64,000 nucleotides of DNA, from NCBI RefSeq assembly GCF_002157835.1, contig NZ_CP020809.1:6758001-6822000 (forward strand), given 5' to 3'. The translations under genes and the position numbers were made by a program. Position 1 is the first letter of the stretch; each line of letters begins with the position of its first letter. This DNA comes from Mycobacterium dioxanotrophicus. GTDB lineage: Bacteria > Actinomycetota > Actinomycetes > Mycobacteriales > Mycobacteriaceae. Positions 1 to 64,000 of the stretch are shown piece after piece. A model generated the notes under the pieces. The model was not told where the DNA came from. It saw only the letters and a program-made list of their open reading frames with translations, and did not search any database.

Positions 1-143
1 GGAATGAGATTGTTGACATCGACGCTGGTCACTCCGGTCAGGTGGGCATCGGAGATGGCTTGCGACGGGTCGGCGGCATAGCGCGCGGCGGCGTCCGGAT
101 CGCGCACGAGTGACATGACAAAGTCGAGGAGCGAATTCGCCAT
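1..143 (-). CDS. IniB-like N-terminal domain protein (partial, runs off left edge)
   Basis: Only the first 47 codons lie in the window. The translation begins MANSLLDFVMSLVRDPDAAA and continues with RYAADPSQAISDAHL. This matches the N-terminal pattern of mycobacterial IniB proteins as I remember it: a short hydrophobic helix (LLDFVMSL), then a Phe/Tyr-Ala-Ala-x-Pro segment, then an Ala/Val-rich stretch. A good ribosome site (AAGGAAGG) lies 5 nt before the ATG. It is divergent from an Hsp70-like gene, and in M. tuberculosis iniB lies close to the orthologues of the next genes. The rest, usually a Gly/Ala-rich surface domain, is outside the window. IniB is induced by cell-wall antibiotics in M. 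tuberculosis; nothing here shows whether this copy is. Confidence 0.7.
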   Translation of the reverse strand, partial: MANSLLDFVMSLVRDPDAAARYAADPSQAISDAHLTGVTSVDVNNLI

Positions 144-330
144 GACACCTTCCTTACTCTCTTGTGACCATCTCGGCCCCGTCTCGTGACGGCTGTCATC
201 GATGCTATCCACCAGTGGCGTCACTGGGATCGGTGTCCAACCCACCCCCTTGGCGGTCCAATTAGGGGGTCGGCTGTTAGGGGATTCTGGCGACTAGGGG
301 ATGGATCCTCGACACCGGGGGGCCAGCCGC

Positions 331-336
331 TATCGT
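331..336 (+). promoter_or_regulatory. Candidate -10 box (TATCGT) of the Hsp70-like gene
   Basis: TATCGT fits the mycobacterial -10 consensus TANNNT and sits 34 nt before the ATG at 371, inside the 227-nt divergent spacer shared with the iniB-like gene. Transcription would start near 343 and leave a leader of about 28 nt that carries the AGGAG ribosome site. No clear -35 element was found. Confidence 0.35.
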
Positions 337-1409
337 GGGGACGGCCCAGACAACACAGGAGTGACGCCTGATGACCGACGCACTGGGGTTGTCGATCGGG
401 ACAACCAACCTGGTGGCTGCCCGCGAGGGCCGTCCGCCGGTCGTTCGCCGCTCGATCCTCACGCTGTTCGCCGACCGAGCTCCCGAGGTCGGCGAATACG
501 GCGGTCATGGCCTGGCGCTGACGGGGTTCGTCGAGCGGGTGGGCGACCCCGTGCCGATCGTCGCCGCCGACGGTTCGCAGCATCGCGGTGAGCTCGCACT
601 CGCCGAGGCCCTCGACGCGATGGCCCACGCTGTCGGTGGTGGTGCACCCGTCACGATCGCCGTCCCGGCCTACTGGGGCCCCGCCGCTGTCGGCGCACTG
701 CGCGGCGCACTGCGCGGCGCGCTGCGCGGCAGACCCGCCCTGGCTCCCGACGGCATTCCCGCCGAACTCGTCCCCGACTCCCTGGCCGCGCTCGCGGCGT
801 TGCGCACCGGTCCCGGCCTGCCCACCGAAGGCGTCGTGGTGCTGTGCGACCTCGGCGGCAGCGGCACCAGCGTGACACTGGCCGACGCGAGCGCGGGCCT
901 GTCCCAAATCGGCCAGACCGTGCGATACCCGGACTTCTCCGGCGACCAGGTGGATCAGGCGCTGCTCAACCATGTGCTCAGCGGTGTCGCCGCTGCAGGC
1001 AATGCCGACCCGGCCGGGACGGCCGCGGTCGGTTCACTGGCCCGGTTGCGTTCCGACTGCCGCCAGGCCAAGGAACAGTTGTCCGCCGACACCGTCGCTG
1101 TCGTCCCGACCGACCTTCCCGGGTTCACCTCCGATGTCCGGGTGACGCGCTCCGAGCTCGAACAACTCGTCGCCGAGCCACTGACCGGGCTACTGAACAG
1201 CGTCGCAGACATGCTGCAGCGCAACAACATTGCGTTGTCGAGCGTGACAGCGGTGGCGACGGTCGGCGGCTCGGCCGCGATCCCACTGGTGACCCAGCGG
1301 CTGTCGGAGCACCTGCGCGCACCGGTCGTCACGTCGCCGCAGCCGCAGCTGACCGCCGCGGCGGGTGCAGCGCTCGTGGCCGACGTCGTCGCCGACGCAG
1401 GCGCCCCGA

Positions 1410-1510
1410 CCGGGATGGCCCCGGGATCATCGCGGCCGACGCGCCGACCGGTCTGGCGCCGGGGATCAACCCGCGGACGTCCCGACCGGCATGGCGCCGA
1501 GCGCCTGGGC
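1410..1510 (+). repeat. Imperfect 39-nt tandem repeat (x-P-T-G-M/L-A-P) spanning both frameshifts
   Basis: Three successive copies encode APTGMAP, APTGLAP and VPTGMAP, but each is in a different reading frame. The repeat lies in the linker between the nucleotide-binding domain and the membrane helix. Runs of G and C next to each frame change make this a spot prone to slippage or miscalling. Confidence 0.6.
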
Positions 1511-1849
1511 GGCGGGCGCGGCCGGTGCTGCCGCGGCCGACGGCGCCGCGTCCGCGACGTTCCGCTCGCTCGCGTGGTCGCAGGACGACGACGCCCCCAC
1601 CGACGAACCGGTCCCCTACGCCGGACCGGACTACAACTACAACTACGAGAGCGGCGGGACGGGCCCGACCTCGGCCCGCCCGCAGATGGCGTTCGCCCAC
1701 GAAGAAGAGGCGTTCGAGGCCGAGCCCGCACCACTGCCCTGGTACAGGCGGCCGGTGATCCTGTTCGCGGCGGCGGCCGCCGCGGTCCTGCTCGCGGCGG
1801 GTGGTCTCGCCGTGACGCTGACCAGCTCGTCTGGCGACTCGACGCCGGT

Positions 1850-2216
1850 GACCGAGACCAGCACCACGGTCTCGATGTTGCCGCCGGTCACCACGGTCAC
1901 CGTCGGCCCGGACGGTCAGGGCACCACCACCGTCATCACCCCGACAACCGTCATCACCCAGACGCACACGCCGACGGACACCGCCACGTCCGGCACCACG
2001 ACGAGCGAGTCGCCCACCACCACGACCACGAGTCCGACCACGACAACCACCACGACAACGACCACCACCACGGCGCCCACCACGACGACAACGACCACCC
2101 AGCCGACCACGACAGCGCCGACGACAACCCAACCGACGACAACCCAACCGACCACCACCAAGCCGCCGACCACGACACAACCGCCGGTCACCACGACCGC
2201 GGCCGGCGGCGGCGCC
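1850..2216 (+). repeat. Thr/Pro-rich low-complexity coding repeat
   Basis: ACC/ACG triplets with occasional CCG encode a long poly-Thr tract broken by Pro, with units such as TTTQPTTTQP. It is the predicted extracytoplasmic tail of the Hsp70-like protein and is probably disordered or glycosylated. The paralogue near 44.8 kb has a similar Pro/Thr tail. Confidence 0.8.
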
Positions 2217-2225
2217 TAGTCGGTC

Positions 2226-4727
2226 ATGTCGCACCCGGCGCCGGACACCGGCATGGACCTGCCGCCGGCTGCCCGCCGCGCCGTCGCGGCTGTGCTCGCT
2301 ACGCCGACCGCGCCGACGAAACTGCTGGTGACCGGTGGCATCGGGACCGGCAAGACGTCAGTGCTGGCCGCTGTGCGCGGCGCGCTGCGCGATGCCGGGC
2401 GGGTGGTACTGACCCGTCCGCCCCGCGCCGAGGACGCCGCAGATGCGGCGTACGTCGTGGACGATGCGCACCTGCTCGCCGACGCCGAACTCGCTGCGTT
2501 CGTCGAGCACATCACCGATCCGGCAGCGACCGTGGTGGTCGCGGCCGCACCCCTGGCGCACCGGCCGGCACTGCGGGCACTGGCCACCGCGCTGCAGCGG
2601 GAAAGCCCGGAAGTCATCCTTGGCCCGCTGCCCGCTACCGAGGTCAACCACATCCTCACGACCGCCCTGGGCGCATCCCCGTCGTCCGAAACCGTCCGCT
2701 CGGTCCTGATCGCGACCGCCGGCCTGCCGTTGCTGGTGACCGCGGCCGCGCAGGCCACGACGCCGCCCGAGCAGTCCGCCCGGTTCGCCCTGATCGACCG
2801 CTTGCGCCGCATCGATGAACGCACCCGCGACACCCTGCTGATCACGTCACTGAGTCAGGGCCTTGGTCCCGATGACGTGGCCGCGGCGTTGCATTGCAGC
2901 GGCGCCGACGCAGTCGACCTCGTCGACCGGGCCCGGGCCTGCGGCCTTGTCGAACCGTCCTACGATCGCCGGTTCGTGCGGCTCGTGCACGAGTGCCTCG
3001 CGCAGATCGCGGGGGCCGCGCGGCATCACGAGATCGAGACGTCGCTGCTGAATTCGCAGTTGGGGATGTCGACGCTGTCGGCGGATCTTGCGGTGCAGCT
3101 GGCCGAGCACGGTCTGCGCGACGACCGGTTGGCCGATGCACTGATCGAGCGTGCGGTCGAGGTGCACGGCCGCCCGGCCCGCGCGGCAGCGCTGTACCGG
3201 GCCGCCGCCAAGGCCGGGTCCATCTCGGGTAGTGCGCGGCTGGCCGATGCGCTGGCCCTGACGGGCGATTGCGCGACGGCCGGCCGGATGGCCGATGAAC
3301 TGCTGGAATCCGACGACGCCGGCCAGCGGGCGGCGGCGGTCCGGGTCGCTGCCAGTGTCGCCGCCCATGACGGCAACGCCGTGGCGGCAGCGGATCTGTT
3401 CCGGTGGCTGGGCCCGTATCCGGATGCTTCGGTGAGTGCGGCGGCCGTCGTCGTGGGTCTCGCGGCGGGCGACCTGCCGACGGCACGCGATGCGCTGACG
3501 GCCGAGCGCACGGGCCCGCCGACGGCCGCGGCCCGGGCGGCGCACAGCCTCGCTGAGGGCGTGCTGTCGTCGCTGGATCAGCCGTTCGCGGCCACCGTCG
3601 CCCGCCTCGGCCAGGCTCTCGCGAGCGAGCATCATGGTGGCGCCGTCGCCCCGGACACTCCGTCGGCGCTGGTCACGCTGGTTGCGCTGCACGGAGGCGA
3701 TCCGGTGCGCGCCCGCAGTGTGATCGGTCGGGCCGTGCGGGCCGAAGGTGCCGACGAAGTGCCTTTCACCGTGCACCGGCACCGGCTGCTGCAGGGCTGG
3801 GTGCGCATGCAGGACGGTCAGCTCGGGTCTGCCACTGCCGATGCGGCCGCGGCAGACCACGGCCTGCACCGGCGGGATGCCCTGTGGGCCGCCGCGCTGC
3901 GCACTGCCATCGCGCGCCGCGCCGGCGACAGCGGCGCCGTGCAGCAGCACTGGTACGCGGCCATGGAGGTCCTCGCCGAGTACTCGATCGATCTGTTTTC
4001 CCTGCTCCCGCTGGGTGAACTGTGGGTGGCAGGCGCACGCATGCGCCAGGTCGACCGCATGCAGCATGCCCTGTCGCAGGCGTTCGATCTGCTGGATTCG
4101 TTTGGCAAGCCGGTGCTGTGGTCGGTGCCGCTGCACTGGGCAGGCGTGCACGCCGGAATCCTGGCCAATTCGCCGGCCGCGGTGGCGCCGCACGGGCAGG
4201 CGCTGACCGCGGCCGCCGGGCAGAGCGCGTTCGCGCGAGCCCTCGCGCATGCGGGGCGCACTTGGCTTCGGGTGCTGGCCAACCAGGTCGACACCGACGA
4301 GGTCACCGTGGCCGCGCGGGCGCTTGCGCAGTACGGCCTGACGTGGGACGGCACTCGGCTGGCCAGTCAGGCGGCGCTGCAGACCCCGGATGCCCGGGTG
4401 TCGCAGGCGATGCTGCAGTTGGCCCGCGACCTCAAGCAGAGCAGCGCGGTCGATGAATCACCGCTGCCCGATGTCGCGGCCCTCGCGAAGGCTCCGGTGC
4501 CTGCGGCCCAGCCCGGATCGAGCTCCGCGGCGCGGTTGTCCGACCGGGAGCGCGAGGTCGCCGAGCTGCTCCTCCTCGGCATGCCGTATCGCGATATCGG
4601 CAGCCAGTTGTTCATTTCGGCGAAGACTGTCGAGCATCACGTGGCCCGCATCCGGCGGCGGCTGGGCGCCGAATCGCGCTCGGAAATGCTGTCGATGTTG
4701 CGGGCGATGTTGGCCGTTCAGAGCTGA
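2226..4727 (+). CDS. Large ATP-binding LuxR-family (LAL-type) transcriptional regulator, Rv0339c-like
   Basis: This 833-residue protein has a P-loop GGIGTGKTS at residues 37-45 and a Walker B-like AYVVDDAHLL at about 75-84. A long helical middle suggests TPR-like sensor repeats. The C-terminal LuxR helix-turn-helix starts at LSDREREVAELLLLG and includes KTVEHHVARIRRRLG. This is the STAND/LAL layout, in which an ATPase switch and ligand-sensing repeats control DNA binding. Length and order match M. tuberculosis Rv0339c (832 aa, from memory). The start lies 6 nt after the Hsp70-like stop, so the two are probably co-transcribed. It precedes etfD on the same strand. The inducer and target genes are unknown. 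Confidence 0.85.
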   Translation: MSHPAPDTGMDLPPAARRAVAAVLATPTAPTKLLVTGGIGTGKTSVLAAVRGALRDAGRVVLTRPPRAEDAADAAYVVDDAHLLADAELAAFVEHITDPAATVVVAAAPLAHRPALRALATALQRESPEVILGPLPATEVNHILTTALGASPSSETVRSVLIATAGLPLLVTAAAQATTPPEQSARFALIDRLRRIDERTRDTLLITSLSQGLGPDDVAAALHCSGADAVDLVDRARACGLVEPSYDRRFVRLVHECLAQIAGAARHHEIETSLLNSQLGMSTLSADLAVQLAEHGLRDDRLADALIERAVEVHGRPARAAALYRAAAKAGSISGSARLADALALTGDCATAGRMADELLESDDAGQRAAAVRVAASVAAHDGNAVAAADLFRWLGPYPDASVSAAAVVVGLAAGDLPTARDALTAERTGPPTAAARAAHSLAEGVLSSLDQPFAATVARLGQALASEHHGGAVAPDTPSALVTLVALHGGDPVRARSVIGRAVRAEGADEVPFTVHRHRLLQGWVRMQDGQLGSATADAAAADHGLHRRDALWAAALRTAIARRAGDSGAVQQHWYAAMEVLAEYSIDLFSLLPLGELWVAGARMRQVDRMQHALSQAFDLLDSFGKPVLWSVPLHWAGVHAGILANSPAAVAPHGQALTAAAGQSAFARALAHAGRTWLRVLANQVDTDEVTVAARALAQYGLTWDGTRLASQAALQTPDARVSQAMLQLARDLKQSSAVDESPLPDVAALAKAPVPAAQPGSSSAARLSDREREVAELLLLGMPYRDIGSQLFISAKTVEHHVARIRRRLGAESRSEMLSMLRAMLAVQS

Positions 4728-4938
4728 CGACAGCGTCCATCACACGTCCGAAAAACGAAGAATTTCGTGATGCATCCCGGGCGTGTCGCGGCTCGGTTTC
4801 GGCCCGTCGACGACGCGCGCGGTGGTCTGCTGCGCCGGGTTCGCAAGCCTTCCGCAAACGGCCCCGAAATCGACTTAGGGCAACCTTAGTGGCGCGGGTT
4901 CTGTGGTTGATGTCACTATAAGCAGGCACTGAGCTTAA

Positions 4939-4979
4939 GTTACCGATCAGTAACATGGATTTTGTTACCGGCGAGTAAC
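4939..4979. promoter_or_regulatory. Tandem 16-bp operator (GTTAC-N6-GTAAC, two copies) upstream of etfD
   Basis: Two copies, GTTACCGATCAGTAAC at 4939-4954 and GTTACCGGCGAGTAAC at 4964-4979, have identical 5-bp arms and a 6-bp centre and begin 25 bp apart. The first is symmetric at 14 of 16 positions. They sit 22-62 bp before the etfD start and overlap a possible -10 box (TAAGTT, 4936-4941), so a bound repressor would block the promoter. TTAC...GTAA palindromes are typical of TetR-family sites. A fatty-acyl-CoA-sensing repressor would fit the role of EtfD in beta-oxidation, but the regulator is not identified. Confidence 0.65.
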
Positions 4980-5000
4980 CACGAAACTGGGAGGCCCCCG

Positions 5001-7975
5001 TTGGAAAACAGCCTGGAGCATATGCTCACGACAGGCCGGTTGATCCTTGGATTGTTGGCAACAGCGATCGTCTTGGTATTCGCCGCCAAGCGCATCACGT
5101 GGCTGACGAAACTGATCAGCTCCGGGCAGAAGCTCGGTGACGAACGCGGCCGCAAAGACGATCTGGTCCGTCGCTTCCTGAACCAGAACAAGGAAGTCTT
5201 CGCGCAGTCCAAGCTGCTGAAGTGGTCCATCCCGGGTCTCGCGCACTTCTTCACGATGTGGGGCTTCTTCGTCCTGGCCACGGTGTACCTCGAGGCCTAC
5301 GGCGTGCTGTTCAACCCCGAGTTCCACATCCCGCTGGTCGGCCGCTGGCCGGTGCTCGGCTTCCTGCAGGACTTCTTCGCCGTCGCCGTGCTGGCCGGCA
5401 TCGTCGTCTTCGCGATCATCCGCATCCGCAAGAACCCCGAGCAGATCGGCCGCGAATCCCGGTTCTACGGTTCGCACAACGGCGGCGCCTGGACGATCCT
5501 GATCATGATCTTCCTGGTCATCCTGACCTACGCGATCTTCCGCGGCGCAGCGGTCAACGTGCTCAACTACGAGGGTCGCGCCGCCTTCCCGTACCAGTCC
5601 GGTGCGTTCTTCTCCGACGGCATGGCCGCCCTGCTGGCTCCGCTGGGCCACACCGCCAACCTGTGGCTGGAGACCGTGGCACTGATGGCCCACATCGGCG
5701 TCATGCTGGCGTTCCTGCTGATCGTGCTGCACTCCAAGCACCTGCACATCGGCCTGGCCCCCATCAACGTCACGTTCAAGCGCCTGCCGGACGGCCTCGG
5801 CCCGCTGCTGCCGATGGAGTACAAGGGCGAGAAGATCGACTTCGACGATCCCGCCGAGGACGCGGTGTTCGGCAAGGGCCGCATCGAGGACTTCACCTGG
5901 AAGGCCAACCTCGACATGGCGACCTGCACCGAGTGCGGTCGCTGCCAGTCACAGTGCCCGGCTTGGAACACCGGCAAGCCGCTGTCCCCCAAGCTCGTGA
6001 TGATGAACCTGCGCGATCACCTGTTCGCCAAGGCTCCGTACATCATCGAAGGCAAGCCGATGCCCGAAGAGGGCACGGTTGATTTCGCCAAGCTGGGCGA
6101 CAGCCTGCACGCGCACGGTGTGCCCGAAGACGGCTTCGCCCGCATCGGAGGTTCCGGCCCCGAGCAGGCGCTGCGCCCGCTGGTCGGCACCGCTGAACAG
6201 GGCGGCGTCATCGACCCCGACGTCCTGTGGTCCTGCACCAACTGCGGCGCCTGCGTCGAGCAGTGCCCGGTGGACATCGAGCACATCGACCACATCGTCG
6301 ACATGCGCCGCTACCAGGTCATGGTCGAGTCTGAGTTCCCCGGTGAGCTCGGCGTGCTGTTCAAGAACCTGGAGACCAAGGGCAACCCCTGGGGCCAGAA
6401 CGCCAAGGACCGCACCAACTGGATCGACGAGGTCGACTTCGACGTTCCGGTCTACGGCCAGGACGTCGAGAGCTTCGACGGCTTCGAGTACCTGTTCTGG
6501 GTCGGCTGCGCCGGCGCCTACGAGGACCGCGCCAAGAAGACCACCAAGGCCGTTGCCGAACTGCTGGCCGCTTCCGGCGTGAAGTTCCTGGTTCTGGGCA
6601 CCGGTGAGACCTGTACCGGTGACTCGGCTCGCCGCTCCGGCAACGAGTTCCTGTTCCAGCAGCTGGCCGCGCAGAACGTCGAGACCATCAACGAGCTGTT
6701 CGAGGGTGTCGAGACGGTCGACCGCAAGATCGTGGTGACCTGCCCGCACTGCTTCAACACGATCGGTCGCGAATACCCGCAGCTGGGTGCCAACTACACC
6801 GTCGTGCACCACACGCAGCTGCTCAACCGCCTGGTGCGGGACAAGAAGCTGGTGCCGGTCAAGTCCACGGGTGGCCCCGAGGTCACCTACCACGACCCGT
6901 GCTTCCTGGGCCGTCACAACAAGGTCTACGAGGCTCCGCGTGAGCTGGTCGAGGCCTCGGGTGTGACGCTCAAGGAAATGCCCCGCCACGCCGACCGCGG
7001 CCTGTGCTGTGGTGCCGGTGGCGCGCGGATGTGGATGGAAGAGCACATCGGCAAGCGCGTGAACGTCGAGCGCACCGAAGAGGCGATGGACACCGCCTCG
7101 ACGATCGCGACCGGCTGCCCGTTCTGCCGCGTGATGATCACCGACGGTGTCGACGACGTGGCCGCGGCCCGCAACGTCGAGAAGGCCGAAGTGCTCGACG
7201 TGGCCCAGCTGCTGCTGAACTCGCTGGACAAGAGCGTCATCACGCTGCCGGAGAAGGGCGCGGCCGCCAAGGAATCCGAAGCTCGCGCGGCCGTTCGCGC
7301 CGAGGCCGAGGCCAAGGCCGAAGCTGCTGCGGCAGCCGCGGCTCCCGCTCCGGCGGCGGCCGAACCCGAGGCGCAGACCGCGGCACCGGCCGCATCGACG
7401 GCCACCGACACGGCGGCCAAGCCGGTCACCGGCCTGGGCATGGCCGGCGGTGCCAAGCGTCCGGGAGCCAAGAAGGCCGCTGCCGCCCCGGCAGCATCCG
7501 CGGCTCCGGCAGCCGAAGCACCCGCCGCCCGGTCAAGGGCCTCGGCATCGCCGGCGGCGCCAAGCGTCCGGGAGCCAAGAAGACCGCTGCCACCCCGGCA
7601 GCGTCCGCGGCTCCTGCGGAGGCAGCGCCTGCGGCACCCGCCGCTCCGGTGAAGGGCCTGGGTCTGGCAGCCGGTGCCAAGCGTCCGGGAGCCAAGAAGG
7701 CGGCTCCGGCCGCGCAGGCTCCCGCCGCTGCGGCGCAGCCTGCTCCGGCAGCGGCAGCTCCGGCCAAGCCCGAGCCCCCGGTGGTGGGTCTGGGCATCGC
7801 CGCGGGCGCCCGTCGTCCCGGCGCAAAGAAGGCCGCGCCGAACAACAACGCGGCTCCTGCCGCACCGGCACCCGCCGCGGCCGCCCCCGCCGCACCGGCG
7901 GAGCCGGCCAAGCCTGAGCCCCCGGTGGTGGGCCTGGGTATCAAGCCGGGCGCCCGGCGCCCCGGCAAGCGCTAG
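5001..7975 (+). CDS. etfD: EtfD, membrane Fe-S oxidoreductase for electron-transfer flavoprotein (C-terminal frameshift)
   Basis: Orthologue of Rv0338c, which takes electrons from EtfBA during acyl-CoA dehydrogenation and passes them to the respiratory chain. The N-terminal part has several membrane helices resembling NarI. Two 4Fe-4S motifs follow (CTECGRCQSQCP near residue 309, CTNCGACVEQCP near 412), then two CCG domains (TCPHCF near 580, LCCGAGG near 669). TTG at 5001 is the chosen start because GGGAGG lies 6 nt before it; a TTG at 4962 lacks this. Near 7528-7530 a C-run is one base short. The annotated frame then stops at 7652, while the repeat-bearing tail continues in another frame to 7975. 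Corrected, the protein has about 991 residues. The catalytic part is unaffected. A sequencing error or natural tail loss are both possible. Confidence 0.88.
7424..7972 (+). repeat. Five tandem GLG-GAKRPGAKK motifs in the EtfD tail
   Basis: Five copies of a motif V-x-G-L-G-(I/L/M)-x-x-G-A-(K/R)-R-P-G-(A/K)-K are separated by Ala/Pro-rich linkers of roughly 15-30 residues. Copy 1 lies before the frameshift and copies 2-5 after it. The tail is basic and probably disordered, with a possible role in binding acidic lipids or a partner protein. Confidence 0.75.
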
Positions 7976-7990
7976 ATCAGTACCGCGCAG

Positions 7991-8040
7991 TGGCCAGTTA
8001 TGGCACAGGTTCTCCGTGAACTGTGTGTCATGACTGGCCA
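7991..8040. repeat. Long hairpin with TGGCCAGT-ATG ends between etfD and aspC
   Basis: A 50-bp imperfect inverted repeat opens with TGGCCAGTTATGGCACAG and closes with a matching CATGACTGGCCA; the arms pair over about 20 bp. There is no T-run. A second hairpin with the same TGGCCAGTTATG end lies at 22881-22928, downstream of dcd. It may act as a Rho-independent-like 3' structure or belong to a dispersed palindrome family. Confidence 0.6.
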
Positions 8041-8097
8041 TTGGCGTTTCTGTGGCTTACACCGCAAATTGCAAAACAACTGGACGACGGTGAGACC

Positions 8098-9372
8098 ATG
8101 GTGGACGTGACTACCCATCAGCTGCCGTGGCAGGGTACCGGGCACCACCCGAAGCCACGTGTGTTCGCCCAATCGACGAAGCTGCAGGATGTCCTGTACG
8201 AGATTCGCGGGCCGGTACACGAGCACGCCTCGCGGCTGGAAGCTGAAGGCCATCGCATCCTCAAGCTGAACATCGGCAACCCGGCGCCGTTCGGCTTCGA
8301 GGCTCCCGACGTGATCATGCGCGACATCATCCAGGCACTGCCGTACGCGCAGGGCTACTCCGACTCCAAGGGCATTCTCAGCGCCCGCCGTGCGGTGTTC
8401 ACCCGCTACGAGCTGGTGGAGGGATTCCCCCGGTTCGACGTCGACGACGTCTTCCTCGGCAACGGTGTCTCCGAGCTGATCACCATGACCCTGCAGGCCC
8501 TGCTCGACAACGGCGATCAGGTGCTGATCCCCACGCCGGACTACCCGCTGTGGACCGCGTCGACCTCGTTGGCCGGCGGCACTCCGGTGCACTATCTGTG
8601 CGACGAGACGCAGGGCTGGAACCCCGACGTCGCCGACCTGGAATCCAAGATCACCGATCGCACCAAGGCGATCGTCGTGATCAACCCGAACAACCCGACG
8701 GGCGCGGTGTACAGCCGCGAAACCCTCACGCAGATCGCCGATTTGGCGCGCAAGCATCAGCTGATGCTGCTGGCCGACGAGATCTACGACAAGATCCTCT
8801 ACGACGACGCCAAGCACATCTCCATGGCGTCGGTGGCGCCGGACGTGCTGACGCTGACCTTCAACGGGCTGTCCAAGGCGTACCGGGTCGCCGGATACCG
8901 GTCCGGCTGGCTGGTGATCACCGGCCCCAAGGAGCACGCAAGCAGCTTCATCGAAGGCATCAGCCTGCTGGCCAACATGCGGTTGTGTCCGAATGTGCCT
9001 GCGCAGCACGCTATTCAGGTGGCACTCGGCGGCCATCAGAGCATCGACGATCTGGTGCTGCCCGGCGGCCGGTTGCTGGAACAGCGCGACACCGCATGGA
9101 CCAAGCTCAACGAGATCCCCGGGGTGTCCTGCGTGAAGCCCTCCGGGGCGCTCTACGCGTTCCCGCGACTGGATCCCGAGGTCCACGACATCCAGGACGA
9201 CGAGCAACTCGTACTCGACCTGCTCATGCAGGAGAAGATCCTGCTGACGCAGGGCACCGGATTCAATTGGCCCACACCGGATCACCTGCGCATCGTCACC
9301 CTGCCGTGGTCGCGTGACCTGTCCGCCGCGATCGAACGTCTCGGCAACTTCCTGGCCAGCTACCGGCAGTAG
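8098..9372 (+). CDS. aspC: PLP-dependent alanine/aspartate-type aminotransferase
   Basis: A 424-residue class I/II aminotransferase, nearly collinear with M. tuberculosis AspC (Rv0337c; related enzymes act as the main alanine transaminase). Visible landmarks are LNIGNPAPFGFEAP, the cofactor-ring segment PDYPLWTAS, NPNNPTGA, and the PLP-binding lysine in GLSKAYRVAGYR (about K260). The carboxylate-binding Arg is expected in the C-terminal LRIVTLPWSR region. ATG at 8098 is preferred over upstream alternatives because GGTGAG precedes it and it matches family lengths. It is a cytoplasmic enzyme linking pyruvate or oxaloacetate with glutamate. It follows etfD on the same strand, separated by a hairpin-containing spacer. 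Confidence 0.93.
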   Translation: MVDVTTHQLPWQGTGHHPKPRVFAQSTKLQDVLYEIRGPVHEHASRLEAEGHRILKLNIGNPAPFGFEAPDVIMRDIIQALPYAQGYSDSKGILSARRAVFTRYELVEGFPRFDVDDVFLGNGVSELITMTLQALLDNGDQVLIPTPDYPLWTASTSLAGGTPVHYLCDETQGWNPDVADLESKITDRTKAIVVINPNNPTGAVYSRETLTQIADLARKHQLMLLADEIYDKILYDDAKHISMASVAPDVLTLTFNGLSKAYRVAGYRSGWLVITGPKEHASSFIEGISLLANMRLCPNVPAQHAIQVALGGHQSIDDLVLPGGRLLEQRDTAWTKLNEIPGVSCVKPSGALYAFPRLDPEVHDIQDDEQLVLDLLMQEKILLTQGTGFNWPTPDHLRIVTLPWSRDLSAAIERLGNFLASYRQ

Positions 9373-9410
9373 GCGCCAATCCGGCGCAGTAACCGGACAG
9401 CTCGGCGCTC

Positions 9411-9416
9411 TACCCT
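9411..9416 (+). promoter_or_regulatory. -10 box (TACCCT) for a leaderless yibE/F transcript
   Basis: TACCCT matches TANNNT and ends exactly 6 nt before a GTG at 9423, the spacing seen for leaderless mycobacterial genes. No Shine-Dalgarno sequence is present, which favours GTG 9423 over GTG 9417. Confidence 0.5.
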
Positions 9417-9422
9417 GTGCGG

Positions 9423-10658
9423 GTGGCGCATTCCCACTCGCACTCGCACTCACTCAGTGGCGGTCCTGCCCCGCTGGGTCCGCTGGCCGCCAAGGTCGTC
9501 GTCGGTCTGCTGATCGCCATCGGTATCGCGGTCCTGGCCGGGTTGGCCCTGCTGTGGCCGAGTCAGCAGAAGGTCGCCATTCCGCTGCCGTTCCAGAACG
9601 CGGCGGGCGGCGCCGTGACCACCGAGGCCGGGCATGTCCTCTCCAGCCGCATGGTCGACTGTGGCAGCCCGTCGACCGGCGGGGTGCTCACCGCCAATCC
9701 GACCCCGGCCCCACCCGGCGGCGGCCAGTGTGTGCAGAACCTGATCGCGATCGATTCGGGGCCCAACAAGGGCGCCAACACGCTGCTGGAGTTCACCAAC
9801 GGGCCCGGGCAGCCGCATCTTGCTGTCGGGGACAACGTCCGGCTGAGCCGGCAGGTCGACGACGGGGGAACGACGACGTATGCGTTCTTCGACTTCGAAC
9901 GCACCTGGCCGCTGGCCGCGCTGGCCGCCGTCTTCGCGGTGGTGATCGTCGCGGTGGCACGCTGGCGCGGGCTACGCGCACTGATCGGTATCGCCGTGGC
10001 GTTCGTGGTGCTGGTGGTCTTCCTCCTGCCCGCGCTGCGCGACGGCGCCTCGGCCGTCCCGGTGTCGCTGGTGGCCTCTGCGGCGATCTTGTACGCGGTC
10101 ATCTATCTCGCCCACGGAGTGAGCCTGCGAACCAGCGCTGCCCTGCTGGGCACCCTGGCCGCCCTGCTGCTCGCCGCGTTGTTGTCGTGGGGAGCAATCG
10201 AAGTGGCGCACTTGACGGGTCTGTCGGAGGATCAGAACAACGAGGTCGCGGCGTATCTCGGCAACGTGTCGATCACGGGTCTGCTGTTGGCCGGGTTCAT
10301 CATCGGCTCACTCGGTGTGCTCAACGACGTGACCGTCACGCAGGCCTCGACGGTGTTCGAGCTGGCCGAGCACGGCGGCACCCGCCGCTCCGTCTTCCTG
10401 GGCGCCATGCGGGTGGGCCGCGATCACATCGCCAGTACGGTGTACACCCTGGTGTTGGCCTACGCGGGCAGCGCGTTGCCACTGCTGCTGTTGTTCAGCG
10501 TGGCCAACCGGTCCCTCGGCGACGTGCTGACCGGTGAGAGCGTGGCCATCGAGATCACCCGGTCCGCGGTGGGCGGTATCGCTCTGGCCCTGTCGGTTCC
10601 GTTGACGACGGGCATCGCGGCCGTGCTGGCCACGCCCGAACGGCACTCACACCGTTAG
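9423..10658 (+). CDS. YibE/F family integral membrane protein
   Basis: A 411-residue protein. After a His-Ser repeat (HSHSHSHS) comes one membrane helix, then an extracytoplasmic domain with GHVLSSRMVDCG and an OB-like segment. Seven or so further helices follow, with the YibE/F core EDQNNEVAAYLG and NDVTVTQASTVFELA. YibE/F proteins are widespread and of unproven function; a transport role is often suggested. The N-terminal His cluster could bind metal. Transcription appears leaderless. Its TAG overlaps the TAA of the opposite-strand gene (shared TTAG), so the two genes converge with no spacer. Confidence 0.82.
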   Translation: MAHSHSHSHSLSGGPAPLGPLAAKVVVGLLIAIGIAVLAGLALLWPSQQKVAIPLPFQNAAGGAVTTEAGHVLSSRMVDCGSPSTGGVLTANPTPAPPGGGQCVQNLIAIDSGPNKGANTLLEFTNGPGQPHLAVGDNVRLSRQVDDGGTTTYAFFDFERTWPLAALAAVFAVVIVAVARWRGLRALIGIAVAFVVLVVFLLPALRDGASAVPVSLVASAAILYAVIYLAHGVSLRTSAALLGTLAALLLAALLSWGAIEVAHLTGLSEDQNNEVAAYLGNVSITGLLLAGFIIGSLGVLNDVTVTQASTVFELAEHGGTRRSVFLGAMRVGRDHIASTVYTLVLAYAGSALPLLLLFSVANRSLGDVLTGESVAIEITRSAVGGIALALSVPLTTGIAAVLATPERHSHR

Positions 10659-11338
10659 CGCTGCGCGTCGCGCAGGATCTGTTGCAGCCGGTCGAACGGG
10701 TCGCCGGCTCCTGGATCGAGTCGCAGTCTCGCGTCGGGGTTTTCCGGTGCCGTACCCGCCGCCGGTGGGGGCGCACCTGCCGGCGGGACGACGGGCACCG
10801 GCGGCGGTGGCGGCACTGCGGCCCGCGCCGCGGCGATCTTGCTGTCGAGGCGGGCTGCACTCTGGTCGCGCACGGCCCGCCGCGGCTCGTCCGGATCGCG
10901 ATTGCCGGCGAAGCAGCCGTGCGGCGCCTGTTCGACGAGTTGGCGTGCGCTGAGATAGTGGTCGAGCGCGCCGCGGCCATCAAGGGCCGCCATCGACCGG
11001 TCTCCCATGGTCTCGCGGACCAGGACGAGATTGACCCGGGCAGAGCAGGTTTCGGACCCACTGGCCGCCAGTGCCGCCGAGAATTCGCGGTCGGCGTCGT
11101 CCAGCCGGTTCTGCAGCACCGCCAGGGTGCCCGCCGCGAACGGCGCCTTCGCCGGTTCTGCCACATTGAGCACCGACAGCGTGGCGACGTCGCGGTGCAG
11201 CGCGCCGGTGTCGCGGGCAGTGAAGTGCGACGCCGCCAAATTGCCCGCGATGACCACCGAAAGGCATTTGACGACAACGAGAATCACGACCGCCACGATC
11301 GGGGCCGAGTACACCAGAAGCCGCCGGCGCGTGGTCAT
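10655..11338 (-). CDS. Membrane-anchored protein of the MoxR/VWA operon (unknown function)
   Basis: A 227-residue protein with one N-terminal helix (RRLLVYSAPIVAVVILVVV), a helical region resembling a short TPR-like unit (LQNRLDDADREFSAALAASG) and a Pro-rich C-terminus. ATG at 11338 is used because it overlaps the stop of the preceding VWA gene (ATGA), a sign of translational coupling. It is the last gene of the operon, in the place taken by BatE/BatC-like TPR proteins in other MoxR clusters. I recognise no enzyme motif. Confidence 0.75.
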   Translation of the reverse strand: MTTRRRLLVYSAPIVAVVILVVVKCLSVVIAGNLAASHFTARDTGALHRDVATLSVLNVAEPAKAPFAAGTLAVLQNRLDDADREFSAALAASGSETCSARVNLVLVRETMGDRSMAALDGRGALDHYLSARQLVEQAPHGCFAGNRDPDEPRRAVRDQSAARLDSKIAAARAAVPPPPPVPVVPPAGAPPPAAGTAPENPDARLRLDPGAGDPFDRLQQILRDAQR

Positions 11339-13092
11339 GGCGACTCCGGTGTGACGAGCCGGGTACGGCCGAATTGCCGTAGCACCAGATACAACTCGAT
11401 GAGAACGAGGCCCGCCGCACCCATCGCCACGATCCAGTACGTCTCGAACCCGGTCGCGGCGGCGGTTGTGGGCACGGTCTCGTGCACGGGGTTCTCGGCC
11501 CATCCGGTGAGCGGTCCGTCACCGCCGCGCGTGAGCAGTGGCACTCCCAGTTGTCCGGCAACGGCCTGCAATGCTGGTTCGCCTGCCGCGTCGTAGGCCA
11601 ACACCGCACCGCCGTCGATCGCTCCGGCAGGCGGGTCGAATGCACGGTCCGGCTCTTGCGATTCGGGTGCTCCCGCCCCGAGATAGAAGACCAGATTCTG
11701 CGCCCGCGGGTACTGCTGCACGGCACCGAACAGCTGATAGCGCAGCACTGTGGAGGCGGCGCCGACGTCGGCTTGAGCAGCCTGGGCGGGGGTCGACGCG
11801 TACGGCGTGATGGCGTCGACAATCGGTCTCAGGCTCCAGTTGTCCTGCGACAACGGCCAATTCAGTGCCGGTCGGGACGCGAAGGAGATGACGGCGAACC
11901 GGGCGTTCGGGTAGCGGTCCATCAGGGTGGCGATGTCGTCACGTGCCGCAGCCAGCCGGCTACGCCCCTGCCCATCGGAGACTCCCATGTCCGCAGACCG
12001 GTCGACCAGCACGAAGATGCTCGGGTCGTGAGCACCTGCGACTGCGGGTGGCGGGGTGGATCCGCCGATCACGGGGCGGGCGATGGCGATCGCCAGAAGC
12101 ACTGCCGCACCGGCCATCAGGCCGATTCGCCACCGAGTGGTGCCACGCCGGCGGATCGCGACGAGGGCAATCAGGACGACGACCGCACTCAGCGCCACGA
12201 TGGCCGGAATCTCCGGGGACTCCATCGTCCGGGCCGCGCCTGCTCCCGGCGGAGCTGCCGGTGGGTGTTTGCGGATCTGGTCGAGGTGGGCCGTCACATC
12301 GGAGTCCGCCGAAAACGCTTGCCCACCCGTGGCGTGGGCGACGTCGGTCAGCGGCCCGGTGGCGGACCCGGTCGTGAGAACGTTGATCTGCACCCCCGCC
12401 TGGTGCGCCAAATCGGCCACGCGGTCGGCGGTGAACAACCCCGGAGCACCACCGGAAGATGTCTGGGGACCGACGTAGATCAGCGAACGCCGTTGGTCAG
12501 CTGTGCGGTCGAACGGCGGCAAGCCCGTCACGCACATCGCCACCACGTCTTCGGCGTTCGGCATGTAGTCGGCATAGGACACCGGCGCCACCAACGACGG
12601 TCCGCCCTGCGGCTGTGCGTAGTCGGCGAATCGTGCTGCGGCGTATTGATAGTCGCGCGTCAATGGCACGATGCGGCGGTTGGCCGAGGTCAGCCCGATG
12701 CGTTGGGTGCCGAACGTGGTGATCCGGTCGGCGAAGTACTTCAGTGTCGCCGCCACCCCGGGGCTGTTCTGCGCGCCGCCGACACACACCATGATGTCCT
12801 CGGGTGCCGAACTCTGGGCGTTGCGGGCCCAGGACGGCAGTCCTGTCGGACGCGCAGCGACCAACAACGATGCCACGAATGCGACCACCAGCAAGGCGAT
12901 CATGGCAACGATGGTCAAGGCGCGTCGCCGCGCTGCCCGCTGATATTCCGGCAACCGGGTGAGCCGACCGGTATTGGCCAACGGCCGCAGCTGTTCCCGC
13001 GACACCTGGCGGGGCCAAAGGACCGCGAGCCCGACGCACCCGGCGAGTGCGAGGCAACCGGCCATCGCCACCACCCACCAGATCAGGTCCAT
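11335..13092 (-). CDS. VWA-domain membrane protein of the MoxR operon
   Basis: A 585-residue protein with helices near the N-terminus, a first VWA-like domain (EDIMVCVGGAQNSPG to INVLTTGSATGP), two central helices, a second VWA domain (FVLVDRSADMGVSDGQGRSR to LLTRGGDGP) and a final helix. Both metal-site motifs are degenerate: DRSAD replaces the DxSxS MIDAS pattern and the first domain has no MIDAS. VWA proteins next to MoxR ATPases act in assembling or inserting metal into protein complexes. It overlaps the downstream gene by 4 nt, while the upstream DUF4381-type gene ends about 9 nt before its second codon. Confidence 0.8.
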   Translation of the reverse strand: MDLIWWVVAMAGCLALAGCVGLAVLWPRQVSREQLRPLANTGRLTRLPEYQRAARRRALTIVAMIALLVVAFVASLLVAARPTGLPSWARNAQSSAPEDIMVCVGGAQNSPGVAATLKYFADRITTFGTQRIGLTSANRRIVPLTRDYQYAAARFADYAQPQGGPSLVAPVSYADYMPNAEDVVAMCVTGLPPFDRTADQRRSLIYVGPQTSSGGAPGLFTADRVADLAHQAGVQINVLTTGSATGPLTDVAHATGGQAFSADSDVTAHLDQIRKHPPAAPPGAGAARTMESPEIPAIVALSAVVVLIALVAIRRRGTTRWRIGLMAGAAVLLAIAIARPVIGGSTPPPAVAGAHDPSIFVLVDRSADMGVSDGQGRSRLAAARDDIATLMDRYPNARFAVISFASRPALNWPLSQDNWSLRPIVDAITPYASTPAQAAQADVGAASTVLRYQLFGAVQQYPRAQNLVFYLGAGAPESQEPDRAFDPPAGAIDGGAVLAYDAAGEPALQAVAGQLGVPLLTRGGDGPLTGWAENPVHETVPTTAAATGFETYWIVAMGAAGLVLIELYLVLRQFGRTRLVTPESP

Positions 13093-13553
13093 TCGCGGAT
13101 CAGCTCCTCGGTCGCCTCGCTGAGCGCACCCACATCGACCACGGACCGATGATTGAACTGAACATCGTTGAGTTCGAACAGGATCGGCGCCGCAGGCGCG
13201 AGCTTACCGACGGCCATGGCCTCGACCTGCATGTACTCGGCGTTCATCCCCGTCGCGGCGTGCAGGAAGGAGCGCAGCTCACCGCTCACCGCGGCGCCGG
13301 CCGGGCCAGGTTCCAGTTCGCCTGCCCGATAACGGTTTCCGATGGTGCGAACAGCGCGGACCGCCCGGCGCCGGATCAGCTCGTCCCGCGCGGCACCCAG
13401 CACCGGGAGATCCCGCAGCCGGCGTCGCGAGGTCAGTGCGAAAACTGCCGCGTACCAGGCGATCAGGCCGAACACCAGGACCACCGCGGTCCACAACCAC
13501 GCCGATGCGTACGGTGACGGCCCGATCAGATGCGAGAGCAGATCATCGGGCAC
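13083..13553 (-). CDS. Single-pass membrane protein of the MoxR operon (DUF4381-like)
   Basis: A 156-residue protein with a helix at residues 18-42 (SAWLWTAVVLVFGLIAWYAA) and a cytoplasmic helical domain (RRAVRAVRTIGNRYRAGELE). The shape and position match DUF4381-type proteins found between DUF58 and VWA genes, although similarity is only by architecture. It starts with GTG and overlaps the end of the DUF58 gene by 11 nt and the start of the VWA gene by 10 nt. Confidence 0.7.
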   Translation of the reverse strand: MPDDLLSHLIGPSPYASAWLWTAVVLVFGLIAWYAAVFALTSRRRLRDLPVLGAARDELIRRRAVRAVRTIGNRYRAGELEPGPAGAAVSGELRSFLHAATGMNAEYMQVEAMAVGKLAPAAPILFELNDVQFNHRSVVDVGALSEATEELIREWT

Positions 13554-14412
13554 GCGTATACACCCCGGTCATCGTGGTGAGAGCCGGCAGGATGCGGGCG
13601 CTTCCGGTGATCCGCGCGTGCGGTATCCGTTGCAAGGTCAGGAACTCGGTCAGCTGCTCGCGCCGTTGCGCTTCGGCCCGCCGATAGGCCTCGATCACGT
13701 CGGCGTCCAAGTCATCCAGAATCGGTCGCCCATCGGTGATCTCATAGCTCTTCCGATGCTGGGCGTCGGGATGCACGGCGGGCATGTCGGCAACCATCGC
13801 CCACAGCACGTCGTGACGCGCGGTCAAGGAACACAGCACCTCTGCGAGCCTGTCACTGATGTCCGGTTCGTCACTGACCACCACGATCAGCAGCCGGTGC
13901 CGGTAGTGCCGTGCCACCCAGCTCAATTGGACGATGATGTCGCTGGGCGCGGGATCATCGTCCGTGGCGTGCTGCTGGTAGCGGTGCAGCATGCTCTCGA
14001 TGTGAGTCTCCCCGCGCCGCAACCGGATGTCGACACAGCCGCGACGGTCGCCGAGCACCATGCCGATTTCGTCGGAGCGCGGCAGGGTCATCAGACCGAC
14101 AGCGCCGATGACATGAAGGGCCACCACATATTTCAATTCACCCGAGGGCGCCAGCGCACGGCCGTTGCGCCCGGTGTCGGTGACGACCAGGATCTTGTGA
14201 TGCTTCTCGGAGACGAATCGCTTGACCAGCGTGTGCCCGGAGCGCGCGGTCGCTGTCCAATCGATGTCGCGGACGTCGTCCCCCGGTACGTAGGGCCGCA
14301 ACTCGTCGAACTCCAGGCTGCGCGTGTGGATCAGCGCGTAGTGGCCACCTTCGAGCAGACCGCCGGCGTCACGGCCGACATACGCCTTGGCAGAATCGAG
14401 GTACTTGCCCAT
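13543..14412 (-). CDS. DUF58 domain protein
   Basis: A 289-residue protein with the DUF58 signature RSLEFDELRPYVPGDDVRDI followed by DWTATARSGHTLVKRF, then a VWA-like fold (KILVVTDTGRNG, LLIVVVSDEPD). ATG 14412 is chosen over upstream codons because GTGAGG precedes it and the signature is then near residue 30, as usual. DUF58 proteins work with MoxR AAA+ ATPases. Its stop overlaps the next gene. Confidence 0.88.
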   Translation of the reverse strand: MGKYLDSAKAYVGRDAGGLLEGGHYALIHTRSLEFDELRPYVPGDDVRDIDWTATARSGHTLVKRFVSEKHHKILVVTDTGRNGRALAPSGELKYVVALHVIGAVGLMTLPRSDEIGMVLGDRRGCVDIRLRRGETHIESMLHRYQQHATDDDPAPSDIIVQLSWVARHYRHRLLIVVVSDEPDISDRLAEVLCSLTARHDVLWAMVADMPAVHPDAQHRKSYEITDGRPILDDLDADVIEAYRRAEAQRREQLTEFLTLQRIPHARITGSARILPALTTMTGVYTRAR

Positions 14413-14419
14413 GGCGGCC

Positions 14420-15430
14420 TCACGGCACCCGCACCGCGCGCAGCACCGCGTCGACCACCACATCCGGCGTGACGCGGGCACTGGCGGCCTCGAATCCGAG
14501 GATCAGCCGGTGCCGCAGCACCCGGTGTGCGAGGCGGGCGACGTCGTCGGGCACCACATGGTCACGCCCCCGCAGCACTGCCATCGCGCGCGCGGTTCGG
14601 CAGAACGCCAGGGTGGCGCGGGGGCTGGCCCCGTACTCGATGAGCCGCGCCAGGTTGGCCGGCAGGTGCCTGCCCGGTTCCCGGGTGACGTTCACCAACC
14701 GGCTGGCGTACTCGACCAGGCCTCGATCCATGTACACCGAGGCGACGATGCGTTGCGCCCGGCGGATGTCGCCGACGGTGACGACGGCGTCCGATGGTCG
14801 GTCGCGGGCGTAGAGACCGGCGTCCATCCGCGCGACGATCTCGATCTCGTCCTCGACCGACGGGTAGCCGACGATGTCTTTGAGCATGAACCGGTCGGTC
14901 TGGGCTTCCGACAGCGGATACGTGCCCTCCTGGTCGATCGGGTTCTGGGTGGCGATCACCAGAAACGGCTCGGGCAGCCGGTATTCGATGCCGCCGATGG
15001 TGGTCTGCCGTTCCTCCATCGCCTCCAGCATGGCGCTCTGGGTCTTGGCGCTGGACCGGTTGATCTCGTCGAGCAGCACGATGTTGGCGTGCACCGGGCC
15101 GAGCCGGATGCTGAAGGCCGACTCCGCAGCGGCTCCCGCGTCGTAGATCTGGGTGCCGATGATGTCGCTGGGCAACAGGTCGGGGGTGCATTGAATGCGA
15201 TGGAAGGTGCCGTCGATGGATTCGGCGACGACGCGTGCCGCCGTGGTCTTCGCCAGCCCCGGAACGCTTTCGATGAGCAGATGGCCACCGGCGAGCAGGC
15301 ACACCAGCATCGATTCGCGCAGGTGATCCTGGCCGACGACGCGCGTGGTGAACGCCGATGTCACCGCGTCGATGGTGCGCTGAGCTTCGGCGGCGTCACG
15401 CGGGTCAGCGTGCAATCGCGGTGCCGTCAT
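14420..15430 (-). CDS. moxR: MoxR-family AAA+ ATPase
   Basis: A 336-residue AAA_3 ATPase. Walker A is the MoxR-type variant ESVPGLAKTTAAR, Walker B is NIVLLDEINRS, sensor 1 is VIATQNPIDQEGTYPLSEAQ and the arginine finger region is TDRFML. It heads a five-gene operon (MoxR, DUF58, DUF4381-like, VWA, TPR-like). MoxR ATPases remodel partner proteins through VWA adaptors. The genome type usually has several MoxR loci; which subfamily this is cannot be settled by eye. Confidence 0.92.
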   Translation of the reverse strand: MTAPRLHADPRDAAEAQRTIDAVTSAFTTRVVGQDHLRESMLVCLLAGGHLLIESVPGLAKTTAARVVAESIDGTFHRIQCTPDLLPSDIIGTQIYDAGAAAESAFSIRLGPVHANIVLLDEINRSSAKTQSAMLEAMEERQTTIGGIEYRLPEPFLVIATQNPIDQEGTYPLSEAQTDRFMLKDIVGYPSVEDEIEIVARMDAGLYARDRPSDAVVTVGDIRRAQRIVASVYMDRGLVEYASRLVNVTREPGRHLPANLARLIEYGASPRATLAFCRTARAMAVLRGRDHVVPDDVARLAHRVLRHRLILGFEAASARVTPDVVVDAVLRAVRVP

Positions 15431-15467
15431 GCCCGGAGAAGTACCCGGGCATGCCCGTTCTCACGCC

Positions 15468-15833
15468 TTAGACAAGATCACTCTCGGTCAGATCGGTCGC
15501 CGCGAGTGCCGCTGCCAGGTCGCGGTGGTGAAACACCGAGGTGACGTGGTCGCGTACCACCCGGAACGCCGACGCCGAGGTATCGGTCTCGCCGTCGGAG
15601 TCTGCGATGGTCTGCTCGACGACCACCACGCCGTCGTGCACGAACATCTGCCCGGCCGTCACGGTTTCGCCCAGCTCCTGGGCCCATTGCCGCAGCGCAG
15701 CACGACCCTGTGCGGCCCCTCGGGCGTCACCGAACTCGATATCGTCGCTGCACAGCCGGTCCAGGGTGCCGAAATCCCGCGCGTTGAGCGCGTCATGCCA
15801 GGCCAGAACCGTCGCGATCTCGGATGTGGTCAT
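15468..15833 (-). CDS. SnoaL/NTF2-like protein
   Basis: A 121-residue protein of the NTF2-like fold: VLAWHDALNARDFGTLDRLC, then a central DIEFGDARGAAQGRAALRQW and FRVVRDHVTSVFHHRDL. The family includes isomerases, cyclases and ligand binders; the substrate is unknown. ATG 15833 is preferred to GTG 15851 because a TACGTT box ends 6 nt before it, suggesting leaderless initiation. It sits between the isomerase-like gene and moxR on the same strand. Confidence 0.75.
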   Translation of the reverse strand: MTTSEIATVLAWHDALNARDFGTLDRLCSDDIEFGDARGAAQGRAALRQWAQELGETVTAGQMFVHDGVVVVEQTIADSDGETDTSASAFRVVRDHVTSVFHHRDLAAALAATDLTESDLV

Positions 15834-15839
15834 GAACGA

Positions 15840-15845
15840 AACGTA
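15840..15845 (-). promoter_or_regulatory. -10 box (TACGTT) for a leaderless NTF2-like gene
   Basis: On the minus strand TACGTT is followed by 6 nt and then ATG. The box overlaps the 3' end of the preceding gene, so this gene may be transcribed independently. Confidence 0.4.
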
Positions 15846-15851
15846 CGCCAC

Positions 15852-16604
15852 TCAGAACGGGGTGTGCTCGAGCCACCGGTCCCAGACGGCGGTGTCGCCG
15901 AAGGTCTCCAGCCCGAGGTCGGCCACCGTACCCCGGCGGGTGAGCGCGAGCAGCAGGTTCGTGGTGCTCCCGCGCACCGCGATACTGCCCTTGCCGTGGT
16001 CGTGCGACCACGAGATCTCACCGTCCTCGTTGTAGGCGGTCCACTCCCCGGTCGGCCCCAATCCGTCATCGGTGGCGTGCAGGTGCAGCGTCTGTCCGGG
16101 GTGCAGTGGCGTGTGGTGCGCTTTCGTCGCCTCCACACACGTCCGGTCCAGCCACTCGCTGATCGCGTCGGCGGCCAGCTCCGGCGGTAGGTCGAAGGCC
16201 ACCCCCAACGCCAGCGCGGCGTCGACGCGGTGCACGGCGACCTCGTGCACGCGACGGCGGATCCACCAGCCGGCGGGTTTGGCCCCCAGGAACGTCCACA
16301 CGCGCGCGTCGGTACCGACCTGGTCGACGGCTTTGAGGATCAGCTCCGCACCGTCGTTGAGCCAGGTGATCGCCTCAGCGGTGTCGTCGGGTGGACGGCC
16401 GTCGCGGACCTCACGAGGATCCAGTGCGCTGGTTCTCCGGTCGGCGATTATCTGTGCTGCCCAACGGTTTCCGCGACCGACGTGGCGGAAGAGCTGTTTG
16501 AGCGTCCAGTCGGGGCAGGTCGGGATGTGCGTCTCGGGATCGCCGGTGGCAACCAATTCCCCGAAGGCGCGGGTCTGATCGAGCAGAGCGGCTCGGAAGT
16601 CCAC
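15852..16604 (-). CDS. Maleylpyruvate isomerase-family, mycothiol-dependent-enzyme-like protein
   Basis: A 250-residue DinB/MDMPI-fold protein: TCPDWTLKQLFRHVGRGNRW at residues 29-48 contains the family's helix-3 His, and RRRVHEVAVHRVDAALALG supplies the H-E/x3-H metal-site pattern. The C-terminal part matches the MDMPI C-terminal domain (GKGSIAVRGSTTNLLLALTR). Such enzymes use mycothiol for isomerisation or detoxification; the substrate here is unknown. The GTG start lies immediately after the P450 stop, so the two genes are an operon. Confidence 0.82.
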   Translation of the reverse strand: MDFRAALLDQTRAFGELVATGDPETHIPTCPDWTLKQLFRHVGRGNRWAAQIIADRRTSALDPREVRDGRPPDDTAEAITWLNDGAELILKAVDQVGTDARVWTFLGAKPAGWWIRRRVHEVAVHRVDAALALGVAFDLPPELAADAISEWLDRTCVEATKAHHTPLHPGQTLHLHATDDGLGPTGEWTAYNEDGEISWSHDHGKGSIAVRGSTTNLLLALTRRGTVADLGLETFGDTAVWDRWLEHTPF

Positions 16605-16605
16605 A

Positions 16606-17922
16606 TTACGAACTTACCGCTGCACGCGCGGTGCCGAGCGCGATCGGCAGAGTCGACCATCCGCGCAGCACGCGGGTGTCGCGCCGAACGCCTCCGCCCG
16701 CCAACCGGGCGTCGGGGAAGCGCTCGAAGAACGCGCGCAGGCCTACCTCCCCCTCGGCGCGGGCCAGCGCGGCGCCCAGGCAGAAATGTCGGCCACCGGA
16801 GAACGACAGGTGCCGCCCGGCGTTCTCACGTTCGATGTCGAACCGGTGCGGGTCGGCGAACACCGCAGGGTCGCGGTTGGCGCCGGCCAGGTGGATGACG
16901 ATGAGCTCGCCGGCCTGCACGGCGGTACCCGCGACATCGGTGTCGCGCGCTGCCATGCGCGCGCTCATCTGCACCGGCGAATCCAGCCGCAAGATCTCTT
17001 CGACTGTGTTGGGCCATAATTCGGGTCGCGCGGCCAGCGTCTGAAGATGCTCGGGGTGGTCCAGCAGCATCCGGATCCCGTTGCCCAGCAGGTTGACCGT
17101 GGTCTCGAAACCGGCCGCCAGCACCAGCCCGGCCAGGGCTTTCAACTCGTGCTCGGTGAGCGGTTCGCCTGCCTGCCCGCTGTCGGACGCGGCGATGATC
17201 TGACTCATCAGATCCTCGCCCGGATCGCTCCTCAGGTGCCGCAGGTGACCGGTGAGCCAGTGATCGAAGCCCGCGATGCCCTCGTTGACCCGCTGGTATT
17301 GCGGCCACGACAGGCCGATGTCGAGACTGGGTGCGGCCAGTTCACCGAAGTGCAGGATGTTGGGGCGGTCGGACTCGGGGACACCGAGGATGTCGCCGAT
17401 GACCGCGACGGGCAGTTTGGCGCAATACCGGCCGACGACATCTGTGGGTGCGCCGGTGTTCCCAAGTCCGTCAAGCAGTTCGGCCGCGGTTTCCTCGACG
17501 CGTTCGCGCAGTCGGGCCACCGCGCGTGTGGTGAACACCGACGACACCAGCTTGCGCATCCGGGTGTGGTCGGGTGGTTCGATCGACAGCAGCGACGGCG
17601 GCTCGATCGGGTGCAGCAGCCCCGTGTCGGTCTTGTCGACGATCCACCGCAAGGGTTTCGGCAGATTCGCTCCCAGCTTGCTGACCCGGAACTCCTCTGA
17701 CCGCAGCAGTTCGTGCCCGACGGTGTGATCGAACGTCAACAACACCTTGCGGCAGCGGATCACCGGGCCACGCACGCGCATCTCGTCGGCGAAGGCCGTC
17801 GGATCCGCGCGTACCTGCGGATCGGCGATCAGCCTGGCCTGAGGGTCCCCGTCCCGCAGTCCCATCGCGGACATGCCGCGAATGACGCCGTGCAGGGCAA
17901 ACCAACGGATCCGTTCCCGCAT
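16606..17922 (-). CDS. cyp140: Cytochrome P450, CYP140 family
   Basis: A 438-residue P450 with the I-helix LVLAAGFETTVNLLGNGIRM, ExxR in EEILRLDSP, and the heme loop FSGGRHFCLGAALARAEGE with the Cys ligand. The N-terminus (FALHGVIRGMSAMGLRDGDP) and C-terminus (RRDTRVLRGWSTLPIALG) closely resemble M. tuberculosis CYP140 (Rv1880c) as I recall it. A ferredoxin partner is not encoded nearby. The native substrate is unknown. The start is supported by a leaderless promoter. The gene is co-oriented with the mycothiol-enzyme-like gene just downstream. Confidence 0.88.
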   Translation of the reverse strand: MRERIRWFALHGVIRGMSAMGLRDGDPQARLIADPQVRADPTAFADEMRVRGPVIRCRKVLLTFDHTVGHELLRSEEFRVSKLGANLPKPLRWIVDKTDTGLLHPIEPPSLLSIEPPDHTRMRKLVSSVFTTRAVARLRERVEETAAELLDGLGNTGAPTDVVGRYCAKLPVAVIGDILGVPESDRPNILHFGELAAPSLDIGLSWPQYQRVNEGIAGFDHWLTGHLRHLRSDPGEDLMSQIIAASDSGQAGEPLTEHELKALAGLVLAAGFETTVNLLGNGIRMLLDHPEHLQTLAARPELWPNTVEEILRLDSPVQMSARMAARDTDVAGTAVQAGELIVIHLAGANRDPAVFADPHRFDIERENAGRHLSFSGGRHFCLGAALARAEGEVGLRAFFERFPDARLAGGGVRRDTRVLRGWSTLPIALGTARAAVSS

Positions 17923-17928
17923 GCCCCG

Positions 17929-17934
17929 AGCCTA
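17929..17934 (-). promoter_or_regulatory. -10 box (TAGGCT) for leaderless cyp140
   Basis: TAGGCT on the minus strand is followed by CGGGGC and then the ATG at 17922. The 6-nt gap and lack of a ribosome site indicate leaderless translation. It lies within the 38-nt spacer after udgA. Confidence 0.5.
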
Positions 17935-17960
17935 CGACCGGCGGGATTGTTGGACAAGTG

Positions 17961-19292
17961 TCAAACAGTGCTGGTCGCGCGGCCCAGCGCATGCACGTGC
18001 CATCCGGCCTGCCGCCATCGCTGCACGTCCAGGCAATTGCGGCCGTCGACAACGACTTTCGCGCGTACCGTACCGGCCAACGCGTCGGGATCGAGGTCCA
18101 GGAACTCCTGCCATTCGGTCAGCACCAGCACCGCGTCGGCCCGCTCGCAGGCCTCGACAACCGACGTCGAATAGTTCAGTGTGGGAAAGACCCGCTGCGA
18201 GTTCTCCATCGCCTTGGGGTCGTAGACGTTCACGGTGGCCCCGTTGAGCTGCAGCATGCCCGCCACGTTGAGCGCGGGTGAATCCCGCACGTCGTCGGAT
18301 TCGGGCTTGAACGCCGCACCCAGTACCGCGATGTTGGCGCCCAGCAGCGATCCCCCGCACGCCCGCGTGGTCAGCTCCACCATGGCGGTGCGGCGCCGCA
18401 TGTTGATGCTGTCGACTTCGCGCAGGAAGGTCAGCGCGTGGTTGGCGCCGAGCTCACCGGCACGGGCCATGAATGCGCGAATGTCCTTGGGCAGGCAGCC
18501 CCCGCCGAAACCGAGGCCCGCGTTGAGGAAGCGCCGCCCGATGCGCGGGTCGTAGCCGAGCGCGTCGGCGAGCAGCGTGACGTCGGCGCCGGCGGCCTCG
18601 CACACCTCGGAGATCGCGTTGATGAACGAGATCTTGGTGGCAAGGAAGGCATTTGCCGAAACCTTGACCAGCTCGGCGGTCTGCAGGTCGGTGACCAGGA
18701 AAGGCACGCCGTCCGAGAGCAGCGGCGCGTACAGCTCCCGCACCGCGGCCTCAGACCGTACCGAATCCGCCTGCACCCCAACAACAATGCGGTCGGGATG
18801 CAGCGTGTCGTGCACGGCGAAGCCCTCCCGCAAAAACTCGGGGTTCCAGGCCACCTCGACGTCGACACCTTCGGGGGCCAGGTCGCGGGCCCGCTTGGAC
18901 AGGTCCGCGGCGGTACCCACCGGAACGGTCGACTTGCCGACGATCACCGCCGGGCGGCGCAACCGCGGCACCAGGCTGTCGATGACGGCGTGCACGTGAC
19001 GCAGGTCGGCCCCGTAATCGCCCTTCTTCTGTGGTGTCCCGACGCCGAGGAAGTGCACGTCGGCGAAGTCGGCGGCTTCCTCGTAATCGGTGGTGAACCG
19101 CAGGCGCCCGGCGGACAGGTTGTCGTTCAACACCTTCCGCAGCCCGGGCTCATAGAACGGGATGTCGCCGGAGGCCAGCTTGGCCACCTTGCCCGGGTCG
19201 ATGTCGACCCCGACGACCTCGTGGCCGAGCTCTGCCATACCGGCGGCGTGGGTGGCGCCGAGGTAACCGGTTCCGAATACGGTGCATCGCAT
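17961..19292 (-). CDS. udgA: UDP-glucose 6-dehydrogenase
   Basis: A 443-residue UDP-glucose/GDP-mannose dehydrogenase. Landmarks are the NAD-binding FGTGYLGATHAAGMAELG at the start, VGTPQKKGDYGADL, KSTVPVGTA, the catalytic Cys in GFGGGCLPKDI, and AFKPESDDVRDSPAL. It oxidises UDP-glucose to UDP-glucuronate with two NAD+ in the cytoplasm. The orthologue is Rv0322, which lies beside dcd in M. tuberculosis; here a DUF7159 gene and an ammonium transporter separate them. Confidence 0.95.
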   Translation of the reverse strand: MRCTVFGTGYLGATHAAGMAELGHEVVGVDIDPGKVAKLASGDIPFYEPGLRKVLNDNLSAGRLRFTTDYEEAADFADVHFLGVGTPQKKGDYGADLRHVHAVIDSLVPRLRRPAVIVGKSTVPVGTAADLSKRARDLAPEGVDVEVAWNPEFLREGFAVHDTLHPDRIVVGVQADSVRSEAAVRELYAPLLSDGVPFLVTDLQTAELVKVSANAFLATKISFINAISEVCEAAGADVTLLADALGYDPRIGRRFLNAGLGFGGGCLPKDIRAFMARAGELGANHALTFLREVDSINMRRRTAMVELTTRACGGSLLGANIAVLGAAFKPESDDVRDSPALNVAGMLQLNGATVNVYDPKAMENSQRVFPTLNYSTSVVEACERADAVLVLTEWQEFLDLDPDALAGTVRAKVVVDGRNCLDVQRWRQAGWHVHALGRATSTV

Positions 19293-19375
19293 ACTGCCTG
19301 AATAGGCCGCGCGAATGAGCGAGCCGCTACGTCACCCTGAGCGGCAAACCAACGTCAGGTAACGGTTGGTGGTGG

Positions 19376-21019
19376 CTAGTGTCCGCCACCGAACGGCCAC
19401 GGCCAGATGGAGCCGCCGCCGTTACCGCCACGGCTGCCGCCGTCATTGCCGTGACCACCCGAACCAGGATTCCAGCCGTTGTCGCCACCGCGTCCGCCGG
19501 AACCGGAACCGGGGTTCCAGCCGCCCGAGCCTCCGCCGGAGTTGGAACCGGGGCCCCAGTCTCCGGAGCCGTTACCGGAGTTGCCCGGGTACGGGTAGTC
19601 CGGGTTCTGCCGCGACGGCGGCTGCCACGGATAGTCGGGCTCGTCGACGGGCTGACGCTGCCACGGCGGCTGCCACGGTGAGCGCCGCGGCGGGTCGATC
19701 ACCGGGGGACGCAGGAGCGGCGGGAGCACCACCACCGGCGGGATGTAGCCCGGCGGGTTGTAGATCGGCGCGGGGGCGGGCAGGACCGGCACCGGTGCCG
19801 CGGGCGGCGGTGGTGGCGGTGCCTCGGGTGCGGGGGCGGGCGCCGCCGGAGGCGGGGCCTGCGGGACGGCCGCGGGCTGCTGGTCGACGACGACCGTGCG
19901 CGGCTGCGGGGCCTCCTGCACCACCGGAATCGGAGCCTTGATGGTCTCCGGCGGCGGTGCGGGTGGCGGCGCCTGCGGCGCGGGCTGCGCCTCCGGGACC
20001 GGCGCGGGGGCCGGTGCCGCGGGCTTGACCGGGGCGGCCGGGATCACCGCGCCCTGCGCGGGGGCGGGCCGCTGGTCGACGGTCGGGCGGATGCTGACCG
20101 CCAGCGAAATGACCAGCGCGACAACGCCAATGACGAAAATGGAGGTCAATGCGCTACCGACCAGCAGGAACGGCTTGCGCCCCTCGTCGACCGGAACGTC
20201 GTCGGCAACGGATTCGAACGCATCCAACTCGGTGCCGACGGGCGCCAGTTCGGTGGGCAATGCAGCCAGGCCGGCGTATGCGCTACCGGCCGTGGTGCCG
20301 TCAGGATCCTGCGAGTAGGCCAGACCGACGGTGGACGCCTCAAGCGCAGGCGCATTCGCCGCCGCCAGGGCAGCGCCCCGGGCCAGCGCGAGTTCGGGTT
20401 CGTCGGGCGCGCTGACGGGCAGCGACACCAGGTTCTCCAGCTGGGCCTTGACCGAGCTGACGTCGACGCCCGAGCCGACCACGAACATGGCCTGCGGCGC
20501 GGCGTCCTGCGCGTCGACGGCGGCGGCCAGCTCACTGAGCACGGCCATCGCGTCACTGCTGTGCAGGCTGCGGCCCAGCACCTTGACCACGGAACCGTCG
20601 TCGGTCTTGACCACCGACAGCGTCGCCGCGTCGCGGTCGATGAACAGCAGCGCCGTGGTGTCATAGCCGACCGCGTGACCGACCGCCTGGGCCAAGGCCG
20701 CGGCGGCGTGCCCTTCCGACACCAGCATGACGTCGTCGATCCCGTGTGCGGTCAGGGCGTCGCGCAACGCGGAGGCGTCCGAATGGTCGGTCCACGTGAC
20801 CCCGGTCGCCTTCAATTGGTGCCCGCCCGCCACGGCGCTCTCTTGGGTTCCGAGCACCGCCGCGACCACTTGATCCGCCGCACTCATGGTTGCCGAGCCG
20901 TCGCCGCCGTTGACGTCGAAGACGTCGTGATCGACGGTGACGCCGTCGGCTTTCTCCCCCTCGACCAGCACCATGCGGACCGTCGTAGGTGTCATCGACA
21001 CACCTAATACGATGTCCAC
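19376..21019 (-). CDS. DUF7159-type membrane protein with actin/Hsp70-like fold and Pro/Gly-rich tail
   Basis: A 547-residue protein. The N-terminal domain resembles a degenerate actin/Hsp70 fold: VLGVSMTPTTVRMVLVEG, then ALLFIDRDAATLSVVKTDDG, then MFVVGSGVDVSSVKAQL and LALARGAALAAANAP. One membrane helix lies at about 284-310. The outer tail is Pro/Ala-rich, then Gly/Asn/Pro-rich (NPGSGSGG repeats) and ends near WPWPFGGGH. GTG 21019 is chosen because GGAGGG lies 4 nt before it. The architecture matches the two Hsp70-like proteins at 371-2219 and 44631-46493, although sequence similarity is low. It sits between udgA and amt, a position not found in M. tuberculosis. Function unknown. Confidence 0.78.
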   Translation of the reverse strand: MDIVLGVSMTPTTVRMVLVEGEKADGVTVDHDVFDVNGGDGSATMSAADQVVAAVLGTQESAVAGGHQLKATGVTWTDHSDASALRDALTAHGIDDVMLVSEGHAAAALAQAVGHAVGYDTTALLFIDRDAATLSVVKTDDGSVVKVLGRSLHSSDAMAVLSELAAAVDAQDAAPQAMFVVGSGVDVSSVKAQLENLVSLPVSAPDEPELALARGAALAAANAPALEASTVGLAYSQDPDGTTAGSAYAGLAALPTELAPVGTELDAFESVADDVPVDEGRKPFLLVGSALTSIFVIGVVALVISLAVSIRPTVDQRPAPAQGAVIPAAPVKPAAPAPAPVPEAQPAPQAPPPAPPPETIKAPIPVVQEAPQPRTVVVDQQPAAVPQAPPPAAPAPAPEAPPPPPPAAPVPVLPAPAPIYNPPGYIPPVVVLPPLLRPPVIDPPRRSPWQPPWQRQPVDEPDYPWQPPSRQNPDYPYPGNSGNGSGDWGPGSNSGGGSGGWNPGSGSGGRGGDNGWNPGSGGHGNDGGSRGGNGGGSIWPWPFGGGH

Positions 21020-21338
21020 CAAGCCCTCCAAAGTGTTTGCTGCACTACGTGAGTCGCCATTGCGCACACATCCCGCACGAGCCGACAACTAGAACTTTCA
21101 TCGACGCAAACAGCTCGATCGTTACACCCGAACGCATTAGCTGATGGCTCTTGTTCTGGTCGGACCGCGACGACACGGTGCCCGCCGACGCCGGTTAGTT
21201 AGACCCTACTCGGTATTACGGCGGACGGCGCCAGCCAGTTCGCGCCGGATTGCCTCATTTCCGCGACCGTGCGTGTCTGCTGCCCAACACGCCGTGTTTC
21301 AGCAGCAGTCTGCGCACGCTCGTTTCTGGCCCGGCAGA
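21020..21338. other. 319-bp spacer between the DUF7159 gene and amt
   Basis: No convincing gene. It holds the promoter region of the DUF7159 gene near its low end and a 61-bp palindromic repeat at 21262-21322 close to the amt stop codon. Confidence 0.6.
21262..21322. repeat. Palindromic repeat R1, downstream flank of amt
   Basis: A 61-bp imperfect palindrome beginning CGCGACCGTGCGTGTCTG and ending GCGCACGCTCG. It matches the R2 copy at 22781-22841 at about 51 of 61 positions without gaps and in the same orientation. Similar GAGCGTGCGTGT palindromes occur between genes in other mycobacteria, from memory. Confidence 0.75.
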
Positions 21339-22649
21339 TCAGCCGGATTGCTCGTCCTCGGCAGACTCCGGCCGCAGTCCCAACGTCGGACCGAACGGTC
21401 CGGGCCGACGCGGCGGCAGGTGCCCGTGCACACCCTCGGCGTACGCGGTCTCGGCGTGCTGGGTGAAGTCGACGCCGGTGGTTTCGTCCTCGGGGCTGAG
21501 GCGGAAACCCATGAACCGGTCGATCAGCTTGGCCAGCCCGTAGGACATCGCGAACGCGTAGGCCGCGACCACGACCGCCGCCAACAACTGCTTACCCAGC
21601 TGGACCAAACCCCCGCCGTACAACAAGCCCTGTGGACCCTGCGTCATCACCTCGGTGGCCAGGAAACCGATGAGCAGCACGCCGACCACGCCGCCGACGA
21701 AGTGCACGCCGACGACGTCGAGAGAGTCGTCGTACCCGAAACGGAACTTCAGCCCGATCGCGAACGAGCACACCACGCCTGCGGCCACCCCCACCACGAC
21801 CGCGCCGAGGGTGTTCACCGTGCCGCACGACGGCGTGATCGCAACCAGACCGGCCACCACACCCGAGGCCGCGCCGAACGTCGTCGGCTTGCCGTCCCGG
21901 ATCTGCTCGACCGTGAGCCAGCCCAACATGCCCATACAGCCGGCGATGAGGGTGTTGAGGAAAATCGCGGCGGCCGTGCCGTTGGCCGCGAGCGCCGAGC
22001 CCGCGTTGAAGCCGAACCAGCCGAACCACAACAGCCCGACGCCCAGGAGAACGAATGGCAGATTGTGCGGGCGCATGGCTTCCTTCTTGAAGCCGATGCG
22101 CGGGCCCAGCACGATCGCCAGGGCCAGGGCCGACGACCCGGAGACGATCTCGACGACGAGTCCGCCGGCGTAGTCGAGCACGCCGAGGCGGGCCAGCCAG
22201 CCTGTCGGGGCCCACACCCAGTGGGCGACGACCGCATACACCACGATCGCCCACACCGGCACGAACACCATCCACGCGGCAAACCGCGCCCGGTCCGCGA
22301 TCGCCCCGCTGACCAGCGCCGCGGTGATGATCGCGAAGGTCAGCTGGAACGTCGCGAACAACAACTCAGGGACCGCGCCATGGGCGGTGTCAGGGTTGAT
22401 GCCGGCCATCCCGATGTGTTCGAGGTCTCCGATGAAACCGCCCCCGCCGGAGAACGCCAGCGTGTAGCCGACCACCAGCCACGCCACCGTGACCAGCGGG
22501 ATCGAGATGAAGCTCATCATGATCATGTTGAGCACGCCGGTGGTGCGGACCATGCCGCCGTAAAAGATCGCCAGGCCTGGCGTCATCAACAGGACTAATG
22601 CGGTGCTCGCCAACAACCAGGCGGTCGCGGCGGGGTCGATGTGAGACAA
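21339..22649 (-). CDS. amt: Ammonium transporter with Glu in place of the first pore His
   Basis: A 436-residue Amt/Mep/Rh protein with about 11 helices. Family segments include FYGGMVRTTGVLNMIMMS, LDYAGGLVVEIVSG, WFGFNAGSALAANGTA and DDSLDVVGVHFVGG. Bacterial Amt proteins normally have His in VVHI; here residue 167 is Glu, while the second pore His (316) is kept. This matches fungal Mep1/Mep3-type channels. The C-terminal tail is long and Pro-rich. No glnK/glnB lies beside it, unlike typical amtB operons. Palindromic repeats flank the gene, and M. tuberculosis lacks it at this site, so it may have been inserted. Confidence 0.9.
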   Translation of the reverse strand: MSHIDPAATAWLLASTALVLLMTPGLAIFYGGMVRTTGVLNMIMMSFISIPLVTVAWLVVGYTLAFSGGGGFIGDLEHIGMAGINPDTAHGAVPELLFATFQLTFAIITAALVSGAIADRARFAAWMVFVPVWAIVVYAVVAHWVWAPTGWLARLGVLDYAGGLVVEIVSGSSALALAIVLGPRIGFKKEAMRPHNLPFVLLGVGLLWFGWFGFNAGSALAANGTAAAIFLNTLIAGCMGMLGWLTVEQIRDGKPTTFGAASGVVAGLVAITPSCGTVNTLGAVVVGVAAGVVCSFAIGLKFRFGYDDSLDVVGVHFVGGVVGVLLIGFLATEVMTQGPQGLLYGGGLVQLGKQLLAAVVVAAYAFAMSYGLAKLIDRFMGFRLSPEDETTGVDFTQHAETAYAEGVHGHLPPRRPGPFGPTLGLRPESAEDEQSG

Positions 22650-22780
22650 CTCGGACTCCTTCGGTTCCGACGAGAATGTCGGCCCCGCGTTTCAGCCACG
22701 CGGCAAAGGTGTTTCCGGGATGTTTCGTGTTGCCTCGGGGTTACTGAAAGCTCACGTGTGTCCTGGGCTCGGGTTGGCTC

Positions 22781-22841
22781 CGCGAGCGTGCGTGTCTGTT
22801 GCCCGCCACGTCGTGTTTGACCAGCACTTTGTGCACGCTCG
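22781..22841. repeat. Palindromic repeat R2, upstream flank of amt
   Basis: A 61-bp palindrome, CGCGAGCGTGCGTGTCTG to GTGCACGCTCG, about 84% identical to R1. The outer arms pair (CGAGCGTGC with GCACGCTCG). Confidence 0.75.
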
Positions 22842-22880
22842 TGGGGCCGGGGAGTGAGGTTTGAGCTCGGTGGCGCCCAC

Positions 22881-22928
22881 TGGCCACCTATGCACGCATT
22901 TGACGCGTCTGACGTACATAACTGGCCA
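22881..22928. repeat. Hairpin with TGGCCA ends downstream of dcd
   Basis: Arms TGGCCACCTATGCACG and CGTACATAACTGGCCA pair at 13 of 16 positions. Read on the minus strand it starts TGGCCAGTTATG, the same opening as the hairpin at 7991-8040. It begins 12 bp after the dcd stop and could end that transcript. Confidence 0.6.
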
Positions 22929-22939
22929 CTCGCCAGGCG

Positions 22940-23509
22940 CTAGGACTTGATGAAGTTCAGATGCGATCGCGACGGGGTCGGCCCGCGCTGACCCTGGTAC
23001 TTGGAGCCGACCTTGGCACTGCCGTAGGGATGCTCGGCCGGGCTGGTGAGCCGCAGCAGGCACAGCTGTCCGATCTTCATCCCCGGCCACAGCGTGATCG
23101 GCAGGTTGGCGACGTTGGACAACTCCAGCGTGATGTGGCCCGAGAAACCCGGATCGATGAAGCCCGCCGTCGAGTGCGTCAACAGGCCGAGCCGGCCCAG
23201 TGAGCTCTTGCCTTCGAGCCGGCCCGCCAGGTCATCGGGCAGCGTGCACAGTTCCAGCGTCGACCCCAGCACGAACTCCCCCGGGTGCAGGACGAACGGC
23301 TCCCCCTGCTTGGGTTCGACCAACGACGTCAGCTCGTCCTGCTGAAGCGCCGGGTCGATGTGGGTGTACCGGGTGTTGTTGAACACGCGGAACAAGCTGT
23401 CGAGCCGGACGTCGACGCTGGACGGCTGCACCAGCGTGTCGTCGAACGGCTCGATGGACAGGCGCTTCGCGGCGATCTCGGCTCGGATATCGCGGTCAGA
23501 GAGCAGCAC
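22940..23509 (-). CDS. dcd: dCTP deaminase (dUMP-forming type)
   Basis: A 189-residue enzyme that deaminates dCTP for dUTP/dUMP supply. Motifs include [40 protein letters not shown], the nucleotide-binding [20 protein letters not shown] and the catalytic Glu in [13 protein letters not shown]. It is nearly identical to M. tuberculosis Dcd (Rv0321), which carries out both deamination and hydrolysis to dUMP. GTG 23509 is the start: it fits family length, and a TACGCT box ends 6 nt before it. It is divergent from tRNA-Gly, as in M. tuberculosis. Confidence 0.96.
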
Positions 23510-23515
23510 CCGACG

Positions 23516-23521
23516 AGCGTA
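23516..23521 (-). promoter_or_regulatory. -10 box (TACGCT) for leaderless dcd
   Basis: Minus-strand TACGCT, then CGTCGG, then the GTG start. It lies back-to-back with the tRNA promoter (TAATCT, 23540-23545). Confidence 0.5.
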
Positions 23522-23539
23522 TAGGTAGGGCGCGGATGC

Positions 23540-23545
23540 TAATCT
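23540..23545 (+). promoter_or_regulatory. -10 box (TAATCT) of tRNA-Gly
   Basis: TAATCT fits TANNNT and lies 13 nt before the mature tRNA 5' end, leaving a short 5' leader for RNase P. Confidence 0.45.
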
Positions 23546-23558
23546 TCCTAGCCACACC

Positions 23559-23632
23559 GCCGATGTAGTTCAATGGCAGAACATCAGCTTCCCAAGCTGA
23601 ATACGCGGGTTCGATTCCCGTCATCGGCTCCA
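23559..23632 (+). tRNA. glyU: tRNA-Gly (anticodon CCC)
   Basis: The cloverleaf is clear: acceptor GCCGATG pairs with CATCGGC, the anticodon stem TCAGC/GCTGA encloses the loop TTCCCAA with anticodon CCC, and the T-arm is CGGGTTCGATTCCCG. The discriminator is T and CCA is encoded. The final A of CCA is also the A of the ATG that starts the next gene. M. tuberculosis has a Gly tRNA beside dcd as well. Confidence 0.95.
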
Positions 23633-24210
23633 TGGACTCCGACGCGATCTGGCGCACGATCGATGAGCAGCGGACTGCACTTGCCGATCTGCTCGACACT
23701 TTGACCCCGGAACAGTGGGCGACGCAATCGCTGTGTGACGGCTGGACGGTGCGTGATGTCGCAGTCCACATCACGCAGTCACACGTCGGCCGCAAGGAGC
23801 TGGTGGTGGGGGCGCTGAAGTCGGGTTTCCGTTTCGATGCCATGGTCCGGAATGCGGCGATCAATGACCCGCAGAGCCCACAAGAGATCACCGCAAGACT
23901 GCGCGCCATGGCCGGTTCGAGAAAACGACCACCGCTGACGGCCGAAGTCGATCCGCTGATGGACATCCTGGTGCACACCCAGGACATCTGCATACCGCTG
24001 GGAATTGACCGGCCGATGCCCACCGAGGCGGCCGTGGCGGTTGCAGAACGGTTGTGGCACATGAAGTTTCCGTTCACCCCGCGCCGCGACCTGCCGGGCT
24101 ATCGGTTCGTCGCCACCGATGCCGGCTTCGCGGTCGGCCCGCACTGGGGAGCTCTTAGAGAGGAGCCCATCCGCGACATCGTGATGACCTTCGCCCGGCG
24201 CCGGCCGTGA
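23632..24210 (+). CDS. Maleylpyruvate isomerase-family protein starting at the tRNA CCA end
   Basis: A 192-residue MDMPI/DinB-like protein: LLDTLTPEQWATQSLCDGWT then VRDVAVHITQSHVGR (helix with metal-site His), and later DPLMDILVHTQDICIPLGI, which carries H-x3-D. It belongs to a family often predicted to depend on mycothiol; the substrate is unknown. The only upstream ATG uses the last base of the tRNA CCA, so normal tRNA processing would destroy the start codon unless transcripts escape processing or a later start is used. The next in-frame Met is far downstream, past the first conserved block. Confidence 0.78.
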   Translation: MDSDAIWRTIDEQRTALADLLDTLTPEQWATQSLCDGWTVRDVAVHITQSHVGRKELVVGALKSGFRFDAMVRNAAINDPQSPQEITARLRAMAGSRKRPPLTAEVDPLMDILVHTQDICIPLGIDRPMPTEAAVAVAERLWHMKFPFTPRRDLPGYRFVATDAGFAVGPHWGALREEPIRDIVMTFARRRP

Positions 24211-24248
24211 GACCGCGCCGACCGTGAGACCGCGGAGACATTGAGGCC

Positions 24249-26072
24249 TCACCCAACAACGGCACCAGCCTCATACAACCGCCGATACAACCCTCCCTGC
24301 GCCAAGAGCGACTGATGGTCCCCCGACTGCGTGATTCGGCCGCTCTCCAGGACCAGGATGCGATCGGCGACGCCCGCGATGAAGTCCATGTCGTGGCTGA
24401 TCACCAGACACGTGCGCTCCTTCGCGTAGCCACGGATCACTCCGATGAGTCTGGCGCGCTCGTCGGCGTCGAGGTTCTCGGTCGGCTCGTCGAGCAGGAG
24501 CACCGTAGGCCGGCGCAGGAGACAGCGGGCGAGCGCGATGAGGCGCTTCTGCCCGCCGGACGGCACCTGCACGTCGACGACGGTGTCGTATCCGTCGGCC
24601 ATCTTCGTGGGATCGGTGATGACCGAGTGGATGTGGGCCAGCGTGCATGCCGCCCGAATCTCAGCATCGGTTGCCGACGGAGAAGCCAGCCGAATGTTTT
24701 CGCGGATGGTGTCTTTGGTGAAGAACGGGAACTGCGCGAGTTTGGACACCTCGTCGCGCAACGACGCGATCGTGACGCCGGTGATGTCATGACCGTCGAG
24801 CAGAATCCGCCCGCGCTGCGGGTCGAGGAACCGCAGCACGAGGTTGAACACGGTCGACTTGCCCGACCCGATGCCACCGACGATGCCCACGGTCTCGCCC
24901 TCGGCGACGGAGAACGACAATCCGTCGAGCACCGGTCGATCCGAGGTGTAGCCGAACGCGATGTCCTCGAAGACCACGTTGCCGCGCACGTGCCCGAGGT
25001 CGACGGCGTCCGCGGGTTCGTGCACCGTGGGCTGGGTGTCGAGCAACTCGTAGGTTGCCGCGGCGTTCGGCGCCACGGACTGGTAGGTGGTGTAGGCACC
25101 CAGAACCCGTTGCGCCGCACCGAACATCGTCGGCACCATGCCCGCGAACACCAAGAGCCCGGCGAATGTCAGGCCGAACGTCGCACTGTAGGCAACGCCG
25201 ATGATCAGCACGACGACCGTGCTGAGGGCGACGAAGATCTGCGATCCGTTCACGGTGGCCTGCATCCACACGACCGAATCGGCGTCGCTCTTGGCGGCAT
25301 CCTGCGACGCGGCACGAAACCTTCTGCTGCGCACCGGTTGAGCGTTGAACAGCTGGATCTCCGCGATACCGCTGACGGTCTGCTCGACCTCGGAGGCCAT
25401 GGTGCGGTTGGCGTTCATCACTCGGCGCATCACGGCCTGCACCTGGCGGCCGGCGAATCTCAGGACGAGCAGGGCCAGCGGCGTGAGAAGCAATGCGGCA
25501 ACGGTCATCTGCCATGAGATGGCCAACAGGTACCCGATCACCACCACGAGCACCACGGCGTCGATGACGGGTGGCAGCAGGCAGTCGGTCAGAAGACGTT
25601 GCACACCAGCAGATTCCGTCGTGACGCGTTGGATCAGCTCACCGCTGCGGGACCCGGTGAAGAAGTCGAGAGACAGGGTTTGCATGTGGTCGTGCACGCG
25701 TTGCCGGATGTCGACCACGAGCGCCCGCTCGACCTTGGTGCCGACCCACGCATTGACGAAGTACATGCCTTGGGCCAGTAGGAGCGAACCGGCCCACACC
25801 GCCAGCATCACCGCGAACGGCACCGAACCCGCCAGTGACCGCAGCAGACCGTTGTCGCGGGCGACCAGAGGCCCGCGTAAATCCCAGACCCCGCTGAGGT
25901 TTCCACTGCGACCGGCGTCGGCAACCACCTGCATCATGGGCCCGAAGGCCGCGACGGTGAGGTACGGCAACGCCGACGCCACCACCCCGAGCAGCAGGAG
26001 CACGACGAGCAGCCCGCGTACCGGGCGGAGCATGCGCAGACTGCGCCACACCAGATGGCGAGATCGGGCCAA
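24249..26072 (-). CDS. ABC exporter, fused permease and ATPase
   Basis: A 607-residue half-transporter. The N-terminal 330 residues form six membrane helices of the ABC exporter type (HMQTLSLDFFTGSRSGELIQ is the coupling region). The ATPase has Walker A VGGIGSGKSTVFN, Q-loop AQFPFF, signature PSGGQKRLIALARCL and Walker B VLLLDEPTENLD. The signature begins P instead of L, and the usual catalytic Glu is present after the Walker B Asp. It starts with TTG, preceded by AAGGGCGG. It probably works as a homodimer; the substrate (lipid, peptide or drug) is unknown. Confidence 0.88.
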   Translation of the reverse strand: MARSRHLVWRSLRMLRPVRGLLVVLLLLGVVASALPYLTVAAFGPMMQVVADAGRSGNLSGVWDLRGPLVARDNGLLRSLAGSVPFAVMLAVWAGSLLLAQGMYFVNAWVGTKVERALVVDIRQRVHDHMQTLSLDFFTGSRSGELIQRVTTESAGVQRLLTDCLLPPVIDAVVLVVVIGYLLAISWQMTVAALLLTPLALLVLRFAGRQVQAVMRRVMNANRTMASEVEQTVSGIAEIQLFNAQPVRSRRFRAASQDAAKSDADSVVWMQATVNGSQIFVALSTVVVLIIGVAYSATFGLTFAGLLVFAGMVPTMFGAAQRVLGAYTTYQSVAPNAAATYELLDTQPTVHEPADAVDLGHVRGNVVFEDIAFGYTSDRPVLDGLSFSVAEGETVGIVGGIGSGKSTVFNLVLRFLDPQRGRILLDGHDITGVTIASLRDEVSKLAQFPFFTKDTIRENIRLASPSATDAEIRAACTLAHIHSVITDPTKMADGYDTVVDVQVPSGGQKRLIALARCLLRRPTVLLLDEPTENLDADERARLIGVIRGYAKERTCLVISHDMDFIAGVADRILVLESGRITQSGDHQSLLAQGGLYRRLYEAGAVVG

Positions 26073-26154
26073 TGGATTCCGCCCTTCGTACGACGCGAGA
26101 GCAGCCTCTACTGCTCAGTGGCATCTTCCACGAAGGCGCGTGAAAGCGCGCCCA

Positions 26155-26346
26155 CTACTCGCAGGCGAGTCCATCTCCGTCACGGTCGCCGCCCGACCAG
26201 TAGGCCGGATCGTCCTGCGGAATGTTCCATCGCCCGTCCTTGTGCGCCTCGGTGCAGTTGGCGTAGGGCCGCGCGGCGGCGATGGGCGCGAGACCGGTGC
26301 CGGCGACGGCGATGGCGGCAACGACGAGGAACGCACGGACGAGCAT
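26155..26346 (-). CDS. Small secreted Excalibur-domain protein
   Basis: A 63-residue protein with a signal peptide (MLVRAFLVVAAIAVAGTGLA) and a mature part that ends in DRDGDGLACE, the calcium-binding Excalibur motif; one Cys in YANCTEA pairs with the last Cys. ATG 26346 places the signal peptide at the N-terminus, and AAGGTCAGG precedes it. Excalibur domains occur in exported nucleases and wall proteins; alone the function is unknown. A CRP-like site lies 55 bp upstream. Confidence 0.82.
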   Translation of the reverse strand: MLVRAFLVVAAIAVAGTGLAPIAAARPYANCTEAHKDGRWNIPQDDPAYWSGGDRDGDGLACE

Positions 26347-26400
26347 GGCAACCTGACCTTGAATTGACGTGGACGTAAGAACGTCAGAGCCTAGCGGTTC

Positions 26401-26416
26401 CGTGACATTCGTCACA
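26401..26416. promoter_or_regulatory. CRP-like (cAMP receptor protein) binding site
   Basis: CGTGACATTCGTCACA matches the mycobacterial CRP pattern (C/T)GTGA-N6-TCAC(A/G) at every defined position. It is in the divergent spacer between the Excalibur gene and the unknown gene at 26451, so either or both could be controlled. Confidence 0.6.
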
Positions 26417-26450
26417 AATCGCGTCCCGCTCTGTGGTACGAACTCCAGTC

Positions 26451-27428
26451 ATGCGGGAGCGGACGCAGGAAATCGCCAGGCTGCGGCGCGGGTTCGACGA
26501 TCGCGTCCGGGGACTCCTGAACGCCGACAGCAGAACCAAGCTGGCCGAGCTCCGGACCAACCACCGGTCGGCGTGGGCGGATTCGCTGGCGACGACGATC
26601 GGCGACCCCGCCGCGATGGCCGAAACCCGCGCCAAGCTACTCGCCGACAAGCGCGAGGCCCTCCAACACCTACCCAACTACCACGCGATACGGCAACTGC
26701 AGCAAGAGTTTTCGCGTGACTACCAGCGCCTCACAGACCACCGCAAAGATCGGCTCCAAGTGCACGCGAAGTCCTGGGCCGAAAGCCTCGACACCTTCGG
26801 CATGCAAACGTTCGAGCCGCCGTTCACCGCGTCGGACATCGTGGAATTCCCGGACATCCCCGGCACCGATCCGATCAAATCCAATCAGTCCGCGACGTCA
26901 CCGCCTCAAGGCCTGATCATCAACGACGTCACCTGGCACGATGACAACACGTTCGGCGAGATCAACGACTTCAACCGCTGGGCCGGCTGCGACGTGTCGG
27001 TGGGCATCGATTTCGAGTCGCCGAGCTCGGGCTTCCTCAACGTCGCGATCAGCATGAAGAATCTGGTCAACCAGATCTGGGTGCGCGGAACCGACAACTT
27101 CGGCTTGTCTTCGGCGAACATCTCACTCGACCACCACGTATTCGTGCGGGTGCTCCGCGGCGATCAGCGCGTCACGTCATTCAAGACCGTCTTCAGCCAG
27201 ACCTGGGTCCAACTCGAAGGCGACGACTTCAATTTCACGTTCCCGCCGATCCCCGCGGGCCCGGCGGTGTTCGCCACCGACTTCGCCGACGCGCTGCACG
27301 CCGGCGAGAAGGTGCAGATCCTCGGCGGCTGCGAGACCGTGATCCACACCGACGTGACCGACATGGATTGCACGGCACGCGTCAACATGTGGTGGCAATT
27401 GCAGAAACTCTGGGTGTGGCTGAGCTAG
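26451..27428 (+). CDS. Hypothetical protein, helical N-terminus and beta-rich C-terminus
   Basis: A 325-residue protein I do not recognise. Residues 1-110 are charged and helical, likely coiled coil (REALQHLPNYHAIRQLQQEF and RLTDHRKDRLQVHAKSWAES). Residues 140-325 look beta-rich with many aromatic residues (WAGCDVSVGIDFES, HHVFVRVLRGDQRV, WVQLEGDDFNFTFPP). There is no signal peptide or membrane helix. ATG 26451 is used; a GTG at 26433 is possible. It converges on the acyl-CoA-dehydrogenase-like gene with 9 bp between stops. The CRP-like site lies 35 bp upstream. Confidence 0.7.
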   Translation: MRERTQEIARLRRGFDDRVRGLLNADSRTKLAELRTNHRSAWADSLATTIGDPAAMAETRAKLLADKREALQHLPNYHAIRQLQQEFSRDYQRLTDHRKDRLQVHAKSWAESLDTFGMQTFEPPFTASDIVEFPDIPGTDPIKSNQSATSPPQGLIINDVTWHDDNTFGEINDFNRWAGCDVSVGIDFESPSSGFLNVAISMKNLVNQIWVRGTDNFGLSSANISLDHHVFVRVLRGDQRVTSFKTVFSQTWVQLEGDDFNFTFPPIPAGPAVFATDFADALHAGEKVQILGGCETVIHTDVTDMDCTARVNMWWQLQKLWVWLS

Positions 27429-27437
27429 AAGCACCAG

Positions 27438-28646
27438 TTAGAAGTAGCCACTTCCCGGCAGCGCGGTACCGCGGACGTAGTAGGCGCCGATCGCCTGCGC
27501 CTTGTAGGACGTCGGATTGTGCGACGCGAGGGTCCGGATGTTGCGCCAGTGCCGATCGAGCAGATGCGCGTTGCGAACGACCGATGCGCCGCCGACGTCG
27601 AAGATCTGCGACGCTGCCTTCTGTCCCAGTGCGTCGACGACCACCTTGGCATGCGCCGCCTGCAGCGACGCTTCGTGCGCGAGCCGCAGATCGGGATCGG
27701 TGCCCGCGGTGTCGGCGTCGAACGCCAACTCCAGGGCATCGGCGGCGCGCAGCACCGTCGCTTCGGCGGCATAGGCCGCGGCGGCGATCTCACCGACTTC
27801 GCGTTGCAGCAGTGGATCGTCGGGGGCAGACGGCGTGGGCGCCCAGGCGAAGCTGCGGGAGCGCTGGTGCACATGCGCGACGGCATCGTCGCGCAGCGCA
27901 TGCAGCACCCCGACGATCAAAGCGGTCACGTACAGCTGAAAGAAGGCTCCGGACAGGTACATCGGCGCGGGGTCGCTGCCGTCTGCGTTAGGTGGCAGGG
28001 GCAGTACCTCCTGCGGGTACACCACCACGTCGTCGAATACCGCGGTTCCGGTTCCGGTGGCGCGCTGGCCCATACCGTCCCAGTCGTCGACGACCGTGAC
28101 GCCGGCGCGATCGGTCGGCACGAGGATCAGCACGGTCGCACCGGTGTGGTCACTGGCCAGCACCTCGGTGTAGTCGGCGTAGAGGGTGCCCGTGGTGAAG
28201 TACTTGGTTCCGTTGAGCCGCAACTCATCGCCATGTGGTGCGAGCCGGGTCTGCCAGGTGAATTCACCCACCGTGGTCGTGCCCAACTCGGTGGACGCGT
28301 TGCCGACGAGCCTGCCGCTGAGCGCGAGATCGATGACGCGCGTGCGCTCGTCGCCCCCGAGCCGCAGCCGCTCTTCCACATGCGCGAAATGCCCACGCAG
28401 GATGTGTGCGACGTTGACGTCGACGCGGGCCAATGCGATCACCGTGGCGAACAATTCGCGCAGGCTGGCGCCACCTCCGCCGTCTTCGGCGGGTACTCGC
28501 AATGCACCGAGGCGAGCATCTCGGATGAGATCGATTGCTGCGAAGGGTCGTTCACCGGTGAGCTCGCGCTCCAGCGCACCCGCGCTGATAAGAGCAAACA
28601 GCTCTTGGAGCCGATCCGCACCCAAATCGACGGTCGTGACGGTCAT
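27438..28646 (-). CDS. Acyl-CoA dehydrogenase-like flavin monooxygenase (SfnB/DszC type)
   Basis: A 402-residue acyl-CoA dehydrogenase-fold protein. Segments include GALRVPAEDGGGGASLRELF, LVGNASTELGTTTVGEFTW, LNGTKYFTTGTLYADYTEVL and the C-terminal RHWRNIRTLASHNPTSYKAQ, characteristic of the DszC/SfnB subgroup that uses reduced flavin and O2 instead of dehydrogenating acyl-CoA. The catalytic Glu of true dehydrogenases is not evident. AGGAGG lies before the ATG, which overlaps the stop of the LLM gene. It is the last gene of an uptake and oxidation operon. The likely substrate is an organosulfur or related compound. Confidence 0.82.
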   Translation of the reverse strand: MTVTTVDLGADRLQELFALISAGALERELTGERPFAAIDLIRDARLGALRVPAEDGGGGASLRELFATVIALARVDVNVAHILRGHFAHVEERLRLGGDERTRVIDLALSGRLVGNASTELGTTTVGEFTWQTRLAPHGDELRLNGTKYFTTGTLYADYTEVLASDHTGATVLILVPTDRAGVTVVDDWDGMGQRATGTGTAVFDDVVVYPQEVLPLPPNADGSDPAPMYLSGAFFQLYVTALIVGVLHALRDDAVAHVHQRSRSFAWAPTPSAPDDPLLQREVGEIAAAAYAAEATVLRAADALELAFDADTAGTDPDLRLAHEASLQAAHAKVVVDALGQKAASQIFDVGGASVVRNAHLLDRHWRNIRTLASHNPTSYKAQAIGAYYVRGTALPGSGYF

Positions 28647-30013
28647 CGGTGTGCCTCCTGGGTCACGCGGCGGTAACCCGCCGCTCGGTGTGTCTCGGGC
28701 AGTCGCGGCCCTTGACCGAACAGCTTGTGCCGCAATGTCCCTTCGGCATACGACGTCTTGTACACCCCGCGGCGCTGCAGCTCGGGGACGACGTGATCGA
28801 CGAAGTCGACGAACGAGCCCGGTGTGATGGCGTTGGTGATGTTGAACCCGTCGACGTCGGTCTCCTCGACCCACTCCTGCAGATCGTCAGCGACCCGTTG
28901 CGGGCCTCCGACGCTGAACCCGCCCTCGGCGTCGATGGCGTGTGCATCGACGAAATCGCGCAGCGTCCACTGGCCCTGGCCGTAGTTCTGCACCGACGAC
29001 TTGAGGAATTCGTTGTCGGTCACCGCAACCGGATCATCGAGATCGAACTGGGAGAGGTCGGTTCCCAGCCAGCCCGACCACAATGCCAGCGCGCCCTCGG
29101 GGTCGATGTAGCGTCGGAAGTCGGCGTACCGGGCTTGCGCGGCGGCATCGTCGGCACCGGTGACCACGACGTGACCGTTGACGATCTTGACGTCGTACGG
29201 GTCGCGGCCGGCGGCTTCGGCACGGCGCCGGATGTCGGCGACGGTCTCCCGCAACGCCTCCTTGGTCGGCGCGCCGACGAAGATCACTTCGGCGTTCTCG
29301 GCGCCGAACTGCTTGCCGCGGCTGGACGCGCCGGCCTGGTAGAGCACCGGGGTGCGCTGCGGGGACGGCTCGCACAGGTGGATGCCCGGAACGCGGAAAT
29401 GCCTGCCCTCGTGGCCAATCGGATGCACCTTGGCCGGGTCGGCGTACTCGGCGCGGCGCGGGTCGGTGCCGACGGCATCGTCGTCCCACGATCCTTCCCA
29501 CAACTTGTAGAGCACTTCGGTGTACTCGTCGGCGATGTCATAGCGGTCGGCGTGCGGCGTGATGGTGTCCAGCCCGTGGTTGCGCGCGGCGCTCTCCAGG
29601 TAGCCGGTGACGATGTTCCAGCCGACCCGGCCCTTGGTCAGGTGGTCCAGCGTCGACATGCGGCGCGCGAACGAGTACGGGTGCTCGAATGACGTCGCGG
29701 CGGTGACGCCGAATCCGAGATGCTCGGTGACCGTGGCCATGGCCGGTACCACCAGCAGCGGATCGTTCACCGGGACCTGGGCGCCGGAACGCAGTGCGGC
29801 CTCGGGTCCGCCGCCATAGACGTCGTAGACACCCAGCACATCGGCGATGAAGAGCCCGTCGAAAAGTCCGCGCTCCAACAACTTCGCCAGGTCCAGCCAG
29901 TACCGAAGATCCTTGTACTGCGCGGCCTGCGATTCGGGGTGTCGCCAGGTGCCCGCGACGATGTGTGCCACGCAGTTCATGTCGAACGCGTTGAGAACGA
30001 TCTGTCGGGTCAT
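28643..30013 (-). CDS. FMN-dependent LLM-class monooxygenase (NtaA/SnaA/DszA type)
   Basis: A 456-residue two-component flavin monooxygenase. Family blocks include LLERGLFDGLFIADVLGVYD, VTAATSFEHPYSFARRMSTL, GRVGWNIVTGYLESAARNHG and VLYQAGASSRGKQFGAENAE. These enzymes take FMNH2 from a separate reductase and oxidise sulfones, nitrilotriacetate or similar molecules. No flavin reductase is in the operon, so it must come from elsewhere. ATG 30013 gives the family N-terminus (MTRQIVLNAFDMNCVAH). It lies 1 nt after the ATPase gene and overlaps the next gene by 4 nt. Confidence 0.88.
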   Translation of the reverse strand: MTRQIVLNAFDMNCVAHIVAGTWRHPESQAAQYKDLRYWLDLAKLLERGLFDGLFIADVLGVYDVYGGGPEAALRSGAQVPVNDPLLVVPAMATVTEHLGFGVTAATSFEHPYSFARRMSTLDHLTKGRVGWNIVTGYLESAARNHGLDTITPHADRYDIADEYTEVLYKLWEGSWDDDAVGTDPRRAEYADPAKVHPIGHEGRHFRVPGIHLCEPSPQRTPVLYQAGASSRGKQFGAENAEVIFVGAPTKEALRETVADIRRRAEAAGRDPYDVKIVNGHVVVTGADDAAAQARYADFRRYIDPEGALALWSGWLGTDLSQFDLDDPVAVTDNEFLKSSVQNYGQGQWTLRDFVDAHAIDAEGGFSVGGPQRVADDLQEWVEETDVDGFNITNAITPGSFVDFVDHVVPELQRRGVYKTSYAEGTLRHKLFGQGPRLPETHRAAGYRRVTQEAHR

Positions 30014-30014
30014 G

Positions 30015-31652
30015 TCAGCCTCCGGAGACGGGTTGCGGTTCGGCGGCGCTGGGCAGGCTCGCCAACAGCTGCTGGGTATAGGAGTCGCTCGGCGAGTCGA
30101 ATATCTCTGCGGCAGTGCCGGATTCGACGATCCGACCGCCACGCATCACCAGCACCCGATCAGCCATGTGATGGATGACCCCGAGATCGTGTGAGATGAA
30201 CAGATACGACAAGCCGAGCCGCTGCTGCAGGTCGGTCAGCAGGTCGAGCACCTGAGCCTGGATCGTCACATCGAGCGCCGATACCGGCTCGTCGCAGACG
30301 ATCACATCGGGCTCGGGTGCCAGGGCCCGGGCGATCGCCACGCGCTGACGCTGACCACCGGACAACAACAGTGGGCGCCGGTTCAGATGTTCGGCGGGCA
30401 GCCCGACGTCGGCGATCAACTCGGTTGTGCGGTCCTGCCGCGCCTCGGGGTCCGCGTATACCTCCACGGGCAGCGCGTCCTCGATGATGCGCCGCACGGT
30501 CCAGCGCGGGTCGAACGATCCGAGCGGGTCCTGGTACACCACCGAGATCCGGCGGCGGCGGGAGCGGCGCGCCGCTTCGGGCACTGCGCTCCACGGTTCA
30601 CCGGCCAGCGTCACGGTCCCGGCGTCGGGTTCCAGCAGTGCCAGCGCGAGCCGGGCCGTCGTCGTCTTCCCGGAGCCCGACTCGCCCACGATGCCGAGCG
30701 TCTCCCCCACCCCGAGTGCGAACGAAACATCTTCGACGGCGGCACGTTGCACGCCGTCGGGTCCGGTGAACGCCTTCCGTAGCCCCTCGGCGGCCAACAG
30801 CACCTCATCCCGGTGCGGCGCCGCTACCACCTCCGGTGCGGGCGTACCCGACAGCCGGGTGCCTTTGCGGTGAGCGGCCGGCACGGCGTCGAGCAGGGTG
30901 CGCGTATAGGGATGGGTCGGCTGCTGCAGCACCGACGCGACCGGGCCCTGTTCGACCAGTAGGCCGTTGCGCATCACCGCGACGCGATCGGCCAATCGGG
31001 TCACCACTGCCAGGTCGTGACTGATCAGGATCAGCCCGGTACCACGCTCTTTCATGCTCTGCAGCAGATCGAGGATCTGCGCCTGCACCGTGACGTCGAG
31101 TGCGGTGGTCGGCTCGTCGGCGATCAGCAGGGGCGGGTCGAGTGCGATCGCCGAGGCGATGAGGGCGCGTTGGCGCTGCCCGCCGGAGAGCTGATGCGGC
31201 AGCTGGCGGGCCCGCAGCTCCGGTTCGGGAACGCCGACCGCACTGAGTAGTTCGAGTACCCGCTCTCGACGCCGGGCACGCCCACCGAACCGGTGCAGCC
31301 GCAGCGTCTCGGCGATCTCACTGCCCACGGTCCGCAGCGGGTCGAGCGATACCAGCGCGTCCTGCAGTACGAAACCGACCTGGCTGCCGCGGATTCGGCG
31401 CCAGTCGCGGTCCCGGTTCCCCAGTACGGAGCGACCCTGCAGTTCGAGTCGGGTCGCGGTGACCTGCGCGGTGGCGCCGGACAATCCGAGCAGGGTGCGG
31501 GCGGTGACGCTTTTGCCGGAACCGGATTCGCCGACAATCGCGAAGCACTCACCCGGTGCGACGTCGAAAGAGACTCCGCGCACGACCGGTTGCGGGTCGC
31601 GGGCACCGAAGGCGACGGCCAGGTCTTCGACCCGCAGGAGCTGTGTGGTCAT
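30015..31652 (-). CDS. Dipeptide/nickel-type ABC importer, dual ATPase
   Basis: A 545-residue protein with two complete ATPase halves. Half 1 has [16 protein letters not shown], signature [12 protein letters not shown] and [12 protein letters not shown]. Half 2 has [31 protein letters not shown] and [12 protein letters not shown]. Each half ends in the oligopeptide-transporter tail ([12 protein letters not shown] and [12 protein letters not shown]). It powers the two permeases encoded just upstream; the start overlaps the permease stop (ATGA). Confidence 0.93.
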
Positions 31653-32515
31653 GTCAGACGTCCTTCGAGTCGCTGTTGCAGGTGACGGCCGAGCACCGTG
31701 ACGGCCAAGGTGCACCCGACGATCGCGAGGCCGGGAAACAGCTCCAGCCACCACGCCGTCGACACGAAATCGCGTCCGGCGTCGAGCATCGCGCCCCATT
31801 CGGGCGCCGGTGGCGCGACGCCGAGCCCCAGGAAGCTCAACGAGGACGCCCACACGATGGACTGGCCGACACCCAATGTCGCCAACGCCACCAGCGGCCG
31901 CATGGCGTTGGGGAACACGTGGCTTCCGATGATCCGCAATGGGGTGTGCCCCAGGACGATCGCGGCATCGACGTATCCGGAATCCTTGACGGCGATCACC
32001 TGACCGCGCACCATCCACGCGTAGCCGGCTGCGGATCCGAGTGCGACCGCGACGATCTCCGTCGCCACGCCCGGCCCGAACACCGCGATGAACAACAGCG
32101 CGATCAGCAGCCCGGGTATCGACAGGACGACTTCGAGGAATCGGCTGATCGCACCGTCGGTGATCCGTCCGCCGAGCCCCGCCGCGAACCCGAAGACGAT
32201 CGCGAAGAGCAGCGCGAGAGCCGTTGCGCCGGTGCCGATCAGCAGCGAGCTGCGGGCGCCGAACACCACCCGCGTGTAGATGTCGCGGCCCGATGCGTCG
32301 GTGCCGAACCAGTGTTGCGGCGACGGACCTTGCAGGGCAGCAGCGATGTCGGTGTCGAATGGCGACTCGTGCGTGAAGAGACCCGGTGCAACCACCCACG
32401 CCAGCACCAGCAGCAGGAACAGCGCCGAGAGCCACACCGCCGGGCGGAACCCACGTGCCGACGCAACGTGCAGCGTGGACCGTACGGCGGTCGGGTCCGC
32501 GATGTTGACGGTCAT
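31649..32515 (-). CDS. ABC importer permease (DppC/OppC type)
   Basis: A 288-residue permease with about six helices. PSPQHWFGTDASGRDIYTRV is the DppC-type entry motif and GYVDAAIVLGHTPLRIIGSH is the EAA loop that contacts the ATPase. ATG 32515 overlaps the stop of the other permease gene. Confidence 0.92.
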   Translation of the reverse strand: MTVNIADPTAVRSTLHVASARGFRPAVWLSALFLLLVLAWVVAPGLFTHESPFDTDIAAALQGPSPQHWFGTDASGRDIYTRVVFGARSSLLIGTGATALALLFAIVFGFAAGLGGRITDGAISRFLEVVLSIPGLLIALLFIAVFGPGVATEIVAVALGSAAGYAWMVRGQVIAVKDSGYVDAAIVLGHTPLRIIGSHVFPNAMRPLVALATLGVGQSIVWASSLSFLGLGVAPPAPEWGAMLDAGRDFVSTAWWLELFPGLAIVGCTLAVTVLGRHLQQRLEGRLT

Positions 32516-33483
32516 CGGCCGGCCTTTCGCAAGCGCGGATCTATCCGCCCGAAGGCGGCGTTCACCGCGGCGTTGGCGATCACATAGACCGCTGCGACGA
32601 ACAACGTCACGCCCATCACCACCGGCATGTCGTGCGCAATGACGGCGTCGACGAGCATGCGGCCCAGACCCGGTCGGACGAAGATGGTCTCGACGATCAC
32701 CGCCGTGGAGAACAACGAGCCCAACGCCCACCCGGACAGCGTGAGGCCGGGCAGCACGGCATGGCGCAGGGCATGCCGCCAGCGCACTCCCCAGTCGCTC
32801 ATCCCGCGGGCGCGGGCCGAGACCGCAAACGGTTGTTCCAGTGCCGACGAGAATTCGTCGCGGGTCACCTGTCCGAGGAACCCCGCAAGCGGCAGCGCGA
32901 GGGTCAACGCGGGCAGGACAAGCGCGTCGACACCGCCGTCACCGACCACGGGAAGCCAATGCAGCTGAAAGGCGAAGATCACCAAAAGTACGATGCCGAG
33001 CCAGTATTGGGGCAGGGCGGCCAGAAAGGTCTCCAGCGCCGAGCCGATCGCGGCGACCGGACGACTCCGGTGCGCCGTCAGCAACGTGACGGTAACGGCG
33101 ATCACCCACGACGCGGCCAATGACACGGCGGTGAGTGTCAGGGTGGGACCGATCTGTTGCACGATCATGTCTGTCACCGGTTGTTTGCGGCTGTAGGACG
33201 TGCCGAGATCACCGCGCACCAATCCACCGAGATAGTGCAGATACTGGACCAGCACCGGCTGGTCGAGCCCGTACTGGACGCGCACCGCGGCGATCTGCTC
33301 GGGGGAGGGTTTGGCACCGGCGCCGCCCAGGATCGCCAGCACCGGGTCGGTGCGCATGAGCTTCTGCGCGAAGAAGGTCAGGGTCGCCGCACCCCACAGC
33401 ACGCCGACGACACCGACGACCCGACCGGCCAGCCGCCGCACCCGGATCGGGGTGCGGCGCGCCGGAACGGCGACGTCTGTCAC
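32512..33483 (-). CDS. ABC importer permease (DppB/OppB type)
   Basis: A 323-residue permease. The DppB-type N-terminus includes QYLHYLGGLVRGDLGTSYSR, and the ATPase-contact loop is PFAVSARARGMSDWGVRWRH. The start is GTG 33483, which overlaps the stop of the substrate-binding gene (GTGA). Confidence 0.92.
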   Translation of the reverse strand: MTDVAVPARRTPIRVRRLAGRVVGVVGVLWGAATLTFFAQKLMRTDPVLAILGGAGAKPSPEQIAAVRVQYGLDQPVLVQYLHYLGGLVRGDLGTSYSRKQPVTDMIVQQIGPTLTLTAVSLAASWVIAVTVTLLTAHRSRPVAAIGSALETFLAALPQYWLGIVLLVIFAFQLHWLPVVGDGGVDALVLPALTLALPLAGFLGQVTRDEFSSALEQPFAVSARARGMSDWGVRWRHALRHAVLPGLTLSGWALGSLFSTAVIVETIFVRPGLGRMLVDAVIAHDMPVVMGVTLFVAAVYVIANAAVNAAFGRIDPRLRKAGR

Positions 33484-35144
33484 GGCGCCAGCCACGCGTC
33501 GTGCAGCACGGGTTCGCCTTCGGACGGTTCGATCCAGACGTCCTTGAGCCGCTTCTTGCTCACCAACCGGGTGGTCTGCGGATACAGGCCCAGGAAATAG
33601 GCGTTCTCCGCCACCACTTTCTGCACGGTGTCGTACAGATGCTTTTGCTGCTCGACGTCGTTCGATGCCGCAACCTCGTGCAGTGGTCCGTCGATGGCGG
33701 GATTCTGCACCCACGACATGTTGTTGCCGGGAGCCAGTTTCAGCGAGTCCGTGGAGTACACGATCGACAACACAAGGGGCGTCGGGCTGTTCCAGTAGGC
33801 CCCGGCCAACGCGTCGTACGCATTGGGGTCGGTGAACGCTGCGTAGTACTGATCCTGCGGTATCGGCTTGAGGACGAGATTGAAGCCGATTTCCTTTTCC
33901 GCGGCCTGGATGTCCTGGTACAGCGTGACGTCCGCCGGTGGGGTGTCGCCGGGGTCGGACGAGTACACGCCCGTTGCGGTGAGCTGCTTACCGTCCTTGG
34001 TCCGGAAGCCGTCACCGTCACGTTGCGTCCATCCCGCCGCGTCGAGCAGCTGGTTGGCCTTGCCCGGGTCGTGCGTGTAGAAGTCACCGAGGCTGTCGTC
34101 GACGAACGGCGTGGTCGACGACAGCGGGCCGTGCTCCCAGTTGAAGACGCCCAGGTATGCGCTCTTGACGGCCGCTTCCGCGTTGGCCCCGTGGATGAAG
34201 GCCTGGCGGACGGCGGTGTCGGTGAACGGTGCCCGAGTCGTGTTGAGCGCGAACCCGTTCGGTTGCCCGGTATGGGTGAATTCCTGCAAGGCCAGGTTCG
34301 GGTCGTTCTTGAGCGCGGCGTTCTGCTGCGGCGGCGGGTTGAAGATGAGGTCGGCGCCCTGCCCCTGCACGGCGGCGAACCGCACGGACCCGTCTTCGAG
34401 GAACTTCCAGCTCACATGGTCGAGGTAGGCGGGGCCCTGGTGCTTGGCGTCGGCGGGTGCGGAGTTGTAGTCGGGATTGCGGTCGAGTTCGACACTCTGG
34501 CCGTGGACCCATTCCTTGACCTTGAAGGGGCCGGTACCCACGGGGCTCTGGCAATTGGCGCCGAGACCGCGTGCCATCGCCTTGGGCGACTCGATGCCGA
34601 AGAAGGCCTGTGAGAGCACCGGCAGCAGGGCCGAATACGGCTTGGACAGCTTGATCTCGAACGTCGCCGGGTCCACCGCGCGCGAGGACTGGTAGTACGG
34701 CTTCAGATAGCCGGCATCGGTCAACGATTGTGTTGCGGGGTCGAGCATCTGGTCGAAGTTGGCCTTGACCGCGGCGGCGTCGAGCGGCTCACCGTCGTGG
34801 AACTTGACGCCCTGCTTGATCTTGAACGTGTAGGTCAACCCGTCAGATGAGACCGTCCAGGAATCGGCCAGCCACGGCACCACCGTGCCGTCGCGGCGTT
34901 CGGAGACCAGGGAATCCAAGAACTGCCGGGCGACGTAGGTCTGTGGCATGTCACCGTTGTTGTGCGGGTCGAGGCACAGCGGTTCGCGGTCGGCGCCGTA
35001 GACGATCGAGCCGCCACTGACCGGTGTACCGCCGCCATCGGATGAGGTCTGGCTCGAACCACCGCAGCCGGACAGCGCCAGGCCGGCGACGAGGGCCACC
35101 GCGGTCATTGCGGCAGCGCGACGAGAGAGGAAGGAATCTGGCAT
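33480..35144 (-). CDS. ABC importer substrate-binding lipoprotein (SBP family 5)
   Basis: A 554-residue lipoprotein. The signal peptide ends in a lipobox LALSGCGG (acylated Cys about residue 26). The mature part is a family-5 solute binder: GGSIVYGADREPLCLDPHNN, YTFKIKQGVKFHDGEPLDAA, PVGTGPFKVKEWVHGQ and ETIPQ-like QYYAAFTDPNAYDALAGAYW. It starts the six-gene operon. ATG 35144 is used as it places the lipobox normally. The cargo is not known; the flavin monooxygenases downstream suggest an organic sulfur or nitrogen compound. Confidence 0.92.
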   Translation of the reverse strand: MPDSFLSRRAAAMTAVALVAGLALSGCGGSSQTSSDGGGTPVSGGSIVYGADREPLCLDPHNNGDMPQTYVARQFLDSLVSERRDGTVVPWLADSWTVSSDGLTYTFKIKQGVKFHDGEPLDAAAVKANFDQMLDPATQSLTDAGYLKPYYQSSRAVDPATFEIKLSKPYSALLPVLSQAFFGIESPKAMARGLGANCQSPVGTGPFKVKEWVHGQSVELDRNPDYNSAPADAKHQGPAYLDHVSWKFLEDGSVRFAAVQGQGADLIFNPPPQQNAALKNDPNLALQEFTHTGQPNGFALNTTRAPFTDTAVRQAFIHGANAEAAVKSAYLGVFNWEHGPLSSTTPFVDDSLGDFYTHDPGKANQLLDAAGWTQRDGDGFRTKDGKQLTATGVYSSDPGDTPPADVTLYQDIQAAEKEIGFNLVLKPIPQDQYYAAFTDPNAYDALAGAYWNSPTPLVLSIVYSTDSLKLAPGNNMSWVQNPAIDGPLHEVAASNDVEQQKHLYDTVQKVVAENAYFLGLYPQTTRLVSKKRLKDVWIEPSEGEPVLHDAWLAP

Positions 35145-35171
35145 CGGTGGTTGGTCTTTCGGTGCAGCGAT

Positions 35172-35235
35172 CAACGCCACGCCAGACGGCCCGCACGCCC
35201 CACGGAGACGGGCGTGCGGTCTGGCGCTGGTGTTG
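35172..35235 (-). promoter_or_regulatory. Long stable hairpin in the leader of the importer/monooxygenase operon
   Basis: A 64-nt hairpin: outer arms CAACGCCA/TGGTGTTG (7 of 8), inner arms CGCCAGAC-CGCACGCCC paired perfectly apart from a 4-nt GGCC bulge, with a 9-nt loop. It ends 28 nt before the lipoprotein start. There is no T-run, so it is not a standard terminator; attenuation, a Rho-linked switch or mRNA stabilisation are options. It fits no riboswitch class I know. Confidence 0.6.
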
Positions 35236-35320
35236 TGTTATCGGGTGGTTCTGGCGGACAGGGCCCAGAAACAATCCCGCGATCCCTCGGATGCCGGAAG
35301 TAATGGAATCGTGGCGATCC

Positions 35321-36031
35321 TTATCCGGCCACGAACTCCTCGATCAGATCCGCGATCATCGTCGCGCCTCGAGTGTTCTGGTGCAGCAGGTCCGTGGTGA
35401 GCTGCAGCCCTCGCCGGTGGGAGATGTCGTCGAGTGATCGCCGCAGCAGAAAGTGCTGGATCGCCCCGCCGACCATGAGGGCCAGGTTGTCGCGGTAGTG
35501 GGTGCATGGCTGGAACCCGCCCACGGTCAGATACTCGACCTGCCGTTCGTTGAGCGGAAGGTATGTCACACGGTCGCTTTCAGCGATTTTCTTGAGCACC
35601 GCGCTGTACTCCTGCGAGCGTCGCACCGATGCGGACCCGAGGTCCTCGCCGAGCACCGGCAGCGACAGCAGCCCGATGCGAGCCGACGTTTCTCGCGTCA
35701 ACCGCTCGACGATCGCGGCAACGTTGTCGGCGAACCCTTCGATGCCGGGCCGCCCGGTGAGCTTGTTCATCCGCCGCGCTCTGGCACCGCTTTTCGCCGA
35801 CATGCTTGCGACCACGTCGTTGCTGCCGATCAACACCGTCACCACGTCGGGCTGCAGTTCGACGATTCCCGCAAGACGCCGCAGCACGTTCTCAGCGAGT
35901 TCACCGTTGACGCCGGCATTGGTGAACTCCAACGGCGCCAACGATGTTCGCTCCGACAGCATCGCCACGTAGTCGGCGCTGAGTTGGCCGCGGGTGATGC
36001 TGTCGCCGAGGCACACGACGCGTCGGGGCAT
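35321..36031 (-). CDS. SGNH/GDSL hydrolase
   Basis: A 236-residue hydrolase with all blocks of the family: CLGDSITRGQ (nucleophile Ser), NAGVNGELAENVLRRL (Gly oxyanion), LIGSNDVVAS (Asn oxyanion), and a late block with His in QPCTHYRDNL. There is no signal peptide, so it probably acts in the cytosol, as an esterase, lipase or deacylase. ATG 36031 lies 5 nt after the mmpL stop with GGAGG upstream, so the two genes are co-transcribed; the enzyme may modify the lipid carried by the MmpL protein. Confidence 0.85.
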   Translation of the reverse strand: MPRRVVCLGDSITRGQLSADYVAMLSERTSLAPLEFTNAGVNGELAENVLRRLAGIVELQPDVVTVLIGSNDVVASMSAKSGARARRMNKLTGRPGIEGFADNVAAIVERLTRETSARIGLLSLPVLGEDLGSASVRRSQEYSAVLKKIAESDRVTYLPLNERQVEYLTVGGFQPCTHYRDNLALMVGGAIQHFLLRRSLDDISHRRGLQLTTDLLHQNTRGATMIADLIEEFVAG

Positions 36032-36036
36032 GACGG

Positions 36037-38307
36037 CTACTGCACCTCCTCGCTGTCGCGTCGTTGCGCGGGCACCCATCGATGCTTCGGTGCGGGTGAG
36101 GCCGGCTCACCGTGGGTGATCCCGATGTGCTTGTGCAGCCAGACCAACGGCGCCGGCGCCCACCAGCTCCACCGACCCATCAGGTGCATGAACGCCGGCA
36201 CCAACACCGTCCTCACCAGCGTGGCATCGACCAGGATGGCCAGTGTCAGGCCGAGGCCGAACATCCGCATGAACGACACGTGGGCAGCGGTGAGCGCCGC
36301 GAACGAGATCGACATCACCAGCGCGGCTGCGGTGATGACGCGCCCGGTGTGCGCGACGCCCAAGGCGACGCTCTCGTCGGCGGCGGCGCGGGTTCGTTCC
36401 GACGCCAGCCAGAACTCCCTGATCCGGGACACGAGAAACACCTCATAGTCCATCGACAAGCCGAAGGCGATGCAGAACAGGACCACGGGCATGTTGGTGA
36501 CGAGCGTGCCCGTCGCCGTCGTCCCCAATCCGCAGAGATGGCCGTCCTGGAATATCCACACCATGGCGCCGAACGCGGCGCTGAGCGATAACACGTTGAG
36601 CACCAACGCCTTCAGCGGCAGGAACACACTGCCGGTCAGCATGAACAGCAGGAGCAGCGAGATCACCGCGATCACCCCGAGCACCATGGGTAGTCGAGAC
36701 ATGATCGCGTTCACGGTGTCTCGGTTGGTTTGCGCGGTCCCGGTGATGTCGACGTTGCGGCCGCCTGGACCTGCCAGGGCGTGGATCTGGTCGAGCTGGG
36801 TCTCCGAACTCGACGAGAACAGCGGTGCCGTACTGGATGCGGTGAGAAACATGCTGCCTTGTGCCTCGCCGGTCGCCGCCGACGGCGGGCCGGTCTGCAC
36901 ACCGCTGACGAAGGTGCCCATCGGGGTGGACACCGCGGTGATGCCGGGGACCCGCGAGAGGTCGGCCGCGTAGCGGGCAATGTCTTGGGGCCCCAGCCCG
37001 TCGGCGTCGGGGATGACCACCGACACCGACGTGGCGGGGTCGGCATCGAACCCGGTGCGGAGTTGGTTCCCGACCTGATGCGGTGACGCCGAACTGGGTA
37101 ACACGCGGTCGTCGGGGAAGCCCCACTTGACGCCGAGGAACGGCACACCGAGCAGCACCAGCAGCGTGACGACCGCCAGTCCGATCGAAACCGCGTGGCG
37201 CATGACGAATCTGGTCGAGCGGTACCAGAATTGCTGGTCGACGGGACGGGGCACCGGTGGCGATCTACGCAGCAATCGCCGAACGTCCAGCGCGTCCAGC
37301 CGGGTGCCGAGCACGACGATCGCTGCCGGTGTCACCACCACCGCCACGCTCGCGGCGAAGGTCACCGTGGCAACGCCCGCGTACGCCAGGGACTTGAGGA
37401 AGTGCATCGGGAACAAGATCAGCGCGGCCATCGAGAGCGCGACCGTCGTCGCGGAGAACAACACCGTGCGGCCCGCCGTCACCATGGTGCGCTCGAGCGC
37501 TTCGTCGCGGCCGGCGCCGTCCGCCAACTCGTCGCGGTACCGGCTGATGATCAGCAACGTGTAGTCGATCGCCAGCGCGAGGCCCATCGCGGTGCTCAGA
37601 TTCAGCGCGAAGATCGACACGTCGGTGGTGAACGTGATCAGCCGCAGGACGGCGAGCGCGCCCGCGATCGCCATCACCGCGACCATCACGGGCAACGCCG
37701 CGGCCAACAATCCACCGAAGACCCACACCAAAACAAGGAAGCTGAGCGGTATGGCGATCGACTCCATCAGCAGCAGGTCCTTCTGCGTCTGCTGGGTGAT
37801 CCCCGCGTTGACCATCGCCGGGCCGCCGGTCTGCACCGTGACGGCGTCGTGGTTCCGCAATATCTGCTCGGACAGCGTGTTTGCGTAGTTGGGCGCGTCC
37901 CGCTCTCCGCCGGTGATGCCTGCCACGATCAGTCCCGACCTGCCGTCTCTGCTGACGAGCTGGGTGGCCGCGGCCGGCGGGACGGTCCATGCGGACGTCA
38001 CGTTCGCCACATGCGGTGAGCGGTGCAGTTCGTCGACGATCGCGGTGCCGGTCCGGCGGGCCGCTGTGCTGTCGGCACCGTCCGGCGAGCTGACGACGAA
38101 CACGAGCTGTTGGTCGCCCTGGCCGAATCGATCGGCGAGCATTCGCGTCGCGATCGCCGATTCGGATGCCGGGTCTTCGAACCCGGTCGGCGAAAGGCTG
38201 TTGGCCACCGGGATACCGAAGACAGCGGCGACGACCATCGCCAGCGCCGCGACGGAGACGGTCAGTCGTGGTGCCGCGATGGCGAGGCGAGCAATGCGGT
38301 GCAGCAA
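36037..38307 (-). CDS. MmpL-type RND transporter
   Basis: A 756-residue RND/MMPL protein with two halves, each having an outer loop and a five-helix bundle. The signatures AMGLALAIDYTLLIISRYRD and IAFGLSMDYEVFLVSRIREF carry the Asp-Tyr pairs used for proton coupling. The TTG start is preceded by AAAGGA. Smaller than lipid-exporting mycobacterial MmpL proteins (about 950-1000 aa), it resembles the actinobacterial YdfJ-like group. The cargo is unknown; it is co-transcribed with an SGNH hydrolase. Confidence 0.9.
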   Translation of the reverse strand: MLHRIARLAIAAPRLTVSVAALAMVVAAVFGIPVANSLSPTGFEDPASESAIATRMLADRFGQGDQQLVFVVSSPDGADSTAARRTGTAIVDELHRSPHVANVTSAWTVPPAAATQLVSRDGRSGLIVAGITGGERDAPNYANTLSEQILRNHDAVTVQTGGPAMVNAGITQQTQKDLLLMESIAIPLSFLVLVWVFGGLLAAALPVMVAVMAIAGALAVLRLITFTTDVSIFALNLSTAMGLALAIDYTLLIISRYRDELADGAGRDEALERTMVTAGRTVLFSATTVALSMAALILFPMHFLKSLAYAGVATVTFAASVAVVVTPAAIVVLGTRLDALDVRRLLRRSPPVPRPVDQQFWYRSTRFVMRHAVSIGLAVVTLLVLLGVPFLGVKWGFPDDRVLPSSASPHQVGNQLRTGFDADPATSVSVVIPDADGLGPQDIARYAADLSRVPGITAVSTPMGTFVSGVQTGPPSAATGEAQGSMFLTASSTAPLFSSSSETQLDQIHALAGPGGRNVDITGTAQTNRDTVNAIMSRLPMVLGVIAVISLLLLFMLTGSVFLPLKALVLNVLSLSAAFGAMVWIFQDGHLCGLGTTATGTLVTNMPVVLFCIAFGLSMDYEVFLVSRIREFWLASERTRAAADESVALGVAHTGRVITAAALVMSISFAALTAAHVSFMRMFGLGLTLAILVDATLVRTVLVPAFMHLMGRWSWWAPAPLVWLHKHIGITHGEPASPAPKHRWVPAQRRDSEEVQ

Positions 38308-38826
38308 GTTCGTGTCCTTTGCGGACGACAGTTCCAGCTACCTTGACGACTTGCGATGTTACAGCGGCAGATCGAGGTTCTGCGAGCCCTTGGCCGGATC
38401 CGAGAGCCACCGGCACAGCGCGATTGAGGCCGGCCTTTTTGCGGAGTCAAAAATCAAGGACGACAGGGGATGCCGGGCATTTCTAAGCATGCGAACGTTG
38501 AACCGTGGCGCGGTCGGCACCGTGTCATCAGTGACGACCAGATTGGAGCGCTGACGACCGAAGCTGATCAACGATCACCAGTAGTACCTGGCCCACGGGA
38601 CGAGACTGCAGTAGTGCGTTACTCAATCTCGCCGCACCACACGGCATCCATAATTCACGGTGTTGGAGATGGTCTCCAGGAGAGGACGGATCATAGGGGC
38701 CGCGGTGCGCCAAATTCCATCGGCAGCACTGCGCCGACGCTGTTTTCAGTTAGCCTGAAATGACCGACGCCACAGGCCAGTCCCCCTTGGGCCCGGCAGT
38801 GATAGCTGAGCGAACGGAGGCGGTGG
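38308..38826. other. 519-bp divergent spacer, no gene seen
   Basis: This stretch lies between mmpL and the FAD monooxygenase gene and is visibly less GC-rich than its neighbours. It must hold both promoters. Short open frames have poor codon use and no ribosome site. I see no strong palindrome or RNA structure. Confidence 0.5.
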
Positions 38827-40053
38827 ATGACCACCGAGGCCCGGAACCTATTTGACGCCATCGTCATTGGCGCAGGTCCGTCCGGCCTCGCCGTCACACG
38901 CGAGTTGCGGCATCGGCACGGCATCAAGGCGTTGATCCTCGATCGTGCTGGGGCACCGGCAATTTCGTGGCGAACACGGTATGACAACTTCCGGTTGAAC
39001 ACCACCGGCTTCCTCTCCCATCTCCCGGGGCAGAGAATCCCCGTCGCGGCCGGACGCTGGCCGACCAGAGAGGACATGGTCGCCTACTTCGACAGCTACG
39101 TCGAACGTCAGAACATCTCGCTGCGCTTCGAATGCGAGGTCAACCGGGTCGATCGCACGGCCGACGGCTGGCAACTCGACACGTCGGCGGGCGAGATCCA
39201 CGCACCGACGGTCGTACTCGCGACGGGCAACTACCGGACGCCGGTCATCCCGGCCTGGCCAGGCCTCAACGATTTCACGGGCGAGGTCACGCATTCCGCG
39301 GGCTTCCGCAATGCACGGCCGTACCGGAATCGCGATGTCCTGGTGGTCGGCGCCGGGAATTCGGCCGCCGACATCGCGGTCCAACTCGCCGACGACGACG
39401 CCAACCGGATCTGGCTTGCCGTGCGCACTCCCCCGCATCTCGTGCGCCGGGCGCTGGGCCCGATTCCGTCCGACGTGTTTCTCGAGCTGTCCGCCCGGAT
39501 ACCGGCAAGTGTGGTCGACCCACTGATCGCGCGCACCCACCGGCTGGTGTGGGGCACCGATCTGTCCGTCTACGGTTTTCAGCGGCCACCGTTGGGACTG
39601 AAGGCAACTGTCGAACAACGCGGCCGCATCCCAACATTCGCCGACGAACTCGTCGCTGCGGTTCGGGCCGGACGCATCGAAGTGGTGCCCGCGGTGAAAG
39701 CGGTCGGGCCCAGCTGCGTGACGCTCGCCGACGGCTCGTCCGTCGCACCCGATGTGATCATCGCCGCCACCGGATTCAGTCCCGATCTCGACGACCTGGT
39801 CGGCCATCTCGGCGTCCTGGACGATCGCGGCAATCCCCGCGGCGGCTTCTCGGGTCACCTCGGCGACGGTCTCTTCACCATCGGCTACGGCATCCCCCCC
39901 AACAGTCCGCTGCGGTCGATCCGTCGGCACGCGACGCGGCTGGCCCGCGACATTGCCCGGTATCTGAGGGATTTATCTATCAGAAGTGAAGCGCCACAGC
40001 CTGTCTCGGGGACCCGCGGCAGGCGCGCCGCCGAGCAGGGCCGATTCCGATGA
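38827..40053 (+). CDS. FAD/NAD(P)-dependent flavin monooxygenase
   Basis: A 408-residue flavoprotein. The FAD motif is IVIGAGPSGLAVTREL near residue 13, the NAD(P) motif is VLVVGAGNSAADIAVQLA near 174, and ATGFSPDLDDLVGHLG is the FMO/TrkA-type ATG motif. It probably hydroxylates or oxidises a small molecule using NADPH and O2. GGAGG lies 7 nt before the ATG. The end overlaps the methyltransferase start by 4 nt, so oxidation and methylation may act in one pathway. Confidence 0.87.
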   Translation: MTTEARNLFDAIVIGAGPSGLAVTRELRHRHGIKALILDRAGAPAISWRTRYDNFRLNTTGFLSHLPGQRIPVAAGRWPTREDMVAYFDSYVERQNISLRFECEVNRVDRTADGWQLDTSAGEIHAPTVVLATGNYRTPVIPAWPGLNDFTGEVTHSAGFRNARPYRNRDVLVVGAGNSAADIAVQLADDDANRIWLAVRTPPHLVRRALGPIPSDVFLELSARIPASVVDPLIARTHRLVWGTDLSVYGFQRPPLGLKATVEQRGRIPTFADELVAAVRAGRIEVVPAVKAVGPSCVTLADGSSVAPDVIIAATGFSPDLDDLVGHLGVLDDRGNPRGGFSGHLGDGLFTIGYGIPPNSPLRSIRRHATRLARDIARYLRDLSIRSEAPQPVSGTRGRRAAEQGRFR

Positions 40054-40826
40054 CGCTCAAACGGTTCCTGGCGCCGCTGCGCTGGTCGGTCATCAACACG
40101 TTCCTGCTGCCGCGGACATTCGCGCGGACCGGCCAGTTCGGTGACGGCCGGGAGGCCGCGGCCGCCGAGTACGTGCTGGCCAACGCCCGCCGAGGCGACG
40201 TCGACGACGTGCTGGCCACCATGGACCGATTCGCCTATGACAAGACCTTCCTGATCAGCGTCGGCGACGAGAAGGGCGAATTGCTCGACGCCGCGGTCAA
40301 ACGCGCCGACACCCGTCTGGCACTCGAGCTCGGTACCTACTGCGGTTACGGCGCGCTGCGAATCGCCCGTTCCGCGCCGACGGCGAAGGTGTTCTCGGTG
40401 GAGTGGGCGCAGGCCAACGCCGACATCGCCCGGCGGATCTGGGCACACGCCGGCGTGGACTACCGGATCACGTGCGTCGTCGGCATGATCGGCGACGGCG
40501 GGCGCACTCTGCAGGCACTCGAAGACCACGGATTCCGGGCCGGCGCCCTGGACCTGTTGTTCCTCGACCACGTCAAGAGCGCATACCTGCCAGATCTGCA
40601 CAGCATCGTCGAGCGGGGATGGCTGCATCCCGGTTCGATCGTCGTCGCCGACAACGTCAAGATCCCGGGCGCCCCGAAGTACCGCGAATACATGCGCCAG
40701 CAGCAGGGCACGACGTTCGACACCATCGAGCACAACACCCACGGCGAATATCAGACGGTGGTCCGGGACCTGATGCTGGAGTCGGTCGTCCTGCCCGCAT
40801 CACGCGACGGCCGGGTGAACGGGTAG
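40050..40826 (+). CDS. Catechol-type O-methyltransferase
   Basis: A 258-residue class I methyltransferase like catechol O-methyltransferase: YDKTFLISVGDEKGELLDAA before the SAM loop LALELGTYCGYGALRIA, then FSVEWAQANADIARRI and LLFLDHVKSAYLPDLH with the metal-binding Asp, and VVADNVKIPGAPKYREY with Asp-Asn. These positions are normal for Mg-dependent COMT. It methylates an unknown hydroxylated compound, perhaps the product of the monooxygenase it overlaps. Its last 76 bp overlap the opposite-strand rhomboid-like gene. Confidence 0.9.
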   Translation: MTLKRFLAPLRWSVINTFLLPRTFARTGQFGDGREAAAAEYVLANARRGDVDDVLATMDRFAYDKTFLISVGDEKGELLDAAVKRADTRLALELGTYCGYGALRIARSAPTAKVFSVEWAQANADIARRIWAHAGVDYRITCVVGMIGDGGRTLQALEDHGFRAGALDLLFLDHVKSAYLPDLHSIVERGWLHPGSIVVADNVKIPGAPKYREYMRQQQGTTFDTIEHNTHGEYQTVVRDLMLESVVLPASRDGRVNG

Positions 40827-41410
40827 CAGCACAGGCCGATCAGCAGAGCGCAGAGATGCCCGATAGCGGTGAAGTTGATGTTGCCCACCAGCGCGGCCCC
40901 GAAGTAGATGAACGCCGTCCCCAGATACACCCACCGCCAGGGCCGCACGATGCGGTATGCCAGCACCGCGCCCACCCCGACCAGGAAATAGCTGACCCCG
41001 ATGTCGCGCACGTGGACGAGACGCTCTGGCGCGACGTGATCGTGGATCGCCAGGTACAGCAGGCCTTCGCTGATGTAGGTGGCCAGCACGTGGGCGATCA
41101 AGCCGACACTGAGCCACCGGATTTGTCCGAGCCAGCGTTCGGCGGGCGCGAGGATGAGGCTGAACAGTACGAGATACGGCGTCCAGAAGCGGCCGTCGAT
41201 CCAGAAGAGGCTGGTGACCAGCACGTAGAGCGGGTCGGTCTCCAGGTGGTGGATGTTGGTCGAGCTCTGGATCAGCAGGACGTGCAGGTCCCGCCCGTGC
41301 AGTTGGTGCTGAATGATCGTGGTGACCAGCAGGGCCGCCAGCCAGGTGTAGGTCAGCGGCGCGCTGCGGACATACCGCCACACCGCCGTCAGCCACGAAT
41401 TCAGACGCAC
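40751..41410 (-). CDS. Rhomboid-like membrane protein
   Basis: A 219-residue protein with six hydrophobic helices. The rhomboid serine motif appears as DIGVSYFLVGVGA (GxS) and the His as IGHLCALLIGL, so both catalytic residues may be present, although the family of actinobacterial rhomboid-like proteins is not proven to be proteolytic. The GTG start has CATACT ending 6 nt upstream, a possible leaderless promoter. The C-terminal end overlaps the methyltransferase gene on the other strand. Confidence 0.75.
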   Translation of the reverse strand: MRLNSWLTAVWRYVRSAPLTYTWLAALLVTTIIQHQLHGRDLHVLLIQSSTNIHHLETDPLYVLVTSLFWIDGRFWTPYLVLFSLILAPAERWLGQIRWLSVGLIAHVLATYISEGLLYLAIHDHVAPERLVHVRDIGVSYFLVGVGAVLAYRIVRPWRWVYLGTAFIYFGAALVGNINFTAIGHLCALLIGLCCYPFTRPSRDAGRTTDSSIRSRTTV

Positions 41411-41499
41411 GCGCCCAGTATGCGCACGTCGGCATCGTCGTGCCCTCGATCAAGCTGTGGACGAGCTGTCAGCCTCGAAGAACCGCCGCAGCCGGCGAG

Positions 41500-42189
41500 C
41501 TAGCGCAGATAGACCTCGCCGCCGGTCGGGTAACCGCCGCCGGTGGTGGTGAGGTGCACGTGGTCGTAGTGGCCGTAGCCGCCGCTCTGCGGGCCGCTCG
41601 GCGTGTAATAGGTGCCGCGCCAGATAGCGTCCTGCAGCCCGAACCGGTCCGCGTTCTTCAGCGCGTACGCGACGATCGCATTGCCCAGCGCGATGCCCTC
41701 GGCACTGCTGGGGTTGGGGATCATCACGTCGAGCGCCAGCCCGTCGGGATGCCAGCGCAGCGCGTCGGGTCGAACCCCTCCGATCTGGTGAATCTCGGGG
41801 AACGCTGCGCTGACGGCTCGGGCCGTCAGGATCGTCCGGACCTGTAGGCCCCGTTCGGGCGCGACCCCGACCGGCAGGAAGCGGGGGACGACGGCGACGG
41901 GTACGACGCGGTAGTGCGAGCGTGAAGCCGCCTGCAGGGAGACGACGGACATGCCCGAGTCCTCCTCGGACGGGGCTGACGAGAACTTGCTCCGCACCGG
42001 CGTGACCACCTGCAGACCGCTCGCGACATCACCCTCGATGACCGATTTGGCGGCTTGCCCGGAGCTGAGTTCAGCGGCGCTCCCGCCGACGGCGAAGAAC
42101 ACCGCGGTCGAGGCGAGCACGGTAGCGCCGACGGCCGGTGATACCCGCCGCCGACTGGCTAATGCGTGCCGACCCACACGGAGCACCAT
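41500..42189 (-). CDS. Exported protein with M15/ARB_07466-like C-terminal domain
   Basis: A 229-residue protein. An N-terminal helix (VGATVLASTAVFFAVGGSAA) serves as signal or anchor. The C-terminal domain contains WHPDGLALDVMIP and GYGHYDHVHLTTTGG, which resemble the SxHxxGxAxD and ExDHxH zinc motifs of M15-type peptidases; the first His, the Asp and the final His-x-His are visible. It may act on peptidoglycan or simply share the fold. ATG 42189 is used; a GTG at 42177 with TATGGT 7 nt upstream is an alternative. Confidence 0.75.
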   Translation of the reverse strand: MVLRVGRHALASRRRVSPAVGATVLASTAVFFAVGGSAAELSSGQAAKSVIEGDVASGLQVVTPVRSKFSSAPSEEDSGMSVVSLQAASRSHYRVVPVAVVPRFLPVGVAPERGLQVRTILTARAVSAAFPEIHQIGGVRPDALRWHPDGLALDVMIPNPSSAEGIALGNAIVAYALKNADRFGLQDAIWRGTYYTPSGPQSGGYGHYDHVHLTTTGGGYPTGGEVYLR

Positions 42190-42391
42190 ACGAGCGGCTC
42201 AGGATCCGTGCAGCAACCCCCCAGCCGATCTTGGAGTTTCCTCAGAGTCTCGCCAGATAACACACAATCGACTTTTTGGTGCGCACCGACACGCAATCGT
42301 GACCTGTGAGCGGCCGATTCGCTCGCCGCGCGGCGTGCCACCTAGGCGACTAAACGAATTGAAAATGTCATCCCGGTCAGGTGCCGCCCGC
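42190..42391. other. Upstream region of the M15-like gene, no gene seen
   Basis: This part of the 709-bp gap carries the promoter side of the minus-strand gene. The stretch at 42240-42370 is AT-richer. I recognise no operator or riboswitch. Confidence 0.4.
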
Positions 42392-42858
42392 TACGCTCCT
42401 ACCCAAAATTGACGCAGCCGTACATCGCGGGGGGCGCCGGTCCATGAAGCCGTGGGATGGCGGGCGCCCGAAGACCCGCCGCGTCATCCTCGGGGAGAAA
42501 GCCGTCGCGACGCGCGGCCTTTCGTTGCGGTACGCCACCGAGCAGATCCGCTCATCGACGGACTGGTGCTGCCACGACGACACCCGCAATCCAAACCCAC
42601 GCAGCGGTTTCCACGCCGGGCAAGCCGGGCACCACAGCGAACTCGACAGCCACCAAACGACTCTCAGACGTCGGCAAGCGAATCTGCGGCAGCATCAACA
42701 AGATCGGCCAAGGACTCAAGAAGGCCTTCGCCAAACCGGCCAAGTCAGACAAACCCAGCCAAGCAAACAAGAGCGACGCCGGTGCAGGCGGTTCGGGGGA
42801 CGCCGAACAGCACCGACGTGATCGGTCCCCTCGCAGCCAGGGAGGGGACCGATTTTTT
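42392..42858 (+). other. Candidate short transcript ending at an intrinsic terminator (sRNA or small-protein gene)
   Basis: A possible -10 box TACGCT (42392-42397) starts the unit, and a perfect terminator ends it at 42858. Inside, one frame begins at ATG 42444 (MKPWDGGRPKTRRVILGEKA) with good codon use for about 40 codons. Another frame, +1 relative to it, then encodes a Lys-rich segment (LSDVGKRICGSINKIGQGLK). A frameshifted small gene or a structured RNA are both possible; no known RNA family was recognised. Confidence 0.4.
42821..42858 (+). terminator. Perfect intrinsic (Rho-independent) terminator
   Basis: ATCGGTCCCCTC pairs perfectly with GAGGGGACCGAT around a 9-nt loop and is followed by TTTTTT. 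Such canonical terminators are uncommon in mycobacteria. Its direction requires a plus-strand transcript from the left, where no annotated gene exists. Confidence 0.9.
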
Positions 42859-42898
42859 GGTGCGGGAAGACCACCGACGGGTCACTGACAATGGGTAG

Positions 42899-43486
42899 AT
42901 GCACCGGATCAGCGTCATCGCCGCGGCGGCCGTGTCCGCCGGACTGCTCGCGGCACCGCAGGCGAGTGCGTCGCCCGATGCCGGCGCGCTGGCCGCACTC
43001 ACACCGGTGGACGCCAGCACCTATGGCACCTACAGCACGTACGGCGCCGGCGGCTGGCAGTTCACCACCGCTGACGGCATCCACTGCCGCATCATGACGA
43101 TCACCCGCTGGCAGAGCCCGCCGACGGCAGATTGTTGGGGTTCGTTGCCAGGTGTCACTGGGAGCACCAACTATGCCTTCGCCAAAGGGCCATGGTTCGG
43201 CCCGACGGACGATGTGAGATCAGGGCTCGGCACCGCGAACCTCGAGGACTTCGAAACCTACCGGAGCTACGAGCACCGCAGCGGCCCCGACGTCGACCGG
43301 GTCGATCCGGCGTCGTATCACCTGCTGCCGACCGGCTCGAAAATTGTGGTGCCAGAGGATAGTTCGTCCGTCACCTGCGGTGTGCCGAGCGACCACAACG
43401 TGGTGTGCACAGTGGCAGGAACCGGCCAGGACGGGCCATGGCAATACGGATTCGTGTTGAGCCCGCAGGGCAGCCGGTCGTTCTAG
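42899..43486 (+). CDS. Secreted hypothetical protein
   Basis: A 195-residue exported protein. The signal peptide (MHRISVIAAAAVSAGLLAAP) ends at QASASPDA. Four Cys residues in the mature part (HCRIMTI, ADCWGS, TCGVPS, VVCTVAG) probably form two disulfides. The sequence has Tyr/Gly/Thr-rich stretches and no enzyme motif. Many mycobacteria carry families of such small secreted proteins. GACAAT ends 6 nt before the ATG, so translation may be leaderless. It converges with the GH16 gene. Confidence 0.8.
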   Translation: MHRISVIAAAAVSAGLLAAPQASASPDAGALAALTPVDASTYGTYSTYGAGGWQFTTADGIHCRIMTITRWQSPPTADCWGSLPGVTGSTNYAFAKGPWFGPTDDVRSGLGTANLEDFETYRSYEHRSGPDVDRVDPASYHLLPTGSKIVVPEDSSSVTCGVPSDHNVVCTVAGTGQDGPWQYGFVLSPQGSRSF

Positions 43487-43510
43487 AACGTCTACCCCGC
43501 GGGCGAACGA

Positions 43511-44392
43511 TCAGCCTTGGAAGATGCGGATCCAGTCGATCAGCATCTCGGCCGGGTAGCTCCCGCCGCTGGGATCGCGACCGCCCGAGCCACCGACAGC
43601 GATGTTGAACACCGGCACCAGGGTGTAGCCCGGATCGTTGAACGGCCAGTCGTCCAACGAGTTCGCCGGAACCGAGAAGAACGGCTCCATGCCTGCCGCG
43701 TAGTCCTTCCAGAAGTACATGCCCTGCGGCGTCCACGACATGCGCCAGGTGTGCCACCCGCCGTCGATCGGGTGAGGATCGGTAGCGAACGATTCACCGT
43801 CGAGCCGGGCGTGCACCGTTGTGCCCGAAGGCCAGTCGCGGTTGCCGTACCACTCGACCAGGTCAACCTCGCCGCCACGAACCGGATCGTCGTTGAGGAG
43901 CCAGAACGCGGGCCAGGCACCGTCGGTCAGGCAGTTGAGCTTGACGCGGGCCTCCCAGGTGGTGCCGATGCCGCCCCGCCAGTTCCCGATGACCTTGGCG
44001 CTCGCGTACTTCTCCTGGATCGTCGTGCCAGGGCCGCGCGTCGCACGGATGACGAGGTTGCCCTTGCCATCCTGGAACACGTGGTCGGTGTCGGTCACGT
44101 ACCGCCCCATGTTGAACGGTTTGTCCCATTCGACCGGGTTCTTGATGGTCTCGCGCTCAGGCACCAGGTGCCGCCACGCTGGATCCGGCGGAGTTCCGGC
44201 AGGTCCGTTGAATTCATCCTGGAACAGGTAGTTGGGCGTTCCAGCAGCAGCCGGCACCGGAGCTCCGGGCGCGGCGGGTCCGGGCGGGTTTCCCCCCACG
44301 GGGTCTGCGTTGGCGACCCCTGCAGGCAGCGCCGCGGCTGCCACCCCCAGACCCATCATGAACATCACACTGCGACGATCCATATCAGGCAC
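43511..44392 (-). CDS. Secreted GH16 beta-1,3-glucanase-like protein (Rv0315-like)
   Basis: A 293-residue protein with a Tat-type signal (DRRSVMFMMGLGVAAAALPA), a Pro/Ala linker and a family 16 glycoside hydrolase domain. The catalytic motif ExDxxE is seen in GGEVDLVEWYGNRDWPSGTT, and IGTTWEARVKLN and AFWLLNDD line the cleft. It is the orthologue of Rv0315. GTG 44392 is the chosen start: a TATTGT box ends 6 nt before it, and M. tuberculosis also has residues before the MDRR segment. An ATG at 44383 is the alternative. Confidence 0.9.
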   Translation of the reverse strand: MPDMDRRSVMFMMGLGVAAAALPAGVANADPVGGNPPGPAAPGAPVPAAAGTPNYLFQDEFNGPAGTPPDPAWRHLVPERETIKNPVEWDKPFNMGRYVTDTDHVFQDGKGNLVIRATRGPGTTIQEKYASAKVIGNWRGGIGTTWEARVKLNCLTDGAWPAFWLLNDDPVRGGEVDLVEWYGNRDWPSGTTVHARLDGESFATDPHPIDGGWHTWRMSWTPQGMYFWKDYAAGMEPFFSVPANSLDDWPFNDPGYTLVPVFNIAVGGSGGRDPSGGSYPAEMLIDWIRIFQG

Positions 44393-44398
44393 AGGCAC

Positions 44399-44404
44399 AC
44401 AATA
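44399..44404 (-). promoter_or_regulatory. -10 box (TATTGT) for leaderless GH16 gene
   Basis: Minus-strand TATTGT, a 6-nt gap, then GTG 44392. It supports the start choice. Confidence 0.45.
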
Positions 44405-44430
44405 GAGGGGCTAAGCACGCTCCTGCGTAC

Positions 44431-44630
44431 TTAGGTGCTGTGAACGTGTTCGCGTCCGGCGGCGACATCGCGGCCATTGAGGTAAACCTGCAGCTCCCGG
44501 CCCAATCGAGCCGTCTGACCCGAACGAATCCAAATCAGCCGTCTCGACTCCACGCCGAATTCGACGTGAATGTTGTCGATCGCGACGGCGAACGACGTTT
44601 CCGTCGAATTCGGCGCAGGGGCTCCACCCG
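44431..44630. other. 200-bp stretch with overlapping small frames on both strands, unresolved
   Basis: On the minus strand a frame beyond the Hsp70-like stop encodes AVAIDNIHVEFGVESRRLIW and more, ending at 44431, with no clear start. On the plus strand a GTG at 44440 begins MNVFASGGDIAAIEVNLQLP, preceded by AGG, and runs to 44640. Codon use does not decide between them. Confidence 0.3.
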
Positions 44631-46493
44631 CTACGGCTGATAGGGCGACCCGTACGGGTTCTGCTGCTGATACGGATACTGCGGCTGATACGGGTTCTGC
44701 TGATACGGGTATTGCGGCTGCTGGGTGGTCGGGTTCGTGTTGGGCACCTGAATCGGAATCGGCACCGGGACGAACGGCACCGTGATGTAGGTCGTCGTCA
44801 TCGGATTCGTCGTCGTGGTGGTCGTCGTCGGTGTCGTGGTGGTCGTCGTCGGCGGCGTGGTCGTCGTCGTTTCGGTGGTCGTGGTGGTGGTCGTCGTGTG
44901 CGTCGGTGGTGGTGGCGGCGTCGACGTCACGGTCACCACCCGGGTCTCCGTCTGCGGCGGCGGGGGTGGTGGGGGCGCTTCGGTCACCGGGGCCGGTGGC
45001 GGGGCCGCCTCGGTCACGGGTGCTGGCGGGGGCGGCGGTGCCGCCGACGGAGGTGGCGGTTCTACCGGTGCGGCCTGCTTCTGGGTCACGGGTTGTGGTG
45101 GAGGCGGCGGCGCCACCGATGTCGTGGCGGTGTCCGTGGCACTGGTCAGCGCATAGGTCACCCCACCGATGGCGACTACCACCAACGCAGCGGCGACGCC
45201 GAACACTGCCACGGGCAGCTTCTGCCACGCCGACCGGGGTTCTTCGATCGGACCGGTCCGCGGTACGTAGTGCACGGTCGGGCGCGCAGCGGTCTGCGTT
45301 CCGAACGACTCCAGATCCGGCCCGGTGTAGGGCACCACGTCGTCGTCGGTGTCGTCCTGAGACCAGGCCAGCGCCCGGAAGGTCGACGAATCCGGCTCCT
45401 GCGGCGTCATTTCCGGTATCGGGGTCGCGGCGGTGGCTTCGAGCGTCGGAGCCACTCCGGTCTGGACGTCGGCGTCCGCGGAATACGCCGCGGCGAGCGC
45501 GCCACCGATCGCGGCATCCAGGGCCGGCTGCGGCGTCATCACCACCTGGGCCTGCGAATGCTCCGAAAGTTGTTGGGTGACAATCGGAATGTTCGCACCG
45601 CCGCCGATGGTGACCACAGCGGCCACCGCGGGCCAGCCAATTCCGTTGCGCTCCAGGGCCGTTTCCAGCGCCGCCAAGGCACCGGCCAGCGGCTGCCGCA
45701 TCAGCGTCTCGAGCTCGGCACGGGTCACCCGGACAGTCGCGGAGTATCCCGGCAGTTCGACCATGAGGTCGGTGGCAGTCTCCGCCGACAACCGCTCCTT
45801 GGCCTGCCTGCACTCCTCGCGCAGTCGGGCCAACGATCCCACCGCCACGGTGCCCGCGGGATCGATACCACCGGCCTGCGCGACACCGTCGAGCACATGG
45901 GTCAGCAGCGCCTGGTCGATCTGGTCACCCGAGAAGTCCGGATAACGGGTGGTCTCGTCGATCGGCGCGAACGACGCTCCCGCGTCGGCCAGGGTGATGC
46001 TGGTGCCGCCGCCACCGAAATCGAGCAGCGCCACCACGCCGCTGAGCGGTAGCCCCGGGTTTGCCCGCAGCGCCGTCAACGACGCCACCGCGTCGGAGAC
46101 GAGCCGGGCGGGCATCCCGTCGTGGGACAGGTTCGGGTTGGTGCGCATGGCGCTGCGCAACGCGCGCAGCGTCGGCGCGCCCCAGTGGGCGGGAACCGCG
46201 ATCGCGAGCTGCGGCGACGGGCCTCCTGCGGCATCGACCATCGCGTCGAGCGCCTCGACCAGCAGGGCGTCGGCGGGGTACGACGCCCCGTCGGGCGCCA
46301 CCAGCGGTACCGGGTCACCAACCCGTTCCACGAATCCGGCCAACGTCACACCGTGCGCGTCGGCGGGCACGCCGACCTGCGGCGTGCGGTCTGCCGACAA
46401 GGTCAATACCGATCGCCGTATCACAGGTTGATTGCCGACGCGCGCCGCAACCAGGTTGGTGGTCCCGATCGACAACCCAAGCGGGTCGCTCAT
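44631..46493 (-). CDS. Hsp70-like membrane protein with Pro/Thr-rich tail, Rv0312-like
   Basis: A 620-residue protein, equal in length to Rv0312. Residues 1-340 form an Hsp70-type nucleotide-binding domain: LGLSIGTTNLVAAR (residues 5-18), LLDFGGGGTSITLAD (156-170) and VTIGGGANIPIVTQQL (294-309). In Hsp70 the phosphate-1 loop has an Asp; here it is Ser 8, and the second loop lacks the second Asp. There is no substrate-binding domain. A membrane helix lies at about 426-450, followed by a Pro then Thr then Pro/Tyr/Gln-rich tail (YQQNPYQPQY). ATG 46493 is preceded by TACTGT. It is paralogous to 371-2219. Confidence 0.88.
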   Translation of the reverse strand: MSDPLGLSIGTTNLVAARVGNQPVIRRSVLTLSADRTPQVGVPADAHGVTLAGFVERVGDPVPLVAPDGASYPADALLVEALDAMVDAAGGPSPQLAIAVPAHWGAPTLRALRSAMRTNPNLSHDGMPARLVSDAVASLTALRANPGLPLSGVVALLDFGGGGTSITLADAGASFAPIDETTRYPDFSGDQIDQALLTHVLDGVAQAGGIDPAGTVAVGSLARLREECRQAKERLSAETATDLMVELPGYSATVRVTRAELETLMRQPLAGALAALETALERNGIGWPAVAAVVTIGGGANIPIVTQQLSEHSQAQVVMTPQPALDAAIGGALAAAYSADADVQTGVAPTLEATAATPIPEMTPQEPDSSTFRALAWSQDDTDDDVVPYTGPDLESFGTQTAARPTVHYVPRTGPIEEPRSAWQKLPVAVFGVAAALVVVAIGGVTYALTSATDTATTSVAPPPPPQPVTQKQAAPVEPPPPSAAPPPPPAPVTEAAPPPAPVTEAPPPPPPPQTETRVVTVTSTPPPPPTHTTTTTTTTETTTTTPPTTTTTTPTTTTTTTNPMTTTYITVPFVPVPIPIQVPNTNPTTQQPQYPYQQNPYQPQYPYQQQNPYGSPYQP

Positions 46494-46503
46494 AACGGGA
46501 ATC

Positions 46504-46509
46504 ACAGTA
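46504..46509 (-). promoter_or_regulatory. Candidate -10 box (TACTGT) of the Rv0312-like gene
   Basis: Minus-strand TACTGT lies 10 nt before the ATG at 46493. Transcription would begin only a few nt before the start codon. No ribosome site is seen. Confidence 0.35.
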
Positions 46510-46708
46510 GTCGGTTCGGCACGCACACAGACCCCTGACACACTTTCGTAATCGAATCGAACACGTTCCGCCATCGCACTTTTGGACTCCACATGCCATT
46601 CACAGCGCGTTCTATACCGACGCCCACATGCCGCATAGCCCCCGCGCGCTGCGCACTGACGACCCTAACAATGCCGGCTCTGTACCCGCCCCAGGCGACT
46701 GTGTTGCA

Positions 46709-47176
46709 ATGACGGGCATGAGCGACATCGAGGACGTCAAGCAGGTCAAATACCGCTATCTGCGCGCGCTGGACACCAAGAACTGGGACGAATTCGCCAA
46801 GACTCTCACCGACGACGTCGTCGCGGACTACGGGCAGTCGCTCGGCGAGTCGCTGCATTTCACCGACCGCGACGCCCTCGTGGACTACATGCGGCGGTCA
46901 CTGGGCCCGGAGACCATCACCGAGCATCACGTCTCCCACCCCGAGATCACGGTCACCGGTGACGAGGCCACGGCGACGTGGTACCTACAGGACCGGGTGA
47001 TCGCACCGGCCTTCAACTTCATGCTCATCGGCGCGGCGTTCTATCACGACACCTATCGCCGCACGAGTGACGGCTGGAAGATCAGCGGCACCGGATACGA
47101 CCGCACCTACGACGCCACGATGTCGCTGGAGGGGTTGAACTTCAACCTGAAACCCGGTACCGCCCTGCATATTTGA
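46709..47176 (+). CDS. SnoaL-like protein, BaiE/Rv0310c type
   Basis: A 155-residue NTF2-fold protein: EDVKQVKYRYLRALDTKNWD, VVADYGQSLGESLHFTDRDA, and EHHVSHPEITVTGDEATATW. The Tyr, Asp and His positions resemble bile-acid dehydratase BaiE and the steroid-isomerase-like group. The M. tuberculosis orthologue is Rv0310c, from memory. ATG 46709 is used as GACTGT ends 6 nt before it; ATG 46718 is possible. It converges with the YkuD gene with a 3-bp gap. Confidence 0.83.
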   Translation: MTGMSDIEDVKQVKYRYLRALDTKNWDEFAKTLTDDVVADYGQSLGESLHFTDRDALVDYMRRSLGPETITEHHVSHPEITVTGDEATATWYLQDRVIAPAFNFMLIGAAFYHDTYRRTSDGWKISGTGYDRTYDATMSLEGLNFNLKPGTALHI

Positions 47177-47179
47177 TGC

Positions 47180-47833
47180 CTATTTGGCGACGGCGATCAC
47201 CGCACCGGGCCGCAGCCACTGCATGATCTGCACGAGTTTGGCATCGTCGATCGCCACACACCCCGCGGTGGGTCCGCCATCGGTGGTGTGCACGAAGAAC
47301 GCCCCACCGTTGCCGGGTACCCGAGCCTTGTTGACTCCCATCACCACTGCGTGCTTGTAGGCCGAGATGTTCAGGTTCTCGGTACCGCTGGCGGGGTCGG
47401 TGTTGAACGGGCACTGCGCCTTCTGGCACACCTGCATGGTGTTGTAGGTCGGGCTCTTGACGTCGCCGTCCCACCAGTGGTTGTTGTCGGTGATCTGCAC
47501 GTATTGCAGCCCACCACCAGGATTCGGCGCGGTGCCGAACGCGAAGTCGAGGGAGAAGACGCCCATCGGGGTGGCCATGTTGCCGTCGTGGGTTTCGGCA
47601 GCCATGCCGTTGGCGCCGATGCTGGCGGGAATGCCGGCGGCGACGGCCTGCCAGCCGGTGGCATCCCGCTGGTAGACGTCCATCATGGCCTTCGAACCAC
47701 CAACGCCGACAACGGAAATCACCTGTGTGGCGGTGCCCACCGAGTTGCCGAACCACGGCTCGACCGCGCCGGCCACCGGCGCGCCCGCCAGCGCCAACAC
47801 CGCGGCGCACAGCAGGGCTCCCAGTCGTCGCAC
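47180..47833 (-). CDS. Secreted L,D-transpeptidase-like (YkuD) protein, Rv0309-like
   Basis: A 217-residue exported protein. The signal peptide (RRLGALLCAAVLALAGAPVA) precedes EPWFGNSVGTATQVISVVG. The C-terminal motif HTTDGGPTAGCVAIDD fits the YkuD pattern with catalytic His and Cys; NPGGGLQYVQITDNNHWWDG is typical of the Rv0309 group. It probably acts on wall peptides, or by analogy with YafK-like proteins as a murein hydrolase; direct L,D-transpeptidase activity is unproven. The start is GTG 47833. Confidence 0.88.
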   Translation of the reverse strand: MRRLGALLCAAVLALAGAPVAGAVEPWFGNSVGTATQVISVVGVGGSKAMMDVYQRDATGWQAVAAGIPASIGANGMAAETHDGNMATPMGVFSLDFAFGTAPNPGGGLQYVQITDNNHWWDGDVKSPTYNTMQVCQKAQCPFNTDPASGTENLNISAYKHAVVMGVNKARVPGNGGAFFVHTTDGGPTAGCVAIDDAKLVQIMQWLRPGAVIAVAK

Positions 47834-47903
47834 CCAACCATCGTCGCTGGCGACGCTATCGTCGCCGTAAAGGTTTGGACACGATCGGGTCGCGGACGGT
47901 CGG

Positions 47904-47909
47904 TAAGTT
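47904..47909 (+). promoter_or_regulatory. -10 box (TAAGTT) for a leaderless PAP2-kinase gene
   Basis: TAAGTT, then exactly 6 nt, then ATG 47916. The 82-bp divergent spacer also drives the YkuD gene. Confidence 0.5.
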
Positions 47910-47915
47910 GGTTTG

Positions 47916-49379
47916 ATGGACGTGCGAAAGATCGCCCGCGACCTGGGGACCTTGGACCGCGAAGTCTTCGAAGCTGTCGCGGAATCCCCCAGCCCGCTGC
48001 TCGACACAGCCATGCCGCGGCTGACCAATGCCGCCGACCACTCGAAGCTGTGGCTGGGTATCGCGACCGTATTGGGCGCGTTGGGCGGCTCGTCGGTGCG
48101 TCGCGGCAGTGTCCGGGGCGTGGCCAGCCTGGCCGTGACCAGCCTGGTGACCAACCAGATCGCCAAACGGCTGTGGCACCGGCCCCGGCCGGACCGGACC
48201 TTGATCCCCCTGGCCCGGCGCTCGCGACGCGTCCCCACCTCGCATTCCCTGCCATCGGGCCACTCGGCCAGCGCCGCGGCGTTCGCGGTGGGCGTCGGCC
48301 TGGAAAGCCCGCCCGTCGGGCTCGCGCTGGCCCTGCTCGCCGGTCTGGTCGGGCTGTCCCGGGTGGCCACCGGCGCGCACTATCCCGGAGATGTCTTCGC
48401 CGGGTTCGGCATCGGAGCCGGTATCGCCATCCTGGGCGCCAGGGTCGTGCCCACCATCCCCACCTCGGCGATCCCGACGGCCGACCCGCTGCGCTACCAC
48501 ACCGATCCCCGGCCGGACGGCGACGGCGTGGTCTTGGTGATCAACCCCGATTCCGGTGAGGGCACCGGCGGTCGCGTCATCGATGAGGTCCGAAAAAGAC
48601 TGCCGCACATCGAGATCGTCAAACTCGACGGAGACGACGATGTCGTGCAGGTGATGCGCGAGGCCGCGGCCCGCGGCGAGGTGCTCGCTGTCGGTGGTGG
48701 TGACGGCACCGTCGCCTGCGCCGCGGGGGTGGCATTCGACGCGGGGGTCCCGCTGGCGGTCTTCCCCGGCGGCACATTCAACCACTTCGCCAAGGACATC
48801 GGGTGTGACACGGTCGCACAGACGGTCAACGCCATCCGCGACGGCAGCGCGGCGTATGTGGATCTGGTTCGCCTCAACGACGACAAGACGGTGATCAACA
48901 CCGCGAGCATCGGTGCCTATCCGAACTATGTCCGGGTGCGGGAGAAGCTCGAAGGCAAGATCGGCAAGCGGCTGGCCGGGGCGTACGCGGCGTATCTGAC
49001 GTTGCGCCGCGACCAGTCGGTCCGCATTGCCTACGACGACAAGACGTTGCAGACTTCGCTGTTCTTCCTGGGCAATTCGACGTACCTGCCGTCAGGATTC
49101 GCGCCGTCGGTACGCCCACGCATGGACGACGGGCTGCTCGATGTGCGGATTCTGGAGAGCGGCAGGCGATTCAGCGGTCTGCGGATCGCCACGGCGATCG
49201 CGTTGGGCCGCCTCGTGCGCAGCCCGCTCTACCACGAACTGCAGGTGCCCGAATTTCGCTTCACCACCCTGGACGGGCCCACGGTGCTGGCCCACGACGG
49301 CGAAGTCGGCGAATCCTGCACAAAAGCAGATTTCAGCGTGCGATACCGGGCGCTACCGGTGTTCCGTCCGCTTCCGTGA
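47916..49379 (+). CDS. Fusion of PAP2 phosphatase and diacylglycerol-kinase-like lipid kinase
   Basis: A 487-residue fusion. Residues 1-190 are a PAP2 phosphatase: KRLWHRPRPDR (motif 1, K-x6-RP), PSGHSASAAAF (motif 2) and SRVATGAHYPGDVFAG (motif 3, catalytic His). From about 205 a DAGK catalytic domain begins: VLVINPDSGEGTGG, AVGGGDGTVACAAGVA, AVFPGGTFNHFAKDIG and DDGLLDVRILE. It could dephosphorylate one lipid and phosphorylate another, perhaps recycling diacylglycerol or undecaprenol. Helices in the first half place it in the membrane. The 3' end overlaps the opposite PAP2 gene by 47 bp. Confidence 0.92.
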   Translation: MDVRKIARDLGTLDREVFEAVAESPSPLLDTAMPRLTNAADHSKLWLGIATVLGALGGSSVRRGSVRGVASLAVTSLVTNQIAKRLWHRPRPDRTLIPLARRSRRVPTSHSLPSGHSASAAAFAVGVGLESPPVGLALALLAGLVGLSRVATGAHYPGDVFAGFGIGAGIAILGARVVPTIPTSAIPTADPLRYHTDPRPDGDGVVLVINPDSGEGTGGRVIDEVRKRLPHIEIVKLDGDDDVVQVMREAAARGEVLAVGGGDGTVACAAGVAFDAGVPLAVFPGGTFNHFAKDIGCDTVAQTVNAIRDGSAAYVDLVRLNDDKTVINTASIGAYPNYVRVREKLEGKIGKRLAGAYAAYLTLRRDQSVRIAYDDKTLQTSLFFLGNSTYLPSGFAPSVRPRMDDGLLDVRILESGRRFSGLRIATAIALGRLVRSPLYHELQVPEFRFTTLDGPTVLAHDGEVGESCTKADFSVRYRALPVFRPLP

Positions 49380-50025
49380 CCGTCGGATAGGGCCGCAGCG
49401 CCAGCCAGCAGACGACGAAGTAGGCGTACCCCAGCGCCCAACCGGCCACCACATCGGACGGGTGGTGCACGTTGAGCACCACCCGCCCCACCCCGATCGC
49501 GACGATGACCACCGCGCCCAGCACCGCCAGCCACGTGCGCAGCGGTGCCCGAAGCAGCGGCCAGGCCACGGCCAGCAACGCCAGCACGCCGACCATCACA
49601 CCTAGCGCGTGCCCGGACGGGAACGACGTTGACGGAGCGTAGGCCAGCGCGGTGACCGGGCGGGGCCGGTCGGCGAGGTTCTTGGCCACCTCGGTGACGA
49701 GAGCGCTCAACTCGACGGCGAACAGCAGGAACAGCACGATTCGCAGTTGCCGCCGCATCACGGCGACGGCAATGAGCACCAGCGTCACGATCCGGAAGGT
49801 GACCGGGCTCAGCACCGTGCAGAAGACGTCCCAGCCCGCGACCCAGGCGGGGTGGGCTGCCCCATACCGGTACGGCACGCTCAGCCCGGCATCGTCGAAG
49901 TCAGCCAGCCAGGTCCACTGCTGCCCGTAGCCGATCCACATCAGTGCGTACAGCGCCACGGCGATCACCGCCGATGCGATCAGCCATCCGGTTCGTGTGG
50001 TCACCGTTTCATTCAAGCGCGCCAC
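49333..50025 (-). CDS. PAP2-superfamily membrane phosphatase, Rv0308-like
   Basis: A 230-residue membrane protein with six helices. Motifs are KNLADRPRPV, PSTSFPSGHALGVM and GVGRVVLNVHHPSDVVAGW, with all catalytic residues present. It is likely a lipid or undecaprenyl pyrophosphate phosphatase acting at the outer face. GTG 50025 is used; GTG 50004 is possible. It is divergent from the NUDIX gene with only 34 bp between starts. A second PAP2 domain in the neighbouring fusion suggests related lipid substrates. Confidence 0.87.
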   Translation of the reverse strand: MARLNETVTTRTGWLIASAVIAVALYALMWIGYGQQWTWLADFDDAGLSVPYRYGAAHPAWVAGWDVFCTVLSPVTFRIVTLVLIAVAVMRRQLRIVLFLLFAVELSALVTEVAKNLADRPRPVTALAYAPSTSFPSGHALGVMVGVLALLAVAWPLLRAPLRTWLAVLGAVVIVAIGVGRVVLNVHHPSDVVAGWALGYAYFVVCWLALRPYPTVTEADGTPVAPGIAR

Positions 50026-50047
50026 CGGGCCGCCGATGAACGGCGCC

Positions 50048-50053
50048 TATGGT
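50048..50053 (+). promoter_or_regulatory. -10 box (TATGGT) for a leaderless NUDIX gene
   Basis: TATGGT, CAGACG, then ATG 50060. It decides this start over upstream in-frame codons. Confidence 0.5.
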
Positions 50054-50059
50054 CAGACG

Positions 50060-50779
50060 ATGACCATCAGCTACGACGAGGCGCTGCGCCGGCGGATCCA
50101 GGCCAACCTGGCCAGTCACGAGCGGTACACCGTGACCGACCCGACGAAGAGGCACGCGGCGGTGGCAGTGGTGCTGGTGGATTCGGCCGTCGGGGAGGAC
50201 CGGGTAGACCCGGCACCGGTCGACGACTGGATCGGGGGCCGGCCGATGCCCGAGGCGAACCTCGACGGCCGCATGGTCGACGTCTCGGGCGGTGCGGCGT
50301 TCCTGTTGTGCCGCAGGGCGATCCGGATGAACTCGCACGCCGCCCAGTGGGCACTGCCGGGCGGGCGGCTGGATCCGGGTGAGACGACGGTCGACGCGGC
50401 GCTGCGCGAATTGCACGAGGAGGTCGGGATCGACCTGCCCGGCAGCGCCGTGCTGGGCCAGCTCGACGACTACCCGACCCGGTCCGGCTACGTCATCACC
50501 CCGGTGGTGATCTGGGGTGGCGGCCGGCTGGACCCGCGCCCGTCCCCCGCCGAGGTGGTCGCGGCCTACCGCGTCGGTCTGCACCAGTTGCAACGCGAAG
50601 ACTCTCCGCGCTACGTCACCATCCCCGAGAGCCCCAAGCCGGTCGTGCAGATCCCGCTCGGCAACGATCTGATCCACGCTCCGACGGGCGCTGTGCTGTT
50701 GCAGTTGCGGTGGCTGTGTCTGGAAGGACGCCATGACCGGGTGGATGAGCTCGAACAACCCGTCTTCGCCTGGAAGTAA
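50060..50779 (+). CDS. NUDIX hydrolase
   Basis: A 239-residue NUDIX protein. The Nudix box is GGRLDPGETTVDAALRELHE followed by EVGI, fitting GX5EX7REUXEEXGU. The region between QWALPGG and PVVIWGGGRLDPRPSPAEV resembles CoA- or nucleoside-diphosphate-type members, so it may hydrolyse CoA derivatives, but this is inference. Transcription seems leaderless. It is followed by the sulfatase gene on the same strand with a 113-bp gap. Confidence 0.87.
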   Translation: MTISYDEALRRRIQANLASHERYTVTDPTKRHAAVAVVLVDSAVGEDRVDPAPVDDWIGGRPMPEANLDGRMVDVSGGAAFLLCRRAIRMNSHAAQWALPGGRLDPGETTVDAALRELHEEVGIDLPGSAVLGQLDDYPTRSGYVITPVVIWGGGRLDPRPSPAEVVAAYRVGLHQLQREDSPRYVTIPESPKPVVQIPLGNDLIHAPTGAVLLQLRWLCLEGRHDRVDELEQPVFAWK

Positions 50780-50892
50780 GGCGAACGCGGACGGGTCCGC
50801 GATGTACAGCACTTCGATCGTGGTGAGCAAAAGCCAACAACAGATGAAATTCTCGCTGTGGGATGGTTGCCTCGAAAGATGAGGAGGCGGAC

Positions 50893-52266
50893 GTGAGCTC
50901 GAAAAGCAATGTGCTGATCGTGCACTGGCACGATCTCGGACGTTATCTCGGTGTCTACGGACATCCCGATGTGTCGAGCCCACGACTTGATGCGCTGGCC
51001 GCCGAGGGCATCCTGTTCACCCGCGCGCATGCCACCGCGCCGCTGTGTTCGCCGTCGCGCGGCTCGTTGTTCAGCGGCCGCTACCCGCAGAGCAACGGCA
51101 TTCTCGGATTGGCCCACCACGGCTGGGAATACCACGCAGGTGTCCGCACCCTGCCCCATCTGCTCGCGGAATCCGGCTGGTACACAGCGCTGTTCGGCAT
51201 GCAACACGAAACCTCCTATCCGACGACACTCGGCTACAAGCAGTTCGACGTGTCGAACTCCTTCTGTGAGTACGTCACCGAGAAAGCCATCGCATGGCTG
51301 GCCCAGCCCCCGCGCGAACCATTCCTGCTCACGACGGGCTTCTTCGAAACGCACCGCCCCTACCCGCGTGAGCGTTACGTCCCTGCCGAGCCGGACGCGG
51401 TGAGCGTGCCGGACTATCTTCCCGACGCCGGCGAGGTGCGCGAAGACCTCGCCGAGTTCTACGGTTCGATCGCGCTGGCCGACGCCAAGGTGGGTGAACT
51501 GCTCGACGCGCTGGCATCCAGCGGTCTCGACCGCAACACCTGGGTGGTGTTCATGACCGACCACGGCCCGGCCCTACCGCGGGCCAAATCGACGCTGTAC
51601 GACGCGGGCACCGGCATCGCGCTCATCGCGCGGCCGCCGACCGGCTCGGGTATCGCGCCGCGGCGCTACGAAGATCTGTTCAGCGGGGTCGACCTGCTGC
51701 CTACCCTGCTGGATCTGCTCGGCGTGGAAATTCCCGCGGAAGTGGATGGGCTGTCCCACGCCAGCAATCTCCGTGAGAATTCAGATAACGGCAACGAGGT
51801 GCGTGCCGCGGTCTACACCACAAAAACTTTTCACGATTCTTTCGATCCTATTCGCGCGATTCGTACCAAGGAATACAGCTATATCGAGAATTATGCGCAA
51901 CGGCCGTTGTTGGATCTCCCGTGGGATATCGCGGACAGCCCGCCGGGACGCATCCTCGAGCCCCTGACCCGCACGCCCCGCCCGGCCCGCGAGCTCTACC
52001 GCCTCACCGACGACCCGACTGAGTCTAATAACCTGCTCGGACCCGGTGTCAATGACAAGGACGAGGCAATTGCCGACGAGCTGGCCCTGCAGTTGAACGA
52101 CTGGCGACACAAGACCCACGACGTCATTCCCTCGGATTTCGCCGGCACCCGGATATCCGAGCGATATACCGAGACATATCTTCATATTCATGGCCGTCCT
52201 GCCACCAGCAGATCGGCCATCGCCACTGATCGCAACCTGGCCGAAACACGACAGGACGAACAATAG
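50893..52266 (+). CDS. Sulfatase (formylglycine type), Rv0296c-like
   Basis: A 457-residue arylsulfatase-family protein. The formylglycine motif CSPSRGSLFSGRYP carries the Cys that is converted to formylglycine. NVLIVHWHDLGRYLGVYG supplies Asp and His-type metal ligands, and FMTDHGPALPRAKSTLYDAG carries the second metal cluster with Asp-His. GTG 50893 is chosen because GAGGAGG lies 5 nt before it. No signal peptide is evident, so it may act in the cytosol. It lies upstream of stf0, as Rv0296c lies by Rv0295c. Codon use is AT-richer near 51780-51900 and 52140-52200. Possible roles are freeing sulfate from esters or trimming sulfated products. Confidence 0.9.
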   Translation: MSSKSNVLIVHWHDLGRYLGVYGHPDVSSPRLDALAAEGILFTRAHATAPLCSPSRGSLFSGRYPQSNGILGLAHHGWEYHAGVRTLPHLLAESGWYTALFGMQHETSYPTTLGYKQFDVSNSFCEYVTEKAIAWLAQPPREPFLLTTGFFETHRPYPRERYVPAEPDAVSVPDYLPDAGEVREDLAEFYGSIALADAKVGELLDALASSGLDRNTWVVFMTDHGPALPRAKSTLYDAGTGIALIARPPTGSGIAPRRYEDLFSGVDLLPTLLDLLGVEIPAEVDGLSHASNLRENSDNGNEVRAAVYTTKTFHDSFDPIRAIRTKEYSYIENYAQRPLLDLPWDIADSPPGRILEPLTRTPRPARELYRLTDDPTESNNLLGPGVNDKDEAIADELALQLNDWRHKTHDVIPSDFAGTRISERYTETYLHIHGRPATSRSAIATDRNLAETRQDEQ

Positions 52267-52274
52267 TTTCGTTC

Positions 52275-52301
52275 ACGGTGAATATAAATATCAGTCACCG
52301 T
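52275..52301. promoter_or_regulatory. AT-centred inverted repeat between the sulfatase and stf0
   Basis: ACGGTGA and TCACCGT flank a 13-bp AT-rich centre. It lies 44 bp before the stf0 start and 31 bp before its -10 box, a good position for an operator or activator site. Confidence 0.45.
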
Positions 52302-52331
52302 CTCCAATAGGCGCCGCAAACAAAATGGGAT

Positions 52332-52337
52332 TAGAGT
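52332..52337 (+). promoter_or_regulatory. -10 box (TAGAGT) for leaderless stf0
   Basis: TAGAGT, then 7 nt, then ATG 52345. It suggests a separate promoter for stf0-cysD-cysNC. Confidence 0.5.
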
Positions 52338-52344
52338 CTCGCCC

Positions 52345-53148
52345 ATGCCAGACCATCCCACCGCGTACCTGGTGCTCGCATCGCAGCGCAGCGGCAGCAC
52401 GCTGCTCGTGGAATCTCTACGCGCCACCGGCGTAGCCGGGGAGCCGCAGGAGTTCTTCCAATACCTGCCGACCACCAGCCAGTCGCCCCAGCCGCGGCAG
52501 TGGTTCGCCGGCGTCGAGGACGAGTCGATCCTGCGTCTGCTGGATCCACTCGACGAGGGCAAGCCCGACTTGGCTCCGGCAGCGATCTGGCGCGACTACA
52601 TCCAGACCGTGGGCCGCACCCCCAACGGCGTGTGGGGCGGCAAGCTGATGTGGAACCAGACACCGCTGCTGTTGGACCGCGCCCAGGGGCTGCCGGACCG
52701 GTCCGGACCCGGACTGCTCTCGGCGATCCGCGATGTCGTCGGCAGCGACCCCGTGCTCATCCACGTGTACCGCCCCGACGTGGTCTCCCAGGCCGTGTCG
52801 TTCTGGCGGGCCGTGCAGACCCGGGTGTGGCGCGGCAGGCCCGACCCGGTGCGTGACGCCCGCGCCGAGTACCACGCAGGCGCCATCGCGCACGTCGTCA
52901 CCCTGCTGCGTGCGCAGGAGGAGGGCTGGCGCTCGTGGTTCGCCGAGGAAGACATCAAACCGATCGACATTTCGTATCCGTACCTGTGGCGCAATCTCAC
53001 CGAGGTCGTGGCCACGGTGCTGGAGGCGTTGGACCTCGACCCGCGGCTCGCTCCCCCGCCAGTGCTGGAGCGTCAGGCCGATCAACGTTCCGACGAGTGG
53101 GTGGACCGCTACCGCTCGGATGCCGAGAAGGAGGGGCTCCCGGTATGA
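52345..53148 (+). CDS. stf0: Trehalose 2-sulfotransferase
   Basis: A 267-residue Stf0 sulfotransferase, the length of the crystallised M. smegmatis enzyme. The PAPS 5'-phosphosulfate loop is [15 protein letters not shown] and the 3'-phosphate segment is [15 protein letters not shown]. Substrate-binding blocks [12 protein letters not shown] and [12 protein letters not shown] are conserved. It transfers sulfate from PAPS to the 2-position of trehalose; in M. tuberculosis this starts sulfolipid-1 synthesis. No polyketide synthase or acyltransferase for sulfolipid lies nearby, so free trehalose-2-sulfate may be the product. The stop overlaps cysD (ATGA). Confidence 0.94.
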
Positions 53149-54065
53149 CGAGCACGATTACCGCCCTGACCCAGGTCGACGAGTTGAGGCTGTTGGAAGC
53201 CGAAGCCGTGCACATCATCCGCGAGGTGGTCGCCGAGTTACAGCGGCCCGTGCTGCTGTTCTCGGCGGGCAAGGATTCGATCGTGTTGCTCCGCTTGGCG
53301 GAGAAGGCTTTTCGTCCGTCACCGCTGCCGTTCCCGGTGTTGCACGTCGATACCGGCCACAACTTTCCCGAGGTCATCGAGTTCCGTGACCGCCGCACCA
53401 CCGGCGTCGGACACAAGCTGATCATCGGTTCGGTGCAGGAAACCATCGACAGCGGCCGGGTGGCCGACCCGGGCCCCGGCGCCTCCCGTAACCGGCAGCA
53501 GACCCGAACCCTGTTGGACGCCTTGGAGGCCGGCGGATTCGACGCCGCGTTCGGCGGTGCCCGTCGCGACGAGGAACGCGCCCGTGCCAAGGAACGCATC
53601 CTGAGTTTCCGTGACGAGTTCGGTCAATGGGATCCCCGGGCCCAGCGGCCCGAGCCCTGGTCGCTCTACAACGGCCGGATCCGCAAGGGCGAGCAAGTCC
53701 GGGTGTTCCCGCTGTCGAACTGGACCGAGCTGGACATCTGGCGCTATATCGAGTTGGAAAACCTGGAGTTGCCGTCGATTTACTTCGCACATGAACGTGA
53801 GGTGTTCGAACGTGACGGCATCCTGCTCGCGGTGTCGGAGTACGCACAGCCGACCGGCGACGAGAACGCGGCCGTGGAATGGGTCCGGTACCGCACCGTG
53901 GGTGACCTGACGATCACGGGCGCCGTGCGCTCGACGGCCACCACGATCGACGGTGTCATCACCGAAATCTCCGCTGCCACAGTGTCGGAACGCGGTGAAA
54001 CGCGCGCCGACGACCGGACGTCGGTGGCGGCGATGGAAGACCGGAAACGGGAAGGGTACTTCTGA
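53145..54065 (+). CDS. cysD: Sulfate adenylyltransferase subunit 2
   Basis: A 306-residue ATP-pyrophosphatase-type subunit. The PP-loop is [15 protein letters not shown] (A replaces the usual G), followed by [38 protein letters not shown] and [20 protein letters not shown]. With CysN it makes APS from sulfate and ATP, driven by GTP. GGAGGGG precedes the ATG. The stop overlaps cysNC by one base. Placement next to stf0 is unlike M. tuberculosis, where cysD-cysNC is elsewhere. Confidence 0.96.
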
Positions 54066-55924
54066 TGAGTACCCGGCAACTACTGCGCATCACCACGGCC
54101 GGGTCGGTCGACGACGGCAAGAGCACCCTGATCGGCCGGTTGTTGCACGACACCGACAGCCTGCCGTTGGACCATCTGGAAGCGGTGACGGACTCCGAGG
54201 GCGTGGCGGACCTGGCCGCGTTGTCCGACGGCCTGCGCGCCGAGCGTGAGCAGGGCATCACCATCGATGTGGCGTACCGGTTCTTCTCGACCGAAACCCG
54301 CAGCTACATCCTGGCCGACACCCCGGGCCACGAGCGCTACACCCGCAACATGTTCACCGGTGCGTCCAACGCCCATGTGGCGATCCTGCTGGTCGACGCC
54401 CGTGCCGGGGTGCTGCGCCAGACCCGCAGGCACGCGCGGATCGCGAAACTGTTGGGTATCAAGCACTTCGTCGCCACGGTGAACAAGATCGACCTGGTCG
54501 ATTTCGACAAGCAACGGTTCGCCGAGGTGGAGCGTGAACTGCATCAGGTCGCCGACCGGCTCGGCGGTGCGGATCTGACCGTCATCCCCATCGCCGCCAA
54601 GCACGGCGACAACGTGGTGCACCGGTCCGAGAGCACGCCGTGGTACGACGGTCCCACGCTGCTGGATTACCTCGAGGACATCGAATTGTCGGCGCCACAC
54701 CCGGATCCGGCGAGCGTTCGCCTGGCGGTGCAATGGGTTTCGCGCCCCACCTCCGAGCAGCGGCGGCGCTATACAGGGCGGCTTTCGGCCGGCACGCTCA
54801 GTGTCGGTGACTCGATCGTGAGCCTGCCGGCCGGGAACCGCTCGACGGTGACCGCCCTGGACACCCTCGACGACGACCGCTCGATAGGTGTTGCGCCGCT
54901 GTCGGTTTCGATCGAACTGGCCGATGACATCGACGTGGGGCGTGGCGACGTGTTCGTCAGCGGCTCCGAACACGCCGTACTGCCTGTGCTGGCCCGGGAA
55001 TTGGACGCCACGGTGTGCTGGTTCTTCGACGCGCCCCTGCGGGCCGGGGACCGGTTGGCCCTCAAGCAGGGCACGCGCACGGTGCGGGCCACCGTCCAGG
55101 AGCTGCACACCAAGCTGGACCCCGAAACCCTCGACGAGGTTGACGGTCCAGTCGAGTTGGCGCTCAACGACATCGGCTCGGTGACGCTGCGGACCAGCTC
55201 CGTCGTCGTCGCCGACCCGTACGCCGAGAACCGGGACAACGGCGCGTTCATCCTCATCGACGAGGTGTCCAACGACACCGTCGGCGCCGGGATCATTCTC
55301 GAAGCGCGTGAGGTAAAGCCCAGCGGGCACAACCGATCCGACATCAAGTGGCATCCCTCATCACTGGACCGCTCCTACCGCTGGGGCAAGACCGGGCAGC
55401 GCGGCGCCACCATCTGGTTCACCGGGCTGCCCGCGTCGGGCAAGTCCACGCTGGCGGTGGCTGTCGAGCGGGCGCTGGTCGAGGCCGGCCAGGTCGCCTA
55501 CCTGCTCGACGGAGACAACCTGCGTCACGGCCTCTCCGATGATCTCGGCTTCTCGGCGGGTGACCGCACCGAGAACATCCGTCGCGTGGGACATTTGACC
55601 CGGCTGCTGGCCGACGCCGGTGTGGTGGCGTTGGCTTCTCTGGTGTCGCCCCTGAAGTCCGATCGCGACACCGCACGGGCGCTCAATGATGCCGCGAAGC
55701 TGCCGTTCATCGAGATCCGCGTAGCCACCTCGCTGGCCGAATGCGAACGGCGCGACCCCAAGGGGCTCTACGCCCGGGCCCGCACCGGTGAACTCCGGGG
55801 GCTTACCGGCGTCGACGCACCGTACGAGGCGCCGGAGAACCCGGACCTGGTGCTCGACACCACCGAAGCCGACATCGACGCACTCGTCGCTCAGGTTGTC
55901 GAGCTGCTGAATTCCCACCGCTGA
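54065..55924 (+). CDS. cysNC: Sulfate adenylyltransferase GTPase subunit fused to APS kinase
   Basis: A 619-residue fusion. Residues 1-430 are the CysN GTPase: GSVDDGKSTLIGRLL, EREQGITIDVAYRFF, ILADTPGHERYTRNM and NKIDLVDF, then two beta-barrels. The APS kinase follows with P-loop GLPASGKSTLAV near residue 455, LLDGDNLRHGLSDDLGFS and ASLVSPLKSDRD. Together with CysD it converts sulfate to PAPS, the donor for Stf0. The last bases overlap the opposite hydrolase gene and run into a palindrome. Confidence 0.96.
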   Translation: MSTRQLLRITTAGSVDDGKSTLIGRLLHDTDSLPLDHLEAVTDSEGVADLAALSDGLRAEREQGITIDVAYRFFSTETRSYILADTPGHERYTRNMFTGASNAHVAILLVDARAGVLRQTRRHARIAKLLGIKHFVATVNKIDLVDFDKQRFAEVERELHQVADRLGGADLTVIPIAAKHGDNVVHRSESTPWYDGPTLLDYLEDIELSAPHPDPASVRLAVQWVSRPTSEQRRRYTGRLSAGTLSVGDSIVSLPAGNRSTVTALDTLDDDRSIGVAPLSVSIELADDIDVGRGDVFVSGSEHAVLPVLARELDATVCWFFDAPLRAGDRLALKQGTRTVRATVQELHTKLDPETLDEVDGPVELALNDIGSVTLRTSSVVVADPYAENRDNGAFILIDEVSNDTVGAGIILEAREVKPSGHNRSDIKWHPSSLDRSYRWGKTGQRGATIWFTGLPASGKSTLAVAVERALVEAGQVAYLLDGDNLRHGLSDDLGFSAGDRTENIRRVGHLTRLLADAGVVALASLVSPLKSDRDTARALNDAAKLPFIEIRVATSLAECERRDPKGLYARARTGELRGLTGVDAPYEAPENPDLVLDTTEADIDALVAQVVELLNSHR

Positions 55925-56754
55925 CTTGTGATTTGCGGTGTTTTGGCCGTGGCGAATGCGGCCAAAGCACCACAAATCGTGTGGGCGTGGGTGACGTAGA
56001 GCCCGTGCGCGGCACCGGAGATCTCCATGAGCTCGCCCTGCGGCAGCAGCGCTGCCGTGCGCCGGCCGGTGAGCTCGATGGGTGCCGAGACGTCGGCGTC
56101 ACCATGGATCACCAGCACAGGCAGATCCAGGTCGACGAGTTCGGCGCGGTAATCGGTACGGGCGCCCATCCGTTGAGTGGCGACCAGGGTCTGCACCGGG
56201 ACCGCCACGATCTGCTCGATGGTCTGAGCCAGAACTCCCTGCGGTACAGGGTGATTGGCTCCGAAGAACGGTGCCGCATTGTCGATGCACCACTGCCGCA
56301 CGTCGGCCTCGAGCTGCGCGAGCATCGCGTCGAGCATGGCCTCCTCGACGCCATCCGGATTGTCGGCGGTCTTGATGAGCAGCGGCAACTGCGGTGCGAC
56401 GAACACGGCGCCGCTCACCCGAGTGCTGCCATGCCGGCTGAGGTACCGCACGATCTCGCCGCATCCCAGCGAATGGCCGACCAGTGTCACATCTTTGACG
56501 TCGAGATACGCCAGCAGGGCGGCCAGGTCGTCGGCGAGCAGATCCAGCGTCCACTCACCGTCGTACCTACCGGACGCGCCGTGGCCGCGGCGGTCGTAGC
56601 GCACGCACCGAAGCCCCGACTGCACAAGGCGTTCGGCGAGGTCTGCCCACTGTCCGGAATTGAGGCCCCACGAGTGGGTGAACACCACGGTCGGGCCCGT
56701 TCCGGCGTCTGTGTAGTGAATGTCGGTGCGATCGGCGGTCGATAGTGTCGGCAT
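55891..56754 (-). CDS. Alpha/beta hydrolase
   Basis: A 287-residue alpha/beta hydrolase. The nucleophile elbow is VGHSLGCGE (Ser about 95), the oxyanion loop is TVVFTHSWGLNSGQWA, the Asp is in LVIHGDADVSAP and the His in SGAAHGLYVTH. It resembles non-heme chloroperoxidases and esterases. GGAGGC lies before the ATG. Residues after GALAAFA are encoded by a palindrome and the end of cysNC, so the C-terminal tail probably has no conserved function. Confidence 0.87.
   Translation of the reverse strand: MPTLSTADRTDIHYTDAGTGPTVVFTHSWGLNSGQWADLAERLVQSGLRCVRYDRRGHGASGRYDGEWTLDLLADDLAALLAYLDVKDVTLVGHSLGCGEIVRYLSRHGSTRVSGAVFVAPQLPLLIKTADNPDGVEEAMLDAMLAQLEADVRQWCIDNAAPFFGANHPVPQGVLAQTIEQIVAVPVQTLVATQRMGARTDYRAELVDLDLPVLVIHGDADVSAPIELTGRRTAALLPQGELMEISGAAHGLYVTHAHTICGALAAFATAKTPQITSQRWEFSSSTT
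55929..55979. repeat. Long palindrome at the cysNC/hydrolase convergent end
   Basis: Arms of 21 bp (TGATTTGCGGTGTTTTGGCCG and its partner ending in CACAAATCG) pair at 18 of 21 positions around a 9-bp loop. It begins 5 bp after the cysNC stop and codes for the last residues of the opposite gene. It is a likely two-way terminator or a mobile palindrome. Confidence 0.7.
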
Positions 56755-56804
56755 GCCTCCATCGTCGAACCTGTACGTATGCCTGTCGATTACGTCGGAG
56801 GTAA

Positions 56805-57569
56805 TCAGCCCACCTGCGCGACCACGAACACCCGCCGGAACGGGAAGAACGTGATGCCGTCAGCGCGTCGCGGGTAGGCCTCGGCCAGCAGCGGGATGAT
56901 CTCCTCTTGGTACTGCTTCCAGCCCTCGTCGGTGAGACGGCCCTTGACCTGGGTCAGGGCGGTCCCGGTGATCCAGTCCAGTACCGGTGTGTCACCGGTC
57001 AATTGGTGGGTGTAGGTGGTTTCCCAGGCATCGACCACGCATCCCACGTCGGTCAGCAGACCGGCATACCGCTCGGGCGCATCAACCACGTCCGCCTCGC
57101 GGAACGGCATGTCGTGCAAGGCATCTGCGAAATTCGGACGACGCGCCACCTCACGCACCGCCTGATGCGACGGTGAGTCGAAGTTGCCGGGCACCTGGAA
57201 CGCGATCCACGACCCCGACGCCAACTGCGCAGCCCACCGCACCAGCAGTTGGCGGTGCGCGGGCACCCATTGCAGCGCGGCGTTGGAGATCACCACGTCG
57301 GTGTCCGGTTCAGGCGACCACTGTTCGATGCCGCCGACGCGGGCGTCGAGGCCCCGCTCCTGCGCCGCGGTCACCATCTCCGGCGAGCTGTCCCAGGCTT
57401 CCACCACCGCGCCCGGCCAGCGCTGCGCAAGCGTGACGGTGAGATTGCCCGGGCCGCAGCCCAGATCGACGACGCGACGGGGATTGTCCGCACCTACCCG
57501 CCCGACCAGGTCGAAGAATGGTCGGCCGCGGTGATCGGCGAAGGCCAGATAGGTATCGGGGTTCCACAT
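56805..57569 (-). CDS. tam: Trans-aconitate 2-methyltransferase
   Basis: A 254-residue SAM methyltransferase. The SAM loop is [20 protein letters not shown], with [13 protein letters not shown] and [13 protein letters not shown] following, the Tam subgroup pattern. It methylates trans-aconitate, a by-product that inhibits aconitase. Orthologue of Rv0294, which is also near eccE3. Its ribosome site lies in a 26-bp tandem repeat. Confidence 0.93.
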
Positions 57570-57574
57570 GCGCT

Positions 57575-57626
57575 AATCGTCCTCCTCACGTGCTCCAGCC
57601 AATCGTCCTCCTGGCGTGCGGCAGCC
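57575..57626. repeat. Tandem 26-bp duplication upstream of tam
   Basis: AATCGTCCTCCT heads each of two adjacent 26-bp units, which match at 22 of 26 positions. On the minus strand each carries GGAGGA, so the tam ribosome site is duplicated. It lies in the divergent spacer before the amidohydrolase. Confidence 0.65.
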
Positions 57627-57656
57627 AACGTGCGGGGTTTTATATGGTGCTTGACG

Positions 57657-58535
57657 ATGAGCGAGTCAGAGTCAGTACGTCAGATCTGGGAGTCACTGGG
57701 CCTGCCCGGCATGATCGACGTCCACACCCATTTCATGCCGAAGAACGTCATGGACAAGGTCTGGCAGTACTTTGACGCGCAGGGTCCGATGATCGGTCGA
57801 GAATGGCCGATCACCTACCGGGCCGAGGAAGCCGAGCGTGTCGCCACGCTGCGGTCGTTCGGGGTACGGCGGTTCTCCTCGCTGGTGTATCCGCACAAGC
57901 CCCACATGGCGGAGTGGCTCAATCAGTGGGCCGCCGGTTTCGCCGCCGAAACCCCGGACTGCCTGGCCACCGCGACCTTCTACCCCGAACCCGGTGCCGC
58001 GGATTACGTCGCACGTGCCATCGCAGCCGGCACGCAAGTGTTCAAGGCCCACATTCAGGTTGGCCGCTACGACCCCAACGATCCTCTACTCACCGACGTA
58101 TGGGGAGTCATCGAGGACGCCGGGGTTCCGGTGATCATCCACTGCGGATCTGGACCGGTGCCCGGCGAATTCACGGGCCCGCTGCGGATCGAGAAGTTGT
58201 TGGCCCGCCACCCCCGGTTGGCGTTGATCGTCGCGCACATGGGAATGCCCGAGTACAGCGAATTCCTCGATATCGCCGAACGCTTCGACAACGTGCGGCT
58301 CGACACGACGATGGCGTTCACGCCGTTCGTCGAATCCACCATGCCGTTCCCCCGCGCGGATGAGAACCGGTTGCGGGCCATGGGCGACCGGATCCTGTTC
58401 GGCAGTGACTTCCCGAACATCCCGTACAGCTACGTCGATGCCATCCGCACCATGACCGATCTGCCCGGCATCGACGACGCGTGGCTGCGCAACGTGCTGC
58501 ACGACAACGCGGCGCGCCTGTTCGGGTTGACCTGA
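57657..58535 (+). CDS. Amidohydrolase-2-family metal-dependent hydrolase
   Basis: A 292-residue TIM-barrel hydrolase: MIDVHTHFMPKNVMDKV (HxH metal ligands), FKAHIQVGRYDPND, VPVIIHCGSGPVPGEFTGP (His), LIVAHMGMPEYSEF (His) and ILFGSDFPNIPYSY (Asp). It resembles ACMSD-like decarboxylases and lactonases. The substrate is unknown. ATG 57657 is used; TATGGT lies 8 nt upstream. It is divergent from tam. Confidence 0.88.
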   Translation: MSESESVRQIWESLGLPGMIDVHTHFMPKNVMDKVWQYFDAQGPMIGREWPITYRAEEAERVATLRSFGVRRFSSLVYPHKPHMAEWLNQWAAGFAAETPDCLATATFYPEPGAADYVARAIAAGTQVFKAHIQVGRYDPNDPLLTDVWGVIEDAGVPVIIHCGSGPVPGEFTGPLRIEKLLARHPRLALIVAHMGMPEYSEFLDIAERFDNVRLDTTMAFTPFVESTMPFPRADENRLRAMGDRILFGSDFPNIPYSYVDAIRTMTDLPGIDDAWLRNVLHDNAARLFGLT

Positions 58536-58564
58536 TCCGGTAGACGGCGGACATGGCGATGCAG

Positions 58565-58595
58565 GGTGGTCTCAACATTCTCAGTTGAGACCACC
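58565..58595. terminator. Perfect 12-bp hairpin between convergent genes
   Basis: GGTGGTCTCAAC and GTTGAGACCACC pair perfectly around a 7-nt loop. There is no T-run. It lies between the stops of the amidohydrolase and uspA genes, so it may end both transcripts. Confidence 0.75.
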
Positions 58596-58626
58596 CCGCA
58601 TCGTGGTGGTTGTTACTGCCGGACGG

Positions 58627-59124
58627 CTACGGCGATGTCTCCACGAGATGGACCGGGATATCGGACCGTCTCCGGACCCGATACGGTTCCTGACTCCACA
58701 TCAGTGAGGAAACAATGGGGTTGCGCTTCGGATCAGCCCCCATCACGATCGCGGAGCAGTGGCACCGCCGAGCCTCCTTGAGGATGCTCTTTCGGGGGCT
58801 GCGGGTGATGGCGATGTGCCCGTCGGCGGGGACGCCGAGCTTCTTGAGCTTGGCGATGGCGCTCTCGACGATCTCCTCCTGTTCTGCCATCTCCCGCCGG
58901 TTGGGCTGCAACCCCGGGTTGGGCAGGCCGAAACTTGTGCCGTGCAACCGCGCGATGGTGATCACCATCGCCCGCCCACGCCCCTCTTTAGACATCCGCG
59001 CCGCAAGCTTCAGAGCATCCTCGGTGAAGGGACGCCCCTCGGACGCGAGCAGGATCTCAGCCGCGTTCTCCGGTGCCACAGGCGGCAGAGAGCGACGTGG
59101 GCGATTCTGGCGGTTCCGAAACAC
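58627..59124 (-). CDS. UspA-fold protein encoded with an APC permease
   Basis: A 165-residue universal-stress-fold protein: ENAAEILLASEGRPFTEDAL, GRAMVITIARLHGTSFGLPN and CHCSAIVMGADPKRNPIV. The ATP-binding GxGxxG(S/T) pattern is not intact. A basic N-terminus (RNRQNRPRRS) precedes the fold. GTG start, 2 nt after the permease stop, so it is co-transcribed and could regulate the transporter. Confidence 0.82.
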   Translation of the reverse strand: MFRNRQNRPRRSLPPVAPENAAEILLASEGRPFTEDALKLAARMSKEGRGRAMVITIARLHGTSFGLPNPGLQPNRREMAEQEEIVESAIAKLKKLGVPADGHIAITRSPRKSILKEARRCHCSAIVMGADPKRNPIVSSLMWSQEPYRVRRRSDIPVHLVETSP

Positions 59125-59126
59125 TG

Positions 59127-60659
59127 CTACTTCACCATCTCCGGTTCTGGTGCCTGATCCGGCCCGACGGGCTGGTTCACCATGCTCTTACGATCCTCGT
59201 GCTTGCGGTACCAGTAAAGCGGAAGGTAGAGGAAGATCGCCGCGACGCCGAGGTAGTAGTAAATGGCCTGACCACCGATGTTGGAGTAGATGATGCCGCC
59301 GACCAGCCACACGAAGAAGTACAGCGCGGCCAACGCGAGCGCCAGGTACTTGAACGGCTCCGGCAACCGGAACGGACGCGGCAGGTTCGGCCGGTCCTTA
59401 CGGAGCAGGTAGTAACCGATCAGCACCGGCACGAAGGAGCCGAGGTAGCCGACGTTGGAGAACGCGTAGATCTCGATGGCGCCACCCATGAAGGCGATGA
59501 GCATGCTCGCAACGACGTTGGTCATCATGGCGCGGTCGGGCACATGGTGCTTGTTGAGGTGCTGGTAGAACTTCGGGAACTGACCGTCGAGCGACATCTG
59601 GTAGAGCGACCGCGAGCAACCCATCAGGGAGTTCAGCGCCGACAGCACGAGCGCCACGATGAGCATGCCTGCCATCAGCCACTCCATCACCGCGCCGGCC
59701 ACACCCGGGAAGATGGTGCTGGCGAACGTGACGAACATCGTCTTCGGGTCGACGAGGTCCGGGTTGGAGAGGGCACCCGCGCCGAGAACGACAACGAACG
59801 AGATCGGCAGCAGGGTGTAGACGAACACCCCGTATCCACCTTCCAGGGTCATCGCGATCTTGGCGTCGCGATGCGGGTTCTTGCACTCACCGATGTAGCA
59901 GGCAGCCGCTTCGTAGGCGATGACTGTCCACAGCAGCGGGAAGGCGTAGGCGATGTACATGACCCAGGAAGAGTGACCTTGGATCGGGCTGGAGAAGCTT
60001 GAACCATCGAGATGCGGGAACCCGGCGAGCTCGTTCCAGTTGGTCTTGCTCGGTTTGAAGATGAAGCCGATGGACAGGAAGGTCAGCGGAATCATCGACA
60101 AAATCGCCAGAACCGTCGCCATGGAGGTTCCGAAGCGAATGCCCAGGTAGGCCGGAATCGACAGGATGAGCAGGCCGACGATCGTGATCACCAGCGTCCA
60201 CCAGGGAATGAAGGTGCTGATCGGGGTGAAGCCCTTGGTGGCGTCGAGACCGAGGAGATGGGTGATGTAGAAGGAGGCCAGGATCATGTTCAGGGGTGCG
60301 ACGGGCATCCACCCCACCCAGTACATCCAGGCCGTCATGCCGTTGACATGCGGTGCCAGTCGCGGGAATCGCATCTTGAACGCCGGATAGGCGTAGGACG
60401 GCGATCCGCCGGTTCGGCCGGGCATCATGGCGGACAGTTCGGCCAACAGCAGACAGAGCACCACACCGGTGAGGGTGAAGAAGGTGATGAAGGGGATGTA
60501 AGAGGCGCCGAAAACAGTCAGAAACGCGGGCGCCGCACCCGTGACCAGGATTGTGCCGGCGAGACCGATGACGAAGGCGCCCCACCAGTTCGTCCCGGAT
60601 TGCAGATTTCCGTGTTCATAGTCCAGGAAATCGTCTGTAGCTACGTCGTTGTTGCTCAA
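59127..60659 (-). CDS. APC-superfamily amino-acid permease
   Basis: A 510-residue permease with about 12 helices. LAELSAMMPGRTGGSPSYAY is the APC signature in helix 2, ALNSLMGCSRSLYQMSLDGQ follows helix 8, and a Cys/Glu segment YEAAACYIGECKNPHRDAKI is typical. The substrate (amino acid or polyamine) is unknown. TTG start with AAGGA upstream. The operon continues with a UspA-like gene. Confidence 0.9.
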   Translation of the reverse strand: MSNNDVATDDFLDYEHGNLQSGTNWWGAFVIGLAGTILVTGAAPAFLTVFGASYIPFITFFTLTGVVLCLLLAELSAMMPGRTGGSPSYAYPAFKMRFPRLAPHVNGMTAWMYWVGWMPVAPLNMILASFYITHLLGLDATKGFTPISTFIPWWTLVITIVGLLILSIPAYLGIRFGTSMATVLAILSMIPLTFLSIGFIFKPSKTNWNELAGFPHLDGSSFSSPIQGHSSWVMYIAYAFPLLWTVIAYEAAACYIGECKNPHRDAKIAMTLEGGYGVFVYTLLPISFVVVLGAGALSNPDLVDPKTMFVTFASTIFPGVAGAVMEWLMAGMLIVALVLSALNSLMGCSRSLYQMSLDGQFPKFYQHLNKHHVPDRAMMTNVVASMLIAFMGGAIEIYAFSNVGYLGSFVPVLIGYYLLRKDRPNLPRPFRLPEPFKYLALALAALYFFVWLVGGIIYSNIGGQAIYYYLGVAAIFLYLPLYWYRKHEDRKSMVNQPVGPDQAPEPEMVK

Positions 60660-60661
60660 CT

Positions 60662-61352
60662 CGATCCTTCTTCCAGCTTTCTGTGAGAGAGAGACTTCTC
60701 ACCCCCTACCTTGGCTGTGGCACAGGTCACGGCAAGGTTCCTCTAAGGAAACAACGTTTCTTATTGGTGTGTCAATAGGGACCACTGTTTAGCGGTTTCG
60801 GTGACCTCAAGAAGCTCCTCGAGGTATACCGGAGTGGCCATTGCGAGCAGCGCATCCTGCTTGTTGCACAACGACTTTCAGGGTGCGCCGCCCGCCTGTC
60901 GGCGTTTCCGATACCAGCCGCCATCCGGCCCGCTCGGGCATGCCGGTGTTCGTCCCTGGCATACTGCCCACCCCACTGATCACCGGTCTCAACGGCACCA
61001 ACCGCGCCTACCGCAGGCTGGTAAAAACCTGAAAGCCCAGGCCCAGAGCCCGCTGATGGAACACGTTGCACATCACCGGACCGGCAATTTGAGCAACGCG
61101 CACCGCGATCTCGCCCCGAACGCGCACGTCAACCCGGCTGTCCATGTTTTCGGAGTCGCGCAGCTTCATGCGACGGCGATGACGGCTGAAGCCAGGACTG
61201 CCCGGCGTGGAGATTGTCGGCGCCGGTCAGCCAGCACACATCTACAGCCGGGTTCACAGCGGAAAATCGATGTCGACGTCACACCGACATACGCGCCCCC
61301 AGCACCGGGGACCGGCGCAGAGCGCCGAAGCCGATCAAGCCGGCTTTTCTAC
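60662..61352. other. About 690-bp region between the permease and uspA genes
   Basis: This holds the permease promoter and leader. Weak frames occur on both strands: plus 60841-61032 ending in LITGLNGTNRAYRRLVKT and minus 60807-61001. Neither has a ribosome site or clear codon bias. It may be decayed coding DNA. Confidence 0.4.
60748..60760. promoter_or_regulatory. Perfect inverted repeat GAAAC-N3-GTTTC in the permease promoter region
   Basis: GAAACAACGTTTC is a perfect 5-bp arm palindrome. A second looser one, GGTTCCT-N3-AGGAAAC, abuts it at 60737-60753. Both lie about 80-100 bp before the permease start. Confidence 0.4.
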
Positions 61353-61790
61353 TCAGACGTGGTCGTCGTCATGGTGGATGACCAGCACAGGGCACTTCGC
61401 GTGGTGGACGCAGTGGTTGCTGACCGATCCGAGAAACATGCCGACGAAGGCACCGTGCCCACGGCTTCCGACGACCAGCAGGTCGGCCGAGCGGGACGCC
61501 TCGACAAGCACCTGGGCGGGATGGCCCCCGACCACGTCGGAGGTTACCGACACCGACGGTTCTGCCCCGAGGACATCGCTGATCGCCTCTTCGACAGTTT
61601 CGCGAGCCTGCGCAGCCAGCCCGGCATTGGGCGAACTGGTGATCAAGAGCTCGGTCTTGTAGGAGATCACCGCGCGAATTTCGGCACCGGTCAATTCGGC
61701 ATAGTTGGCGGCCCATCGCAGCGCATCCTTACTGCTCTGCGAACCATCAACGCCCACAACAACAACGGGCTTGGCGTCAGAATCTGTCAT
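61353..61790 (-). CDS. Universal stress protein with intact ATP-binding motif
   Basis: A 145-residue UspA. VVVVGVDGSQSSKDALRWAA at the start and VVGSRGHGAFVGMFLGSVSN at the end, which fits G-2x-G-9x-G-(S/T), indicate ATP binding. ATG 61790 has GGAGCG upstream. Such proteins are often controlled by DosR or growth state, but no DosR box was seen. It probably forms a dimer. Confidence 0.92.
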   Translation of the reverse strand: MTDSDAKPVVVVGVDGSQSSKDALRWAANYAELTGAEIRAVISYKTELLITSSPNAGLAAQARETVEEAISDVLGAEPSVSVTSDVVGGHPAQVLVEASRSADLLVVGSRGHGAFVGMFLGSVSNHCVHHAKCPVLVIHHDDDHV

Positions 61791-61802
61791 GGTGCGCTCC
61801 AC

Positions 61803-62224
61803 TCAGGCTGGGGCTAATCATGTTGTCCGTCAAGGTTGATCATGCCATGTGACCGTGCCCGCGCGGCTCAAAACAGGCCAATCCAGTTGCCTTGGAAACG
61901 GGGGGATTTCGGCGTGGGAGCGGAAAGAGACGATCGCCTCACCTACCCTTCCGGGTGGCCACGCCGACTGACATCCACGCAATCCGCCGTGCGATCGGTC
62001 ATTTTCTATACGGCGGTATACGGCGCGGCCGGCGAGATCGTCCCGGTCCCGACGACCGGCAGAGCGAGAGTGGACCGCCGGTGCTGCGGAACAAGGAATC
62101 GGAAGACGACGGGGTCCGTGACGGCCGACGGCAGGTAGTTGTGGCGACGAAGATATGAACCCGCAACAGCGCATGACTTCCCGGCATCCGCCAGGCCCGA
62201 CATCACGGAACGAACCCGCCATCC
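61803..62224. other. Spacer between uspA and the eccE3 downstream region, no firm gene
   Basis: Open frames on both strands overlap one another with poor codon use and no ribosome site. It must include the promoter of the uspA gene. I see no repeat or RNA gene. Confidence 0.4.
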
Positions 62225-62434
62225 TCAGGTGTCGCTGTTTGCTGTGCGCGGCGATTCCGACAGAGACGCGCGTTCAAGACCACCTGCAAATTTCCTGTGA
62301 GTTTGCTTGACGTTTGCTTCTTGACCGGGCGTCGCGGGGCCTCCTAGCATGGCAAGCGCCTCGTCCAGCGGGTCTGCACACTCGCAGTGGACACCGGCAT
62401 CGAAGATGCAGCTGTAGCTGGGGGGCACCGGCAC
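62225..62434 (-). CDS. Possible small Cys-containing protein downstream of eccE3
   Basis: A 69-residue frame starting at GTG, 24 nt after the eccE3 stop and on the same strand. It begins MPVPPSYSCIFDAGVHCECA and has three Cys near the start. Codon use is typical in the first half. No ribosome site is clear and I know no homologue; in M. tuberculosis this position has no equivalent. Confidence 0.3.
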   Translation of the reverse strand: MPVPPSYSCIFDAGVHCECADPLDEALAMLGGPATPGQEANVKQTHRKFAGGLERASLSESPRTANSDT

Positions 62435-62457
62435 AGCAACGGCGAAGGCCGCGACCC

Positions 62458-63396
62458 TCAGGTCGTGGCCTTTTCCTTTGTCGCAGGGGCGAGCACGTCA
62501 GGTTCGACCACCGGACCCTCGAACAGCACGTCGAGAGCGTCGACCGGCCGGTCATCCAACCGATCCGGTGACAGTGGGCTCAGCGCCCGCAGGGCAGGGC
62601 GGTGCCGTCCCCGCTGCGGGATGAGTCCCGGGACCGGGGCCTTGGCGCCGGGACGCTCGTCGGTGTGCACCGCGCAGCCGACGACGAGCTGTGGCTGCGA
62701 CGGTTCTCCGGTGAACTCCAGCACGGTCCAGATCTGCCGGGCCGGCAGCCCGCGCACCGCCGCAAGGGTGTCGGCCAGTGAGTCAGTGACCGCGACACCG
62801 TAGGCCGCGGCGAATCCTGATTCGTCCTTGACCCCGCGCCACGTCTCCTTCGCCGGGTCCGGCAAGGGGGTGTCGACCCCGTCGACGACGGTGACGGTCC
62901 AGCCGTTCTCGCGGAGGTGGTCGGCCAGCCGACGGCCTACCACTTCAGCGGTGTCGCGCAGCGGAATCCGCGATGAACGGGCCTGCAGCGCGGCGAGGTT
63001 GTCGGTCGCGGCCACGGTCAAGCTGATCCAGCTGCGCCGGGTGCCGTCCATGTCGCGGTGGGTGACCCGCACCTTGTCGCACCGGATGCCGTAGCGGTTC
63101 AGGTAACCGACGACGATCGGCAGCTGCGCCTCGGCGGCGGGGTCGACGCGTAGCACGACGGTCTCGACTGTGGGAGAGAAACCGCTGTCTCCCTTGTTCT
63201 TCGACAGATTGCGCCACCACATCGTCAGCAGTCGAGCGATCCGAGTGCTCAGGAACAACCCGCCCCACCAGGCGATCAGCACCAGGACCGCAGCGACGGA
63301 GACGCCGAGCACCCAGCGTTCCACCGGGCTCTGCCAGGGGCGGGCCAGCACCGCCGCCACGACGAACAGGGACGCCAACGCGAGGCGGGCGGTCAT
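62458..63396 (-). CDS. eccE3: ESX-3 type VII secretion protein EccE3
   Basis: A 312-residue membrane component of the ESX-3 secretion system, which is needed for mycobactin-mediated iron uptake. Two N-terminal helices (LALASLFVVAAVLA and WVLGVSVAAVLVLIAWWGGL) are followed by a periplasmic domain (LPIVVGYLNRYGIRCDKVRV, RRLADHLRENGWTVTVVDGV). It is the peripheral subunit of the EccBCDE complex. ATG 63396 overlaps the mycP3 stop (ATGA). The assignment to ESX-3 rests on sequence resemblance and on tam nearby. Confidence 0.92.
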   Translation of the reverse strand: MTARLALASLFVVAAVLARPWQSPVERWVLGVSVAAVLVLIAWWGGLFLSTRIARLLTMWWRNLSKNKGDSGFSPTVETVVLRVDPAAEAQLPIVVGYLNRYGIRCDKVRVTHRDMDGTRRSWISLTVAATDNLAALQARSSRIPLRDTAEVVGRRLADHLRENGWTVTVVDGVDTPLPDPAKETWRGVKDESGFAAAYGVAVTDSLADTLAAVRGLPARQIWTVLEFTGEPSQPQLVVGCAVHTDERPGAKAPVPGLIPQRGRHRPALRALSPLSPDRLDDRPVDALDVLFEGPVVEPDVLAPATKEKATT

Positions 63397-64000
63397 GTGG
63401 TGTTGTCCTTCCGTCGGTGCGCCACCAGCGCGACCAGAGCTGCGATTGCGAGTACCGCGGTGCCTGCGAACGCGATGGTGCGGGGGGTGTTGTCCCGCGG
63501 TGCGGGTTCTGGAGGAGCGGCAATGGGTTTGGCGACCGGAGCGGCAGGCCCATCGGCCGGGAGGTCGGCAACGTCCCAGGTGAGCGCGGCCACCGGGTCG
63601 ACCCCGCCGGCACCGGTCAGGTTCGACGGCGACCGGGCTGCACCTTGCGCGGTGGCCGTGAGACGGTGCACCACCTGCCGAGCAGTCAAACCCGGATACT
63701 TGCTGCGCACGAGCGCGGCCACCCCGGAGACATACGCACTCGCATAGCTGGTGCCGCTCAACGGGTTCAGCTTGTCCTGTTCGGTGTGCACGGCATTGGC
63801 CAACCCTCCGCCGGGCGCGTTGCTCACGGAGACGATGTTCTCCCCCGGCGCTGCGATGCCCACCCACGGGCCGGCCATCGTGAACCCGGACGGCTGCCCA
63901 CTCGCGGTGAGCGATCCGACCGACAGCACGTACGGCTGCCACCAGGACGGTATCGAAACCGAGGCCACCGCGCCCCAGTTCCGGGGGTCGCCGGTGCCCG
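63393..64000 (-). CDS. mycP3: ESX-3 mycosin protease MycP3 (partial, runs off right edge)
   Basis: The last 202 residues of a subtilisin-like mycosin. The catalytic Ser lies in NPLSGTSYASAYVSGVAALV, the oxyanion Asn in VSNAPGGGLANA or before it, and a C-terminal membrane helix TIAFAGTAVLAIAALVALVA anchors it. A Pro-rich linker precedes the helix. Asp and His of the triad are beyond the edge. MycP3 is required for ESX-3 complex stability. Confidence 0.93.
   Translation of the reverse strand, partial: GTGDPRNWGAVASVSIPSWWQPYVLSVGSLTASGQPSGFTMAGPWVGIAAPGENIVSVSNAPGGGLANAVHTEQDKLNPLSGTSYASAYVSGVAALVRSKYPGLTARQVVHRLTATAQGAARSPSNLTGAGGVDPVAALTWDVADLPADGPAAPVAKPIAAPPEPAPRDNTPRTIAFAGTAVLAIAALVALVAHRRKDNTT

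What the first reader, a model, noticed from the sequence alone, without database searches (positions are those of the whole stretch)
371..46493. Three membrane-anchored Hsp70/actin-like proteins with Pro/Thr-rich outer tails in one 46-kb region
Seen: genes at 371-2219, 19376-21019 and 44631-46493 each encode an N-terminal nucleotide-binding-type domain, one membrane helix and a low-complexity outer tail. Two are clear paralogues with an Hsp70 layout but no substrate-binding domain. In both, the phosphate-1 loop Asp of Hsp70 is Ser (LGLSIGTTNL) and the second Asp of the phosphate-2 loop is missing. The DUF7159 protein shows a weaker, similar pattern. Inference: a class of degenerate ATPase sensors linking cytoplasmic nucleotide state to the cell wall, partly next to iniB.
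Basis: partly seen in the sequence, partly recalled or inferred. Interest (0 to 1): 0.8.

Follow-up and report, generated by a model that had tools for sequence, protein, structure and literature searches.

The report
Dead Hsp70 partner of bacterial dynamins
Mycobacteria and related bacteria carry membrane-anchored proteins built from the ATP-binding half of the Hsp70 chaperone with most catalytic residues replaced, and several of these genes sit beside those of a drug-induced membrane-cutting dynamin system, so they look like an overlooked part of a known envelope-stress machine.

Summary

Beyond the finding: iniR, the iniBAC regulator, follows the 371 gene by 7 nt, and iniB-iniA-iniC diverge from it. 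In 201 family genomes the Hsp70-like gene and iniA occur in 106 and 110, both in 100; 91 of 95 same-contig pairs lie within 10 kb. Hsp70-like genes beside iniA in distant actinomycetes keep the catalytic residues; those read in other Mycobacteriaceae genera lack the first Asp and the Lys; the window's genus also lacks the second phosphate-2 Asp. Best reading: a catalytically dead, envelope-facing Hsp70 scaffold or switch of the IniA/IniC dynamin module. The mechanism is inferred. Copies such as the 44631 gene are not beside the dynamins and may do other work.

The parts
371..1415 (+). HspA: Hsp70-type nucleotide-binding domain piece (first reading frame; end approximate)
   Evidence: Pfam HSP70 E 2.3e-22; 60% identical to the 44631 gene's NBD
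1480..2219 (+). HspA: linker with conserved LAWSQDD motif, one membrane helix, Thr/Pro tail (another reading frame; start approximate)
   Evidence: translation; linker and helix conserved in relatives; frame differs from the NBD piece
2226..4727 (+). iniR, STAND-type ATPase and transcription regulator of iniBAC; starts 7 nt after HspA
   Evidence: NCBIfam NF038181, 1378 bits against a cut-off of 750
44631..46493 (-). HspB: Hsp70-like pseudo-ATPase with membrane helix and Pro/Thr tail (probably the Rv0312/MSMEG_0692 type; this orthology is recalled from gene neighbours, not tested)
46452..46481 (-). HspB phosphate-1 loop LGLSIGTTNL; Ser in place of the Hsp70 Asp
   Evidence: alignment with own DnaK; Ser in 103 of 106 rows
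45360..45371 (-). HspB linker motif LAWS (residues 375-378) in a predicted disordered region
   Evidence: AWS in 96 of 101 genus proteins; pLDDT under 50 for residues 342-421
45141..45230 (-). HspB membrane helix (model residues 422-451)
   Evidence: more Lys/Arg before than after the helix in 91 of 100 relatives
19376..21019 (-). DUF7159 protein: minimal ASKHA-fold domain, membrane helix, Pro/Gly-rich tail
   Evidence: Pfam PF23717 E 1e-18; fold matches

Best explanation
The Hsp70-like proteins are catalytically dead, membrane-anchored Hsp70 nucleotide-binding domains, and the ini-linked ones act as the envelope-facing partner of the Ini dynamin module (IniA, IniC, IniB, IniR). Shown by sequence and models: Hsp70 NBD fold, missing catalytic residues, a single helix with a positive-inside signal, a Thr/Pro tail, and gene linkage to iniA/iniC and iniR. 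Inferred: the tail sits in the periplasm or wall; the NBD, perhaps locked in one nucleotide-bound shape, docks IniA/IniC (and for HspA perhaps IniR) at the membrane through the NBD or the conserved LAWSQDD linker, so that envelope damage is coupled to dynamin action and to iniBAC expression; an ancestral version hydrolysed ATP, and the lineage with IniB kept the scaffold and dropped hydrolysis.
Against: No interaction, localisation or nucleotide binding was tested. Six family genomes have the Hsp gene without iniA and ten have iniA without an Hsp hit at E 1e-40; 44 of 45 genus genomes hold an Hsp gene but only 35 hold iniA, so some copies, HspB among them, persist without the dynamins. PMC11898655 lists MSMEG_0692/Rv0312 among proteins crosslinked to FhaA, a polar-growth context. 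The link with IniB may rest on one or few events, and absence of the IniB domain was judged by one profile at E 1e-3. The IniA profile was built partly from loci found through the Hsp gene; one search used one mycobacterial IniA only. Counts are not corrected for relatedness.
Confidence: 0.5

Rival explanations
1. HspA is the nucleotide sensor of the IniR switch: it binds ATP without hydrolysing it, holds the MalT-like IniR at the membrane and releases it when ATP rises or the envelope is damaged (as MalK holds MalT in E. coli).
For: Hsp stop to IniR start is -50 to 18 nt in 25 genus loci and -22 to 50 in 13 further rows. Suppressing the ATP burst suppresses the iniBAC promoter, and the authors leave the sensor open (PMC6104191, passages). 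IniR is MalT-like, and MalT is held by the maltose uptake system (PMC5760070, discussion).
Against: An Hsp gene stands directly upstream of iniR in 22 of 34 genus genomes; of the other 12 several end at contig borders, but in G150, G412, G397 and G419 the Hsp gene lies beyond the 3' side of iniA instead. PMC5760070 names a dnaK-like gene by iniR only for M. smegmatis, as a difference, and calls it downstream of iniR; the ATP link was measured in BCG, so on that account HspA beside iniR cannot be required there. Nucleotide binding is untested.
Confidence: 0.2
2. HspB mainly serves polar growth and peptidoglycan synthesis through FhaA, and its likeness to the ini-linked paralogues is only ancestry.
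For: MSMEG_0692 is one of 25 proteins exclusive to FhaA pull-downs (PMC11898655, section 5); the 52 HspB loci are linked to SnoaL-like (50 of 52) and often GH16 genes rather than iniBAC; Hsp genes persist in genomes without iniA.
Against: Direct or indirect crosslinks, FhaA overexpressed; says nothing about HspA and HspC. That HspB is the MSMEG_0692 type is recalled.
Confidence: 0.2
3. The proteins are still slow ATPases or chaperones using other acidic residues.
For: The fold, adenosine site, D199 and an acid at the E175 place are kept.
Against: P1 Asp, catalytic Lys and D206 are gone in the genus rows and no substrate-binding domain was found. The intact relatives show what the active form looks like.
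Confidence: 0.1

Closest known systems
Hsp70/DnaK nucleotide-binding domain (PF00012)
   Same: Fold over about 330 residues, adenosine-site glycines, K271 and S275, first phosphate-2 Asp
   Different: No substrate-binding domain found; P1 Asp, catalytic Lys, D206 lost; membrane helix and outer tail added
Ssz1 of the yeast ribosome-associated complex (6sr6; its non-hydrolysing nature is recalled)
   Same: Hsp70 fold in a scaffold role; rank 46
   Different: Soluble, eukaryotic, keeps a substrate-binding domain (named in the 6sr6 title)
Rv0312 / MSMEG_0692 (proline- and threonine-rich protein)
   Same: One membrane helix, ATP-binding annotation, Pro/Thr-rich; probably the HspB orthologue (recalled, not aligned here)
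   Different: What I saw in print is the FhaA pull-down; I saw no fold, catalytic-residue or ini-module analysis
iniBAC / IniR envelope-stress module
   Same: The window's iniR and the neighbouring iniB*, iniB, iniA, iniC are this module
   Different: In the papers I saw, the Hsp70-like member appears only as a dnaK-like gene in M. smegmatis
DUF7159 (PF23717)
   Same: Pfam family of the third protein
   Different: Pfam gives no function; the ASKHA fold is shown here by prediction

Membership tests
Hsp70 | NBD fold | tested here: met
Hsp70 | Catalytic constellation D10, K71, E175, D199, D206 | tested here: not met
   Only D199 kept in all 106 rows; E175 is Asp in 106, D10 is Ser in 103, D206 is Ser in 101; no Lys in the K71 motif columns
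Hsp70 | C-terminal substrate-binding domain | tested here: not met
   Pfam match ends at model positions 376 and 373 of 599; low-complexity tail follows
Hsp70 | ATP binding and hydrolysis | not testable with these tools
   needs purified protein
MreB/actin | Match over the family's curated cut-off and closest fold | tested here: inconclusive
   MreB_Mbl 27.6 bits against 27 for the HspA piece, 15.4 for HspB; one search lists 50 rows only
DUF7159 (PF23717) | Match over the curated cut-off | tested here: met
   68.2 bits against 27
ASKHA superfamily (for DUF7159) | Duplicated RNase H-like fold | tested here: met
iniBAC module | IniR, IniB N-terminal domain, IniA/IniC dynamins next to the gene | tested here: met
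   NF038181, NF038175, NF038176 over cut-off; IniA E 0 to 6j72; Dynamin_N over cut-off in IniA and IniC; gene order. True for the 371 gene and the L010 copy, not for HspB at 44631

The most novel reading that the evidence does not exclude
An Hsp70-fold membrane protein is an ancient core component of the actinomycete IniA/IniC dynamin machine. It began as an ATPase and lost hydrolysis step by step in the lineage where the IniB domain joined the module, ending in mycobacteria as a pseudo-ATPase scaffold or switch that links the cell wall to dynamins and to IniR. This would be a bacterial pairing of an Hsp70-type pseudoenzyme with a dynamin system.
Probability: 0.5. Interest if true: 0.78.

Novelty: new variant of a known kind. 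Interest (0 to 1): 0.62.

Why it matters
iniBAC is the isoniazid/ethambutol-induced operon, yet what positions IniA/IniC, what IniB does and how damage is sensed are open. A conserved, envelope-facing Hsp70-type neighbour gives a concrete candidate that can be deleted, tagged and pulled down. The set of relatives also lays out the loss of an ATPase active site in steps while gene linkage stays, a natural series for asking what an Hsp70 domain does without hydrolysis. It also gives DUF7159 a predicted fold.

Tried and rejected
A single ORF for 371-2219: rejected. Programmed frameshift: considered; not my first choice because relatives carry one open frame and the L010 copy breaks in its tail too; not excluded. 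A linker that docks on the NBD as in Hsp70: the model leaves residues 342-421 unstructured, so no support. DUF7159 as a true Hsp70: no support in the 50 rows; profile comparison finds only 71 C-terminal columns, and the three- and four-row profiles gave probability 12.1. HspA next to iniR as obligatory: 22 of 34. Foldseek against 'pdb' was never accepted, so fold claims rest on VIA-align 2.

Counting notes. The 80 loci are the best 80 of 410 confirmed, ranked by likeness to HspB. In one search the K71 column was shifted by one residue against DnaK; the register was settled with the intact relatives and recounted. The pattern used could not have matched a Lys-Arg form; one search replaced it and also covered its 3 unmatched rows. 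In one search one of 12 pairs (L015) was dropped because its start was out of register. From I left out three short or odd rows (L151_5454, L152_4717, L155_14585) and the DnaK rows; those three and two DnaK fragments were also left out of the tree. L168 and L049 are the same locus. One search found no files and one search stopped with an error after its first two loci; one search did the rest. The Fisher value ignores relatedness. DUF7159 rings below the cut-off in one control (Caulobacter) and one other-genus genome. Literature searches for an Hsp70 or dnaK-like partner of iniBAC; of the papers I opened only PMC5760070 names one, and whether its 'downstream of iniR' gene is HspA or the extra copy seen downstream of iniR in 7 of 28 loci is open. 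The library lacks most subscription papers.
Full report
Observation. The window holds three genes of the kind described. The 46493-44631 gene (called HspB here) is one frame of 620 aa and the DUF7159 gene 21019-19376 one of 547 aa. The 371-2219 gene (HspA) is not one frame: its NBD and its membrane-tail part lie in different frames, the change falling inside a short repeat around 1410-1490. I left it as two pieces. Relatives are open (35 HspA-type ORFs of 512-741 aa) and the copy beside iniC in the same assembly also breaks, in its tail, so an assembly cause is likely but not proved.

More copies. The genome has, besides DnaK, four Hsp70-like genes: HspA, HspB, HspC (L010:8808-10694) and HspD (L011:2884-4677); and three DUF7159 genes. 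The other three NBDs are 48-60% identical to HspB. The nearest named relatives of HspB are Mycobacterium aquaticum, an unnamed Mycobacterium and Mycolicibacterium brisbanense, 96-97%.

Active site. In 106 rows (102 ORFs of 80 loci chosen for likeness to HspB, and four own-genome references) the P1 Asp is Ser in 103, Thr in 2, gap in 1; D206 is Ser in 101, Thr in 2, Asn in 2, Gly in 1; E175 is Asp in 106; D199, K271, S275 and both adenosine glycines are kept in 106. The K71 motif reads F-V/L-E/D/G-R-V/A-G-D in 105 rows with one gap, and no row has a Lys in its eight columns; intact relatives read EFKRR there. NBD dN/dS is 0.06-0.14 for five HspB pairs, 0.15-0.20 for five HspA pairs and 0.175 for one DUF7159 pair. 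So the altered site is conserved, not drifting.

Surroundings. HspA ends 7 nt before iniR (NF038181). On the other side, divergent, lie iniB* (Rv0340 family), iniB, iniA, iniC and, 75 nt further, HspC. IniA matches the solved IniA 6j72 at E 0; IniA and IniC both match Dynamin_N over its cut-off. Of 80 genus loci, 28 are of this type and 27 of them show iniA; the other is cut by its contig end. The other 52 are HspB loci, 50 with a SnoaL-like gene and many with GH16. Hsp stop to IniR start, extrapolated from the alignments, is -50 to 18 nt in 25 genus loci and -22 to 50 nt in 13 further rows, two of those from the genus and one of them a repeat of L049.

Beyond the genus. I took 25 loci from other genera and families, chosen by their Hsp hit: IniA is found in 22 and IniC in 22; in the three others iniA lies outside the stretch or on another contig (L148, L158, L160). 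A separate count with one mycobacterial IniA in 201 family genomes gives IniA in 110, Hsp (E 1e-40) in 106, both in 100; 95 pairs share a contig, 91 within 10 kb, 88 of these on opposite strands. In 198 phylum genomes: 9, 9 and 8. In 45 genus genomes: Hsp 44, IniA 35, IniR 34; IniA has an Hsp gene within 10 kb in 33 of 35 (not G398 and G420, both fragmented); an Hsp gene stands directly upstream of iniR in 22 of 34.

Stepwise loss. The Hsp genes of L161 and L163-L167, five of them in other families, keep D10, T13, T14, K71, E175, D199, T204 and D206; L161's P1 loop was cut and read. In 22 rows from other genera of the family, D10 is absent in 21 of 21 readable, K71 in 21 of 21 readable, D199 is kept in 22, D206 in 17, E175 in 18 (my count). 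In the genus D206 and E175 are gone too. The tree separates the intact group with DnaK from the 49 degenerate rows at 100/100 and makes the genus one clade at 99/95; its root is a midpoint. The IniB N-terminal domain is found in 19 of 19 family loci other than L161 and in 0 of the 6 loci with intact Hsp genes.

Topology and linker. Lys/Arg before the helix exceed those after it in 91 of 100 genus proteins; the tail is 41-58% Pro+Thr by type. The linker carries AWS in 96 of 101. Outer parts differ among distant relatives; one has a BON domain. A constant NBD and changing outer part suits a scaffold or sensor.

Literature. PMC5760070 (abstract, outline, passages, discussion): IniR, a MalT-like signal-transduction ATPase, drives iniBAC, with trehalose as cue; a dnaK-like gene by iniR is noted for M. 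smegmatis. PMC6104191 (passages): the iniBAC promoter follows an ATP burst; the sensor is left open. PMC6715688 (passages): IniA is a dynamin-like protein that cuts membranes with low activity, perhaps needing IniC. PMC11898655 (one passage and one section): MSMEG_0692/Rv0312 is in FhaA pull-downs. PMC13413693 (passages): no occurrence of Hsp70 or DnaK.

Mechanism. The most constant link is to the dynamins, the second to IniR. I judge a membrane-anchored pseudo-Hsp70 scaffold or switch for the dynamin module most likely (0.5); an ATP sensor or tether for IniR is a main rival (0.2). Hsp genes persist where iniA is gone, so some copies have other work, perhaps with FhaA (0.2 for HspB). DUF7159 is a separate minimal ASKHA family, over its cut-off in 6 of 101 family genomes, all of the genus, two copies lying near L,D-transpeptidases.

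Noticed in passing
L010:8808-10694 (HspC, own genome): The Pro-rich tail changes reading frame, as HspA does in its linker; two frame breaks in GC-rich low-complexity stretches of one assembly.
   Followed up: partly
L010:8308-8811: A 167-aa protein with a PWYRKP-membrane helix-Thr tail like that of HspA and HspD but no NBD; no Pfam match at E 0.01. The anchor-tail unit may be shared among unrelated proteins.
   Followed up: no
L012:27-1424 and L013:5085-5963: Two DUF7159 paralogues lie near L,D-transpeptidase genes (YkuD); the window also has a YkuD gene at 48370-47180, 0.7 kb from HspB's start.
   Followed up: partly
G096 contig C29, 12129-29122: Five DUF7159 copies close together in one genus genome.
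   Followed up: no
L164, L165, L166: Intact Hsp70-like relatives beside iniA/iniC carry different outer parts, one with a BON domain.
   Followed up: partly
L050, L057, L060, L064, L074, L076, L084: One or two extra HspA-like genes between iniR and the Fe-S oxidoreductase gene, in 7 of the 28 iniB-side genus loci.
   Followed up: no
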